Shown piece after piece: positions 1 to 64,000 of a DNA stretch of 64,000 bases (within the stretch, counting starts at the first letter, position 1; each line of letters begins with the position of its first letter). Both the position numbers and the translations under genes were made by a program. Source of the stretch: Magnolia sinica. Taxonomy: Eukaryota > Streptophyta > Magnoliopsida > Magnoliales > Magnoliaceae. The DNA is taken from assembly GCF_029962835.1 (NCBI RefSeq), contig NC_080588.1, positions 18,184,001 through 18,248,000 of the forward strand. The letters run 5' to 3'. The notes under the pieces are model-generated. The model ran no database searches and was not told where the DNA came from. It saw only the letters and a program-made list of their open reading frames with translations.

Positions 1-1910
1 CACTTCATGGTCATTTCCATGCATTTAACGGTCAACTCGCTTCACTTCATACTCATTTTCATGCATTTCACGGTCAATCCCGGCGATTCTGTTTTGATTC
101 ACGGTCATTTCGATGCATTTCACGGTCAATTCCCTTCACTTCACGGTCATTTCTATGCATTTCACGGTCAATTCGCTTCACTTCACGGTCATTTTCATGC
201 ATTTCACGGTCAATCCCGGCAATTCTGTTTTGATTCACGGTCATTTAGATGCATTTCACACTCAATTCACTTCACTTCACGACCATTTCCACGCACTTCG
301 TGGCCAATTCACTTAACTTCACCATCATTTCCATGTATTTCATGGTCATTCCCAGTGATTCCTTGTTCATTCACGATCAATTCGACACACTTCACAGTTA
401 ATTCACTTCACTTCACGGCCATTTCCACACACTTCGTGGTCAATTCACTTAACTTCACTGTCATTTTCATGCATTTCATGGTCATTCTTGGCGATTTCAT
501 GTTCATTCACGGTCAATTCGACGCACTTCACGGTCAATTCACTTCACTTCATGCCCATTTCCACACACTTCGTGGTGAATTGACAGTGAAGTGCGTGGAA
601 ATGGCCATGAAGTGAAGTGAATTGACCGTGAAGTGCGTCGAATTGACCGTGAATGAACACGGAATCACCGGGAATGACCGTGAAATGCATGGAAATGACA
701 GTGAAGTTAAGTGAATTGACCCCGAAGTGCGTGGAAATGGCCGTGAAGTGAAGTGAATTGATCGGAAAGTGCGTCAAATTGACCGTGAATGAACACAGAA
801 TTGCCGGGAATAACCATAAAATGCATGGAAATGACAGTGAAGTTAAGTGAATTGACCGCGAAGTTCGTGGAAATGGCCATGAAGTGAAGTGAATTGACCG
901 TGAAGTGCGTCAGATTGACCATGAATGAACACGGAATCGCCGAGAATGACCGTGAAATGCATTTTAAATGACCATGAAGTGAAGGGAATTGACCGTGAAA
1001 TGCATGGAAATGACCGTCAATCAACACAGAATCACCGGGAATGACCGTGAAATGCATGGAATTGACAGTGAAGCGAAGCAAATTGACCGTGAAATGTGTG
1101 GAAATGACCATGAAGTGAAGGGAATTGACCATGAAATGTGTGGAAATGACCGTGAATCAACATGGGATCACTGGGAATGAGCATGAAATGCATGGAAATG
1201 ACCGTGAAGGGAAGCGAGTTGACCATGAAATGCGTGGAAATGACCGTGAAGTGAAGGGAATTGACCGTGAAATGCATGGAAATGGCCGTGAATCAACACG
1301 GAATCGCCGGGAATGATCATGAAATGCATGGAAATGACCGTGATGTGAAGCGAATTGATCGTGAAATGCGTGGAAATGACCATGAATCAACACGGAATTG
1401 TCAAAAATGACCATGAAATTGCATAGAAATGACCGTGAAGTGAAGCGAATTGACCATGAAATGCATGGAAATGACCGTGAAGTAAAGGGAATTGACCGTG
1501 AAATGCGTGGAAATAACCGTGAATCAACAAAGAATCACCAAGAATGACCATGCAATGCATAGAAATGACCGTGAAGTGAAGCGAATTGACTATGAAATGC
1601 GTGGAAATGACCGTGAAGTGAAGGGAATTGACCGTGAAATGCATGGAAATGACTGTGAATCAACACGAAATCGTCGGGAATGACCATGAAATGCATAGAA
1701 ATGACCATGAAGTGAAGCGAATTGACTGTGAAATGCGTGGAAATGACCGTGAAGTGAAGGGAATTGACCATGAAATGTGTGGAAATGACCGTGAATCAAC
1801 ACAGAATTGCCGGGAATGACCGTGAAATGCATGGAATTGATCGCTAAGTAAATGAAATGAACGAAATTGACCGCGAACGGATTGAAATTGACCACGAAGT
1901 GAATGAAATG
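1..1910. repeat. 21-bp satellite with 136-bp higher-order unit and an orientation switch
   Basis: The sequence is built from 21-bp steps such as GACCGTGAAATGCATGGAAAT. In 1000-1820 the landmark GAATCAACACGGAATC recurs at about 1018, 1153, 1290, 1384, 1521, 1657 and 1793. That is a 136-bp unit with one 94-bp copy that lacks exactly two 21-bp steps. Left of about 579 the array runs in the opposite orientation (CACTTCACGGTCATTTC), so 1-579 pairs with 580-1158 as an imperfect inverted repeat centred at 579/580. Because the step is a multiple of three and poor in stops, long meaningless ORFs of 7-residue repeats appear on both strands; I do not call them genes. The left end lies outside the window. 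Confidence 0.9.
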
Positions 1911-2215
1911 AATTTTCGACCATCGACCTAACGGAATCTTGAAAAATAACCAAGTTTGTTGGCTAAATTAGCTTCTCCTACCCCAAAATCATATAGGGTA
2001 CGTCAAGTAACTAATTTTGGTTTATAAGATATTCTTGTTAAATGAATAAAGAAAGAAATGAAAAAAAAAGAGAGAAAAAAATTTATATGCTTATATATAT
2101 TTTTATATAAATATTTATTAGAGAATATTGTAGGTAGAATCAAGTTCTTCATGTAACAAAAATAAAATAAAAAAATAAAAAATAAAAAATATAAAAATTT
2201 TCATTGACCGGCACA
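1911..2215. other. AT-rich spacer, no gene seen
   Basis: A/T-rich sequence with A runs around 2055-2090 and 2158-2195. I see no coding potential, RNA gene or transposon end. Confidence 0.5.
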
Positions 2216-2475
2216 GACTACAGCTATAGCTACGGTTGTAATCCGTAGCTATTGGTAAAATCACCTTCAATACATATTGAATACGCTTTGATATGTATCG
2301 AAAATTGCAGGATTTTTGAGGCAAACTCGCTGGACAGTTCTGGACCTTTTGCGATTAATCGAAAGACCTTTGATACATATCGAAAGAGATATCAAAAGAC
2401 CTTTGATACATATGAAAGGACATATCGAAATGGCAAGGGCTACGGCTATAACTACGGTTATAATCCGTAGCCATA
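2216..2475. repeat. Possible small MITE with palindromic ends
   Basis: Both ends carry a related segment of about 33 bp. The left is CTACAGCTATAGCTACGG..CCGTAGC (2216-2250); the right is GCTACGGCTATAACTACGG..CCGTAGCC (2437-2474). Each begins with CTACGG-like and ends with CCGTAG-like sequence, so each is nearly self-complementary. The interior has three copies of TGATACATAT or its reverse. I found no clear target duplication, so the element status is tentative. Confidence 0.4.
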
Positions 2476-2506
2476 GAAAACCCCTAGCCTTAAGTTCCTG
2501 GTTTGT

Positions 2507-2515
2507 TTATTTATT
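2507..2515. repeat. Left 9-bp target-site duplication of the giant MULE
   Basis: TTATTTATT lies directly before the first base of the left terminal inverted repeat. The identical 9 bases follow the right terminal repeat at 26946-26954 in direct orientation. Nine base pairs is the length characteristic of Mutator-superfamily insertions. Confidence 0.9.
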
Positions 2516-2660
2516 GAGAAATTTAGGACTATGGACCCCACCTTTTGGCCAGTTGTTTTTATGAAAGAAAACAAACCTTCTTTTGCAACTTAGACCTGCA
2601 CGTGTGGATTATGAATTTCAGGATGAAAGTACCCCTCCTTTTCACTGCTGTTTTTCTTCT
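2516..2660 (+). repeat. Left terminal inverted repeat of the MULE
   Basis: Matches the minus strand of 26800-26945. Shared blocks include TGGACCCCACCTTTT, TTTTTATGAAAGAA, ACAAACCTTCTTTTGCAAC and TTAGACCTGCACGTG. Weaker similarity continues to about 2710. Confidence 0.88.
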
Positions 2661-2877
2661 CCCTTTCAACTGTTTCCTTTTCCTTTCTCTTTCCACTACT
2701 ACTTCACTGCCTTTGCTTTCACCCCTTTTCTTCGCCCGGTTAGAAAGACAAAAAAACCCTTTTTATGGGCCCCCTTATCAACATTTGTCTTCTTCTGAAA
2801 ATGGTCGGTCCAGCGAAGAAAGCACGTAACATAGGTATTTTTAAACTCAGTTGGGCCCACATTAAATGTATGGGTAT
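2660..2877. other. MULE subterminal region, no gene
   Basis: Pyrimidine-rich sequence runs to about 2740. Then comes a copy of the start of the array-flanking module (GGGCCCACATTAAATGTATG, 2854-2873) that is interrupted by the next element. Confidence 0.5.
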
Positions 2878-3566
2878 AGGAAATGGATTGGCTACTCCTC
2901 CGGTGCTTTGTGGGCCCCACTATGGTGTACGTGGCTGGTGGTCGGTGCTCTTTGGCCCCACCATGGTGTACGTGGTTGGTGGTTGGTGCTCTTTGGCCCC
3001 ACCATGGTGTACGTGACTGATGGTCGTTGCTCTGTGGGTCCCACCATGGTGTACGTGGTTTGTGGTCGGTGCTCTGTGGGCCCCACCATGGTGTATGTGT
3101 TTCATCCATTCCGTTCATCCATTTTGTCCGCTCAATTTTCATCTAATGTAAGGGGCTGAGCCCCAAATTAGATGGAAATTTGGCTGATGGCCCGCTAGAG
3201 GAAAATAATGGTGATTGGATATCGATCATTTAAATCCTCCTGAGGCCCACTGTACTGTTTTTCTGAAATCCAATCTGTTTTTTAGGTGATAAAGACCCAG
3301 ATGAAGGCTAAAAACATAGATCATCTTGACCCAATACTTTTATGGCCCCCCAAAAAGTTTTTAATGGTCAATGTTCATTAAACACTATTTCCTATAATGT
3401 GGTCCAATTGAGATCAGGATATACCTTAATTTTTGTATAATATGATAAAATAATATATAAAAATAGATGGATGACATCGATGAAACACATACATCATGAT
3501 GGGGCCCACAGAGCACCGAACACCAGCCATTGGTTGGTGGCAGGGGGAGTAGCCAATCTGTTTCCT
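2878..3566. mobile_element. Hairpin MITE nested in the MULE (GTGGGNCCCACCATGATGTATGTG family)
   Basis: The ends mirror each other: AGGAAATGGATTGGCTACTCC at 2878-2898 against GGAGTAGCCAATCTGTTTCCT at 3546-3566. Internal to them are the family landmarks GTGTTTCATCC at the left and GGATGACATCGATGAAACAC at the right. The interrupted host sequence (..CACATTAAATGTATG / GTAGTATATCCACG..) is found uninterrupted at about 5640-5680 and 6750-6780, which shows this is an insertion. A related full copy lies at about 40150-40690. Non-coding. I could not fix a target duplication, so the superfamily is open. Confidence 0.7.
2913..3090. repeat. Five tandem copies of a 41-42-bp piece of the MITE arm
   Basis: GGCCCCACCATGGTGTACGTG-type units start at about 2913, 2954, 2995, 3037 and 3079. 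The related MITE at 40150 has only one such unit, so this is a local expansion of the left arm. Confidence 0.85.
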
Positions 3567-3679
3567 GTAGTATATCCACGTCGTCTATCCATTTTTCCAT
3601 CTAATTTAAGGGGTTGAGCCCCAAATTGAAGCATATCAAAATATTAAGTGAATCATACCATGGGAAACAGTAGGCATAA
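3567..3679. other. Array-flanking module, copy 1
   Basis: GTAGTATATCCACG followed by a conserved stretch with TTGAGCCCCAAATTGAAGC and CATAATGATTTTC. The same module precedes the arrays at 5632 and, shortened, at 6744. Confidence 0.7.
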
Positions 3680-4145
3680 TGATTTTCCAGTTTGCCCTAC
3701 TGATTTCATGTTTCCCCGCTCAATTTCATGTTTGTCCTGCTCAATTTCATGCTTGCCCTACTCATTTCCGTGTTTGCCCCACTCAATTTCATGTTTCCCC
3801 CGCTCAATTTCATGTTTGCCCTGCTCAATTTCATGCATGCCCTGCTTATTTCCTAGTATGACCCACTCAATTTCATGGTTGCCCCGCTCATTTCCTAGTT
3901 TACCCTGCTCAATTTCATGGTTGCCCCACTCATTTCCTAGTTTGCCCCGCTCAATTTCATGCTTGCCCCCGCTCATTTCCTAGTTTGCCCCGTTCAACTT
4001 CATGTTTGCCCCACTCAATTTCATGCCTTCCCCGCTCAATTTCTAGTTTGCCCCACTCAATTTCATGTTTCCCCTGCTCAATTTCATGTTTGCCCCACTA
4101 ATTCTCTAGTTTGCCCCCACTCAATTTCATGTTTGTCCCCGCTCA
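3680..4145 (+). repeat. 21-bp tandem array A (left MULE subterminal), block 1
   Basis: About 21 steps of TTGCCCCGCTCAATTTCATG alternating with a variant ending CATTTCCTAG. The exact 21-bp step gives ORFs with 7-residue periods on both strands; these are artefacts. The same monomer recurs at 5757-6178, 6775-7300 and 7535-7680, and inverted at 25076-26330. Confidence 0.9.
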
Positions 4146-5631
4146 AAACCTAAATGTATTCTCAAATCCCTAAACCTAAACCTTAACTTATTCTCAATTC
4201 CCTAAACCTTAACCTATAATCTAGCTTAAACCTAAACCTATATTGTACACTTGTAACCTAAAACCTAAATGTATTCTTAAATCCCTAAACCTAAACCTTA
4301 ACCTATTCTCAATTCCCTAAACTTCAACCTATAACCTAACTTAAACATAAACCTGTAACCTATACTTATAACCTAAAACTTAAATGTATTCTCAAATACC
4401 TAAACCTAAACCTACACCTAATCCTAATCTCAACTCCTTAACCTAAACCTAAATTTGAAAATCCAAACCTAAACCTGGTCTCGAACTCGATTTCTTAAAC
4501 CTAAACCTTAACCTATTATCAGTTCCCTAAGGGCCCGTTTGGCCAGTTGGATTGGAAGGGATTGAATGGTATTGGAAGGGATTGGAAGTCAAATTGGGTG
4601 ATCTGATCCCGGGATATAGCAATCCCATGGATCTTAAGACAATTCACTGACAACACCATCATTACCTTTAAATCCCATCCAATCCACCCTAGTCCTTTCA
4701 AATTTGGGTGGGACATGTTTGGTTTGAGGGATTGGAAGGGATGAGAAGGTTTAATCCCAGGATTGGCCGGGCGTGCGAAACAGACTGGATATAACAATCC
4801 AGGGATATAGCAATCCCATGGATCTCTAGACAACCCACCGACAACACCATCATTACCTAGAAATCCATGCCATCCACCCTAATACCATTCAATCCCTTCC
4901 AATCCGCCTGGCTCAACGGGCCCTAAACCTTAAGTTATAACCTAACTTAAACCTAAACCTATAACCGACACTTATAACCTAAACTTAAACCTGTAACCTA
5001 AATGTATTCTCAAATCTGTAAACCTAAACCTGCACCTAATCCTAGTCTCAACTCCTTAACCTAAATTTAAACCCGGTCCCGAACCTGATTTCCTAAACCT
5101 AAACCTTAACCTATTCTCAGTTCCCTAAACCTTAACCCATAACCTAACTTAAACCTATACCTATAACCGACACTTATAACCTAAACCTAAACCTATAACC
5201 TAAATGTATTCTCAAATCCCTAAACCTAAACCTACACCTAATCCTAAACCTAAACCTAAACTTAAAAACCCAAACCTAAACCCGGTCCTGAACCCGATTT
5301 TCTAAACCTAAACCTTAACCTATTCTCAGTTCCCTAAACCTTAACCATAACCTAACTTAAACCTATACCTCTAACCGACACTTATAACCTAAACTTAAAC
5401 CTGTAACCTAAATGTATTCTCAAATCCCTAAACCTAAACCTACACCTAATCCTAATCTCAACTCCTTAACCTAACCTTAAACTTGAAAACCCAAACCTAA
5501 ACCCAGTCCCGAACCCAATTTCTTAAACCTAAACCTTAACCTATTCTCAGTTCCTTAACCCTTAACCCATAACCTAACTTAAACCTAAACCTATAACCTA
5601 CACTTATAACCTAAACCTATAACCTACACTT
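4146..5631. repeat. Telomere-like CCTAAA satellite, block 1
   Basis: Degenerate CCTAAACCTAAACCTTAACC repeats, close to the plant telomere unit CCCTAAA. The landmark TAAATGTATTCTCAAAT starts at 4151, 4266 and 4381 (115-bp unit) and at 4999, 5201 and 5409 (about 205-bp unit, with an extra CACCTAATCCTAATCTCAA module). A MITE interrupts it at 4531-4923. This is an organised interstitial satellite rather than a chromosome end. Confidence 0.85.
4531..4923. mobile_element. Tourist-like (PIF/Harbinger) MITE in the telomere-like satellite
   Basis: Termini are inverted: GGGCCCGTTTGGCCAGTTGG at the left, and GGGCCCGTTGAGCCAGGCGG reading in from the right. The next bases, ATTGGAAGGGATTGAATGG, are shared by both. 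A 3-bp duplication TAA (4528-4530 and 4924-4926) flanks it, as for Tourist elements. Non-coding, 393 bp. The interior contains the same segment twice (about 4612-4706 and 4802-4890, both with GGGATATAGCAATCCCATGG), so it looks like an internally duplicated or dimeric form. Confidence 0.85.
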
Positions 5632-5756
5632 AGATGGGCCCACATTGAATGTATGTAGTATATCCACGCCGTCCATCTAATTTTAGTGGTTGAGCCCCAA
5701 ATTGAAGCATATCAAAATATCAAGAGAATCATACCACGGGAAACAATAAGCATAAT
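5632..5756. other. Array-flanking module, copy 2 (uninterrupted)
   Basis: GATGGGCCCACATTGAATG runs straight into TATGTAGTATATCCACG, then TTGAGCCCCAAATTGAAGC. This is the empty-site version of the sequence split by the MITE at 2878-3566. Confidence 0.7.
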
Positions 5757-6178
5757 GATTTTCTAGTTTGCCCCGCTGATTTCATGTTTCCCCTGCTCAA
5801 TTTCATGTTTGCCCTGCTGATTTTATAGTTTGCCCCACTGATTTCATGTTTTCCCCTCTCAATTTCATGTTTGCCTCGTTCAATTTCATGTTTTCCCTGC
5901 TCAATTTCATGCTTGCCCTGCTCATTTCCTAGTTTGCCCTGCTCAATTTCATATTTGCCCCGCTCATTTCCTAGTTTGCTCCACTCAATTTCATGCTTTG
6001 CCCGCTCATTTCCTAGTTTGCTTAGCTCAATTTCATGCTTGCCCCGCTCATTTCCTAGTTTGCCCCATTCAACTTCATGTTTGCCCTGCTCAATTTCTAG
6101 TTTGCCCCACTCAATTTCATGTCTCCCTCGCTGATTCTCTAATTTGCCCCCACTCAATTTCATGTTTGCCCCGCTCAA
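5757..6178 (+). repeat. 21-bp tandem array A, block 2
   Basis: Same TTGCCCCGCTCAATTTCATG monomer and orientation as block 1, followed directly by telomere-like satellite, as in block 1. Confidence 0.9.
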
Positions 6179-6743
6179 AACCTAAACCTAAACCTAAACC
6201 TAAAACCTAAATGTATTCTCAAATCCCTAAACCTAAACCTTAACCTATTCTCAATTCCCTAAACTTTAACCTATAACCTAACTTAAACCTAAACCTATAA
6301 CCTACACTTATAACCTAAAACTTAAATGTATTCTCAAATCCCTAAACCTAAACCTAAACCTAATCCTAATCTCAATTCCTTAATCTAAACTTAAACTTGA
6401 AAATCCAAAACTAAACCCGGTCCTGAACCTGATTTCCTAAACCTTAACCTATTATCAGTTCCCTAAACCTTAACCTATAGCCTAACTTAAACCTAAACCT
6501 ATAACCGGTACTAATAACCTAAACTTAAACCTGTAACTTAAATGTATTCTCAAATTCCTAAACATAAACCTACACCTAATTCTAATCTCAACTCCTTAAC
6601 CTAAACTTGAAAACCCAAACCTAAACCCGGTCTCGAACCTGATTTCCTAAACCTAAACCTTAACCCATTCTCAGTTCCCTAACCCTTAACCCATAACCTA
6701 ACTTAAACCTAAACCTATAATCTACACTTATAACCTACACTTA
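6179..6743. repeat. Telomere-like CCTAAA satellite, block 2
   Basis: The TAAATGTATTCTCAAA landmark is at 6208, 6323 and 6539, giving steps of 115 and 216 bp. It has the same two unit sizes as block 1. Confidence 0.85.
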
Positions 6744-7300
6744 GATGGGCCCACATTAAATGTATGTAGTATATCCCGCTCAATTTCATGTTTGCCCCAC
6801 TCAATTTCATGCTTGCCCCGCTCATTTCTGTGTTTGCCACGCTTAATTTCATGTTTCCCTCGCTCAATTTCATGTTTGCCCCGCTCAATTTCATGTTTGC
6901 CCCGCTCAATTTTATGCTTGCCCCGCTCAATTTCATGACTGCCCCGCTCATTTCCTAGTTTGCCCCGCTTAATTTCATGCTTGCCCTGCTCATTTCCTAG
7001 TTTACCTTGCTCAATTTCATGCTTGCCCTGCTCATTTCCTAGTTTCCCCCGCTCAATTTCATGCTTGCCCCCCTGATTTTCTAGTTTGCCCCGCTCAATC
7101 TCATGTTTGCCCCACTGATTTTTCAGGTTGCCCCGCTGATTTTTTAGTTTGCCTCGCTGAATTCATAGTTTGCTCCGCTGAATTTCATGTTTGCCCCGCT
7201 AATTTTCTATTTTTCCCTACACAATTTCGTGTTTGCCCCGCTGAGTTTCTAGTTTGCCCCGCTCAATTTCTAGTTTGCCCCGCTCAATTTCATGTTTGCC
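6744..7300 (+). repeat. Array-flanking module copy 3 and 21-bp tandem array A, block 3
   Basis: GATGGGCCCACATTAAATG and TATGTAGTATATCC (6746-6776) lead into about 25 21-bp steps, which become more divergent towards 7300. No telomere-like satellite follows. Confidence 0.88.
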
Positions 7301-7818
7301 GTAGTTGATTACATGTACTTATTCGATCTAATATGAATCCAACCCATTTCATGAAGAAATTGTGACCAATTAACCAACCAACAAAACCAATTACAAATAA
7401 CATCTTCTTGCTGCATCAAAACATATGTGTTCATTAATCTGGCTAATGTTGAACTTGGTAAAATGATATGGTTGAATAATTGAAAAATGAGATTAATCAG
7501 GAATACACATTGATCAGGAGATTATGCATTAAATTTTTTATAGTTTGCCCCATTGAATATCTAGCTTGCCCTGTTCATTATGTAGTTTGCCCCGCTCAAT
7601 TTCATGTTTGTCCCGATCAAATTATAGTTTGTCATGCTTACACTGGTAGTTTGGCTTGCACAATTTTCAGTATTTCCCGTTCTAGTTCTGTCTCCATTTC
7701 ATACGAAACTTGTTCAAATTAATGAAATGCTACATTCTTTTCAACGTAGTCTGATTTTGTCTACAACGTTTATCTTGTGAATTTTATGTTTGATATGTTT
7801 TTTAATTCATCTTTGCAG
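7301..7818. other. Spacer with a decayed fragment of array A
   Basis: AT-rich non-coding sequence. 7535-7680 holds six or so weak 21-bp steps (TTTGCCCCGCTCAATTTCATG at about 7587). It ends in TTTGCAG, an apparent splice acceptor for the downstream gene. Confidence 0.55.
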
Positions 7819-10800
7819 GCGACGAATATTCTGCCATAATCCCCAACCCAACATGTAGGTGTTCACTCACATGGTGGTTTGACAAGGTGAAGGGTGGAGT
7901 GGATAAGCACGATAGTCGTCTAAATTTGTTTAGGCAATCTCCTTTCTCGTTTCTATTGCATGTTACAACCTTTAGATTTTTAGGGGCTCTATTTCACCTT
8001 CTTTTTGTAAGATACAAAGGTGATCTAGTATTTGAGATCAATGGGAGGCAATTGCACTTTACCGAGATGGACTTCGCCTTCATTACCGGTCTTAAGATTG
8101 GAGATCTAACTGTATCGAAGAATCGTTGCAGTACGGGTTCATTAAGAGACAAATACTTCAAAGAATATCCAGTATTAAAGAAGCAACTAATGGAGGTGTT
8201 TCAGAGATTAGTTGACACCAATGAGCATGAGGACATCGTGTAGGTTGCCCTACTTCTAGTTGTAGAGCACTTTCTTAGGGGAACTGAACCGAAAACCATG
8301 TGCAACATGGATTATATTTACCTAGTTGACTTGCTAGATGATTTCTATATGTATCCCTAGGGTAGTTTGGGATACTATACAATGTCGCAAGGAATTGAAT
8401 CTGTTGTTGCTGCATCAAGTTCCCCTTGGTACACTGTATGTGGTTGTGTCCTTCCTCTACAAGTAAGAACACCTTTTACTTTATATATGTTTTCCCTCTA
8501 TAGTCAATTATGGATTTTTAACCTGGTGCAATTTCATTCTAACAGGTATGGGCAGTAGAGATATTACCGGCCCTACAAGACTGCGTTATTTCGTATGTTC
8601 CGCATCAAATTCCACGCTTCATTTAATATCAAGGCTGGAAGGGTTGGAGGTATAACAGAATACATGCTATTTTCGAGAGTAAAGTTATAAGTTTATATAT
8701 ATATCCCCATCATTTACTTTGCTTAACTTGACATATATGCTTTTTTATTTAACATTACTCTTTGTTCTTTTGCAGACAACAGTAGTAATGAAATTAGAAC
8801 CAACGCTACGAGAATGGGAAACGGATGTCATTCGCTCTGTGCGTGACAGTTTCTAGGTGAGATGTTACGAAAAATGAACTATAATTTCATGTCTGCCACT
8901 GTAAAGTTATCCTTACTCTTACATATCCATCTATATATTTTTGTAGCTTACTGAGACCTAGGAAGATGATGAGGAGGGTAATGAGATTGATCACGAGGGG
9001 GGTGACGAGTCAGATGATAGCGATGAGAAAGGCGAGGAGGGAGAGTGACCGAGGGGTGGTAGACCGAATGTTGTTCTTATGGAGGAATTTATGATTTAGA
9101 GGGAAGAGTTGAAGAAAGAGAGAGAGGAATTGAAAAATGAGAGGGACAAATTGAGAAAAGAGAGGGCAGAGATGAGAAGGAAAGAAGCATTGTTTGATGA
9201 CAGGAAGACGTTACTGAGGAGGGAGAAGGAATTGTTCTTTCTGGACAAGGAATGGTTCTTCAAGGACAAAGAAAAGTTAACAAATGAGATGGAGGAGTTT
9301 AATAAGGAGAAGGAAGGTAGTCGTACACAGAGGGGACATAATGTGATGGAGGAGGAGGGTGAGGAGTTGAGGAAGGGAGTGGAAGTAAATGATATTGAAG
9401 ATAAAGAACTTGGACATGTGGATCTTGATGTGCAATCGTATAGTAATGTCAAAGGTAATTTATGGAATGAATCCACTTCTCATGCCGTTTATGAAAGGAG
9501 AGCCAAAAGGATACTGAAGTCGTCATATTATAAGATTTCTCCATACTTGTCCTTGTCTGCATTCGATACAAGCCTTGAGGCAGACAAGAAAAAGTTAGCG
9601 AATGAGAGGGATGAGTTTAATAAGGAGAAGGAAGGTAGTCCTAAATAGAGGGGGCAGTTTGTGATGGAGGAGGAGGGTGAGGAGTTGAGGAATAGAGTGG
9701 AAGTAAATGATATTGAAGATAAAGAACTTGAACATGCATCCACTTCTCCTCCTGTTTATGAAAGGAGAACCAAAAGGATACCAAAGCCGTCATATTACAA
9801 GGTTTCTCCATACTTGTCCTTGTCTGCATTCAATACAACCCCTAGGGTGGTTCGTGAACCGAGCAAGTAACAGCTTTTGCTACTTCTCTGATACCATTTC
9901 TTGTATAGATGGATCTTTTCAGGATACTATCCGCACAGGAGGTGAAAAAGGCAGAGGACTGGTATGAAGCAAACAAGGACATGTCAGAGGAAAAATGGTT
10001 CAGAACGATATGGATGAATGATGCCTGGGTTGATAGCAAGGTAAGCATTACTAATTTATTCTCTATATGCATCGATTGCCATGTAATTAATTGTTATATG
10101 AATATATGACGAAATTGTACTATCATATTGTTTAGGCTATCGACACATACATCGACTTCCTTGAGAAAAGGCATAACGCCCTCTCAATAGCATATCCTCA
10201 GGATTGCAAGTTCTGTTCTACATATTTTATGGTAAATGTTTATTATGGCAATCCTTAATTTGTTTGAAAACTTTATTTTATCACATGTATTGAACTTTGA
10301 TTATGTTTGTAATAGCAAAGCCTCGAGGGGTGTTTGCCGGTTTTGATCGCATACCGGGCCTCCAATTCAGCATTAGAACGGTCATCGCTAATAGGCCAGC
10401 TGATCACGGCCTACGCAATTGCTAGGTAGCGAGATAAACCATATGCCAGGGCAATTTGGTGTTATGAACGGGTAATGCACTTGTCACAGAACATCATCTC
10501 TTACTGTTATATGTTCTATCATGTTTTGACAAATATATTATTTTGTGAATCATGGACAGGTTTATACACCAATAAATCATGACAATTCACATTGGTTTTT
10601 ACTTGTCATCTATCCTAGAGAAAGAGAAATCATTATTGTGGATAGCTTATACACATATCTAACACCGAAGTTCAAGCATAAGATGAAGAATATGACCGAT
10701 GCACTCCCCGTTCTCTTCCATGCCACTGGAGACAGTACTGCGCTTGAAGGGAAGAAGTGGACCGTCAGATTCGATGAATTCTCGCCGAAGCAGGACAATG

Positions 10801-10898
10801 GTTATGACTGCGGCATATTCGTGATGAAATTCATTGACATTTTATATAGCGATCTCACCTTGGAGGGAATAGACATGCAAAAATTCACCTCCGATTAG
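7819..10898 (+). pseudogene. ULP-like cysteine protease gene with DUF1985 (MULE cargo), decayed
   Basis: Predicted exons with GT..AG borders, approximately: 7819-8462, 8546-8649, 8776-8856, 8947-9850, 9909-10040, 10136-10231, 10316-10471 and 10560-10898. The first exon reads as a DUF1985 domain (WWFDKVKGGVDKHDSRLNL, then FAFITGLKIGDL). The fourth is acidic and lysine/glutamate-rich with a long coiled coil. The last is the C48 (ULP1/SENP) peptidase core: His in NHDNSHW, Asp in IIVDSLY, Gln in PKQDNGYDCG, and Cys in the same DCG motif, so the catalytic residues are all present. Members of this family cleave SUMO or SUMO-like conjugates; this copy's substrate is unknown. The frame is broken by TAG at 8241-8243 and 8358-8360, and by further stops in exons 2 and 3. 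ULP-like genes fused to DUF1985 are typical MULE cargo, which fits its place here. Exon borders are by eye. Confidence 0.8.
9297..9840 (+). repeat. 317-bp tandem duplication in the ULP-like gene
   Basis: The segment from GTTTAATAAGGAGAAGGAAG at 9297 recurs at 9614, including the stretches encoding EEEGEEL, VEVNDIEDKEL and YERR.KRI.KSSYYKISPYL. The two copies differ mainly by a 50-odd-base deletion in the second. It repeats the coiled-coil tail of the protein. Confidence 0.85.
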
Positions 10899-13353
10899 AG
10901 GAAGTCAATGGCATATGATTGCTTGTCTGTAGTCAGGAGGTGATATTTGTGCAGTGTAAGGGAGAAATTTTTGTAAGAATGTATTATTCAAAGATTTACA
11001 GTAATCTTGGAGTGCTGAAAATTTCCAAGAATGTGCATTTCATTGCGAGTTCCTTCTCTAATCACGATAGTCTTGGTAGGGTTAATCCGAATTCCTCTCA
11101 AGTCTATTGTGATTAGAGAAAGAACTCGCACTGAAATGCATATACTTGAAAATTTTCTATATACTCACCGGAAGTGCAAGTTTCGATGTATAGCATACTC
11201 TGTAATTTTAGTGAATGATGAAATGAACTTTATACTATCCCACAATATTTTCAGTTTGTCTCAATATGCTCGTCGATCAAGTACAATGCACATGGAACTC
11301 GATGCTTGGCAATTGCTCTAGATCAAGTTCAATGTCTCGATATTATACATTGTATGAATTTTATGCACAATGACGTAACCACTGTAGGGCACTTCCTACT
11401 CTTTTTTACTGCAATGGGGTGATTTTTAAAGGGAGGTCAGGGATGTTTGTGTTTTCTCTAGGCCATGTTTGGAAACTATGGGTTCATGCCAAACTGCAGC
11501 AGGAGAAACTAGGTGAGTATTATATGGGGAATATTAAAATTGAAACCTATATGATCATTGTGCTCATTCTTCCAATGCACCCAAGTGGAATTGTATGATC
11601 CTTGTATCCATTTACTCTTAGTTGGATGCTTTTATTCACTTTTGAGATGGGACAAGGGGTTGTCATTCAATCCCATAGACACATGACAAGGGTGCAGGGG
11701 ATTAGGCCTCAGGCTATAGGCTATATCAGTTCTCTGAGTAACCCCTTGGAACTAGCCTATCAAGACCTTTATCAGGACCTGTGCAAATGATGCTCTCCCC
11801 AGAGGTATCCTCGGTAATATGATCTTTGCCAGATATTCATAGAAATTGATGGATTGCACCATACCAACTTTTGAAGCACTGCTTTCCATATAGAAAGTGT
11901 TTTTGGAAGTGCAAGAGCTGGAACCCGTGTCATGCACATTGGTCCCGCACCTTGCTGAAAGTGGGGTCCTCGATGTATTTTTCTTTTAATGCCTCAATTC
12001 CAACAACCTCTATGGTAAGTCTCCCCAATAGCAGCACCCTAATACTCAAAGTGTCTGCTACTTTGTTTCGTATTTCAGCTATATAATGCAAAAGAAATTA
12101 TGCTATTGTAAAAATGATGTCCACTTTGCATAGTGAGCACTTGTCTTTTGTTGTGAGTTGAAATATCTCAATGACTCGTGATCCTAATAGAGAAAACTTT
12201 GCAATGAATCAAGTATTGCCTTCAATGTTGTAGCGCCTAGACCACTCAGTAGAACTTAATATCATATATGGAGTAGGTACATGCTTCATTAAACTTCTAA
12301 TTAAAGGAAGCAATCAGCTTAAACCTTCCTTTGTCATAATAGTTCTGAAATTTCGAATAGATCGCTAGTGAAATGTCACCAAGCAATGAAAAGAATGGAC
12401 CTTCTAAAGGGTTTGAGGCATGGGCCACTCTACTAGGCCCAAATTTTCTCCTAGTCTACCTTGATCCCTTCATTTAACCCAAAACAAAACACCAAGGACA
12501 AGGAAAGAGCACATGTTTAACTTAATATATGGTGGCATCTTCTGTGGTACATCAAATACTTGTTGTAAATAATTAAGGTCAAGAAATAATCAAGGACTGA
12601 AAGCAAGAATGTCATTAAATAAACATCGTAAGAAGTTCTTCATGAAAGGATGAAATGCCTGTCATTAGTGTTAGCACACATGGGTTGGGTTGACCTAGTG
12701 GGTCATTGGATCCAACTCAACAGCTAGTGGGTTTGGACCTAAAATTTAGACCCAAGGGGTGGGTATTGTATCCAAAAGTACAACCAGATTACTAAATAGG
12801 TTGGGCCCGGGTCCTAAAAATCAATGTGACTCGAACCGTCTAAGACCTAGTTTCAAATGGGTCTGATTTGGGTCATACTAAAATGGACCTAACCTAGATC
12901 TAAACCAAACCCGATCCATCCTTGACCTAAGAAAAAAGGAGTAACTAAGTACGTATGCTTTTTCCCCTTCTTCTTTTGGGCTAGACTATGGCAATAGTTA
13001 GCCACCTATTTCTAAATCGTGGTTACCCATCCATTACTAGTAATAGTTTGGACTGTTGTGAATCATGAGCCCCATCGTTGATGGAGAATATCCAAAAAAT
13101 TACACTAATTTAACTACCCTAACCATTTGATGTTACTTATTGAACTTGGACATTCGAACATTTTATTATTTACCATAAAAATTGATAGTCACCACTAATT
13201 GGATGGTTTGTTTGGAACATTATTTGTATGAAAATTGGTTTGTAATTTCTATCCCTAGCTAGACCCAAACTAGACCTGACTTGAACTTGACCTATGTAAT
13301 AAACGGGCTGGTTCAAGCATAAGAACTCACCTAAATTGTTGGAGTAATCAACT
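10899..13353. other. Non-coding interior of the MULE
   Basis: No gene is recognisable apart from the separately listed hairpin at 11017-11157. 12665-12940 is rich in GGGTTGG/GACCTA words (TGGGTTGGGTTGACC, GGTTTGGACC) and ends near 13330 with mirror-like CCAAACTAGACCTGAC. This resembles the subterminal composition of small hAT-type elements, but I found no ends. Short open frames at 11602-11790 and 11871-12086 match nothing I know. Confidence 0.4.
11017..11157. repeat. 141-bp near-perfect hairpin
   Basis: The arms are reverse complements about an axis at 11087: 11017-11068 (GAAAATTTCCAAG...TTCTCTAATCACGAT) pairs with 11106-11157 (ATTGTGATTAGAGAA...CTTGAAAATTTTC) with few mismatches. The inner part (AGTCTTGGTAGG / CCTCTCAAGTCT) also pairs, leaving a tiny loop. 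It lies 119 bp past the ULP-like stop codon. It could be a tiny MITE or a miRNA-like foldback; I see no duplication at the ends that decides. Confidence 0.8.
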
Positions 13354-14270
13354 ATGTTTGTTGAAGGTTATCCGGAAGGGTGGAAACTAATCAACTTCAA
13401 AAGGACTTTCGCTTATGCATGTATTATTATGGAAGTTGTCATACCTTGGCATAGAAATTCAAACGATATCAGAGGCTTTTCTTTTGTTCGCATGAGTTCA
13501 GAGGATGAAATCGTGAAGGCAGTCCACGATCTAAACAGAGAGAGTTTTGGGGATAAAAAACTTAGGGTTCAAAAGGCAAAATTTGGGCCTGATAGGAAGA
13601 ATAAAGAGGATATGGAATAGGAAAATCAAGGGACAATAATCCCAAAACAGAATAAGGACGGCCAAAGCATAGAGGGAAAGGACATGACGAATCCTTCGAG
13701 GGTAGTTACAACACTAGAAAATGATAGGTCTTTCAAAGATATGCCATTTTAAACAAAGTAGGGCAAGCAATCAGTGTAGAAGAGGTAAAAGAAGGCTCAA
13801 CGAACAAATGGATCTGGAGGGTGACCACAGGCGAGGTACCAGAAGTGAGGATCCATTCTAAAGTTCTTGATGATTTTCTAAAGACATTCGAACATTGTTT
13901 TGCAGTAGTTGTTAGATCGAGTACTACAGAGAGGGATCTTATCAATTGATTACTTTTTCATTGTAGCGAAATAGAGGAAGTTGTGGTTAAAAAGCTTTAG
14001 GAGGATGTGATGTTGGTTTTCCTGGGATTCCAAGATCATGCAGGACTGGTATTCACAGCATGCAGGTTGATCGATGAAGGAATAGTCATGAAGTTACAAA
14101 ACTGGGGGGAATGGTCAGTCTTTGGGTGGGAGGAGCATTGGTACCAAATATGGTATAACCTTTTAGAATTTTGGATTAATGATATATTTAGAGAAATCGA
14201 TGCTTCTAGTGGGTCAGTGGTGGAAATTGATAGTCAAACAGATAGAAGTGAGGAGCTGCGTTCCGCTTGA
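13354..14270 (+). pseudogene. RRM-bearing ORF1 relic, probably of a LINE
   Basis: 13354-13620 encodes one RNA-recognition motif. It starts PEGWKLINFKRTF, has the RNP1-like core IRGFSFVRMSS, and ends KKLRVQKAKFGPDRKN. After a stop and at least one frame change, 13760-14270 continues with KWIWRVTTGEVPEVRIHSK, VFLGFQDHAG, WGEWSVFGWEEHWYQIW and EFWINDIFREIDASSG. This order (RRM, then a DUF4283-like tryptophan-rich block) is that of ORF1 proteins of plant LINEs. No reverse transcriptase follows, so it is a 5' fragment or a captured piece. In-frame stops fall near 13750, 13947 and 14000. The RRM call is firm; the LINE origin is inference. Confidence 0.6.
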
Positions 14271-15119
14271 ATCTGAATTCAAAAGAAAAAGTTAGATTCG
14301 TGATAAATGGGGGGGAGTGGTGCATATTATTGAGGACTGTCCATCCATCTAGTGGTTTTTACTGTGGGTAGATAATGGCTAAAAATCAATACGGATGGAC
14401 TAATCCTACCTAATCTGATAAATAGCCTTCAAAGCTAATGGTAGAAAAAAATGTTGCCGCCAACTATCAACCATTCGCCCATGCAAAGCTGGTGGCTAGG
14501 GCTGTATGATGCATTCACAAGAATGAAGAAAACGGGCTCCGGTGAGTGTGCATCATGTTGCTGCTGTAGAAGACCCACACATCTCATGCAACTATGCTTG
14601 TCATTCCTGCAAAGAAACATTTCCAATTTGAACAATTACAAGCATGCATTCCTATAATTTGGCAATTGTATACGAACCCCTAGATTTCTTGACACCCAGT
14701 ACATTCCCCCCTCGCTTTCAACAACACATCTAATAGGTCTTAAGTACAAAACATATCTTTCAATGTAATGTGCTTATTGGAACAAACATTTCGAGCATCA
14801 TTCAAAGCATTGCTCAGAAGATCCATCAAAATTTTATTTTGGGACACCTCCATAGTTTAGTAGTAAAATTAAAGTGATATTTAGGTATGTTTTCCTTGGC
14901 TGGTTGCTAAAAAAATACAAGCAGTAAAAGTAAAAAAAAAAAAACTAACCCAAACATAAACAATGATGGAATTTATTCATGTTCGTATCGATCCCTTGTA
15001 GGGGTGGCAAGCATGGAGGGTATGTTCAACAAACTAACCCAAACATAAACCAAAAAAAAAAAAATACACCAACAAAAATGTACATGAATAAATTCCAAAA
15101 AAAAATACACCAAAAAAAA
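14271..15119. other. Non-coding spacer with A-rich tracts
   Basis: A(n) tracts at about 14930-14945, 15050-15064 and 15105-15123. No gene or element ends recognised. Confidence 0.45.
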
Positions 15120-16085
15120 AAATAGCGGATGTATATCGATATTGCATTGTATATTGATATCTCGACACAATGTCGGTATATCAATAGCAGAAGACATGTC
15201 GATATATCGACATCTTATGGATAATATCGAATTATATCCTCATTTGTCCAGCGACTAAACTCAAAAAATCCATATTTAATCAATATATCGACAACATGTC
15301 GATATATCGATACCAGATGACATGTCGATATATTGACATCTTGTGGATAATATCGAATTATGTCCTCATTTGTCCAGTGACCAAACCCAAAAAATTCATA
15401 TTTAATTGATATATCAACAATATGTCGATATATCGATAGCAGATGACACGTCGATATATCAACATCTTGTAGATAATATCGAATTATGTCCTCATTTGTC
15501 TAGCGAGCAAACCCAAAAATTCCATATTTAATCGATATATTGAGAATTTATAGATCATATCAATATAAGTGATGATACATTGACGATATGTCGTTGATAT
15601 CTACGAATTTAACAACTAGAAACCTACGGTCGATGTTATCGATATATCGTCGTTATGATGCACGTAAGTTGTAGATATGATCAACATATCACAGATATAA
15701 TTGACGTAAGTTGTCGATAATATCGATGAGGTATCGATAATATTGACTCTGGAGTGCAAATGTGTAGCGAAGTTTTGATCCATTTTCATAATATGTCGAT
15801 ATATTGACATCTTATAGATATATCTATTGTAGATTTATTGCCACTTATCGATATATCGACAGATTGTCGATAATATCGAATTACATCTGAATGTATCCAG
15901 TAATAAAACACCAAGAATTTCATTTTTACTCGATATATCGACATATTCTAGATACCATCAACAGCATATTGTCGATATATCGACTAGTGGTCGATAATAT
16001 CAATTAAAGAACTAAACTCTCCAGTGCTCTAACCGTTGAAATTCTGATAGTGTCGATATATTAATAACTTGTCGATATTATCGAC
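15120..16085. repeat. Palindrome-rich tandem repeat, 126-bp unit
   Basis: CCTCATTTGTCCAG recurs at 15238, 15364 and 15490, an exact 126-bp step. Each unit carries several copies of TGTCGATATATCGACA (a perfect 16-bp palindrome) or close variants, plus GATAATATCGAATTA. After about 15540 the units decay, but ATATCGA words continue to 16085. Non-coding. Confidence 0.85.
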
Positions 16086-17719
16086 GACGATCGATTTTGA
16101 AAAAAAATAAAATAGCATTAACTGCTTTCACCAACCATCCTTTCTCTCAAATTCCATTTTTATAATCCTTCTTCCTTAACGTTCCCTCCACTTCATCTCA
16201 ACCAGATTTCTCCACATTAGCAACGGGGCTCTTCGAGGGATCTCTTCTTTGATGATCTCGGTATGTTTGTCTTCATTGTAATCAATATGAAGTGTTGTGT
16301 TTGTGTTCTACAAGTTCTTGAAGCACTGATGGTGGATAAGTTCTTGATCTTCTTATCATGGTTATGATTTAGGAAACGTGCCATACAATATATATGATGG
16401 TCGTGTCCCCACCATTTTTGAAATGGTGGTGAAGTTTCATTGGAGTCTTATCTCATTCACCATTCCTATAGAGAGATGCCCCTGTTACAAATCTATGAGC
16501 CTATGATGATGGTCTTTGATTTAAGAACAGAGGAATGTGGTCTAACCTGCCTTTGTCGTTGTAAGTTATGTGAAGAAAATTTAAAAATAAAGGAAAAAAA
16601 ATCATTGCTGTTGTTGGGTGTGTTTGGTTAGACCAAATATTTGAAATTCGTGTGAACTGTGATACTGACACTATCAAGATTGCAAACACTGATTCGCCAG
16701 ATTACCTTAATTGCCTTGGCCGGCAAGTCAACAGTTTAGCAACATTAGGGGCACAGATCTTCATTGGGCTGATAGGATGTGAATGTTGAATATGCACCAT
16801 TCTTTTATTCTAACAATCTGTTTTTCTCGTGTATGTTATGTCAATTTGCATGCATATGTTGACAGTACACATTTTCATTAATATACTTATTCACAGCATT
16901 TCAGAGGTGAATTAGTTTATGTAAAAAATTGAGAATTATTTTCCAACCGTTGTGTTCTTTTGTTACAATTTGAATGTATTGAATGATATTGTTTAATTGA
17001 ATTGTTTCTGCCTTTTCATGTCTCAAGTAATATGGGTGGTGAGTGACCCATTAATACTGTCGATCACTAGCTGTTGGAGCAGGTGGCCCATAAACATCAT
17101 TGATTCATTGATTGAGCTTGGCACTGGCCAAAAGTTCCAAATTAATAGAAATATAATCAGGGTTGTTGGAACCAATCCATTTCTCTTTTAAACTTTGGTA
17201 ATCCAATTCTTTTTTTTTTTTTGAACTCTTGGTGATCTATCATTGGTTTGTTATGTTTTGATTCACTAAGTTTTGTTTGATCTGTTGCTTTCAAAGGGAC
17301 TAATTTGGTTCGAGGGTGTGATGGAAACTAGTATTTGACCATTGCAAGGATCCATGTGAAGCAATGACAATCGTGTTTTGTAGAGATGCTCATCAAATGG
17401 CCAATCTCATGGACGGGGTATTAGCCCTACCTTCCTTGTCATTAAGAATTCTTTCCCTCCATTATGATGTGTTTTCCTTTCTTTAATGAGAAATTTCTTA
17501 ATTGAATATAGAAATCTTTAAATGTTTCTTTTTTAAGAATATGGTTGCAGTCAAATTTCATGCATATGAACCACTTACTGATTTTGAGTAAGTATTGAAT
17601 AAAGGGAACATTCCCACACATAATATCGACAGATTTCCTTCAGATGGTTTTATTACCTTAATTGCCTTATTTTATCATTTCCTTTGTTTGTAACAGGCAC
17701 TATCATCTCAATCGTCATA
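16086..17719. other. Non-coding spacer, possibly the 5' leader of the next gene
   Basis: 16120-16260 is pyrimidine-rich and ends CTTTGATGATCTCG/GTATGTTTG, like a leader exon with a splice donor. TTTGTTTGTAACAG at 17685-17698 would be the matching acceptor just before the next start codon. The open stretches at 16640-16790 (NCDTDTIKI..TDSPDYLNCLG) and 16997-17191 look like coding fragments, but I cannot name them. Confidence 0.35.
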
Positions 17720-19012
17720 ATGCATAAGGATAAAGGAAAAAAGGTCATGGTTGGAGAGTCATCCAAGGGAGATCGTACCAAACTCCATTCAAGACGTAGA
17801 TCGGAACGGGCAGAGGAACGGACTTCCCCGATCGAATCGCCGGCTAGGCGAGCTCGTACTTAAAGGAGCACTCCAATTTAGGATCTGCCTCCACCAATAC
17901 AACTAAAACAATTGATCCCACAGGTTCCTCCTCCCCCTGCGAACATGTATGACAAATATCGCGTTCGAAAAATAGTATATGAGAAAAAAGTCGATCGAGC
18001 ATGCATCCAGCAATTTGGGATTTCACAGATTTTGGAGAATGTTTGGTGGAGTAACCTGTTAGATTTTGGAGGGACAGTTAGAAATGAGCAAGTGATCATA
18101 TTTCTATCATACAGTCACTCGCCGATAATGCACCCTGCTTCATTTCAGGTGACCATTGGAGAGACAACCACCACCATTGATACTGGGGTGGCTGCACAGC
18201 TTTTAGGGATTTCAGCCATAGGTCGAGGCTTAACGGATCACGACATTGATGACACAGCTGTGCGGCTAGAAACGACGAAGTATTTTTATAAAGGACAGAA
18301 TGTTCCTTGGCATAAGGGTAATGCACTGAGAGCAACGCACCTGGAAGATAAGTACAAGGTGCTACACAGTATCTTCACCTGGAATGTTTATCCGAGGGAC
18401 TCGAACAAGTCTGACATTACTTTGTATATGTTAGATATTCTATACAGCATCTGTCATGGTATTTGTCTGTGTTTGCCCACCATCATTACTCAAATAATTA
18501 CTGACAGCATAATAACCACGAGAAGGGATGCCATTCCATTCCCACACCTATTCTGTTTACTCTCCCGTCATGTTGGCCTGATGCTCACCACTGACCAACC
18601 CAGACCTGTGAAAATGTTTATACAAAACAACATCAAGCACATGAAACTGGGGTTGAAAGGGGCTTCGACATCAGTAAGGCGCAGTGAAGATTTTATGAGA
18701 GAGACATAAGCAGAGGCAGCAGAGATGGATGAGGCTGAGATAGAGGCAGCCGACACTGACTATCATATAGAGGGAGAGCAGCCACGATCCTCGTATGGTC
18801 ATACTAGTCGAAGGATACCATACCGTAACTGCAGGGCATACATTGTCAGGCACATGGATGAGCAGGACAGGCGACTCACGCGACTGGAGTGGCTTTCTAA
18901 GCCCATCCAGAAGGGTATGGAACGGGTCGTGCATAAGATTGACACCCTTATTGCCATAATCACCTGCTGGCGTGATGATGTCGCTCCACCGGATGGCGAT
19001 CCGTCCAGCTAG
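17720..19012 (+). pseudogene. PF20167-type plant transposon protein, copy 1
   Basis: One frame from ATG at 17720 to TAG at 19010-19012, 430 codons, broken by TAA 17861-17863, TAG 17879-17881 and TAA 18707-18709. The N-terminus is basic and low-complexity (RSERAEERTSP). The core from about residue 70 has the family hallmark GNALRATHLEDKYKVLHSIF followed by TWNVYP, then LDILYSICHGICLCLP and an IPFPHLFCLL segment. The C-terminus is acidic with a helical RHMDEQDRRLTRLEWL stretch. The domain corresponds to the putative plant transposon protein domain (PF20167), whose function is not known. The same family occurs at 52355-63522 in a Sirevirus-like setting; here no copia sequence or polypurine tract lies next to it, so it may be MULE cargo. 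An untranslated leader exon near 16.2 kb is possible. Confidence 0.7.
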
Positions 19013-21422
19013 ACTGCATTTAATCATGTTTGTTGGCTTGTGTATCAAGTATCTTTTTCGGATGCCAAGCCTATCGGATATTATTATCGAACTGTTTCTT
19101 TAAATAGTGGCGTTAATTTTACTTTGACTGATGCAGGGGACTATGTTTTTAGTGCCTAAACTTAGGGTACTTATTTTGATTATAGTATTTGGTGTTATGA
19201 TGAAATTTATTTATGCACTTCCTCTGGACTGTAGATGGACTCAAGAATCTCAACCATGCCATTCACCTTTATCAAAGAATTCATTGTTCATAAACTATGC
19301 CCTCAATCCTCTGCCACACCTGATTGCCACTCTTATATTAATCTGCCCATTCGACAAAACTGAAAAAAGAACTCAGCCCAGCCTTAAGTTTACTATAGCT
19401 CGCCATCTAAATTCTTTTTTGGTGAACCATGTTTCCCATGGCCTCACCATGCCCCCTTCAAACTATTTATCTTTGACAACAACCAAGTGTGATTATAAAT
19501 GAACTTCCTCGCCAACATTGCATCTTCACCTCATGACTTTTGTGATTATAGTACGTGGTGTTATGAATTTGTTGTCTTCTTGGCAATTTTATATGTTTTC
19601 TCATGATATGTGAACTTGCTGCATTTGATGCCATTTGGATGCTTATTATCTTCTGGCTCTGATTAATTCCAGTCAAGTTTTGGATAGTTATCAATGTGCA
19701 TAATGAAGTGCATATATGATTTCTTTCCCTGAATTTGGTAAAGATTCAACTTGTTCATTTCCCTTACATATTTTATATTTTTATTGTACAATGAGAAATT
19801 TCAAATTTGGATCTGATCACAACAAGATTACTTGATACATGTTATATCTCCTGTTCATGCTCTCGATCTCTTCTCAGCAGTAGACAAATTACCCATCCAG
19901 GAACCCTACTACCGAATCAGTTACAGGTTTGCTTGCTTTCATGGTCTAGGAATGCCGATTATAGTATTTTATTCTCCATTAGGAATGCCGATTAATGCAT
20001 CATCAACAACAACGGTAGCAGCAACAATGGTGAGCTTCAAAACCCTCTTCCCTTCCCCTCCTACTAACATGCGCCTCAGGTGCATTGATGTTTTGGTTAT
20101 CTCTCATTTTTCTCTTAGCAAGGTATTTCCTTTTTTTTTTTGTATTTTTTTTTTTAAATTTTTCATAAGGATAGAGCTATTTTGGGTTTCTGTTCTTTTG
20201 TCATGGGTGTGCAAGTAATGGGCATTTTTTCTTTGCCTTGTTATTATTATTTTAAAATTTTTTGGAGGTAGGAGGGTAGAGTTGTTTTGGGTGTGTCTTA
20301 ATTTGTCTTGGTTTGGCTTGTTTTGGTTTGAATTTGATTCATACAGGTTATTGTATGTTGTCATCAATGTTTTGGTATCTCTCATATTTTTCTTTTGGTA
20401 AGTTATTTCCCTTTTTTTTAAAATTTTTTAAATTGTGAAAAGGACAGCGTTGTTTTGGCCTTTTGGGTTCTGTTATTTTATCATGGATGTGGAAATCTGG
20501 CATGTGTGTGGCATGAAAACTGTCCTATAGGGTCACATCCCCACTATGAAATAGGATGCCTTAAAAGACAGACCAATCCAATTAGCCACACCATAGAGAA
20601 CAATGGACAATTGCCCAAAAACCTTCAAATTCATGTGGGGCCATTCAATAGTTGTACTGGCTAGGTATTTAAAGGTGTCCTGTTATAATAGTGGGGTGAC
20701 CCATTGGAGGATGGGTTATAGTTGCAATCACCTCATTGGCATTTCCATCACCCATCCAAACTGTTCATCAGGGCTAGTGAACTCTCCAAGGCTTCCTTGA
20801 AAAATTAGACTAATTGATGATTTATATAGAACAAGTGACATAACTTCATGGATGATCATGATCAAAAGAAATCATGCAGGAAAGCTGGATCTAAGGCAAA
20901 ATTAGCCTAAACCCGAACTATAACTTCAACATGGAATTGATCCTTCTATCTGTTATAAGCGATTCATTGAAGTAGTAATTTGGTATCCTACTATATATCA
21001 GAGGCATTTTCTTTAAAGCCATGTAATATGTTCCTTCCTGATTATCTATACTCCACATTAGCAAATGATTTCAGATAATCTTTATGTTAATCGTGCATTC
21101 TGATGCAATAATATGCATAATGATTGTACTGAATGATACAATGTGGCATAGAGTGATGCTATTATGTTGTGCTTCGTGAAGTTCTATTAGGTGTTGCTCC
21201 ACCACCACACCCATCGCAAACATGTATGCTAATTAGGACCATTGATCTGGTCGGATGCCTTGCTGATGGGGCACTCGGGACCTAATTTGAATCTATCTGT
21301 AGGTATGAAGGAGGCCCCATTTATCTGTTGTTATAAATGTAGTTTCCTAGTTGCTTCTCAATGTGAAATTGTTAAGTTGGATTAGTTCTTGAAAACTTTT
21401 AATCGAATTTTTTTTTCCAAAG
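19013..21422. other. Non-coding MULE interior with unassigned fragments
   Basis: T-rich sequence (T tracts near 20130, 20150 and 20410). The open stretches 19131-19502 and 19832-20218 match nothing I recognise. TTTTTTTTCCAAAG just before 21423 is a good splice acceptor for the captured kinesin exon. Confidence 0.4.
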
Positions 21423-21501
21423 TTGAGCCAGTGATCAAATCTGTCTTTGATGGTTACAGTGCTTGCATCTTCGCATACGGACAGACAGGCACCGGAAAAT
21501 C
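21423..21501 (+). pseudogene. Captured kinesin motor-domain exon fragment
   Basis: After a polypyrimidine/AG acceptor the frame reads VEPVIKSVFDGYSACIFAYG then QTGTGKS. AYGQTGTGK is the nucleotide-binding P-loop of kinesin motors, and the preceding VFDGY..CIFAYG is equally typical, closest in my judgement to kinesin-14. Similarity stops right after the P-loop, where a GT donor (CGGTGGAA) may lie. Kinesins move along microtubules using ATP; this 26-residue remnant cannot. It sits within 300 bp of LRR and helicase fragments, so it is one tile of a gene-capture mosaic. Confidence 0.8.
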
Positions 21502-21655
21502 GGTGGAAAGGTGTGGTTGCCCATCAATGAGAACTAAATGGTTTATTTGAACTTTCAATTAAGTTCATCCAATTGGTTTGTGGAATCCCTAGCTAATAAG
21601 AGCGTAAGAAATCTTCTAATTGGATTAATGATTTGTTCTTGCTTTTAACATATGT

Positions 21656-21718
21656 ATGGATAGCAATGGGCTAAGTGGTGAGATTCCTTTAACATGTTCT
21701 AATGTGAGAAACATGAAG
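21656..21718 (+). pseudogene. Captured leucine-rich-repeat fragment (LRR kinase-like)
   Basis: The frame reads MDSNGLSGEIPLTCSNVRNM, one plant extracellular LRR (L-S-G-x-I-P core) of the spacing used in LRR receptor-like kinases. It ends at a stop soon after, where a 58-bp repeat begins. Too short to name the parent gene. Confidence 0.5.
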
Positions 21719-21768
21719 ATCAACTAGGAGCAATACATAACTTTCAATTGTATGTATCATACAAAGTA
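21711..21768 (+). repeat. 58-bp direct repeat, left copy
   Basis: ACATGAAGATCAACTAGGAG... is repeated at 22419-22476 with two mismatches in 58. The two copies bracket the captured helicase exons. Confidence 0.9.
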
Positions 21769-22318
21769 TGAGGAGACACACTCACAGGTAAAGCATATGC
21801 ATGATTTCTTCTTGATTGGTGATGACAAATTTTTTAAGATGGGTGGCTCAACCTATTCAGTTGCTTTTTCCATAAATATTTCAATGTGGACTGTGACTCA
21901 AATCAGACAGACACATTTAGTTGCCCCTCTTGACATGCATTTTTCAGAACTATGTAGCATTCTCATAAAGCATATATCAGAGGATATTAACCATAAGGTA
22001 TACATCATTACTTCGTAACAGTTACCGGAATCAATTTTACTCCTCTTGCCAAGATTCTTCAGTCCACAACCTCTGGTTTATACCAGTCGAAGTTAATTGC
22101 AGTTTCTTGTCTTTTGTACTACTGCAATGGTCACAAGACTAGTTGCTAACCTTTTTTCCGAGTTGAACTTGAATGTGCGGGAGATCCATTATAGAAAGCC
22201 GCAAAGTTATAGAACCAGGGTTAGAGATGAGTTCCGGAAGTCAAAAGGTCTTATTCTTGTGACTTCTGATGTATTTTCACGCAGTGTTGATTATCCAAAT
22301 GTCACCCTTGTTATGCAG
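21769..22318 (+). pseudogene. Captured DEAD-box RNA helicase exons
   Basis: Three pieces in gene order: EETHSQ ending at a GT donor (21787/21788); exon 21907-21997 reading QTHLVAPLDMHFSELCSIL and HISEDINHK, ending AAG/GTATAC; and exon 22103-22318, bounded by TTGCAG and CAG/GTAATA, reading VFCTTAMVTRLVANL, SELNLNVREIHYRKPQSYRT, DEFRKSKGLILVTSDV and VDYPNVTLV. This is helicase core domain 2 of a plant DEAD-box ATP-dependent RNA helicase, nearest to the RH26/RH31 type. Motif V is damaged (SRSVDYP where ARGVDYP is expected). The introns are kept, so the copy came from genomic DNA and not from mRNA. The last exon is a fully open 72 codons, suggesting a fairly recent capture. Confidence 0.88.
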
Positions 22319-22418
22319 GTAATATAGTGGATAATTTCTTTTTATAATACAAGGGGGCATTATGGAATGCATGTATAGATAGGGCTGACAATTGGTGCAT
22401 TTTTACACGATATGATAT

Positions 22419-22476
22419 ACATGAAGATCAACTAGGAGCAATATATAACTTTCAATTATATGTATCATACAAAGTA
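22419..22476 (+). repeat. 58-bp direct repeat, right copy
   Basis: Second copy of the 21711-21768 segment, placed 100 bp after the last captured helicase exon. Confidence 0.9.
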
Positions 22477-22494
22477 CATAAATTATACGATATG

Positions 22495-24894
22495 CTACAC
22501 ACCGGGTATCAGAAACTTGCACGAGCGGCGATTATGCCCGATTTGTTTGCAACGCCCACACTTTACTGTTTTCGATTCCTCTCCACGCGGTGGAATTCTA
22601 AGCTTTTTGGGTCTTCCAGCTGACCTCCTCTGTCTTAGGGGTTTAATCTGCACACAATACTCCATCCCCGCTAAAATTTTCTACTCGCTATTGTCGCGAA
22701 CTGGATACACTGATTCGCTATGCGTGGCCAGGTAATTATGCACCGTGTAGAATGGGGAGCAGTATAAGTAGTGATCCAGATTGTAGTTTATGCAGGCTGA
22801 CGGGACATGCATGCAAGGGTACCCCTTTATGTCAAACTCACGACATGTACATGAAAACTTACTGAGCTTCACCGTATCGTTATAATCTCTAACGACATAG
22901 TACTCATCTCGAGAAATAGCATGGCAGCGAACATCTCGCGCCTTCTGCATGATATCCTTTAACTGTTTCTCTGCCCATGTTGTCGATGGACCCACAAATG
23001 ATGCCGCCGATTCTTGTCTCTTGTAAAACAATTCCTGTATCTTCAGTATTACAGCCTCTATCAATTTCGTAATAAGGTATTCGCGTGCTTCTTTGAAAAG
23101 GGCATTAACGCACTCAGAAATGTTCATCGTGACTAAGTTGAATCTTCTTCCTGGAAAGTGCGAAGATGCCCATCTCTCGTACCCGATTTCTATTATCCAT
23201 GCATGTACTGGGGGATTGGTTATTTCGATATCATGCATTATTTTTTCAAATTCAGCCCTCCTGCAAGTCTTCACAGCCATCCAGTAATACATCTCCAACG
23301 ACTTGTCCTTAAAAGTGTCCACCAAGTTTCTGTAGATGTGGTATGCATAATACGCATGGATCGCACATGGGAAGACTTAGGGAACCTTTTTCATTAGACT
23401 TTTATGTCGGTCGGATATAATGACAAGACCCTTCACAGACCCTAACACATTGTTAAGGTGGGTAAGAAACCAATTCCAACTACTGCTGTTCTCTGATTCT
23501 CCGATGCCAAACGCAAGTGGAAATATATGATTGTCCCCATCTAAGGTTACGACGATGAATAGCACACCCTTGTATTTGCCCTTTAAGTGTGTCCCGTTAA
23601 AAGCCAATACCCTCCGCAATGATTTCTAAAAACTTCGTATGCATTGTCCGAGAGCTAGAAAACATCTCTTGAACCTCCAAGTTTGTTGGTTTACAGAAAC
23701 GGCAGTAACTGTCCCTGGGTTGGCCCTCCTCAACTCATGCAAATACAAAGGGAGTTGATTGTAGGAGTCTTCGTAAGACCCCATCACGTGATTAATTGCA
23801 AGCTTGCTAGCTTTCCATGCCTTCCAATAACTGTTACGAATATTATATTTCTCTTGCATGGCGAAGATAATGTCAATTGGCCTCAACCCTAGGCGTTGTT
23901 CAATGCGGCTAATAACCAGATCACACGCTAGCTTACTATTGGCTTGCCGGTGATCGCTCTTCATCCATGACATGCCGCACGTGTGTTTTAATTCATAAGT
24001 CTGTATTTTGAATATACTTGTATCATTCTCCCGAGATGCATGAACCCTCCATTCGCATGCATCTTCGAAGCACACCACAGTAAATCTCCTAGAATTTAAG
24101 TATATTACTCTATACTGGAAATTATTCCGAATTACAAACTGACTCAAAACATACTGGCACCAACTCTTGTCCTTAAACGTTTGCCCAGCAGCTATATCAG
24201 TCAGTTCACATAACAAATCAGTATATTCCAACATTTTTGCATTGGTGAATGCATCATCATCAAATGGCGGAAAAACTTGACGAGTCATAAGGTTTGATGT
24301 GTCGGGAAGGTCTCGAAGTGGAATGTCGCTTACACGCACAGATGAGATGGTGGATGATGATGGCAGATCTGCTGTTGATGCTAATGGCGGTGTCTTGTAT
24401 TCATAATTACTTTTAATGTTAACTGCACCACTGACTTGCGTAGTCACGATGTTTAATGTTTGCAGCGGCTCGGGTAATTGATCATTGCTTACTACCACTT
24501 GTAGTGGAGAGGGATTGTATTTAAATTCCACGCCATACTCATCAGCCACACTGTCCACGTATGTTGTGGTATTGATGTGTTGGATTGTTTCGATGACTAA
24601 CAGGATGAATTTATCCGAATTCTTAAACTGGTAAGACAAGAACTCTTTGACGTCATCGTCATCTTCGATTTCAATTAGAGGTATTGATTCGTTAGTGCAA
24701 GGATTCAATATTTTCATCCTAATATCACAATCTTCTGGTCTGCTCTTAATAATCTTGTAAATTCTAGATCGAAGCTCCTCGTATGTAGTCTCGAGACATA
24801 GCGTCATTTATTTTAATGTTCCACCCGTGTACGAGTATCGCTTGTTTTCAAATTCTAACTCCCCGCCAGAAGAGCACATGATTCTTGTAGCCAT
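22495..24894 (-). pseudogene. mudrA-like MULE transposase, nearly intact
   Basis: A single 800-codon frame from ATG at 24892-24894 to TAG at 22495-22497, with no frameshift and four nonsense codons (24808-24810, 23626-23628, 23377-23379, 22681-22683). Order of domains: N-terminal PB1-like block (about residues 30-90), MuDR DNA-binding region (about 220-340, with HTCGMSWMKSDHRQA), MULE DDE core, SWIM zinc finger C682-x-C684..C694-x-H696, and a CCHC knuckle C779, C782, H787, C792 after a GRPKK-type basic stretch. In the core the first catalytic residue is changed: FNGTHLKGKYKG has Asn433 where DGTHLKG is the rule. Asp495 (SDRHKS) and Glu594 (ISECVN) remain. The enzyme would cut and join the MULE ends in the nucleus; this copy should be dead. 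It points towards the element interior, 2 kb from the right terminus, as is common. Confidence 0.9.
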
Positions 24895-25075
24895 TATCTG
24901 AAAACTAATACAATGACACATTATCAGTGAATCATAAATCAATGGAACCATGCCATATGACAAAACTCAATTAAATAATGAAGGACTTTCGTTGTTAACA
25001 AATAGTTTCAAGTGGTGCTTGTTTAATTTTGTGACGCTATCTATCATGCCATTGAGCGAGGGAGACATTATCAGT
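24895..25075. other. Upstream region of the transposase
   Basis: Short AT-rich spacer between the transposase start and array A'. It would hold the transposase promoter; I cannot point to a specific element. Confidence 0.4.
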
Positions 25076-26330
25076 TTGAGCGGAGCACATGAAATTCAGC
25101 AGGGCAACCTGAAATTTGAGCAGGTCAAAATAGAAATTCAGCGGGAGTAACCTAAAATTGAGCTGGGCAAACTAGGAAATGAGCGGGGTAAGCATAAAAT
25201 TGAGCAGGGTAAATATGAAATTGAGCGGGGCAAACTAGGAAATGAGTGGGCCAAGCATGAAATTAAGCGGGGCAAACTAGGAAATGAGCGGGGTAAGCAT
25301 TAAATTGAGCGGGGCAAGCATGAAATTAAGTGGGGCAAACTAGGAAATGAGCGGGACAAGCATGAAATTGAGCATGGCAAACTAGGAAATGAGCGGGGCA
25401 AGCATGGAATTGAGCAGGCCAAACTAGGAAATGAGCGGGGTAAGCATGAAATTGAGCAGGACAAACATGAAATTGAGCGGGCCAAACTAGGAAATGAGCG
25501 AGGCAAGCATGAAATTGAGCGGGCCAAACTAAGAAATGAGCGGGGCAAGCATGAAATTGAGTGGGGCAAACATGAAATTGAGTGGGGCAAATTAGGAATT
25601 GAGCGGGCCAAGCATGAAATTGAGCGGGGCAAACTAGGAAATGAGCGGGGCGGCATAAAATTGAGCAGGGCAAACTAGGAAATGAGCGGGGCAAACTAGG
25701 AATTGAGTGGGGCAAGCATGAAATTGAGCGGGGCAAACATGAAATTGAGTGAGGCAAACACGAAAATGAGCGGGGCAAACAATATTTTGAGCGAGCATAT
25801 CGTGATATTGAATTGGCCAAACATTTCTTCGAGCAAGCATAGCATGATATTAAGCGGGGCAAACATTAAATTAAGTGAGCATTGCATGGATATTGAATGA
25901 GCAAACTGTAAATTGAACGAGCATAGGATAATATTGAGCTAGGCAAATAGTAGATTGAGCAATCCTAGCATTATATTTATCTCTGCAAACATTAAATTGA
26001 CCTTATCTACCATAAAATTAAGCTGGGCAAACATTACATTAAGCGATCCTAGCATGAAATTTATCGCAGTAAACATTAAATTGACCTTATCTACCATGAA
26101 ATTAAACTGGGCAAACATTAAATTGAGCAATCCTAGCATGAAATTTATCGCAGCAAACACTACATTGACCTTATCTACCATGAAATTAAGCTGGGCAAAC
26201 ATTAAATTGACCTTATCTACCATTAAATTAAGCTGGGCAAACATTAAATTGAGTGATCCTAGCATGAAATTGAGCAGGGTAAACATGGAATTCAGCGAGT
26301 GTAGCATCAGATCAAGTGAGCCGTAACATA
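25076..26330 (-). repeat. 21-bp tandem array A' (right MULE subterminal, inverted)
   Basis: About 55-60 steps of GGGGCAAACATGAAATTGAGC and GGGGCAAACTAGGAAATGAGC, the exact reverse complement of the array A monomers at 3.7-7.3 kb. The steps are regular to about 25780, then drift. 25960-26270 is a late variant with a longer unit containing ATTAAATTGACCTTATCTACC. The long ORFs on both strands are repeat artefacts. Together with array A this forms a mirror-image subterminal arrangement. Confidence 0.9.
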
Positions 26331-26799
26331 GAATTGGGTGTGCTTCAAATTGAATTGAGCAAGTTTGACATGGATTCAATCGATCAACACATAAAATTAA
26401 TTAAGCCTAACGCATGAAATTGACTAAGCCTAACACAAGGAATTGACTAAACTTTGCATGCAATGCCATTGTACGAGTGTAGCTTTTGTTTTTAAAGATC
26501 TATAACTCTAACTGCCGCAGTACCGGTCAAATGCACGTTGAAGAGAGGTGCTTTGGAGTGAGGGAATATTTTGAACCTTTTCAAGGAAATGCAACCACTT
26601 TGTTGGATTTCACCTAACCCTAGCTAAGATGAAATATGGAAAATGTAGAATAACGATATCTAGATGGATATCTAGATGCTTTACAGAGATTTCAGTCACG
26701 AAAATGAGAAGAAAACCCTCCGTACTTCACTTCTCCGTTCGAAGAGAGTGTACTTGTTTTTTTCATTAAGGAGAGTGAAAGCAATGCTGAAAAGCAGCA
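26331..26799. other. MULE right subterminal region, no gene
   Basis: Decayed GAATTGACTAAGCC-like steps run to about 26460, then unique sequence. Nothing coding. Confidence 0.5.
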
Positions 26800-26945
26800 G
26801 CAGTGAAAAGAGTATGCAAAAGGAAGGGGTATTTTCATCCTGAAATTCGTAATCCGCACGTGCAGGTCTAAGTTGCAAAAGAAGGTTTGTCTTCTTTCAT
26901 AAAAACAGCGGGCTAAAAGGTGGGGTCCACAGTCCTAAATGTCTC
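26800..26945 (-). repeat. Right terminal inverted repeat of the MULE
   Basis: Reverse complement matches 2516-2660. The terminal bases are ..AGTCCTAAATGTCTC. Confidence 0.88.
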
Positions 26946-26954
26946 TTATTTATT
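26946..26954. repeat. Right 9-bp target-site duplication of the giant MULE
   Basis: TTATTTATT, identical to 2507-2515. Confidence 0.9.
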
Positions 26955-26984
26955 TTTTATTTTTTGTTGTTGTAATCTCTACCG

Positions 26985-27405
26985 CTTTTTGTGGGTCCCA
27001 TTATGATGTATGTGTTATATCCAAACCGTCCATCTATTTGGCAAACTCGTATTAAGGCTTAAAACGAAAAATAAGACAATTCTAGCTATCAAATGGACCA
27101 CACCGTAAAAGGCAGTGGAGGATTGATCATCTACCATTGAAATCCTTTCAGAGGTCACAGAAGTTTTAGATCAATATGAAATTTGTTTTCCACTTCATCC
27201 AGGTCTTTGTGACCTTATGAATAGATTGGATGGAAAATATATGTTATGGTTTAACAGTGAAAATCAAGTTTCCCGCTGCTATTTGTGGTGTGGTCCAGTT
27301 GATCTTGGATAAGATTCTTTTTTCTGATAATACTCTGAAATGATCTCGAAATATGGATGAACGGTGTGGATATAATAAATACATCATTGTGGGGCCCATG
27401 TCGAG
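26985..27405. mobile_element. Hairpin MITE copy
   Basis: Starts GTGGGTCCCATTATGATGTA with ATCCAAACCGTCCATC. Ends GGATGAACGGTGTGGATATA and ACATCATTGTGGGGCCCA, the mirror of the start. The interior has family words CAAATGGACCACACC, ATTGAAATCC, TCATCCAGGTCTTTGTGACC and TGGTGTGGTCCA. Non-coding. Confidence 0.7.
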
Positions 27406-27579
27406 GAGCGTCAGCGCTCGTCTTCACACCCCAGCCAATCCGCTCCGGGAGGAATGAATGACGGGGGTATTTTGGTCCCTTGAAAAGTCGGCCGTACACA
27501 GGGGAGTATTCTTGGAAGCTTAAAAAGAGGTGGGCTTCAAATGGCTGGTGGGCCATAAATGGGTCGTACAGTAGGAAAT
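27406..27579. other. Spacer between MITE copies
   Basis: Short non-coding stretch with AGCCAATCCGCTCC, a recurrent word at the outer border of this MITE family. Confidence 0.4.
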
Positions 27580-27850
27580 TTCCCCGATGTTTGGTTTCCA
27601 TTCACACAGGTGTGTGAGACCTCGTGAACAGGTTAGATGACAAATAACCATCACTGTGGGCCATAGAAAAGTTTTAACGTTGGAAGTCATTATTTTCACT
27701 ATTTTCTGTACCGTGCTCTATTTGAGATTTGGATGCACTTCAATTTTGGCTCATGCCATGAGATGAGCTAAAAAAATAAAATGAATTGGCGGTGTGGATG
27801 TAACACATGATACGGTGGGCCCTCCAGAGTCTCCACACTACAATAAAAGG
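27580..27850. mobile_element. Partial hairpin MITE copy
   Basis: Right half only: GTGTGTGAGACCTCGTGAAC, then GGTGTGGATGTAACACATGA and TACGGTGGGCCC. Confidence 0.55.
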
Positions 27851-27999
27851 TGGTGAGTGCTACACTACAATCTGCCTCGGTAAGCTTGTGAAATGACATG
27901 GCAGTGATAAATGATTGGTGGGGCCGTATGTTTGGCAGAAGTGCTGGGCCTTTTATAATAAGATATTTGGGCGGAAGCGGATTACACACCACTAACCTA

Positions 28000-28330
28000 G
28001 CTAGTGTGTTGATGTCACATCACGAGGTATGCATTATGTCATAACGGTTTGTTCATTTGGCGACCTCATCATAAGGCTTGAGCCGAAAACTAAGACCGAT
28101 CCAAAGATGAAATGGACAACACTGCAAAAAACAGTGAGGATTAAACGTCTATCATTGAAACCCTTGTGGGGTGACTTAAGTTTTGGATCAATGTGATATT
28201 TGTTTTTACTCTTCATCTAGGTCTGCCTGACATTATGAATAGATTGGATGGAAAATAAACATTATGCTGGGGCCATGAATGTTTCCAACGTGAGAACAGT
28301 TGTCCCACTGCCATTTGTGGCGTCCGACTT
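28000..28330. mobile_element. Partial hairpin MITE copy
   Basis: Left and middle portions: GTATGCATTATGTCATAACG, AAATGGACAACACTGC, TCATCTAGGTCTGCCTGACA. The right arm is cut short at GACTTGAGCTTTGGATATGA. Confidence 0.55.
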
Positions 28331-28439
28331 GAGCTTTGGATATGACTCAGACCTGCCAGGTGGGTAGTGTGTGCCACACCAGCCAATCTGCATCCTATTT
28401 TGGCAGTCGGAAGTGGATTGGCTGGTACGGTGCACACCA

Positions 28440-28900
28440 GCGACCTTGTTGGTGTATTGACGTCTCCAAGTTCCATGAGCCCGGCCATGAGGAATGTGTT
28501 ATATCCAAATCATGTTTATTTTGCGAGATTATTCTTAAGGATTGCTTAAAAATAAAATAGATCCAAAGATTAAGCGATCACATTGGAGAAAGCACTGTGA
28601 GATTAAACATCTATCATTTAAATCTTCTTGGGGTTGCAGAAGTTTTGAGATCAATTTGATATTTCTTTTTTTTTTTTTTTTTCTTCATCCATGTTTGTAT
28701 GACCTTTTGAACAGATTAGATGGAGAAAAAATATTATAGTGACCTATACGGTGGGAATCATTGTCCCACTACTATTTGTGATGTGGTCGGCTTGAGCTTT
28801 GGATATGACTCATTTCTGAGCACGTCCTAAAATGATCTCAGCGAATGGATGGGTGGGGTAGATACAATAAATATATTATGGTGGGGTCCAATAGAACTTT
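28440..28900. mobile_element. Hairpin MITE copy
   Basis: Begins CCTTGTTGGTGTATTGACGTC with GGAATGTGTTATATCC. Ends GGATGGGTGGGGTAGATACA and TATTATGGTGGGGTCC. Confidence 0.6.
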
Positions 28901-28979
28901 GATATTCTTTCCATTGTAAGTTATGTGATTTAAGGATTGCTGGCCCCTTCTACGTGCGCGTACACACACCAGTTGCTGG

Positions 28980-29405
28980 TGACTTGGCTGATGCGTCTAC
29001 GTTACCAAGTTTTGGGAGTCTTAGCATGAGATATGTGTTATGTCCAAACCGTCCGCCCATCTGGTGATCTTGTCCTGAGCTTGAAAAATAAGAGGGATCC
29101 AAATATCAAGTGCACAACACTGCAAAAAGCAGTGAAGGATCAACGTGATATTTGTTTTTCCTCTTCATCTAGGTCCGGGTGACTTTAATAACCGATTAGA
29201 TGGAAAGTAAATGTTACAGTAGGCCCTATAAATGTTTTAATGATGAGAATCATTGGGCCACTTCTATTTGTGGTGTGGTCCACTTGATCTTTGGATATGA
29301 CTTATTTTTGAGCTCATTTATTTTAAAAAATGACTTAACCGAATGAATAAACGGTATGGATATAATAAATGCATGATTATGGGCCCGTGAAAATTTAATA
29401 CCGGT
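28980..29405. mobile_element. Hairpin MITE copy
   Basis: ATATGTGTTATGTCCAAACC with CGTCCGCCCATC at the left; GAATAAACGGTATGGATATA and GATTATGGGCCCGTG at the right; TGTGGTGTGGTCCACTTG inside. Confidence 0.65.
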
Positions 29406-29569
29406 CGGAGGTTGGTGGTGTGTGGTACACCAGCCAATCCGCTTCCTCGTACGTGGCCACCTCTTACAGCATGCGGCTACCAATCGAATGTCATGATGTC
29501 ACCTCACTGCTGCATCCATTTCTTTAATATGCCAATGTTATGTGCCAATGCAACCTTCAAAGCAGATTG

Positions 29570-29668
29570 GATGGGGGTACCACACACCACCCACCTGGCT
29601 GGTGTGTCCACGTTACCAAGTCCAGTGGTTCTCATCATACTGTGTGTGTTATGTTACCATCCATTATT

Positions 29669-29699
<31 letters not shown>

Positions 29700-30250
29700 T
29701 ATAGCTTGTTAGTACACCCCACCGTCAGTTCACACTTCACTGTTAGCCACCCCAGTGGGGACCGATGCCAAGACCTCAGGGTTGAAGCAAGGTATCTTTC
29801 ACTCAGTCTGCCACTTGAGCTATGAATCAGGGTCTTATCACCCTCCATTCATTTGGTGAGCTTGTCCGAATACTTGAGCTGAAAAATATGACAGATCTGA
29901 AGATGAAGTGGACCACACTTCAAAAAGCAATGGAGAATTAAATGCCTATGAAACTGTCTCTAAACACATAAGTTTTGGATCAATATGATATTTGTTTTTC
30001 CTCATCAAGTTGTAGACCTTATGAGATGAATGGATTGGAAAATAAACATATATGAATGTTTTAACATTGAAAATCATTGTCCCATTGCTACTTTTGGTGT
30101 GGCCCACTTGATCTTTGGATATAACTCATCTTTGGGGTCGTATTTTAAAATATCTTTCCAAATGCTGGTGTGGATATAATAAATAGATCATTATGAGCCC
30201 ATGTAACTTTGATGGAAGCAGATTGGCGGGTGTACCACACACCAGCTATA
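29570..30250. mobile_element. Hairpin MITE copy interrupted by a SINE
   Basis: Family sequence stops at GTGTGTGTTATGTTACCATCC (29641-29662) and resumes at CACCCTCCATTCATTTGGTG (29840-29859). It runs to GCTGGTGTGGATATAATAAA and TCATTATGAGCCCATG near 30205. Removing 29666-29839 plus one 10-bp duplicate restores a continuous family member. Confidence 0.65.
29666..29839 (-). mobile_element. tRNA-derived SINE with 10-bp target duplication
   Basis: On the minus strand it starts TGATAAGACCCTGATTCA, followed by a pol III A-box TAGCTCAAGTGG (29811-29822) and a poor B-box-like TTGCTTCAACCC (29779-29790). A body with CCCCACTGGGGTGGC comes next, and it ends in an (AAAT)n tail at 29666-29700. Direct repeats ACCATCCATT (29656-29665) and ACCCTCCATT (29840-29849) flank it, 9 of 10 identical. 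About 174 bp, non-coding, mobilised in trans by LINE enzymes if ever active. Confidence 0.8.
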
Positions 30251-30319
30251 CAACTGGTGTAGATGCCTGTTGTGGGAAGACGAGCGCTGACACTCTGAGT
30301 TGTCCAGTTTAAAGGAGAT

Positions 30320-30770
30320 TAAAGTTATATGAGCCCCACAATGATGTATTTATTATATCCACAGCGCTCATCCATTTTTTGAGATCATTTTAAAGCAATA
30401 GACAAAAAATGAATCATGTCCAAAGCTGAAATGGACCACACCAAACATAGAAGCGAGGATAATGATTTTTACCGTTAAAAAATCCATAACGTTTATTTTC
30501 CATCCAATATGTTAATAAGGTCACAAACACATGGATGAAGAGGAAAAATAATTCAAATTGATCCGAAACTTCTATAAGCCCCAAAAGGGTTTCAATTGTA
30601 GACGTTGAATCCCCACTACTTTTTGCAGTGTGGTCCACTTGATCTTTAGATCTGTCTTATTTTTCGGCTCAAGCTTTAAGACAAGCTCACGAAATGGATG
30701 AACGGTTTGGATATAACACACACCTCATGATGAGACCCACAGAACTTGCTAACATCAATAGATAAGCTAT
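30320..30770. mobile_element. Hairpin MITE copy
   Basis: GAGCCCCACAATGATGTATT at the left mirrors GGATATAACACACACCTCATGATGAGACCCAC at the right (30706-30737). The interior has GAAATGGACCACACC and TGTGGTCCACTTGATC. Confidence 0.7.
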
Positions 30771-30889
30771 ATAGCTGGTTTGTGGTACACCGGCCAATCC
30801 ACTTCCAACTTTGATCTCCTTTGAAACGTTCGTACAACTCGCTACTCGAGAAGGTCTGTACGCTCTTTTTAGCAGGTCGCCTACCCGCA

Positions 30890-31135
30890 CCAGTAGAGCT
30901 GGGCATATCGGGCCCGATCCGGTGGATTTGACCCTATCAGACCCGATCAGACCCGAATCGCACTAAACCGACAGCTTGGATCGGTCAGGTTCGAGCAGGA
31001 TAATGCAGATCCGACTATTAATCAGATCGGGTTCGGGTTAACGTCAAGTCAGACCGCACCGATCCGAAATCCGATCCATTTAGATCCGAACCAATCTGAT
31101 TTGGACCGGACCGGATATGTAATTAAACACTAATT
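30890..31135. repeat. GATCCG/CCGGTT-rich stretch, hAT-like subterminal composition
   Basis: Begins AGTAGAGCTGGGCATATCGGG and continues with many CAGACCCGATC, GGTTCGGGTT and GATCCGAA words. This is the look of small hAT-type element ends (GGGCA..CGGGTCGGGT). No partner end was found, so only the composition is claimed. Confidence 0.45.
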
Positions 31136-31149
31136 TACTATTTTACCCC

Positions 31150-31153
31150 TCAT

Positions 31154-31225
<72 letters not shown>

Positions 31226-31227
31226 TA
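31150..31227. repeat. (CA)n(TA)n(CA)n microsatellite
   Basis: Uninterrupted dinucleotide tract: ACACAC, then about 27 TA units, then ACACAC. Confidence 0.95.
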
Positions 31228-31429
31228 CTTTTACCCTTTTTATTTTTTTACCCTACCCTACCTGTCCCTCTCTACTCGCACGGCCGCACCCGAAAACCTG
31301 AAAACCCTCTCGTTGTCACTACTCGAATGTCGGCCACTCACGATCATGATCTAGCCATTCAGAGTCATTTATCAGGTAACCCACTCAGCCACTCAGATTA
31401 ATTAATTAATTAATTTTTAATTATTTTTG

Positions 31430-31560
31430 GAGGATCGCTCGTCGGCCAGCCATGGCTGCTGCCTGGTGGTGGCCCAGCCACCTTGGATCATCGGCTAACC
31501 ATGGCCGCTGCCCGCTGGTGATCCAGCCACCCCGGATCGTTGGCCAGCCATGGCTACATC
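31430..31560. repeat. Short tandem repeat with CCAGCCATGGC core
   Basis: Two and a half units of GGATCRTYGGCCAGCCATGG followed by CCGCTG..CCAGCCACC, about 50-60 bp each. GC-rich compared with its surroundings. Confidence 0.7.
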
Positions 31561-34595
<3,035 letters not shown>

Positions 34596-34599
34596 GCTC

Positions 34600-35880
34600 G
34601 AGACTAACAAAATGCTGGTTGGGGGGTGCGTTGAGACTCAAATATTGCATAATTTTTTCCATTTATATCTTGGTTTTATGAACATGAATTAGCTTGATGT
34701 TCTATTTTACTCATGTATGTGTTGCAAGGTGAATTTAAGATCTTGGATTAAAAAAGGGTGCTAAAAGTATGGATTTGATGCTTGAGAATCACTAAGGTAA
34801 GGGATGGATCTTAGGAAACCAAGATTGAAGCATTCATATACCAAAGATCTAAGAAAACCAAGTGAGGAATGAAGATTTGAAGTGAAGAATCCTAAAATCG
34901 TCCTGAAAAAGTGTATTATAAACTCTGAAGTCTATTTTGAAAAACTGCGGAGCGTAAATTCTATTTTAAATAAACTGCACAGCGTGAAGTCTATTTTGGA
35001 AAACTGAGTATATTTGAGGCAGTTTCTAGAGTTTTCTAACTTTGTACGAAAGTTGGAGTTCCCCATTTATAAATAGGGCTTCCTAGGGCATTCCTAAGCA
35101 TCATTTAAGGCATCCCAAAGCAAGATCTAGGTTTTTTTAAAGAGTTTTATAGTTTTAATTTGCTTTTCTTTACAAGCTTTGAGATATTTATTCTTTCTTG
35201 TTACTTTCTTTCTCTATTCTAGCTATGTTCTTCTAGTTTTCCCTAGCATAAGCTAGAAGGGAAGCACATAGGTTTAATAATTCTTTAAGTTATGATGATT
35301 GATTGTTTTAATGATGAGAAGAATGGTGTATGCATGTTATCTATTGTTTAGGTTTTGTTTTTTATCGTCATGTGAGATCCATATGTTTCCATCATATGAG
35401 ATCCACATTGATGAATAGGCTTACCCTGAATCAATCAGATTTCCTAGATAGGAGAGGTTCTTAACCTGTTACATTTCTTTGATTTATTATCTCATTGATA
35501 TTGAATTCTTAAAATCACCAGCGCTTGAGAATATATATATCAATGGTGCAAATTCATGATTTTCTAATCTTTTATATCATTTATTAAGATATTTAAACTA
35601 TTTTATTTTCCGATAAGGCTGATCATAGTGCTCAGATCCTAGTTGTGTTATCCAAGTCATCAAGATTTTGGAACATTAACCTATGTGTGGAACTTTGAAG
35701 CTTGGGTATTGTTTTAATTTAGTTGAATTACATCCATTCAAAAATCCCAAAATCAAATCATCAGTTTAGTTTTTTTATTACTTAGTTTGTTTTCATTTGA
35801 TTTTCTCATTCTCACAATTCATCTCCCTGTGGGATGGACCCTATATTCACAAGATATTACTTACGAACCTTTGTACTTGG
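34600..35880 (+). mobile_element. LTR-like region of a Ty3/gypsy element
   Basis: GGTTGGGGGGTGCGTTGAGAC near 34620, and CTCCCTGTGGGATGGACCC at 35824-35842, the phrase that closes LTRs of many plant Athila/Tat-type elements. 35340-35810 is repeated at 59438-59902, so the sequence is multi-copy. The exact ends are not visible. Confidence 0.5.
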
Positions 35881-36204
35881 AGGTAAGCAATCAAGTAACA
35901 GTACCTATAAGAAAGGACTTAAAAAAAGAATAATAGAATCTAGTTGCTCCATTCCCACAAATGTTGATCTCATCAAAAGCTCTACCTAACACTCATGATA
36001 TCTTAGAGGTTTTAAAAATACAAAGATCCCAGTAGCCCAAAAATCTCATGCGTGATTGGGGATCATTGGATTGAGCATGTACTATTTGATCGGGGGCAAG
36101 CGTGAATTTGATCCCATACTCAGTCTACGAATAACTTGGCCTAGGTGAATTAAAACCTACTAAGACCATACTCTAACTCGCTAGTCGTTTGATTCATATA
36201 ACGA
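35881..36204. other. Leader/gag remnant of the gypsy element
   Basis: No open gag frame is left; short pieces only. Confidence 0.35.
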
Positions 36205-38590
36205 GAGAGATGATAGAGGATGCACTTGTCCAAGTCAATAAATTTGACTATCCAATAGATTTTATTGTTTTGGATACGCAGCCTGTCATTGATGCTGACA
36301 CTTATATTCTTATTATCCTTGGCTGACCATTCCTAAATACATTAAATGTAATAATCAATTGTAGGAATGAGATTATGAAACTATCCTTTGGGAATATGAC
36401 GCTTAAGCTAAACGTTTTAACATGTGTAAATAATAGGAGGATAGTGATGATGTCTACGAGATTAACTTGATAGATTCACTCGTGGAAGGTAAGTCACTTT
36501 TGACTTTATACTCAGACACTCTAGAGATGTGCTTGGCCCACTCCACTGATTTAGATAATGATATAATTAGGGAGATGGATACCTTGCTTAATGCTATATC
36601 GGTACATAAAACTAACTAGTAAAGACCTGAATTTGAAATATTACCTTTAACTAATTAAAAGCGTTTACTATCTAGTCTTAAGGCACCGAATCTTGACTTA
36701 AAACCTTTGCTTGAGGATCTTAGATATACTTATTTAGGTCAAGATGAGACATATCTAGTGCTAATTTCTTCTCACTTGGATGAGGAACAAGAGAGTATGT
36801 TAATTTCTACTCTTAAAGAATATAAAGGAGCCCTTGGATGGACTATTGTAGAACAAAAAGGGAATAAATTCTCTGATTTGTACTTATCACATTTACCTTG
36901 AAGATAATGCAAAAATATCTACAAAATTACAATGCCGTTTAAATCCAAATATAAAGGAAGTGGTTTAGACTGAGTTGTTAAAGCTATTGGATGTGGGTAT
37001 CATATACCTTATATTTGATAGCTAATGGGTGAACCCAACTCAGGTGGTACACAAGAAGTCGGAGATTACCATTGTATCCTGTGCGGATAATGAACTGGTG
37101 CCAACTTGAGTCATTACTGGTTTGAAAATGTGCATTGACTACCAAAAATTGAATGCTGTCATGTGGAAGGATCACTTTCCTTTGCCTTTTGTTGATTAGA
37201 TCTTAGAAAGGTTAGCAAGTCATTCCTGCTACTGCTTCCTTAATGGGTATTTGGGCTATAACCAGATAGAGATAACCCTTAAGGATTAGGAAAAGATCAC
37301 ATTCGCATGTCTTTTTGGCACTTTCACATATCGAAGGATGCCATTTAGATTGTGTAATGCCCATACCATATTTTTGCGATGCATGTTGAGTATTTGTTTT
37401 GACATAGAGGGACAATTTTTCGAGGTCTTCATGGACGACTTCTCTGTCTTTGGATCATCTTATATAGAGTGCCTTGAACACTTGAAATTGGTCTTGAAGA
37501 GAACAAAAGAACCTTGTATTGAATTGGGATAAATGTCGTTTCATGGTTCAAAAGGGGATAGTCCTTGAACACATTATATTGTCTAATGGAATTGAGGTTG
37601 ATAAAGCTAAAATTGACCTAATCTCTAACCTACTACCCCCCAAGAGCATACGCGAAGTGCGATCTTTTATAGGACATGCCGGATTCTAATGAAGGTTCGT
37701 AAAGGACTTTAGTTTCATCTCTTGCCTTTTATACAACATTCTTTAAAAGGAAACTCCCTTCGAGTAGAGTGAGAAATGCCAAAAAGCTTTCACCAAGCTC
37801 AAATGCATATTGACAAGCGCTCACATCATGTAACCACCTGATTGGTGTAGACCTTTTGAAATCATGTGTGACACAAATGACTATGCAATTGGGGTTATGT
37901 TAGGTTAAAAAAGGAAAGAGAAGATGCCCCATGTTATATATTATATGAGTAGAACTCTAAACTCTGTCCAAGTGAACTACTCTACTACTGAAAAAGAACA
38001 CCTAACCATAGTGTTCGTTTTAGACGACGAGTTTAGGTCCTACTTGGTAGGATCCAGGATTATCATATTTACTGATCATGCAATGTTAAAGTACCTTCTT
38101 TCTAAGAATAATACTAAGCCTCATTTACTAAGATGAATCTTTCTACTCTAAGAGTTTGACCTTGAAATCTGAGATAAGAAAGGAGTAGAAAACGTAATGG
38201 TTGACCATCTCTCTCGGCTTGTCCTATCTGATTCCATGGAGATAACACTTATCGATGACATGTTCCCTTATAAATAACTTTTTAAAGTTTCACAATTACC
38301 TTGGTACACTGGTATTGTTAATTATCTTGCAATAGGTACAATTCTTACTCATTGGATTATGCAAGATAAGAAGAAATTCTTTGTCGAGTTACGCAAGTTA
38401 TTCTTGGACGATCCTTATCTTTTTAAATATTGCCTAGGTCAAATCATTAGGAGATATGTACTTGATCATGAGCAAAATAGTGTCATCTCCTTTTGCCATT
38501 TATATGCGTGTGGTGGCCACTTTACAGCTAAGAAAACTATTGCGAAAATTTTATAATGCACATTTGAATCTTCAAACATATCTCCTGTCA
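36205..38590 (+). pseudogene. Ty3/gypsy pol, Athila/Tat-like, heavily decayed
   Basis: Pieces in order: end of the aspartic protease (ILIILG*PFLNTLNVIINC..MKLSFGNMTL, 36300-36420); RT leader (YLGQDETYLVLISSHLDEEQ); RT core with VFMDDFSVFGSSY (about 37425-37465); RNase H (IMCDTNDYAIGVML and VNYSTTEKEHL, with FTDHAMLKYLL); and integrase zinc-binding domain (FCHLYACGGHFTAKKT, 38490-38540). The integrase catalytic core is missing. Many stops and several frameshifts. The protease wording and the domain order fit the Athila/Tat branch; that assignment is inference. Confidence 0.8.
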
Positions 38591-39059
38591 TTGACGAAAC
38601 TAGAAACACATCAAGTAGATGAGATGACAAAAGCGATGCTGATGGATCGGGTTCATATGAAGGTGATAACTCTCTTATTTATTGGCTAGGAAGGCGCTCC
38701 TCATATGTACTATATTAACAAGTTATTGATGAATGTTGAGTGGATTTAAAGTTTTGTAGTAACGAACATTTTTATGTTGTTACTTGTTAACTTGTAATAA
38801 CTTGTTATGTATTGTCATTGCAGCTGCATTGGTTCCAGCTATCATAATTTTATAATTTTAGTAATTTTATTACTATTTAAAAAATTTATATAACTCCACT
38901 TGACTTGTACAACACGCTCAACTCGACTCAATCCCAGCTCGAATTAGCGGGAGTGGCCTCAGAGACACCGAGTTGAGCGAAGTTTGAGCTTAGGTTATGG
39001 TGGGATCGAGCTGAGACGAGCTTGGCCTTATTCCACTCGAACTCAAGTCATGTTCAGCT
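38591..39059. other. Non-coding spacer
   Basis: AT-rich, followed by AGCTCGA-rich sequence (38900-39065) that ends TCATGTTCAGCTCTAC, again like a hAT-type element end. No partner found. Confidence 0.4.
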
Positions 39060-39400
39060 CTACAAGTGGACCACCGGGTGTGGATTTAACGCTTATCATT
39101 AAAAACTTTGTAGTAGCTAAAGAATTTTAAGCAAGTGAATATTTGTGTTTTTCTTCACCCAAGTCTACGTGACCTCATGAACAAGATGGATGACAAATAA
39201 ACCTTACGGTGGGGCCTAAGAAGGTTTCAACTTAGCCGTTGTCATTAACACTACTGCTTCCTCTGGTGTGGTCCACTTGAACCTTGAATCTATCTCAGTT
39301 TTTGGGCTTATACGCTGAAATGCTCTAAAAATGGATAGACGGAGTGGATAAATCCCATACATCACGGTGGGTCCGTAGAGCCCTTGCATGTACCGTGTCC
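39060..39400. mobile_element. Partial hairpin MITE copy
   Basis: CAAGTGGACCACCGGGTGTGG at the left (39064-39084); TGGATAGACGGAGTGGATAA and TACATCACGGTGGGTCCG at the right; CTGGTGTGGTCCACTTGAAC inside. Confidence 0.55.
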
Positions 39401-39589
39401 GTCCAGGTATTTGCAGGACGCATTTGGCTTTCGGAAAGTACGACCACGTGAAGCTAAACCCGGGGTTCGGTAGTTTTGCTGTTAGATATCACGTGGAAGG
39501 TAGCTCCCTACACACATGTACGTGACCGTCGGTTGCGCACGCGGCGCACACACCCACCTTTATGATTTTCTTTGGAAGCGGATTAGGTA

Positions 39590-40010
39590 CTGAGTTAGTT
39601 TACTCGGTCCAATGTTGATGTTTGTGTCTTATCTACGTCGTTCATCATGATACCAAAATTTAAGCATACCCAAAACTCAAGTGGATCAAACCAGAGGAAA
39701 CGGTGGGAAAAATTGATGTATACCGTTGAAACCTTCTCATGGTGCCTACAGTGATGTTTATTTGTCATCCAACCTGTTCATAAGGTCACACAGATATGGA
39801 TGAAGAGAAAATAAAAATATCAACTTGATCTAAAACTTCTAGGGCCCTCAAGAAGTTTTCAGCAATAAGCATTTAATTCTCACTGTTTCCATGCTGTGGT
39901 CCACTTGAGCTTTGAATATGGTTGAATCCTGGGCTCAGAGCCTAAAATGAACTGGTAAAACGGATGGACAGAGTGGATAAGACACGGTGGGCCCCACATA
40001 GCTTACTCAG
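39590..40010. mobile_element. Hairpin MITE copy
   Basis: GTTGATGTTTGTGTCTTATC with TACGTCGTTCATC at the left; GGATGGACAGAGTGGATAAG and CACGGTGGGCCCCAC at the right. Interior family words are conserved. Confidence 0.65.
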
Positions 40011-40149
40011 TACGACATGGCCTAACCAGCACCCAATCCGATTCTGCCCTCACCGCGTTAACAGTGGTGCGGTTATAGCACCATGCTGCCGGAGATGGTC
40101 CACCCTTTTAGGGCAGAAATGTCTGTTTCCTGCCAGCGTTCTACATCGT

Positions 40150-40695
40150 AGAGAAGGGAAACGGATTGCTACTCCCCGTGCCACCAGCCAATGGCTGGTG
40201 GTCGTTGCTCTGTGGGTCCCACCATGATGTATGTGTTTCATCCATGCCGTCTATCTATTTTCTAGATCATTTTAGGGTATGAGACCAAAAATGAGATATA
40301 TCACAATCTCAAGTGGATCACATTATAGGAAGAAGTGTTGAATGAGCGTCAACCATTAAACACTTTCTGAGGCCCATAAAAGTTTTGGATCAAGCTGATC
40401 TTTGTTTTTTATCCCTTCATCTAGGTCTGTATGACCTAATCAATAGATTGGATGTCAAATAAATAGTATAGTGGGCCTTATGAGGATTTTAATGGTGGAT
40501 ATCCAATTACTATTGTTTTCCTGTGGTGTGGTCCACCTGAGATTTATATCCCTCTCATTTTTAGGATCAAGCCCTAAAATTATCTGTAAAAATTGATGAA
40601 CGGCATGGATGAAACACATACATCATGGTGGGGCCCATAGAGCACCGACCATCGGCCTCCGGGCTAGTGGCGGGAGAGCAGCCAATCGAGAAGGG
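40150..40695. mobile_element. Hairpin MITE copy, complete
   Basis: AGAAGGGAAACGGATTGCTAC at the left and CAGCCAATCGAGAAGGGAAG at the right mirror the ends of the copy at 2878-3566. GTGGGTCCCACCATGATGTA and ACATCATGGTGGGGCCCA lie just inside. It has a single copy of the arm unit that is five-fold at 2913-3090. Confidence 0.75.
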
Positions 40696-40719
40696 AAGCC
40701 GATTCCGAACTGAGTAAAC

Positions 40720-41090
40720 GTGCGGGGCACCCATGATTTATGTATTTTTCCCACTCGCTCCATCTATTTTACAATATACTTTTATGCCTGTTTTAGAAAA
40801 TATGCATGAATGTCTACTGTTGAAAATTTCTTAGGGGCTACGGAGGTTTTGGATCAATCTGATATTTGTGTTTTCCATTTCTTTGTAATCTTATGAACCG
40901 ATTGGATGAGAATAAACCTCATAGTAAGCTTTAAGAAGTTTTTAACAGTGAAAATCATTATTCCCACAGTTTCCCATGGCCTGGTCAAGTTGAGCTTTGG
41001 ATGTAATTTAATTTGGGGCTTAATTCCTAAAATGAGCTAGGAAAATGGATGAATGGTGTGAATAAACAGCATACATTCATTCACACATCT
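40720..41090. mobile_element. Hairpin MITE copy, diverged
   Basis: GGGGCACCCATGATTTATGT at the left and GGATGAATGGTGTGAATAAA at the right, with GGATCAATCTGATATTTGTG inside. Confidence 0.5.
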
Positions 41091-41124
41091 AATTTTGTAG
41101 AGAAGAACCGAGACCCGATGTGGT

Positions 41125-42071
41125 GAACCTTCATGGTACTAGGAGATGCTCCAACACCGAGACCGAGTGGAAAATATGAGCATTAGTGCCTTTACCATTA
41201 GGCCGCATCTCCCACTGTATCATGGTCGGTTTGATGTGGGTGTGGCCTTACCCGCCCGAGTGAAGGGGGGGTAGGCTAGGCTGAGTTTGACTAGCTCGTA
41301 AATGGGTCAGCTACCATCGAGCCTTGTTGGTGATTAGTTGTCCACATGTGGGTAGTGAAGTCCCTTATGCTCGCTGGGCTACGCGGCCTGGGAGGCAGCA
41401 GTCAGCATGTAGTGTATTTGACCCCGGTGATTTCCCAGAGAGGAACTATACTGATTTGTGGACTTGATATGAGGATGAGCATGACCGCATTCCATTTTGC
41501 ATATGGTACTTGGCTGTATAGCCCCGCATTGCATAACCTTTGATTGACAGATGGTATTCCTGCCTTGCATTGCTTAGCCTTGTGACGGCTAGTGGTATTC
41601 ATGGTCTTACCGCATTCTTCCGCATACTCTGATATCGCATTCATGGCACCTATACTACACACACTTACACCGCCCTCTAAGCTTTCTATAAGCTTAGGTA
41701 CGATTGATGTGTACAGGTGATTCAAGGCCAATGAGTGGAGCAGGAGCAAGACTGTGCCGTTGATCTTTTTGGAGTTTTCTTTATATAGATCTTGTGTTTC
41801 CCTTTGAGCCTTGTACTTGTAAAAGTTTAAATTCTTAGTTGATTTTGTAATGTTGTTCTTGTAGTTGTTATCTGTGGTTATGATGCTATGATCTTGGGTA
41901 TGCTCTTTATGAATCAGACTTATGTTATAGAAATCCTCTTTGTAGGATCCCAGGATCGGAACCTGGTGAATGGGTGCCAGGAGCCGAGAATGGGGTACTA
42001 CGGAGGTTGTTGGTGCCGGACTCAGTAATCGAGAATTCTATAAGCCCAGGTTCCGAGTTTAGGGCGTGACA
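41125..42071 (+). repeat. Truncated 5' LTR of the Tekay-like element
   Basis: Matches 49866-50769, from CCTTCATGGTACTAGGAGATG to GGGCGTGACA, over 90% by eye. The 3' copy lacks about 45 bp present here near 41710-41760. Homology starts abruptly at 41125, about 2.8 kb into the LTR. Confidence 0.88.
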
Positions 42072-42075
42072 GCTG

Positions 42076-42088
42076 TTAGTATTAAAGC
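42076..42088 (+). promoter_or_regulatory. Decayed primer-binding site (initiator tRNA-Met type)
   Basis: TTAGTATTAAAGC lies four bases after the LTR. It differs from the usual TTGGTATCAGAGC by three transitions only (G to A, C to T, G to A). Confidence 0.65.
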
Positions 42089-42233
42089 ATAACAAAATAA
42101 TCTCGAAGTAACTCAGGACAACATTACATATCTGCTTCAAGCGCGTTCTCTTTTTGATTCTATTTCCCTAATATCCAAGTCCTTTGAGGATTCTAATCTC
42201 AAGGTGTCCATCACCTTTGTTCTTATGTAGATT

Positions 42234-43140
42234 ATGCCGCCTAAACGAGGTGCCCGTGGCCGTAGTTCTCACTCTGCTCCAGCGACCGGAGCGCATCCCG
42301 CTCCACCTGTTGCAAACCCTAGTCCCGACCCCATTCCGGAGGTCCTTGTTCTACCCCCAGTTGATCCCGTTCCTTCGCCAGAGCCTGTCGTACCCGTGCC
42401 CGAGGCTCTCGCTCCTGCAGTTCCCGTGCCTCCACCTGAGGCCAGTGTAGTCCCTCCCATGCCTACCATTCCAGATGGAGCTGAGCAGCTACAACAGGTG
42501 ATGCAGGCCATCACTGCCACCCTCTAGGGATAGGGCAGGCATCCTGTAGAGACTCCCGAGCAGGTCGAGCAGATGTGAGCGAGCTCTCTGTTCTGAAATT
42601 TTAGACAGTATGATCCCCCACGTTTCAGGGGTTAGCCCGATCCCACAGCGGTCGAGTTATGGCGTATAGAGGTGGAGAGGATCTTCCATACCATGCGATG
42701 TACATCACAGCAACGAGTTCCTATGACCATTTTTTTTTCAGGGAGAGGCCCAGCAATGGTGGGCTTCTATTTTCAGATCTGTTGGGAGAGATTTTGTCTG
42801 GACCTGGAAGAACTTTCGTGGATCATTTTGACCAGAAGTTCTTCCCTGAGCACGTTCGGGAGCAGAGAGCACTGGAGTTCGAGACCCTTGTTTAGGGTGA
42901 TATGACCGTGTCTCAGTATGAGGTGCATTTTGTTGCTTTGTCCAGATTGGCCACCTATCTTGTTGATGACGAGAGGTGGAAGGCCCATCATTTTGTGAGC
43001 GGCTTGCATCCCGCTCTAAGGAGCAAAGTGGTTGGGCATCTTCTTACTACATTTACTGAGATTGTACACATGGCCCTAGTGTATGAGGACGATTGGGCTA
43101 CCTGTCAGAGGTACTGAGATCAGGGAGGAGACTGAAAGAG
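42234..43140 (+). pseudogene. gag of the Tekay-like element
   Basis: Starts MPPKRGARGRSSHSAPATG with a proline-rich leader and is then interrupted. Next come RQYDPPRFRG, a capsid segment in two frames (VELWRIEVERIFHTMRCTSQ; FFPEHVREQRALEFETLVQG-like), and DMTVSQYEVHFVALSRLATY to VYEDDWATCQRY. A CCHC knuckle relic CLSC..TGHHRH follows at about 43277-43315. Capsid protein that would package the RNA; broken by stops and at least two frameshifts. Confidence 0.8.
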
Positions 43141-43599
43141 GAAGGCACATTCCAGTACCTCCCACCAGTAGCAGCACCGTCGGCATAGGGACCGTTTAGG
43201 GTTTTGACAGCCTGTACCCTAACCAGTGACATCTTCTTCGCAGCCAACTTCATCTTCTTCTGGACCATACACCGGAGTTTGTCTCAGTTGCAGATAGACG
43301 GGGCACCATAGGCATGAGTTTCCCCATCCCTAGCAGTAGAGGGCACCATAGCAACCCCCGCACCATCCACCACCACATCAGCCCCCGCACCATCCGCAGC
43401 AGCAGAGGCAGCAGGGTAGGCCGCCACAGCGACCGCAACAGCAGCAGAGACCACAACAGAGGGGACAGGCACCTCCCTCGCTGGCCCAGGGCAGGTTTGA
43501 CGCCACTCAGCAGGTCGTGGACCCTAAGTTGTCAGGATTGCTTCCTTTGACTGCCCAGGGTAGATTCTATGCCGCACAACAGGTGCAGGGTTAGGACCC

Positions 43600-46500
43600 T
43601 CAGTCGTCATCGGATGGAGTAGTCGAGGGTATTCTTCTTATCTCCTCTTGCATTACTCATGTATTATTTGATTCCGATGCATCTCATTCATTCGTTACCA
43701 AGGAGTTCTGCCAATCGACCGGTCTTTCGTTAGAGTCCGCTCGTGAGACCCTATCAGTTTCGACTCCCTTGAGGAAGTTCGCAGTTATGAGCTGCCTCTG
43801 TTCATCTTGTCCCGTCTTAGTTGGAGAGATGTTCCTGCCCGCAGATTTATTCATGCTGCCGATGACCAAGTATGATGTCATCTTGGGTACGGATTGACTT
43901 ACCGAGTACCACGTCGTGTTAGATTGCTCCGCCCAGACATCACGTTTTGCATACCCGGCTTGCCTATGTTCCAGTTTGTTGTCGAGCCCAGAGGAGGGTC
44001 GCTGTCTAGCTTGTTGGCCTGTGTTGTTGAGGAGTCAGTGGCTAGGTGTTTTGAGTAGTTGTCGATAGTTTGAGAGTTCTCGGATGTGTTTCAGGAGATT
44101 CTAGGATTGCTGACAGATAGAGTTTTAGATAGATCTGGTGTCCGGTACCGCACCTATCTTGAAGGCCTCGTATCAGATGGCACCGACGGAGTTACGGGAG
44201 TTGCAGGGGCAGTTGGATGACTTACGAGAGTGGGGTTTCATTCGTCTCAGTAGTTCACCGTAGGGAGCCGCAGTATTATTCGTGAAGAAGAAGGATGACT
44301 CATTGAGGCTCTGCGTAGATTACTGCGAGCTCAATAAAGTCACTATCAAGAACAGATACCTACTCCTGAGGATTGATGATTTGTTCGACCAGCTACAGGG
44401 TGCTCAGTTCTTTTCCAAGAATCAGATTCTGGTCCAAGAGGAGGACATTCCAAAGATAACTTTCCAGACTCGCTACGGTCATTTCTACTTTCTGGTCATG
44501 TCTTTTAGGCTGACCAATGCACCCACTGTCTTCATGCAGTTGATGAACGAGGTCTTCTGGCCCTACCTCGACCAGTTTGTCATAGTCTTCATCGATGATA
44601 TTTTAGTGTATTCGAGCATCTGGGAGGACCATGATTTACATTTGTAGATAGTGTTGGAAACCCTCCGTGCCCACCAGCTATATGTAAAGCTGGAGAAATG
44701 CGAGTTCTGACAGGAGGAGGTGAGATTCCTCGGTCACGTGTAATGAGGGAGGGTGTCGTTGTGGAGCCCTCGAAGGTTGATGCAGTGCATCAGTGGGCCA
44801 GCCCACGAACGCATCTAAGATCCGTAGTTTCTTGGTCTAGCGGGATATTATCGGCGATTCATCAAGGGTTTCTCCCACATTACAGCACCGCTGACTAGGC
44901 TGACTCGGAAGGGTGTCGAGTTTCTGTGGAGTGACGCTTGTGAGTAGGATTTCTTGGAGCTGAAGGACCGCCTCACGTCCGTTCCTGTCCTCACTCTTAC
45001 TAATGGGACTGATGGTTTTGTTGTTTTCATTGATGCTAGTAGAGTTGGTTTGGGTGTTGTTCTGATGCAGCATGGGAGGCCAGTGGTGTATGCCTCGTGC
45101 CAGTTCAAGGTCCATGAGTTGAACTATCCCACGCATGATCTAAAGTTAGTAGTAGTTGTCATCGCACTGAAGGTGTGGAGGCATTATCTCTATGGGGTTA
45201 GGTTCGAGCTCTTTTCAGACCATAAGAGCCTGAAGTATATGTTCTCGTAGTCGAAGCTAAATATGCGACAGAGGCAATGGATGGAGCTCCTGAAGGATTA
45301 TGATTTTGACCTTCAGTACCACCCAAGTAAGGCAAACATGGTGGCAGATGCGCTCAACCGTCTGCCACGAGGCCTGATGGCACAGATGATGGTTCGTGAA
45401 TGGAAGATGCTGGAGGATGTATTGGAGTTCGACTTTGAGTTTATCCTGTAGTCCTCTATTGCTCAGCTTTCGAGCTTATCGATTCAATTGTCTCTTATCA
45501 TAAGGGTGATCGAGGCTCAACAGACAGATGAGTCGTTACAGGGATACCGAACAGAGGTAGCATCCATGTAGCAGTCTGACTGGCCGATTGGTTTCGATGG
45601 TGGACTTCGTTATAGATACCGATTGTGTGTTCCAGATGTGCTAGAGTTGCGTAGAGATCTGATGCCCGAGGTACACCAATCGGGACTTATGATCCACCCG
45701 GGCTCCACGAAGATGTATCATGATATGAGGAGGCAGTATTTTTAACTGGGGATGAAGCGTTAGATTGCTAGTTTTGTGGTTGAGTGTGACACTTGCCAGC
45801 GTGTCAAGGCTGACCAGCAGAGCCCTGCTGGTCCTTTGCAGCATTGAGTGTTCCACTGTGGAAGTGGGAGCACGTGTCAACTGATTTCATCATGGGGCTT
45901 GCCGAAGACTCGGTGTGGTCACGACGCCATCTGGTTTATCGTCGATCATCTGACGAAGTCGGCACATTTTATTCCTATGCGTGTGACTTGGACATTAGAT
46001 TGACTTGCGAAGGTATTCATTGAGTAGATAGTGGGATTGCACGGCATTCCAATTTCGATCATCTCTGACCGAGACCCTAGATTTATGTCTTAGTTTTGGA
46101 GGAGCTTTCAACAGGTGATGGGGTCTACTTTGCAGCTCAGCACTGCTTATCATCTACAAACAGATGGGCAGACTGAAAGGGTTAACCAGATCCTAGAGGA
46201 TATGCTTAGACCCTGTGTGATTGACTTCGCGGGTAGCTAGGATGAGCATTTGCGCTGGGCCGAGTTCGTGTACAACAATAGCTATCAGGCGATCATTGGT
46301 ATGGCTCCTTTTGAGGCATTATATGATAGGCCGTGTAGATCTCCTAGTTGTTGGACTGAGGTTGGAGACTGTCGTCTCCTAGGTCCCGAGCTTGTGCAGC
46401 AAACGTCAGAGATTGTTAATATCATCAGGCAGCGTATGTGCATAGCTCAGAGCCTGCAGAAGAGTTTTGCAGATCATCAGTGTCATCATCTGGAGTTTGC

Positions 46501-46930
46501 AGTCGGGGACATAGTGTATCTCAAGATCTCGCCCATGAAGGGCGTGATTCATTTTAGAGCGAACGGTAAGCTAGCCCCGAGATTTATTTTGGAGATCATC
46601 GGGCGTGTTGGTGTCCTGGCCTATAGACTTCTCTTGCCTTTTGAGTTGTCTGGTATCCATGACGTGTTCCATGTTTCAATACTGAGGAAGTGTGGATCAG
46701 ACATTATTTCTGTTATTGATTAACAGCCTCTTGAGATCCGTGAGGATACTTCTTATATTGAGCAGCCGGTTCGCATCTTGGACCGGAAGGAGTATGTCTT
46801 TCGGACCAAGGTCATTTCCTTGGTGAAGGTTCAGTGGGGTCACCATTCTGAGGCTGAGGCATCATGGGAGCGCGAGGCGGAGATTCGAGAGCATTATCCC
46901 CATTTGTTTGATGAATGTATTATTGATTGA
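43600..46930 (+). pseudogene. pol of the Tekay-like element
   Basis: Mostly one frame with many stops. Protease LFDSDASHSFV (43664-43696; the usual DSGA has become DSDA). RT with [17 protein letters not shown], and [10 protein letters not shown] at about 44590. RNase [21 protein letters not shown] and [10 protein letters not shown]. Integrase HHCC (HQSGLMIHP..CDTCQRVKADQ, 45676-45815) and DDE core (WEHVSTDFIMG, ISDRDPRF, QTDGQTERVNQ) with one frameshift near 45900. C-terminal module LDRKEYVFRTKVISLVKVQW to WEREAEIREHYPHLF, the chromodomain-like tail of this lineage. Reverse transcription and integration functions; dead as it stands. Confidence 0.88.
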
Positions 46931-47035
46931 TTGTATTACCTTCTCTTATATGATGATTGTTATATATATGATGATGTTTATACCTTGCATTTTGTCCAGG
47001 TTATAGTAAATTTCAAGGACGAAATTTTTTGTTAT

Positions 47036-47045
47036 GAGGGGAGAG
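47036..47045 (+). promoter_or_regulatory. Polypurine tract of the Tekay-like element
   Basis: GAGGGGAGAG, immediately before the 3' LTR start TGTGAGACCC. It would prime plus-strand DNA synthesis. Confidence 0.8.
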
Positions 47046-47046
47046 T

Positions 47047-50000
47047 TGTGAGACCCTAACCTTAGTGTCCATTTTGCTCCGTCAGGTCCCGCAGTCCTAT
47101 CGGTCAAATTCTGGTGACCCGCGACCTACGGATTTCATTTGCGATGACCCTTGAGTTCCATCATATATATCCGAACCGGATCGACCTGAAACTAGTGGCA
47201 TAGCGATCGTATCGTCGCCGCAGTTCCAACGCCACGTCTTGTCCGACAATCCGAGTTGTAGATCATGAGTTGTGGGCCGTACATGATTTAGACTATAGAT
47301 CGTGATTGTGGGGCCCACCTAGGATTTGCACAAATCCCTAGACATTGATTTCATCACCATAGGCCATCATTAGAGTTGCTAACCTAGGCTAGGTTGTTAG
47401 ACGCCCTAGCTAGCAAGTCATGATTATTTCTCTTACTAAGAGAGCTTCTTTTTCTCTATCTCATGCATTAACCACCTTTTACTCTTCCTAAATCTGAAAA
47501 TTCTAACTTCCCTCTTCTTTAGAGAGAGAGAGGCCATCATGCCCTCTCTTTTCTAGCAATGCCATCATTAGTTTGAGTAAAAACCTCTAGTTGTTAGCAA
47601 TCCACGTCATTTCCCTCTCTCCCTCTCTTCTCCTCATCTCTCCCTCTCCCTCTCCAAGCTCTTGGACATCCCACCCTCTACCCATTTTTCAGCCCTTTAT
47701 CCTCCCTTCTACCCCATAATCCAGCCCTTAGTCTAGCATCTTGACCATTAAACCTCTTTCCTTGGAGCTTGAAGACTATCTTGGAGGTGTTTGCTTGAAG
47801 ACCTTGTATGTGGGTGTACATGTACTTAGAATATTAGGATTTTCATTCCTTCTTCTCATTTCTCTCCTTCACCTCATGTTTGAAGCATGTGAGGCCCACC
47901 AAATGATGGTGGAGGCCCCACGTCTTCTTGGATGTGCCCATTGGCCCATCCTTTTATGCATGCATAACCCATGGGTGGGGCCATTCTACATGGACCCCAC
48001 CATGGCTTCTTTTCTTATTTAGAAGGATTTTTAGGTCATGTAGACCCCTGATCCTTGGTGGATATGGCATCTCCACCATTGGATTTTGATTAGAAGTTTG
48101 CATGCATGGGTAGATCTTGTCATTCCATCAATATAGTGATATATGTGTAGTTTGTGATGAAGGGAATGACCTCAATGTGGTGGAGCTCCTTCCCTTGTGG
48201 TCGATTCTCTTTCTTCTCTTAATAATCTCTTATTTTTCTGAGGTGTGTGGCCCACCATATGGCCTGAAAATATCCAGGTCATCCAAGGACAGTGGATGCC
48301 CATGGTAGTCCACTCTATGGATGGTGATGACTTGTTTGCCCATTTAGGGGCATATGCAATGAATTTTTATGTGAGGAATAAGTCTGGATGTTTGTGGGGC
48401 CCACTGAGATGGACCACAACTCAGGTTTCATGTGGTGTTTTCCCCTAATTTGAATTATATACTCAATTTATTTCATATGCATGTTGCTGTCCAGAAATTT
48501 TCTGGACAGTTTTCGAGTTGTTTTTGGGTCAAATTTTTAGGCTATTTGGGGAACTATTTCTATCCCCTTAAATATATGTTTCTTGAAGGTGTGGACCCCA
48601 CCTATATGTACCCCAAATTTCAGCTCTATCTGACCTTGATTGAGGTCCCAAAGGAGTGGCCCAAGTGGGGTGGACAGCCCAGATTTTCTGGACTATCCAG
48701 CAATATTACAATTTGAAAATCCTTAAATATAAAATAGTTTTTATAATGGTGGGCCGCTTTTGTGGACCCTACCCTATAGTACACATATATGGGGAGGTTA
48801 ACAATATTTTCCCAAATTTTGCAGAACTTGGGCCCACCCCTTTGGGTGCTCAAAACAGGGACAACAATGTTTTTAATTTTTTGCTGTAATTGTTTTACCT
48901 TCTGTCCATGCATGTGTGCCTAGGATTTTGTGTGGTGGTGTCCCTCCCATTCACCCAATTTGTGGCCCCCCTTGTAGAGGATAACCCTAAGTGCTTGTGG
49001 GCCACATGCGTGATCATATTTTGAGGTGTCTTTGGGGTTGGGATAGTAGCACCTTGCTGGACATCCAGTTGGGTTGAATGTCCAGCAATAGGCTGACCAT
49101 CCACCCCACCTTAGGCCCACCTTTGGGTTTATTTTTTATCCTAACCTTCCATCCATTGTGTGGCCACACTTAGTAGGGGACTAGCCCCTAGGGGTGTCAC
49201 AGAGTGGGGCCCACTTGGACCTCTAGATGGGCCAGCTGTCCCACCCTTGGGATGCCCAAGGGTGTGGGTTGGCCATCCACCTTGAGGCCCATTTGATGTA
49301 TGTGTTTTATCTAGGCCGTCCTCCCCAGGGGTCGCCCACTGATGTGTGGACCACTCCCTGTAGGGACGTCCACCTCATGGAGCCCGCTTTGACGTATGTG
49401 TTCTGGGCCATCGAGGCATTGTCTACCTAGTCTCGCGGGCTACCCCAGGCTATTGGGCCCCCACTAGTGGTTGTGGTCCTTCCTATCCATGGGAAATTTG
49501 TCTAAGTATTTAGACTCAGGGTGAGTACATCATTTCATAGCACACTTAGTCATTTTCATGACTCATGGGCTTCATTTGTGCCTGATAGATGGTTGATTGG
49601 TCATGGTATTACGCCTTTGGGCAGGCCGTCATGGGACTTCCAAGGTGATGGAGTAGTCCCAGTCGGGCGCGCTGGATGAGCAGGATTGGATGCGTGATTG
49701 ATTGGTGTGATTCATGCATCTGGCATTGCATAGCACGTTGATATTCGCCCTTGCTTTATTAAGGTCATAGCCTCCACAGGTATATCGTGGATGGCTAGAT
49801 TTGGACACCGAAAATGTTTGTTTGAGCACTTAGGGCACATAAGATGTCCTTAGGTGAAAGTCCTAGAACCTTCATGGTACTAGGAGATGCTCCAACACCA
49901 AGACCGAGTGGAAAACATGTGCGTCGGTGCTTTTACCATTAGGCTACGTCTCCCACTGTATCGTGGTCGGTTGGATGTGGGTGTGGCCTTACCCACCCGG

Positions 50001-50769
50001 GTGAAGGGGGCGTAGGCTAGGCTGAGTTTGACCAGCTCGTAAATGTGTTCGCTACCGTCGATCCTTGTTGGTGATTGGCTATCCACAGGTGGATAGTGAG
50101 GTCTCTTACGCTCGCTAGGCTACGCGACCTGAGAGGCTGCAGTCAGCATGTAGTGTATTTGACCCTAGTGATTTTCCAGAGAGGAACTATACTGATTTGT
50201 GGACTTGATATGAAGATGAGCATGACCGCATTGTATATTGCATATGGCACTTAGCTGTATAGCCCAGCATTGCATAGCCTTTGATTAACAGATGGTATTC
50301 CTGCCTTGCATTGCTTAGCCTTGTGACGGCTAGTGTATTCATGGTCTTACCACATTCTTCCATATACTCTAATATCGCATTCATGGCACCTATCCTGCAC
50401 ACACTTACATCGTCCTTTAAGCTTTCTATAAGTTTATGCACGATTGATGCGTGTCGTTAATCCTTTTTGAGTTTTCTTTATATAGATCTTATATTTCCCT
50501 TTAAGCCTTGTATTTGTAAAAAGTTTAAATTCTTAGTTGATTTTGTAATGTTGTTTCTATAGCTGTTATCTGTGGTTATGATGTTATGATCTTGGGTATG
50601 CTCTTTATGAATCAGACTTATATTATAGAAATCCTCCTTGTAGGATCCCAAGATCGGAACCTGGTGAATGGGCACCAGGAGCCGAGAATGGGGTACTACA
50701 GAGGCTGTCAGCGCCAGACTTGGCGATCGGAAATTCTGTGAGCCCAGTTTCCGAGTTTGGGGCGTGACA
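47047..50769 (+). repeat. 3' LTR of the Tekay-like element, 3.7 kb
   Basis: TGTGAGACCC...GGGCGTGACA, TG..CA ends. The first 2.8 kb has no counterpart at the 5' side because of truncation. The interior is rich in GTGGGGCCCAC words. ORFs within it are not genes. Confidence 0.85.
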
Positions 50770-51910
50770 GAACAACCTGAGGGTTTTGAGGACCCTAAAC
50801 TTTCAGATCATATATATCAGGCACTTTATGGTTTAAAACAAGCTTCCAGGGGATAGTATGGGAAATTGACTAAGTTCTTACTTAGTCACAACTTTATCAT
50901 GGGTAGTGTTGATAAAGCTTTATTTGTTAAAAAATATAATGAACACATAGTGATAGTATAGATCTCCGTTGATGATATTATCTATGGTTCTACAAGTACC
51001 AACTTGTCCATTGAGTTTGCAGAGCTTATGAAATCCAAACTTGAAATGAGTATGGTTGGAGAATTGAATTACTTTCTATGTTTACAAGTAACACAACAAG
51101 AAGATGGTATTTTCATTTCTCAAACCAAATGTGCTTTGAATTTGGTTAAGAAATTTGGTTTCGAGAACGGTAAAAAGTTTGATACTCATATGAGTACAAC
51201 TCTCAAACTTTTAAAGGATGAAATAGGTAAAAGTATAGACTCACTCTTATATCGAAACATGATTGGTAGTCTCTTATACTTAATGGCTAGTAGACCAGAT
51301 ATTGCTTTCAGTGTAGGAATCTGTGCTAGATATCAATCTGATCCAAAAGAATCTCATCTTATTGTTGTTAAACGTATAGTCAGATATGTAACAAGCACAA
51401 CTAATTTTGGTCTGTGGTATCCGCATGGTACAAATGTACAACTTGCTAGATATATCGATGTTGATTAGGCAGGAAACATTGATGATAGAAAATCTACCAG
51501 TGGTGGACGTTTCTTGTTAAAAATTGTTTGGTTTCCTTGCATAGTAAGAAACAAAGTTCTGTATCTTTATCTACAGCTGAAGCGGAATACATCACAACTG
51601 GTAATGCCTGTACCCAGCTGGTTTGGATGAAAAGAATGTTAACTAATTAACGGAATTAGGCAAGATACAATGATATTGTATTGTGATAACTCTAGCACAA
51701 TTAATATTTCAAAGAATCCTATTCAACATTCTCGCACGAAACATATAGATATTAGATATCATTATATTCGAGAATTGGTTGAGGATAAAAGCATTTCATT
51801 GAAATATATCTAGACCGAAAATCAGCTTGCTTACATTATGACTAAATCGCTTGACAGGAATAAATATTCCAAATTAAAATATGATATTGGTATGTGTATT
51901 TCTATTTAAT
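50770..51910 (+). pseudogene. Ty1/copia pol 3' part, Sirevirus-like
   Basis: RT resumes at PEGFEDPKLSDHIYQALYGL with KQAS. Then follow the VDDIIYGST motif (about 50972), MVGELNYFLCLQVTQQEDGI, LYRNMIGSLLYLMASRPDIA and VGICARYQSDPKESHL. The RNase H domain has D.AGN.DDRKSTSGG, LSTAEAEYITTGNACTQLVW and HSRTKHIDIRYHYIRELVED. Phrases such as RPDIAFSVG.CARYQ.DPKESHL are typical of Sireviruses. gag, protease, integrase and the start of RT are missing at the left, cut off by the Tekay-like element. A frameshift near 51520 and several stops. Confidence 0.85.
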
Positions 51911-52354
51911 TTCAATCATGTTGCATATTTATTATTGTGTTTGCATATAAATAAAATTTGCAAAACATCTAAAAATAATAATTTTAATGAAATTTTTTTC
52001 AATTGCTTTACGGGTTGAGTATGTCCTCGACCAGTCGACCACTTGAGTCGAGGACAGCGCTCGACCGGTCGTGTACTGCGGGCTGACTTGTTAAAAGAGG
52101 AAAAAACCCATTTTTTCACCCCATTGCTCTCATCTTCCTCGACGAGTCATGGCTCCTTTCCAAAACTCATCTTCATAGAGTCATTATAAGTGCATTATTC
52201 TTGATTTCCTTTAAGATTTGGGTTCTTCTATGCTAGCTAATCTTCATTTTGTAGTTGATTTGTGATTTACATCCTTTTTATAGAGGGTATTTAGGCAAAA
52301 AAAAATCTGATTTTAGCCAAACCCATCATTTATATTCTCTTGTTCAAACTCTAC
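51911..52354. other. Spacer between copia pol and the next ORF
   Basis: Non-coding; contains ACCAGTCGACCACTTGAGTCG and its partial reverse near 52030-52070. No LTR or polypurine tract here, so the copia element continues beyond it. Confidence 0.5.
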
Positions 52355-54839
52355 ATGGAGCATCGGCTTAAGAGGAAGTTTTCTCGCAAGGGCCCTAGTG
52401 GCTCCTCCTCCCGGGTGGTACTAGTTAGGGTGAGAACCCTGAGAGCTCCCGAATAAGATTTTGAGCATGTACAAGATTTCCACACTAGAGATATAATCAT
52501 AGAAAGGACCATAAATCTTAATCATATTGCTCCTTTCAAACTCTTCCCCATCTTGTCTGTCGTCGGTTGGGAAAACATTTTAGGTTGGGGCAGAACAACA
52601 TACTGCTCCATAGCTTAAGGAATGTATGCCTCCATAGGGGAACTATCCCTTGATGATCTCACATTCTCTATTAATTTTAGAGAAGGGTCATTTCAAGTTG
52701 ACAGGTACCTGATTTCAGGATTGCTGGATGTAAATGTAAATGATGATGACATACCCATTCCTCCCCTTATAGATAAAATGTACGAGCCTAAGCGTCGGGA
52801 TATTACCCAAAAACTTTGTTGGTTTAATGCCGAATGGATCTCTGGTAATGCTCTACGTGCCACCCCAATGATTCCTAGGTTCAGAGTACTTCATCGCATT
52901 TTTACTTCAAATGTGTATCATTGCTTTGGTAATAAGTTTGAGCTTACTCCATTCATGGCTCGTGTTCTACATGCCATTGCATCTGGTTTACCTCTCCATC
53001 TCACTTCCTTGATATGTTACTCAATCATTCAATTTCGTATTCATCCGGGTCATGGTTCCATCCCATTTGCCTACCTTATGACAACTCTTGCTATCCACTA
53101 CAATGTTGTCATTCCTTCGACTGAGGCTCCTAAGGTTATTCTTGTCATGCCCCAAACTTGAAAACCGGGCTCACAAAATTCCCGATCATCAAATCTGGTG
53201 CTGACAGCCTCCGTAGTACCCCATTCTCGACTCCCAACACCCATACGTCAGATTCCGATCTTGGGATCCTACAAGGAGGATTTTCCAACGTACATTTATC
53301 TCATATGAAGCATAACCACAAGTTTACCCAATCACAAAGGCAACATTATCATCACATATCCACTAATACAAACATTTAAATACAATGTTGAAAGGGAAAT
53401 ACATATGTCGAAATTAAAACTCCAGAAGTCCGCTACACTCTCCATGCTCAACGTTGCTGTAACCTAATGTCGCCTGCACGCATCTATCGTGCATAAGCTT
53501 ATAGAAAGCTTAGAGGGTGGTGAAAATGTGTGTAAGGTAAGTGTCAAGTATACAATAAAGCTTGTAAATCATACATCATCGAAAATACTGGCAAGATCAT
53601 GAATTATATAATATCAGAGTAAGCAGAAGTATTGACAAGTCCATGAGTGTTATCAGCCGTACTAGGGCTATGCGATGCAAGGCATGAATGCTAACGGGCA
53701 TATCAATGTAAAAACATGCCAACCTAAAATGCTAAATGCTGCGGATGTAATGCAATATGCAGTGTGAATGAAATGACCATGCTTAAGTGAAGTCGGGATG
53801 ATAGTACGTAATATCGCAGGCTATAGGGCCCATCACAAGGACTTCTATCCAAACTAGTCCTATACCTAAATTTGGATAGCTAGACTCAATGTCGTAGACT
53901 CCTGATCTTAGGTTAGTTGCGTGCCCAACCGAAATCCTTGTCATTACGAAGGTACACAACAATTAGTTACGCACCACCAGCCCGAGTGGATAGTGAATGA
54001 ATGAGTATCAACTCCTACTCAATAAGTCCACATATCAGTACGGTTCCTCTCTGGGAAATCACCGGGGTCTAGTACACTCCAAAACAGATCGTTGCCCCAT
54101 CGCGCGCAACAAGGTGAGTGGAAGAGACCTCACTATTCGCCTGCAAATATCGGACCGGGCTCATTGATAGCAGACCCATTCCTTGAGCTAGTCAAACTCA
54201 GCCTAGGTTTTCCCCCTCCTCTCGAGCAGGTAAGGTCGCACTCCCTTCCAACAGACCACAACATAGTAGGAGATGCGGCCAAACGGTATACGGCCCTCAT
54301 GCGCTCATGCATCTACTCGGTCTAGATATTGGAGCAACCTTTGAAACCAAGAGGGTTATGGGACTTTCACCTAAGGATATCTATAGCACCCCATGTAGAA
54401 CAGATTTCTAGTGTCCCATCTGGCCATCCACGATATGCTTGTGGAGGCAACGACCCTGATGTTGCTAGGGCATACGGTAATCATACAATGCGAGATGCAT
54501 GAGTCACACAGTCCAATCATACATCAATCCTGCGCATATCGTGTGCTCATGTGGGGCAACTCCGCCTATTAGGGAGTCTCATGAACAACCTGCCCTATGG
54601 CATATGCAATGTCCAGCCATATCTCATAACAAATATGCAGATGATGTGTATGGGCATGTATCATAATGTTATGTCGTCACATACTCATAATCGGTATTGA
54701 TAATCGGCCTATCAAAGGGACTAAGGGAAGGTCACAATGAGGACGTTTAACTATCATTGCCCATCAATGTGGATATTTAACCAACATTGCTCCCAAGTAG
54801 TGACCCACATAGAGTCAAACATAAAGTGAGCCCCTGACC

Positions 54840-55490
54840 TCGCATAAAGGCCTAATATACATCGCAATGGGCCTCACAATAATGGGCCTATCACATGGGC
54901 CATAAATACATTACAATGGTCGTAAATATATTGCATTGGGCCTCATACAAGGGCTACATATACATCACTATGGGCCGCATCGCATCGGCCACATATACAT
55001 CACATTGGGCCACACATATGGGCTAAAAATACATCACAATGGGCCTCGAATACATCACAATGTGCCTCATTACACGAGCCACACATAAATCATATGGGTC
55101 GCATTAATGGGCCGCACCAATGGGCCTCAAACATCAAGTGGGCCACATCAATGTGCTGCACTAATGAGCCACGACATATGGGCTGGAAATACATCTCATT
55201 GAGACTTACCAAATAGGCTGGAAATACATCACAATGGGCCTCATCATATGGGCTATGAATACATCACATCAGGCCTCACTCATAGGCCGTATATACATCG
55301 CAATGGGCCTTGACACATGGACCATAGATACATCACATCGGGCCACAACCCATGAGCTTCAAATAAACAATAGGTGGGCCCTACACCTGGGCCTCATATA
55401 AGGGCCGCAATTACATCAAGGTGGGCCTTAACGGATGGGCCACAATACATCAAGGAGGGCCTTATGGATACATCAAGGTGGGCCCCAAGT
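54840..55490. repeat. TACATCACAATGGGCC short repeats inside solo LTR 1
   Basis: More than a dozen irregularly spaced units (about 25-40 bp) of ACATCACAATGGGCCTC and variants. Non-coding. Confidence 0.75.
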
Positions 55491-55984
55491 GAGTGCTTGG
55501 ATTACACCTAAAAATCATTTCAATAGTGGTAGGTGCAACATGTGTATCACTGTACACTATCATTCTATGGGACACATGGCTCACTAATGATGATCAGCAC
55601 TGTCCAAACATTGTCTATGTAAATCAACACTGTCCCAACATTGGACATGTAAATCAACACTGTCCAAAGATTGTCCAGCACCGTCCAACACAATCTGGAC
55701 AGTGTGGGTGAAATAAATACATCAAGGTGGTGTCCATGTTGGTAAAACAAATGGATGGCTTGGAGAAATACATGCATCACGGTGGAGTCCACATCCCCTG
55801 GACTGGATAGAGTGGATATAAAATACTTACATTAAGGTGGGTCCCACCCGTCTGGCATATGGATGGTGTGGATAACACATATATCATGCGTGGGACCTAC
55901 AGTCCTTGGAACGTCAATACAGCAGCTATATAGCTGGTGTATGCGTACAACAGCCAATCCTCTCCACATGTGGGTCCCACATGG

Positions 55985-56165
55985 GGCCCACCAATCACGT
56001 TTATTTTCCATCCCATCTGTTGATAAGGTCACAAAGACTTGAATAAAAAATATATATATATATATATATATATATCATATTGATCTAAAACTTCTGTGAC
56101 CCAAAAAGGGTATCAATGGTAGACATTCAATATCCTGCTGCTTTTGCAGTGTGGTCCACTTGATA
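55985..56165. mobile_element. Fragment of the hairpin MITE family in solo LTR 1
   Basis: GTTTATTTTCCATCCCATCTG, CTAAAACTTCTGTGACCC and TGCAGTGTGGTCCACTTG in the family order, with a (TA)n tract at 56049-56074. Confidence 0.6.
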
Positions 56166-59100
56166 GATGGATGGTGGATATACAAGACATACAACCAAGG
56201 TGGGTCCCACCCCACACGTGCCACACGTGTGGGGTGGGTCTTCATCACCAAACGGATGGACACATGGAGGATTGCACATACATCATGGTGACCTCGAGCT
56301 GCTGCTACACGTGCAGTAGCTACTTGCAGCGACTGCTAGCCCACCGTCCATCAGACGGACGGTTTGGATTCAAAACAGATGGACGGTGGGGGTACAATAC
56401 ATCACGGTTGGCCTTCACACACAGAATCGTCCAGATGGATGGTGCAGATCACATACATCGTGGTATCCACCCACCTTCCAGAGAGGGATGGACGGTGTGG
56501 ATCCAGACATGCAGAGGTGGGTCCCACTCCTCAGGATGGTGTGGAGAAAACATATACATGAGGTGGGGTCCATGTGGTGGCCCAGGGCCCCACGGACCAA
56601 GCTGATAGCTGGGTTTTCTTGCGTCCAGGCATGCTGGACATGATGCCTACGGACGGCCTGGATATCAACTCCATGTGAGACCCAACATCCTTTGCTGTTG
56701 GATGGTGGAGTTACACGTGGAGATCAAGGTAGGTCCACATGATCTGGACGGTCCAGATGGATACTCATTAAGTGGCCCTATGATCATAAAAAAAATGGAA
56801 GGTTTAGATATACAACATATACATCAGATGTGGGGGCCACAGAACTTGCTGACGTCAATCAACGCCGATGGCTGCTAGGACCCACCGTCTGGATGGACGA
56901 TGTGGGTGCAAAATACATACATCCAAGGTGGGTCCACACGATCTGGATGGTGTACAGATATAACACATATATCTAGATGGGTTTCCACCGTCCAGATCGT
57001 TGGACGGTGCAAATGCAAGGTATAAACATCACGGTTGGCCCCACAGCATGGATGAAACGCATGCATCATTGGTGGGCCACACATCAAGAGATAGAGAGAG
57101 AGAACCATGGAGATGGGAGGGACCCCGCCACTATGGGTCCCTCTAAATACAATGCATACATTAAGTGGGTCCCATTACAAGTGGGCCCTAAATCAAAACC
57201 GAGATGATGAACACCCACCTTTGATCTCATCATCCTTCTTCTGCCTATAGCCTCTAGAGCTCTAAGGGAACGATTTTCAATGGTTGAGATTGATCATGGA
57301 GGGTGGGATTGGATGGTAGTAAGGTGGGCCACCTAGCTTTCTCCTCTCATGGAGCTTGGACGGTTTCTCCCATGGGAGTTTCTTGGGAGAATGGTTTGAG
57401 AGAGAGAGAGAGGGTTGTAAGGAGAGAGAGGGATGGGTAAGTGATGGAGTAATGGGTGAGTGAGTGATAGGTGTGCTTGACTAGGTATAAGTGGAGAGAG
57501 AGAGTTGACTCTGGGGTTGCTCTTATACTTGATATGTGAGGTGATTGATGGGATATTTCTCTTCGGTTTTGTAAAATGTGGCGTTTTCCTCAAACTGAAC
57601 GCGTGCCCACATCTCCTGGCCTGAGTACCGCATTGGCACGAGAGATGCGGCGTCGGAACCGCGGCAACAGCGCTGTCGCAAGGGTACAAGTCTCGGGTCG
57701 AGCCAACTATAAAATACGGGATAGGACTCAGGGTCACGCGCAACTACTATCTATGCATCGCGGGTCGTTGGAATTCGATCGGGAGGAACGCGGAAGCCTA
57801 TAGAACTGTAACGCCTCGACTTTTCAAGACCCGAGTACACAACTCGTTTCCCAAAAATCCGAGTGTTAACCTTAAAGGATGGTCAAATTTGAGTTTATTT
57901 ATTTTTTAACTATCAGAGTAAGTAGATGAGCGTAGAATGGACAAATCATACATAATGGAAAATTTCATTTTACGTTTAGGATGTACAAGTGGTTGCCCAT
58001 AATGACTTATACAAACTAATGTCCCAAACTTATAATTACAAAGTGAAATGATATTACATGTAAAGAAAGCAAATTGTAACAAATCTGGAACTATAAAACC
58101 ATGTAGCAACTCTTGACAATACAATCATGCATCTTCACAGTGGTACTTTGCTTCTCATCAGTCTGAACTTAAAAATTATTTAAGCCACCTGAGCGACCTG
58201 TACGATTGTATATTTGATGGATGAGTGACCAACTTAATGTGAATTCCCCTCAAGATTACACACTGCTACATTAGGTAAGAAATAGTATAAAACATCCAAG
58301 CAGCCAAAATAGAGTAAATGCAGTCTTATTATATGCATGGACGTATGAATGCAATCATTGTCCCCGGTAAAACATGCAGACAGACATTGGGCTCGTCATC
58401 CATGCAATCATCAACCTGAATAAAACATCCAGATGGTCTATACCCCGGGTAAAACATCCAGACAGGCAAATATGTATGATAACAATAGATGATAGTTTGT
58501 GCCCTGGGTAAAACATCCAGTCAGGCCAATCTGTATGTTACGTACGACAGTAATAGATGCTGGTCTGTACTATGCATGCATGATTAGCCAACCCGTTATT
58601 AGTCCAATTACAACCAGCCAATTTAAATAAGCTCACGGTCACTACGGGGAGCTCATGGCCCAGCGTAGGCTGACAACTCGGGCATAGTGTCCCATAACCA
58701 CCATCCCTGGCCCATGAGGCTACCATCTTAAGATGTTTAATGGAAACCCATCGACTAGTGGCCAATCATATTACAGTATATGGGGCTTACCATCGCATGG
58801 TTGCATAGTATAAAATATCGAATCTATATAGGAAAAATACTAGAATAAATCCACATAAGGTGATATCAACACAAGCCACATAGAGTAAATTTTCTAAATA
58901 GGTTACATAGGGCAAGTATCAAAACCATACAATAAAAGATCATCCTTGAAAACCATTGGATACAACAACCCTGGATGATAGGCCCACATCAATGGTTAAT
59001 TTAGACCACCATTCAATAACGACTAAGCCGAAGGTCCATTACAATTACAACCAGTCGGGTTACATCCGAAGTATGGGTGTACATTTATAGGTGGGGGTTT

Positions 59101-59437
59101 TCCACTAATGTACCGGTTTAAGTTCCATAAGTAATTCACAAATAATCCATAAGCATGAATAAATATGCAGGATAAACATTAAGCATGCAATGTAGCAATT
59201 TAATTTCAAAAATTAACACATGTGACAATGAAATGGAGAGATATCAATTATAAATTAAAATAAAAATTGTAACTTAAGCTAATAGGAAAATGGAAAGCTC
59301 AAGGGGATGAATCATCACCTTATACTTTGAATTACCTTCTAGTGTCGCTAAGTGTGTGCGCCCTTACAATTGTATCCTACCACAAATTATGAACTTGTAC
59401 AATTAGATCCAAGTTCTGCACACCACCTAGGTTTAAA

Positions 59438-59902
59438 TATTATCTATTATTTAGGTTTTGTTTTTTATCCTCTTGTGAGATCCATATGTTTCCATCATAT
59501 GAGATTCACATTGATGGATAGACTTACCCTAGATCAATCAGATTTCCTAAATAGGAGAGATTCTCAACCTGTTTTATTTCTTTGATTTTCATTATCTCAT
59601 TGATATTGAATTCTTAAAATCACTGATGCTTGAAAATATATATCAATGGTGCAAATCCATGTTTTTCTAATATTTTATATCACTTATTAAAATATTTAAA
59701 CTATTTTATTTTCCGATTAGGCTGACCATAGTGCTCAGATCTTAGTTGTGTTATCCAAGTCATCATGATTTTGGAACATTAACCTATGTGTGGAACTTTG
59801 AAGCTTGGGTGTTATTTTATTCAGTTGAATTACATCCATTCAAAAATTCCAAAATCAAATCATCAGTTTAGTTTTTATTACTTAGTTTGTTTTGCATTTG
59901 AT
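59438..59902 (+). repeat. Fragment of the 34.6-35.9-kb gypsy LTR
   Basis: Direct copy of 35340-35810. Shared stretches include GAGATCCATATGTTTCCATC, ATATGTGGAACTTTGAAGC-like and CATCCATTCAAAAATNCC. About 90% identical by eye. Confidence 0.85.
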
Positions 59903-60944
59903 TAGCCTAGGATTTGATTTATTCATCTTAGAGTTTTAATGTAACATTTAGGGTTTTCATACTAGGGTTTAGTTCTAGGTTTAGATTTTTAGGATTTTGA
60001 TTATGAAATTTTAAACTCTAATTTGTGTGGTCAGTAATGATATTATTAAAGGAAATAATAAATGAATAAAAATTTGTTAAATAAATTGGTTATTAATTTT
60101 GTGGGAATGCTAATAATGGCTATTATATTAGGTTACCTAGCATCAACCCATGATGAATAATAGTGCTAATAATTCCAAAACAATTATTAATATTAACAAT
60201 ATACCTAGTATTAGCTAACGTGACACTAATAATCGTCAAGGTGAAAATATGTGGTATGTTCTAACCTCAATGGTAATATCTAATGATGGCAAAATAAAAT
60301 TCTAATATTTAATAATGGTAATTCTTATACATAATCGCTAATATCCATATAGATAGTTTATTAACTGTTGCCCAATTCTAATACTCATGATTCTATTAAT
60401 GATAGAAATGACAGCAATGGAAATTTTAATTGAATGAATTTCACTCTGGGAGGAGAAGGTGGGCTCACCTTAGCCGACTGGGTTCAACACAAGCACCCAT
60501 GCATCTATTCTCTCTCTCACTCCTTCTCTCCTTCTTTCTTCTTTCCTTCCTTCTTCTCCTCACTCAAGACCCCTCCTCCAGCTAGACCTAGGCTAGGCCC
60601 ATGTCTAATTCGACCCAACTGACACGGCAGTGAGTCAGCCACCATCTCAGCCCCAAACTCTCTTTCCCTTCCTTATCTTCTTCTTCTTCTATCTTTTCTC
60701 CTTTCCTTTATTTCCTTCCTTTCTACTTCTTCTTATCTTTTTTTTTTCTGAATCTGTAGAGAGGCTTGAGGCGCTTGGCGGTGGTTCGGCTGGACTCAAA
60801 ACTCGGCCTGACTCGAGCTCACAACTCAGCAGCGAGTCAGGCTCGGCTCGGTTCGAGTTTACTCCAAAACGCACCCATTCTTCTTTCTAATCCTTTTCCT
60901 CTCTTTCTTCCTCCTCTTCCTATCTGATGGACACTGTTAACACT
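59903..60944. other. LTR-like element 2 interior, no gene
   Basis: AT-rich to 60430, then pyrimidine-rich CTTCTT tracts (60500-60760). Short open frames here are compositional. Confidence 0.45.
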
Positions 60945-61141
60945 CCCATTACAGGGAGACCCAGGTGCATTTTGAACACCACCCGGAGCTCTGCCACCAG
61001 CCACAACTAGCATTGGGCGTGCATTTGCAAACTCGCCTGCTGATGCCCTTGATGTTAATGGATTTGGTTGCACTTGCATAAGAGAAATAGGGCCATCATG
61101 TCTGGATACCAGCACACGTGCATCATCTACCTCCACAACAC
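60945..61141 (-). pseudogene. Captured ATG18/BCAS3-type WD-repeat gene fragment
   Basis: The minus-strand frame reads VDDARVLVSRHDGPISLMQV, QPNPLTSRASAGEFANARPM and LVVAGGRAPGGVQNAPGSPC then NGSVNS. It matches the wording I know from plant BCAS3-domain ATG18f/g/h proteins (..LVSRxDGPVSFxQMxPxP..). Those are phosphoinositide-binding WD-repeat proteins of autophagy. One exon-sized piece only, out of frame with anything around it, lying in LTR-like element 2. The family call rests on recall of the motif. Confidence 0.65.
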
Positions 61142-63120
61142 CCCAGCAGACCGCACTCGAGCTGTTGTTCGGTGGAGGAGAAGACGGTCATCAATGGCGT
61201 TTTCGCCTCCTCCACTTCTTCCTCCGATCTGACTCCTTTAAATGGTCCATATGGACTCCATAAAGCTCACGGACATGAGTTATTGAAGCTTGGGAGAGAT
61301 CAGTCGGTGGGTTCGAATGGAGAGGGTAACGGCTGACCTTTTGTCTCCCATTTTCTTTCTTTTATACCAGCCTAGCCTTGGAGGGCTAGGATCACTCCAG
61401 GATAGACGGCTGAGATGGAGGGATTTCACCTCACTCGGATTGCCGAGCTGGCAAGGAGAAGCTATTTCCATTTTTGAAAATTGTTGTTCGCAACTTCCGT
61501 TTGGCCGAGGATCGTGTGCCCATGCGTATGGGAAAATTTATAAGGCCAATTGGGTTTTGGTCAGGACTACGGTCTGAACTAGATGGACCGTTTAGATTGT
61601 CCCTGGGTGGCCCATATAAATCAGGAGCGATTGCTTTTGAGAGGGATGGAAACACATTTCACTTACACACTTGCTTGTTTGCGTCCAACATTGTGCGCTC
61701 CTGTGTTGACGATGGCACGTGATTTGGATAAGGTTTTGGCTAAAACCGAGGACCACACCTGATGGACGGTTTAGATCATCCAAAATGTTTCCAATGGTGG
61801 GCCCCATCTCGATTGTACGAACAGTCGCTCGCCCGTTCAAACGTGCTGAGCGCGGGAGAGTAAAAAAAGGGAAGAAGAAAACTTCCTTCTTTGGAATTTT
61901 TGGTCAAACACAGTTTGACCAGTTTCTCTAGTCTAGTGCAGAGCTGGTGCACCTGCACCATATACACGCGTGCTCGAACATGGGGTCCCCAGCGGTGCCC
62001 TGTGCAATCCACACCATCCATTGGCCTTGGGGGTCTCAGGAAGTGCTCTTGACCAAAAATCAGGCAGATCTAAAGTTTAGGTGGGCCATGCTAATCGATT
62101 GGAGGGTCCAGTTATGGATCTACCTTGATCTGAGGGTCGGATTATTCTGAAATCGGACGTCAACGGTGAAAAGGGTCCTAGGGACCACTCAATTAGGAAT
62201 TAGTGGTTGAATTAGGAATTAGATGACCTGACATGTGTTTTAGAGTAACTAGTCAAATACTTTTAATCGATACATGTACTTAAACAAACTAGCCAAATAT
62301 TTTAATAAATCCAAGACATGTATTTAAGTTAACCAATCAAGTATTCTAATCTGTTCTAAGACATTTGTTAAGTAAAAATTATCAAGTGTTCTAACTAACT
62401 CTAGACATTTGTTTAAGTAACTAACCAATCCCAAGACACTTGTTAAAGCAACTAAGCAAGTATTCTAACTAATCAAATCAATTCTAAAACATGTGTTTAA
62501 GAAAGCTAAACAGATGATCTAATCCCGTCTAAGATATAAGTTCAAGTAAGCTATCGAATGATTAACCCTTTAAGGATCATCGTTCGTAGTTATAATAAGA
62601 ACTATCCTTAGTCTATTACTGGATTAAAATCCTAAAAATAGGTATCTTTGGTGGCATGGTGATCCACCTTTGGAAATTGACGGATGGACAACTTGATATG
62701 ATAAATCAGTGGGTTAGCTAGCAATGCTTCATAACTGAGACAAATGGTTGACTTAGATCTAATTCATACAATAGTGGCCTTAGAAACTGCTCATGTGGAA
62801 GTCAATGGTGATCTCAATGATTCAAACCCTTAAGACCCATCTAAAGGGACTTTAGTGCTAGTGGCTAATCAAGACGTTTCATGTTCCAAAGTGAATGATT
62901 GGATGGTCGATCTTTCGATTGCATAGGTGTATAATCTAAACCTATGATTGCTCTTATAATCGTGTGGTTGGATTGTTAATGATCATGGCATAAGTCGAAC
63001 AATTAGTGGTCATGTGGTCTAAGGCCTACGATAACTAACGTGAAATTCAAGTGTCTAGCAAGGTTATTAAAATCCTAAATTAGGCTTCCATCCTAACACC
63101 CGAGTACTAAAAGTACAAGG
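61142..63120. other. LTR-like element 2 interior, right part
   Basis: No gene. 62220-62560 has loose repeats of AGACATNTGTTTAAGTAACTA and CAAGTATTCTAA. Confidence 0.5.
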
Positions 63121-63727
63121 TGTTACAGGAACAGTACGGGCTAGGATACAGGCCTCACAATTTTACGCTTTGATAACACGAATATTAACAAGATGAACTT
63201 GAAGTACCTCCCCGGTAAGCGAGATGAGGATGATATAGAAGAAGAGGAAGCACCATTACATGCAGATACGACTATGGATGATATATTCACTAAGATAGAA
63301 TCAGACGATGAAGTTGACCCTGATTTTCAACTCTCTCAGGTTAATGATCGGCTTCGATCCTTAGAGGAGAAGGTTGTTGAATTGAAGGTATCCCAAGACA
63401 ATCTGGCAGAAAGTCATAAATCCTCAATGAAGTATATGTGTAAATACTTCCATCACATTACTAAAGGACTACACCAGATTGACCCATCGATACCTCCTCC
63501 ATCCTCCTCTGGTCCTGATTAGTCTAATTTGATCTTATTTCATTTTGGGGTTGTATAGCTTTTATTTTTGTTGGGATGTTTAAATTGTTACACTTTTAGA
63601 AAATATTCTCTTTTATGCTTTGGTTATATGCTACACTTGTTGAACTTTATTATAATATCTATCTCATAGTTCAGTTATATTCATCTAGTTCTTGTTCTAT
63701 TAATGCATATATTTGTCAATTTGTGAT

Positions 63728-63740
63728 AAAAAGGGGGAGA
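63728..63740 (+). promoter_or_regulatory. Polypurine tract of the Sirevirus-like element
   Basis: AAAAAGGGGGAGA after a T-rich stretch, the form usual before Sirevirus 3' LTRs. It marks the end of the internal region, so the 3' LTR should start at about 63741. Confidence 0.75.
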
Positions 63741-63842
63741 ATTTAGTATATTGATTTGATGGTATGGTTGTTATGGTTTGGTATGGTTGATCTGTTAAGC
63801 ATGATATTTGTTGGAATTGGAATTGTGCATTGCATTGGGACA
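63741..63842 (+). repeat. Probable start of the Sirevirus 3' LTR, cut short
   Basis: TTTAGTATATTGATTTGATGG follows the polypurine tract. No clean TG start. Replaced after about 100 bp by gypsy sequence. Confidence 0.4.
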
Positions 63843-64000
63843 TGTGAACCTTTCTTTTTCCTAATCTTCAAGGGCTATCTCTATCTGATTGTAGCCCGAA
63901 TACCCGTCAAGGAAGCAGTAGTAAGAATGACCAACTAGCCTTTCCAAAATTTGATCAATGAAGAGTAAAGGGAAGTGGTCCTTCCTTGTGATGGTATTCA
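63843..64000 (-). pseudogene. Ty3/gypsy RT fragment, antisense, running off the window
   Basis: The minus strand reads KDHFPLLFIDQILERLVGHS, YYCFLDGYSGYNQIEIALED, then a stop and EK. It is the same RT segment, and about 85-90% the same sequence, as 37170-37300. Same lineage as the 36-38-kb element. Confidence 0.8.

Follow-up and report, generated by a model that had tools for sequence, protein, structure and literature searches.

Within the window, i.e., the whole 64,000-nucleotide stretch of Magnolia sinica DNA that was analysed, we found an element of 24,430 bp between its outer terminal inverted repeat (TIR) tips (2516 to 26945). It was almost certainly one unit of a giant TIR-type Mutator-like element (MULE) family in this species. 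The DNA between both TIRs was inserted as a single unit, creating a 9-bp duplication; its borders were as follows:

2507..2515, + strand, left 9-bp target site duplication TTATTTATT, from sequence comparison
2516..2645, + strand, left TIR of about 130 bp, from genome matches
26816..26945, - strand, right TIR, from end comparison
26946..26954, + strand, right 9-bp target site duplication TTATTTATT, in direct orientation

The original prediction of inverted ends of about 130 bp abutting an identical direct 9-mer was borne out, with TTATTTATT on both sides. The outermost 120 bp of the TIRs were identical as ungapped reverse complements at 111 positions, and most left-TIR matches in the genome started no more than a few bases from 2516. 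The window copy had the 9-bp target site duplication typical of the Mutator superfamily and the long TIRs (about 130 bp) of a TIR-MULE, and was distinct from the VANDAL and Kaonashi elements, which are recognised by having no long TIRs.

A genome-wide search for other copies with the same end pair, which had been proposed together with the prediction, produced 1651 and 1282 end candidates for the two sides. Of these, 40 per side were scored, and 15 facing pairs (15.7-49.7 kb apart) were found among 40 left-end and 41 right-end matches; the number of pairs was therefore at least 15. The 9-bp duplication was exact in 12 pairs, matched at 8/9 positions in two and at 7/9 in one. Two copies, C6a and C1b, were colinear with the window copy at about 86-94% identity depending on the segment, and C1b held three inserts of about 4-6 kb each. 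The outer ends of C5b were 49,699 bp apart and shared an exact 9-bp duplication; its interior was complex (positions 5154 and 18506, in the coordinates used here for C5b, gave partial TIR matches). The C10 element could end on the right at either of two points (29,662 or 25,166 bp), of which the outer one was used. Three shorter relatives were compared as well: the 8,054-bp C1a lacked an exact duplication, and in C3a the duplication matched at 8/9 positions. Moreover, an upstream paralogous empty site of the window copy aligned at 83.6% over 604 columns spanning the junction. In the genome segments retrieved for comparison there were no empty sites for C6a, C5a and C3a, and the search for C1b in retrieved segments listed five spanning matches of low identity (69-76%).

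The subterminal regions of the window copy consisted largely of tandem repeats:

2901..3099, + strand, 41-bp subterminal tandem repeat
3703..4146, + strand, 21-bp satellite, left block 1 (TTTGCCCCGCTCAATTTCATG type)
4145..4476, + strand, telomere-like CCTAAA array
4922..5626, + strand, telomere-like CCTAAA array
5766..6178, + strand, 21-bp satellite, left block 2
6178..6743, + strand, telomere-like array
6775..7300, + strand, third left block of the 21-bp satellite, located upstream of the DUF1985-ULP gene
25045..26307, - strand, 21-bp satellite, right array in reverse orientation, upstream of the transposase

Repeat mapping thus confirmed the four 21-bp blocks and the telomere-like satellite that had been predicted, the CCTAAA arrays being located between the left 21-bp blocks. 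Mapped by the 21-bp unit itself, the blocks covered 3710-4111, 5787-6144 and 6770-7274 on the + strand and 25045-26263 on the - strand. The 21-bp arrays were present in 20/20 right-end loci, with 20-38 units inside in a single sense, and in all eight left-end loci examined, both counts including the window copy's own end. Their orientation was mirror-image at the two ends, and the first units were located about 0.3-1.2 kb inside the tips. The satellites had been described as cargo collected by a container; this was ruled out, since the arrays recurred at all 28 end loci examined. The satellite arrays are a subterminal part of the family design. Matches to Ycf1 fell, in our interpretation, in translated satellite.

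Two genes were located between the arrays:

7821..10946, + strand, DUF1985 - coiled coil - Ulp1 (C48) gene, from domain matches
22681..24807, - strand, 708-codon frame of a mudrA-like transposase, interrupted by 2 stops

The transposase had Pfam matches to MULE (E 1.4e-14), DBD_Tnp_Mut (E 1.2e-11) and SWIM (E 1e-4) in one minus-strand frame, which confirmed the predicted mudrA-like gene and the presence of a MULE transposase domain characteristic of the Mutator superfamily. Together with the ends and the duplication, these domains upheld the identification of a large TIR-type MULE. Asn stood at what we take to be the position of the first catalytic Asp. There were 2 internal stops in the window copy, 3 in C6a and 5 in C1b; each of the three large copies aligned at base level has a broken transposase, and the window copy lacked the intact transposase of an autonomous MULE. 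With 40 places scored, at least 11 of the 15 pairs had a transposase match, and four had none among those scored.

The DUF1985-ULP gene was also found where predicted, with Pfam matches to DUF1985 and Peptidase_C48 in the same frame. Eight exons were modelled by eye, with the 5' end not fixed, and the gene contained 10 internal in-frame stops. A predicted M. sinica protein, P0001, had the same domain order (DUF1985 followed by C48) and 61% protein identity to the window gene. Thus, both combined DUF1985 and Ulp1 in one gene, as in Kaonashi-type KIU. The other VANC domain, DUF287, was not found in P0001, which therefore lacked the DUF1985 and DUF287 combination of VANC. A ULP match was present in at least 8 of the 15 pairs (40 places scored) and absent from 7 among those scored. 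The gene had originally been regarded as cargo; this had to be corrected, since it was convergent with the transposase in 18/18 loci where both were listed. It is one of the family's own genes.

P0001 was found by a protein search that scored the best 7994 candidates by word sharing, and a search with the DUF1985 part returned no M. sinica proteins beyond two. In P0002, one DUF1985 may have been joined to a PHD-SWIB-Plus3 host protein. An AlphaFold2 model of P0001, with P0002 as the sole other alignment row, had a mean pLDDT of 39.5. P0001 may be not fully intact, because the genomic stretch behind its residues 319-624 contained one TAG. Among the DUF1985 places listed, 29 of the 50 counted were stop-free over about 216 codons, including P0001's own place and excluding five shorter partial rows.

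The copies had decayed in a pattern as expected of methylated DNA, judging from the sequence changes. Namely, derived C-to-T rates per copy were 11-16% at CG, 7-11% at CHG and 3-4% at CHH, and the derived A-to-G rate was 0.6-0.9%. Against C6a and C1b, dN/dS was 0.46-0.49 for the transposase (neutral simulation median 0.50) and 0.22-0.29 for the ULP exon (median 0.44). The simulation, which used the observed mutation spectrum and covered the C6a and C1b comparisons, gave no significant constraint for any gene in them; DUF1985 and TP32 against C1b were at the 97th and 98th percentile, the high end of the null. The C5b comparisons ranged from 0.36 to 0.83, with C5b outside the simulation. Selection on the genes, which these dN/dS values had at first seemed to show as constraint, was rejected, since neutral methylation-type simulation accounted for the values.

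The interior also contained host exons and several weaker matches:

11860..14298, + strand, 2.44-kb stretch with weak RRM and DUF4283 matches
17882..18709, + strand, 275-aa ORF matching PF20167 (Transposase_32) below cut-off
21404..22330, + strand, captured host exon cluster, from Pfam and genome matches
21404-21502, + strand, kinesin motor piece (E 2.9e-8, above cut-off)
about 21574-21721, + strand, LRR-like piece, from genome matches
22088-22318, + strand, Helicase_C piece (E 1.8e-9, above cut-off)

Host exon capture is real, and the predicted kinesin and helicase exons were both recovered. The LRR exon stayed a candidate: it had no Pfam match, and its stretch was matched at 75-77% in five places of contig C12. 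Search matches pointed to candidate donor places on C7 and C12, and graded versions of the cluster were found in 14 of the 15 pairs. The predicted PF20167-type gene did have a match, but at 31.4 bits it was below the 45-bit cut-off. Similarly, the proposed RRM relic had a weak match below cut-off (E 0.006). The 2.44-kb stretch was missing in C6a, C1b and C5b, which shared in its place a 1.3-kb family segment, shortened in C1b and C5b; RRM as family cargo was ruled out, since these compared copies lacked that stretch. The claim of other transposons inside the window copy was not borne out, the matches being only PF20167, a weak DUF4283 and RT_RNaseH far below cut-off.

PMC5735166 describes VANC proteins as carrying DUF1985 and as binding to motifs in noncoding VANDAL tandem repeats, and PMC13317346 assigns VANC genes with Ulp1 to the Kaonashi type. 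In these accounts, anti-silencing by VANC proteins is demonstrated in Arabidopsis, and forms that bear Ulp1 are treated for eudicots. As the best overall explanation, to which we give an even chance, a giant TIR-MULE family would be combined with anti-silencing similar to VANC and Kaonashi; its architecture and methylation-type decay fit this reading. Cut-and-paste movement would be driven by transposase that an intact copy provides in trans. The DUF1985-ULP protein would bind the tandem arrays upstream of both genes, like VANC and Kaonashi, and remove DNA methylation; silenced copies would thereafter accumulate C-to-T changes. Capture brought in the host exons, perhaps stepwise, with the helicase piece first. 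That the DUF1985-ULP protein is a putative anti-silencing factor acting via the subterminal arrays is, by analogy, a tentative proposal that we would not bet on. More doubtful is the full extension, i.e., that VANC/KIU-type anti-silencing may exist outside eudicots in a magnoliid TIR-MULE, with the 21-bp satellites as the putative binding array of its own DUF1985-ULP protein, protection enabling spread at over 20 kb, and DUF1985 joined to the host P0002. Several points are against the anti-silencing reading: it may be that no protein recognises the tandem arrays, DUF287 was not found in P0001, and VANDAL and Kaonashi are non-TIR.

Only slightly short of an even chance was an ordinary giant MULE family, where the satellites would be neutral by-products of slippage and gap repair near the ends and the ULP a passenger or a SUMO protease only, so that array binding would play no part in anti-silencing. 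It was in agreement with the lack of a significant selection signal in recent copies, and the available text of PMC2528002 gives no such role to Mutavine-18 (16.2 kb, ULP region) or Mutavine-1 (17.7 kb). However, one unit in one sense made up the arrays at all the end loci examined, and the DUF1985 and C48 order was kept at 61% protein identity to P0001. It was improbable that the arrays were transposase-binding or end-pairing sites letting a very long element synapse, as their mirror-image arrangement and first units close to the tips could suggest, since the TIR and the start of the arrays were hundreds of bp apart and the arrays lay upstream of the two genes. Plant MULE transposases are generally taken to bind the TIR, which also counted against this. 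Chance pairing of the ends of two different MULEs around unrelated cargo had practically no probability: 25 of the 40 left-end matches scored (40 places per side) lacked a partner, but an exact 9-bp duplication abutted the TIR in 12/15 paired elements, and the 15 pairs, the empty site and the colinear full copies with their own duplications refuted it.

An EMBO J paper reportedly deals with how anti-silencing systems co-evolved in eudicots. A magnoliid family with a DUF1985-ULP gene, end arrays and decaying copies would make protein/target co-evolution testable in another lineage. The Magnolia family also indicated that cut-and-paste elements over 20 kb are able to spread to many sites, and its cluster of host exons comes in graded versions. 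Our literature search found no account of such elements in Magnolia. The MuDR-like grape families Mutavine-1 (17.7 kb, TIRs of 70 bp) and Mutavine-18 (16.2 kb, TIRs of 230-263 bp) were similar in being large TIR-MULEs, and Mutavine-18 is marked as including a ULP-1 region in the available text of PMC2528002. The Magnolia copies with few inserts that were read through measured 22.3 and 24.4 kb, and the pairs spanned up to 49.7 kb; subterminal satellites recurred in the family, whereas that text reports none for grape Mutavine. Pack-MULEs depend on transposase provided in trans, and members of the first set were no longer than 7 kb (PMC6431247). They carry host exon fragments as the Magnolia family does; however, this family has its own transposase as a family gene and is not a Pack-MULE, which is non-autonomous with captured fragments. 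VANDAL21 and VANDAL6 similarly combine a DUF1985 protein with tandem repeats in noncoding DNA (PMC5735166), but they are non-TIR and their VANC has DUF287, in contrast to the TIR-type Magnolia family and P0001. Finally, Kaonashi (KIU) shared with the Magnolia family the ULP gene reverse to mudrA (PMC2528002) and the Ulp1-bearing VANC-type gene (PMC13317346), whereas Kaonashi elements are non-TIR and the Magnolia family is TIR-type.

We confirmed the original prediction of a single large MULE between two TIRs. The element in the window was 24,430 bp long, its TIRs were identical at 111 of 120 positions, and the 9-bp target duplication that had been proposed was present as a direct TTATTTATT adjoining both TIRs exactly where they stopped. 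Other paired copies, for which a genome search with both ends had been suggested, were found as well. The 1.84-Gb M. sinica genome was searched with the left end (40 scored of 1651 candidates) and with the right end (40 scored of 1282 candidates, 41 matches), and left- and right-end matches facing each other within 60 kb were paired. This gave at least 15 pairs, the window element included, among these 40 left-end and 41 right-end matches. The shorter eight measured 15,699, 19,887, 22,269, 22,934, 23,741, 24,173, 24,430 and 25,851 bp, and the longer seven 28,826, 29,662, 32,518, 36,299, 43,277, 46,935 and 49,699 bp. Only 40 places per side were scored, so it was to be expected that 25 of the 40 left ends would stay unpaired with any of the 41 right-end matches. 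The 9-bp duplication was exact in the window element and in the large copies C6a and C1b; in the remaining 12 pairs it was exact in nine, 8/9 in two and 7/9 in one.

Inward from the left end, six copies were read to 30 kb and two of these further, C1b to about 37 kb and C5b, another large copy, to about 39 kb. C6a (22,269 bp) was colinear with the window element, with approximately 87-92% identity within long alignment blocks, and this colinearity was interrupted at the satellite blocks and at window 11860-14298. C1b (36,299 bp) was the same element plus inserts of about 6, 4 and 6 kb. The interrupting stretch at 11860-14298 was a 2.44-kb replacement that had no match in C6a, C1b and C5b at that site; these copies had a common 1.3-kb segment there instead, with deletions in C1b and C5b. 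Weak below-cut-off matches within the replacement to RRM (E 0.006) and DUF4283 (E 0.029) formed a pair that resembles LINE ORF1, and the stretch is possibly a LINE ORF1 remnant. We also identified three shorter elements that retained the ends and satellites, with no long match to element genes between their ends.

Shorter relatives (named after contigs)
C5a, 10,850 bp, duplication exact
C3a, 14,772 bp, duplication 8/9
C1a, 8,054 bp, no exact duplication

These look like non-autonomous relatives; they were outside the 15 pairs, their right ends being absent from the 41 right-end matches.

Both window flanks, joined with one copy of the duplication, aligned unbroken to a stretch some 4 kb upstream of the element (genomic piece L031, 7295-6708, opposite strand) at 83.6% identity across 604 columns. 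The single target copy was not exactly readable because the A/T-rich target contained small indels. By this alignment, the upstream DNA is a paralogous site without the element. Additionally, a second, different 21-bp satellite of the TTCACGGTCATTTCCATGCAT type occupied window 1-1857 and L031 7595-9000, forming a palindrome of about 3.3 kb (plus strand -1405 to 527, minus strand 591 to 1857, window numbering). It was flanked by inverted arms of 78-84%, into one of which the MULE had inserted, and the whole looks like a foldback element.

Most of the original gene list for the window element was right. Its view of the 21-bp satellites as collected cargo was wrong and was rejected, since the unit was present in 8 of 8 left-end and 20 of 20 right-end loci examined (the window's own ends included); the arrays are part of the family plan. 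Inward of the TIR, the 20 right-end loci had 20-38 units of a single orientation, with no unit reversed. In six elements read with both ends, the left arrays were plus and the right minus, and C5a, C3a and C1a had an additional plus block near the right end. Outside the element, 27 units were found at L047 (another genomic piece) and one each at two loci. Conservation reached at least 90% on both sides at unit positions T2, T3, T11, A13 and T15, which is no proof of a motif since units were chosen by consensus similarity. A further tandem repeat of 126 bp, ATATCGA-rich and of about three units, was located within the element at window 15156-15540.

Host exon pieces were also carried by the family. 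The captured cluster was searched genome-wide (40 scored of 56 candidates), and its versions were as follows, with positions counted within the 927-bp cluster.

Captured cluster and its partial matches
Window 21404-22330, captured cluster: kinesin and helicase pieces by Pfam, LRR-like piece by sequence reading
C1:123526893 and C3:3109467, cluster 5-341, 83-86%
C18:18064669, cluster 2-229
C5:99292235, cluster 2-144
C18:19394948, cluster 160-340
C7:19508666, cluster 8-96, kinesin exon alone, 90%
Five places on C12, 11.0-13.5 Mb, LRR piece, 75-77%

Among the 40 scored, essentially the whole cluster was present at 14 places, 256-927 at four, 366-927 at one, 590-927 at one, and the helicase part alone (about 601-894) at eight. 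Some version occurred in 14 of the 15 paired elements. This grading suggests that pieces were either captured or lost step by step, and the data favour neither; a nested Helitron is a possible carrier. The C7 place and the five C12 places are plausible donors, or donor relatives, of the cluster pieces.

The DBD, MULE and SWIM domains of the window transposase all lay in one minus-strand frame. Internal stops numbered two in the window, three in C6a and five in C1b, none common to the copies, and there were no gaps. The first catalytic Asp, placed by the expected motif, was altered in the window and kept in C6a and C1b. Genome-wide, transposase matches had 83-100% identity (40 scored of 668 candidates) and ULP matches 87-100% (40 scored of 515), and the two genes were convergent at 18 of 18 loci with matches from both lists within 40 kb. 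The window arrays sat upstream of both.

The window DUF1985-ULP gene, drawn by eye, had eight modelled exons and 10 internal in-frame stops. The His, Asp, Gln and Cys expected of a C48 protease were readable in its ULP exon by sequence reading. Its closest database relative was the M. sinica protein P0001 (802 aa, DUF1985 and C48; 61% identity, covering 58% of the query). The genomic place of P0001, C9:1033143-1034060 (99% identity), had one in-frame TAG in the coiled-coil stretch; this may mark an exon border, or the gene may truly be broken there. M. sinica had a very large number of DUF1985 genes, a first look giving 9626 candidates, of which 55 were scored. Another predicted M. sinica protein, P0002 (LOC131242759 isoform X3), combined PHD, SWIB and Plus-3 domains, a NERD-like arrangement, with a DUF1985 and with a coiled coil. 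Possible explanations are a host-transposon fusion, a MULE capture or a gene-model error.

In a three-way alignment of 10.4-10.5 kb, each copy had about 3% derived changes (2.7-3.4%) when the two others were used to define the ancestral state. Derived C-to-T changes reached 11-16% at CG, 7-11% at CHG and 3-4% at CHH, with A-to-G at 0.6-0.9%; such a spectrum is the mark left by long-standing methylation at CG and CHG. Comparisons with C6a and C1b were set against a neutral simulation run with the observed mutation spectrum, in which median dN/dS was 0.44-0.55. The transposase (0.46-0.49) was covered by these medians and the coiled coil (0.41 and 0.32) lay inside the null. The ULP exon was lower (0.22 and 0.29), non-significantly (P 0.07 and 0.18), and no constraint was seen in these comparisons on DUF1985 (0.70, 1.35) or the PF20167 ORF TP32 (0.66, 1.05). 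Thus, there was no detectable selection on the large copies since they parted. Long-term constraint on DUF1985 is suggested from the wider family only, where 29 of 50 places counted among the matches listed were stop-free over about 216 codons.

As described for VANC and Kaonashi elements, the DUF1985 protein binds tandem repeats within noncoding parts of the element, lifting methylation (PMC5735166, PMC10398659, PMC13317346), and its Kaonashi form has Ulp1 (PMC13317346). The Magnolia family likewise has a DUF1985 protein, Ulp1 and tandem repeats in noncoding DNA. We infer by analogy that its DUF1985-ULP protein would do the same job, binding the element's tandem repeats and then lifting methylation. 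Some DUF1985 loci among the matches listed did not match P0001 in its ULP part, and these would parallel VANC without Ulp1 as against KIU with it. Unlike those systems, the Magnolia family has TIRs, a large size and a magnoliid tree host, and DUF287 was not found in P0001. The family's interest lies in this testable anti-silencing reading and in the fact that elements this large still moved. Known relatives include grape TIR-MULE families, of which PMC2528002 describes a ULP-bearing one of 16.2 kb and another of 17.7 kb.
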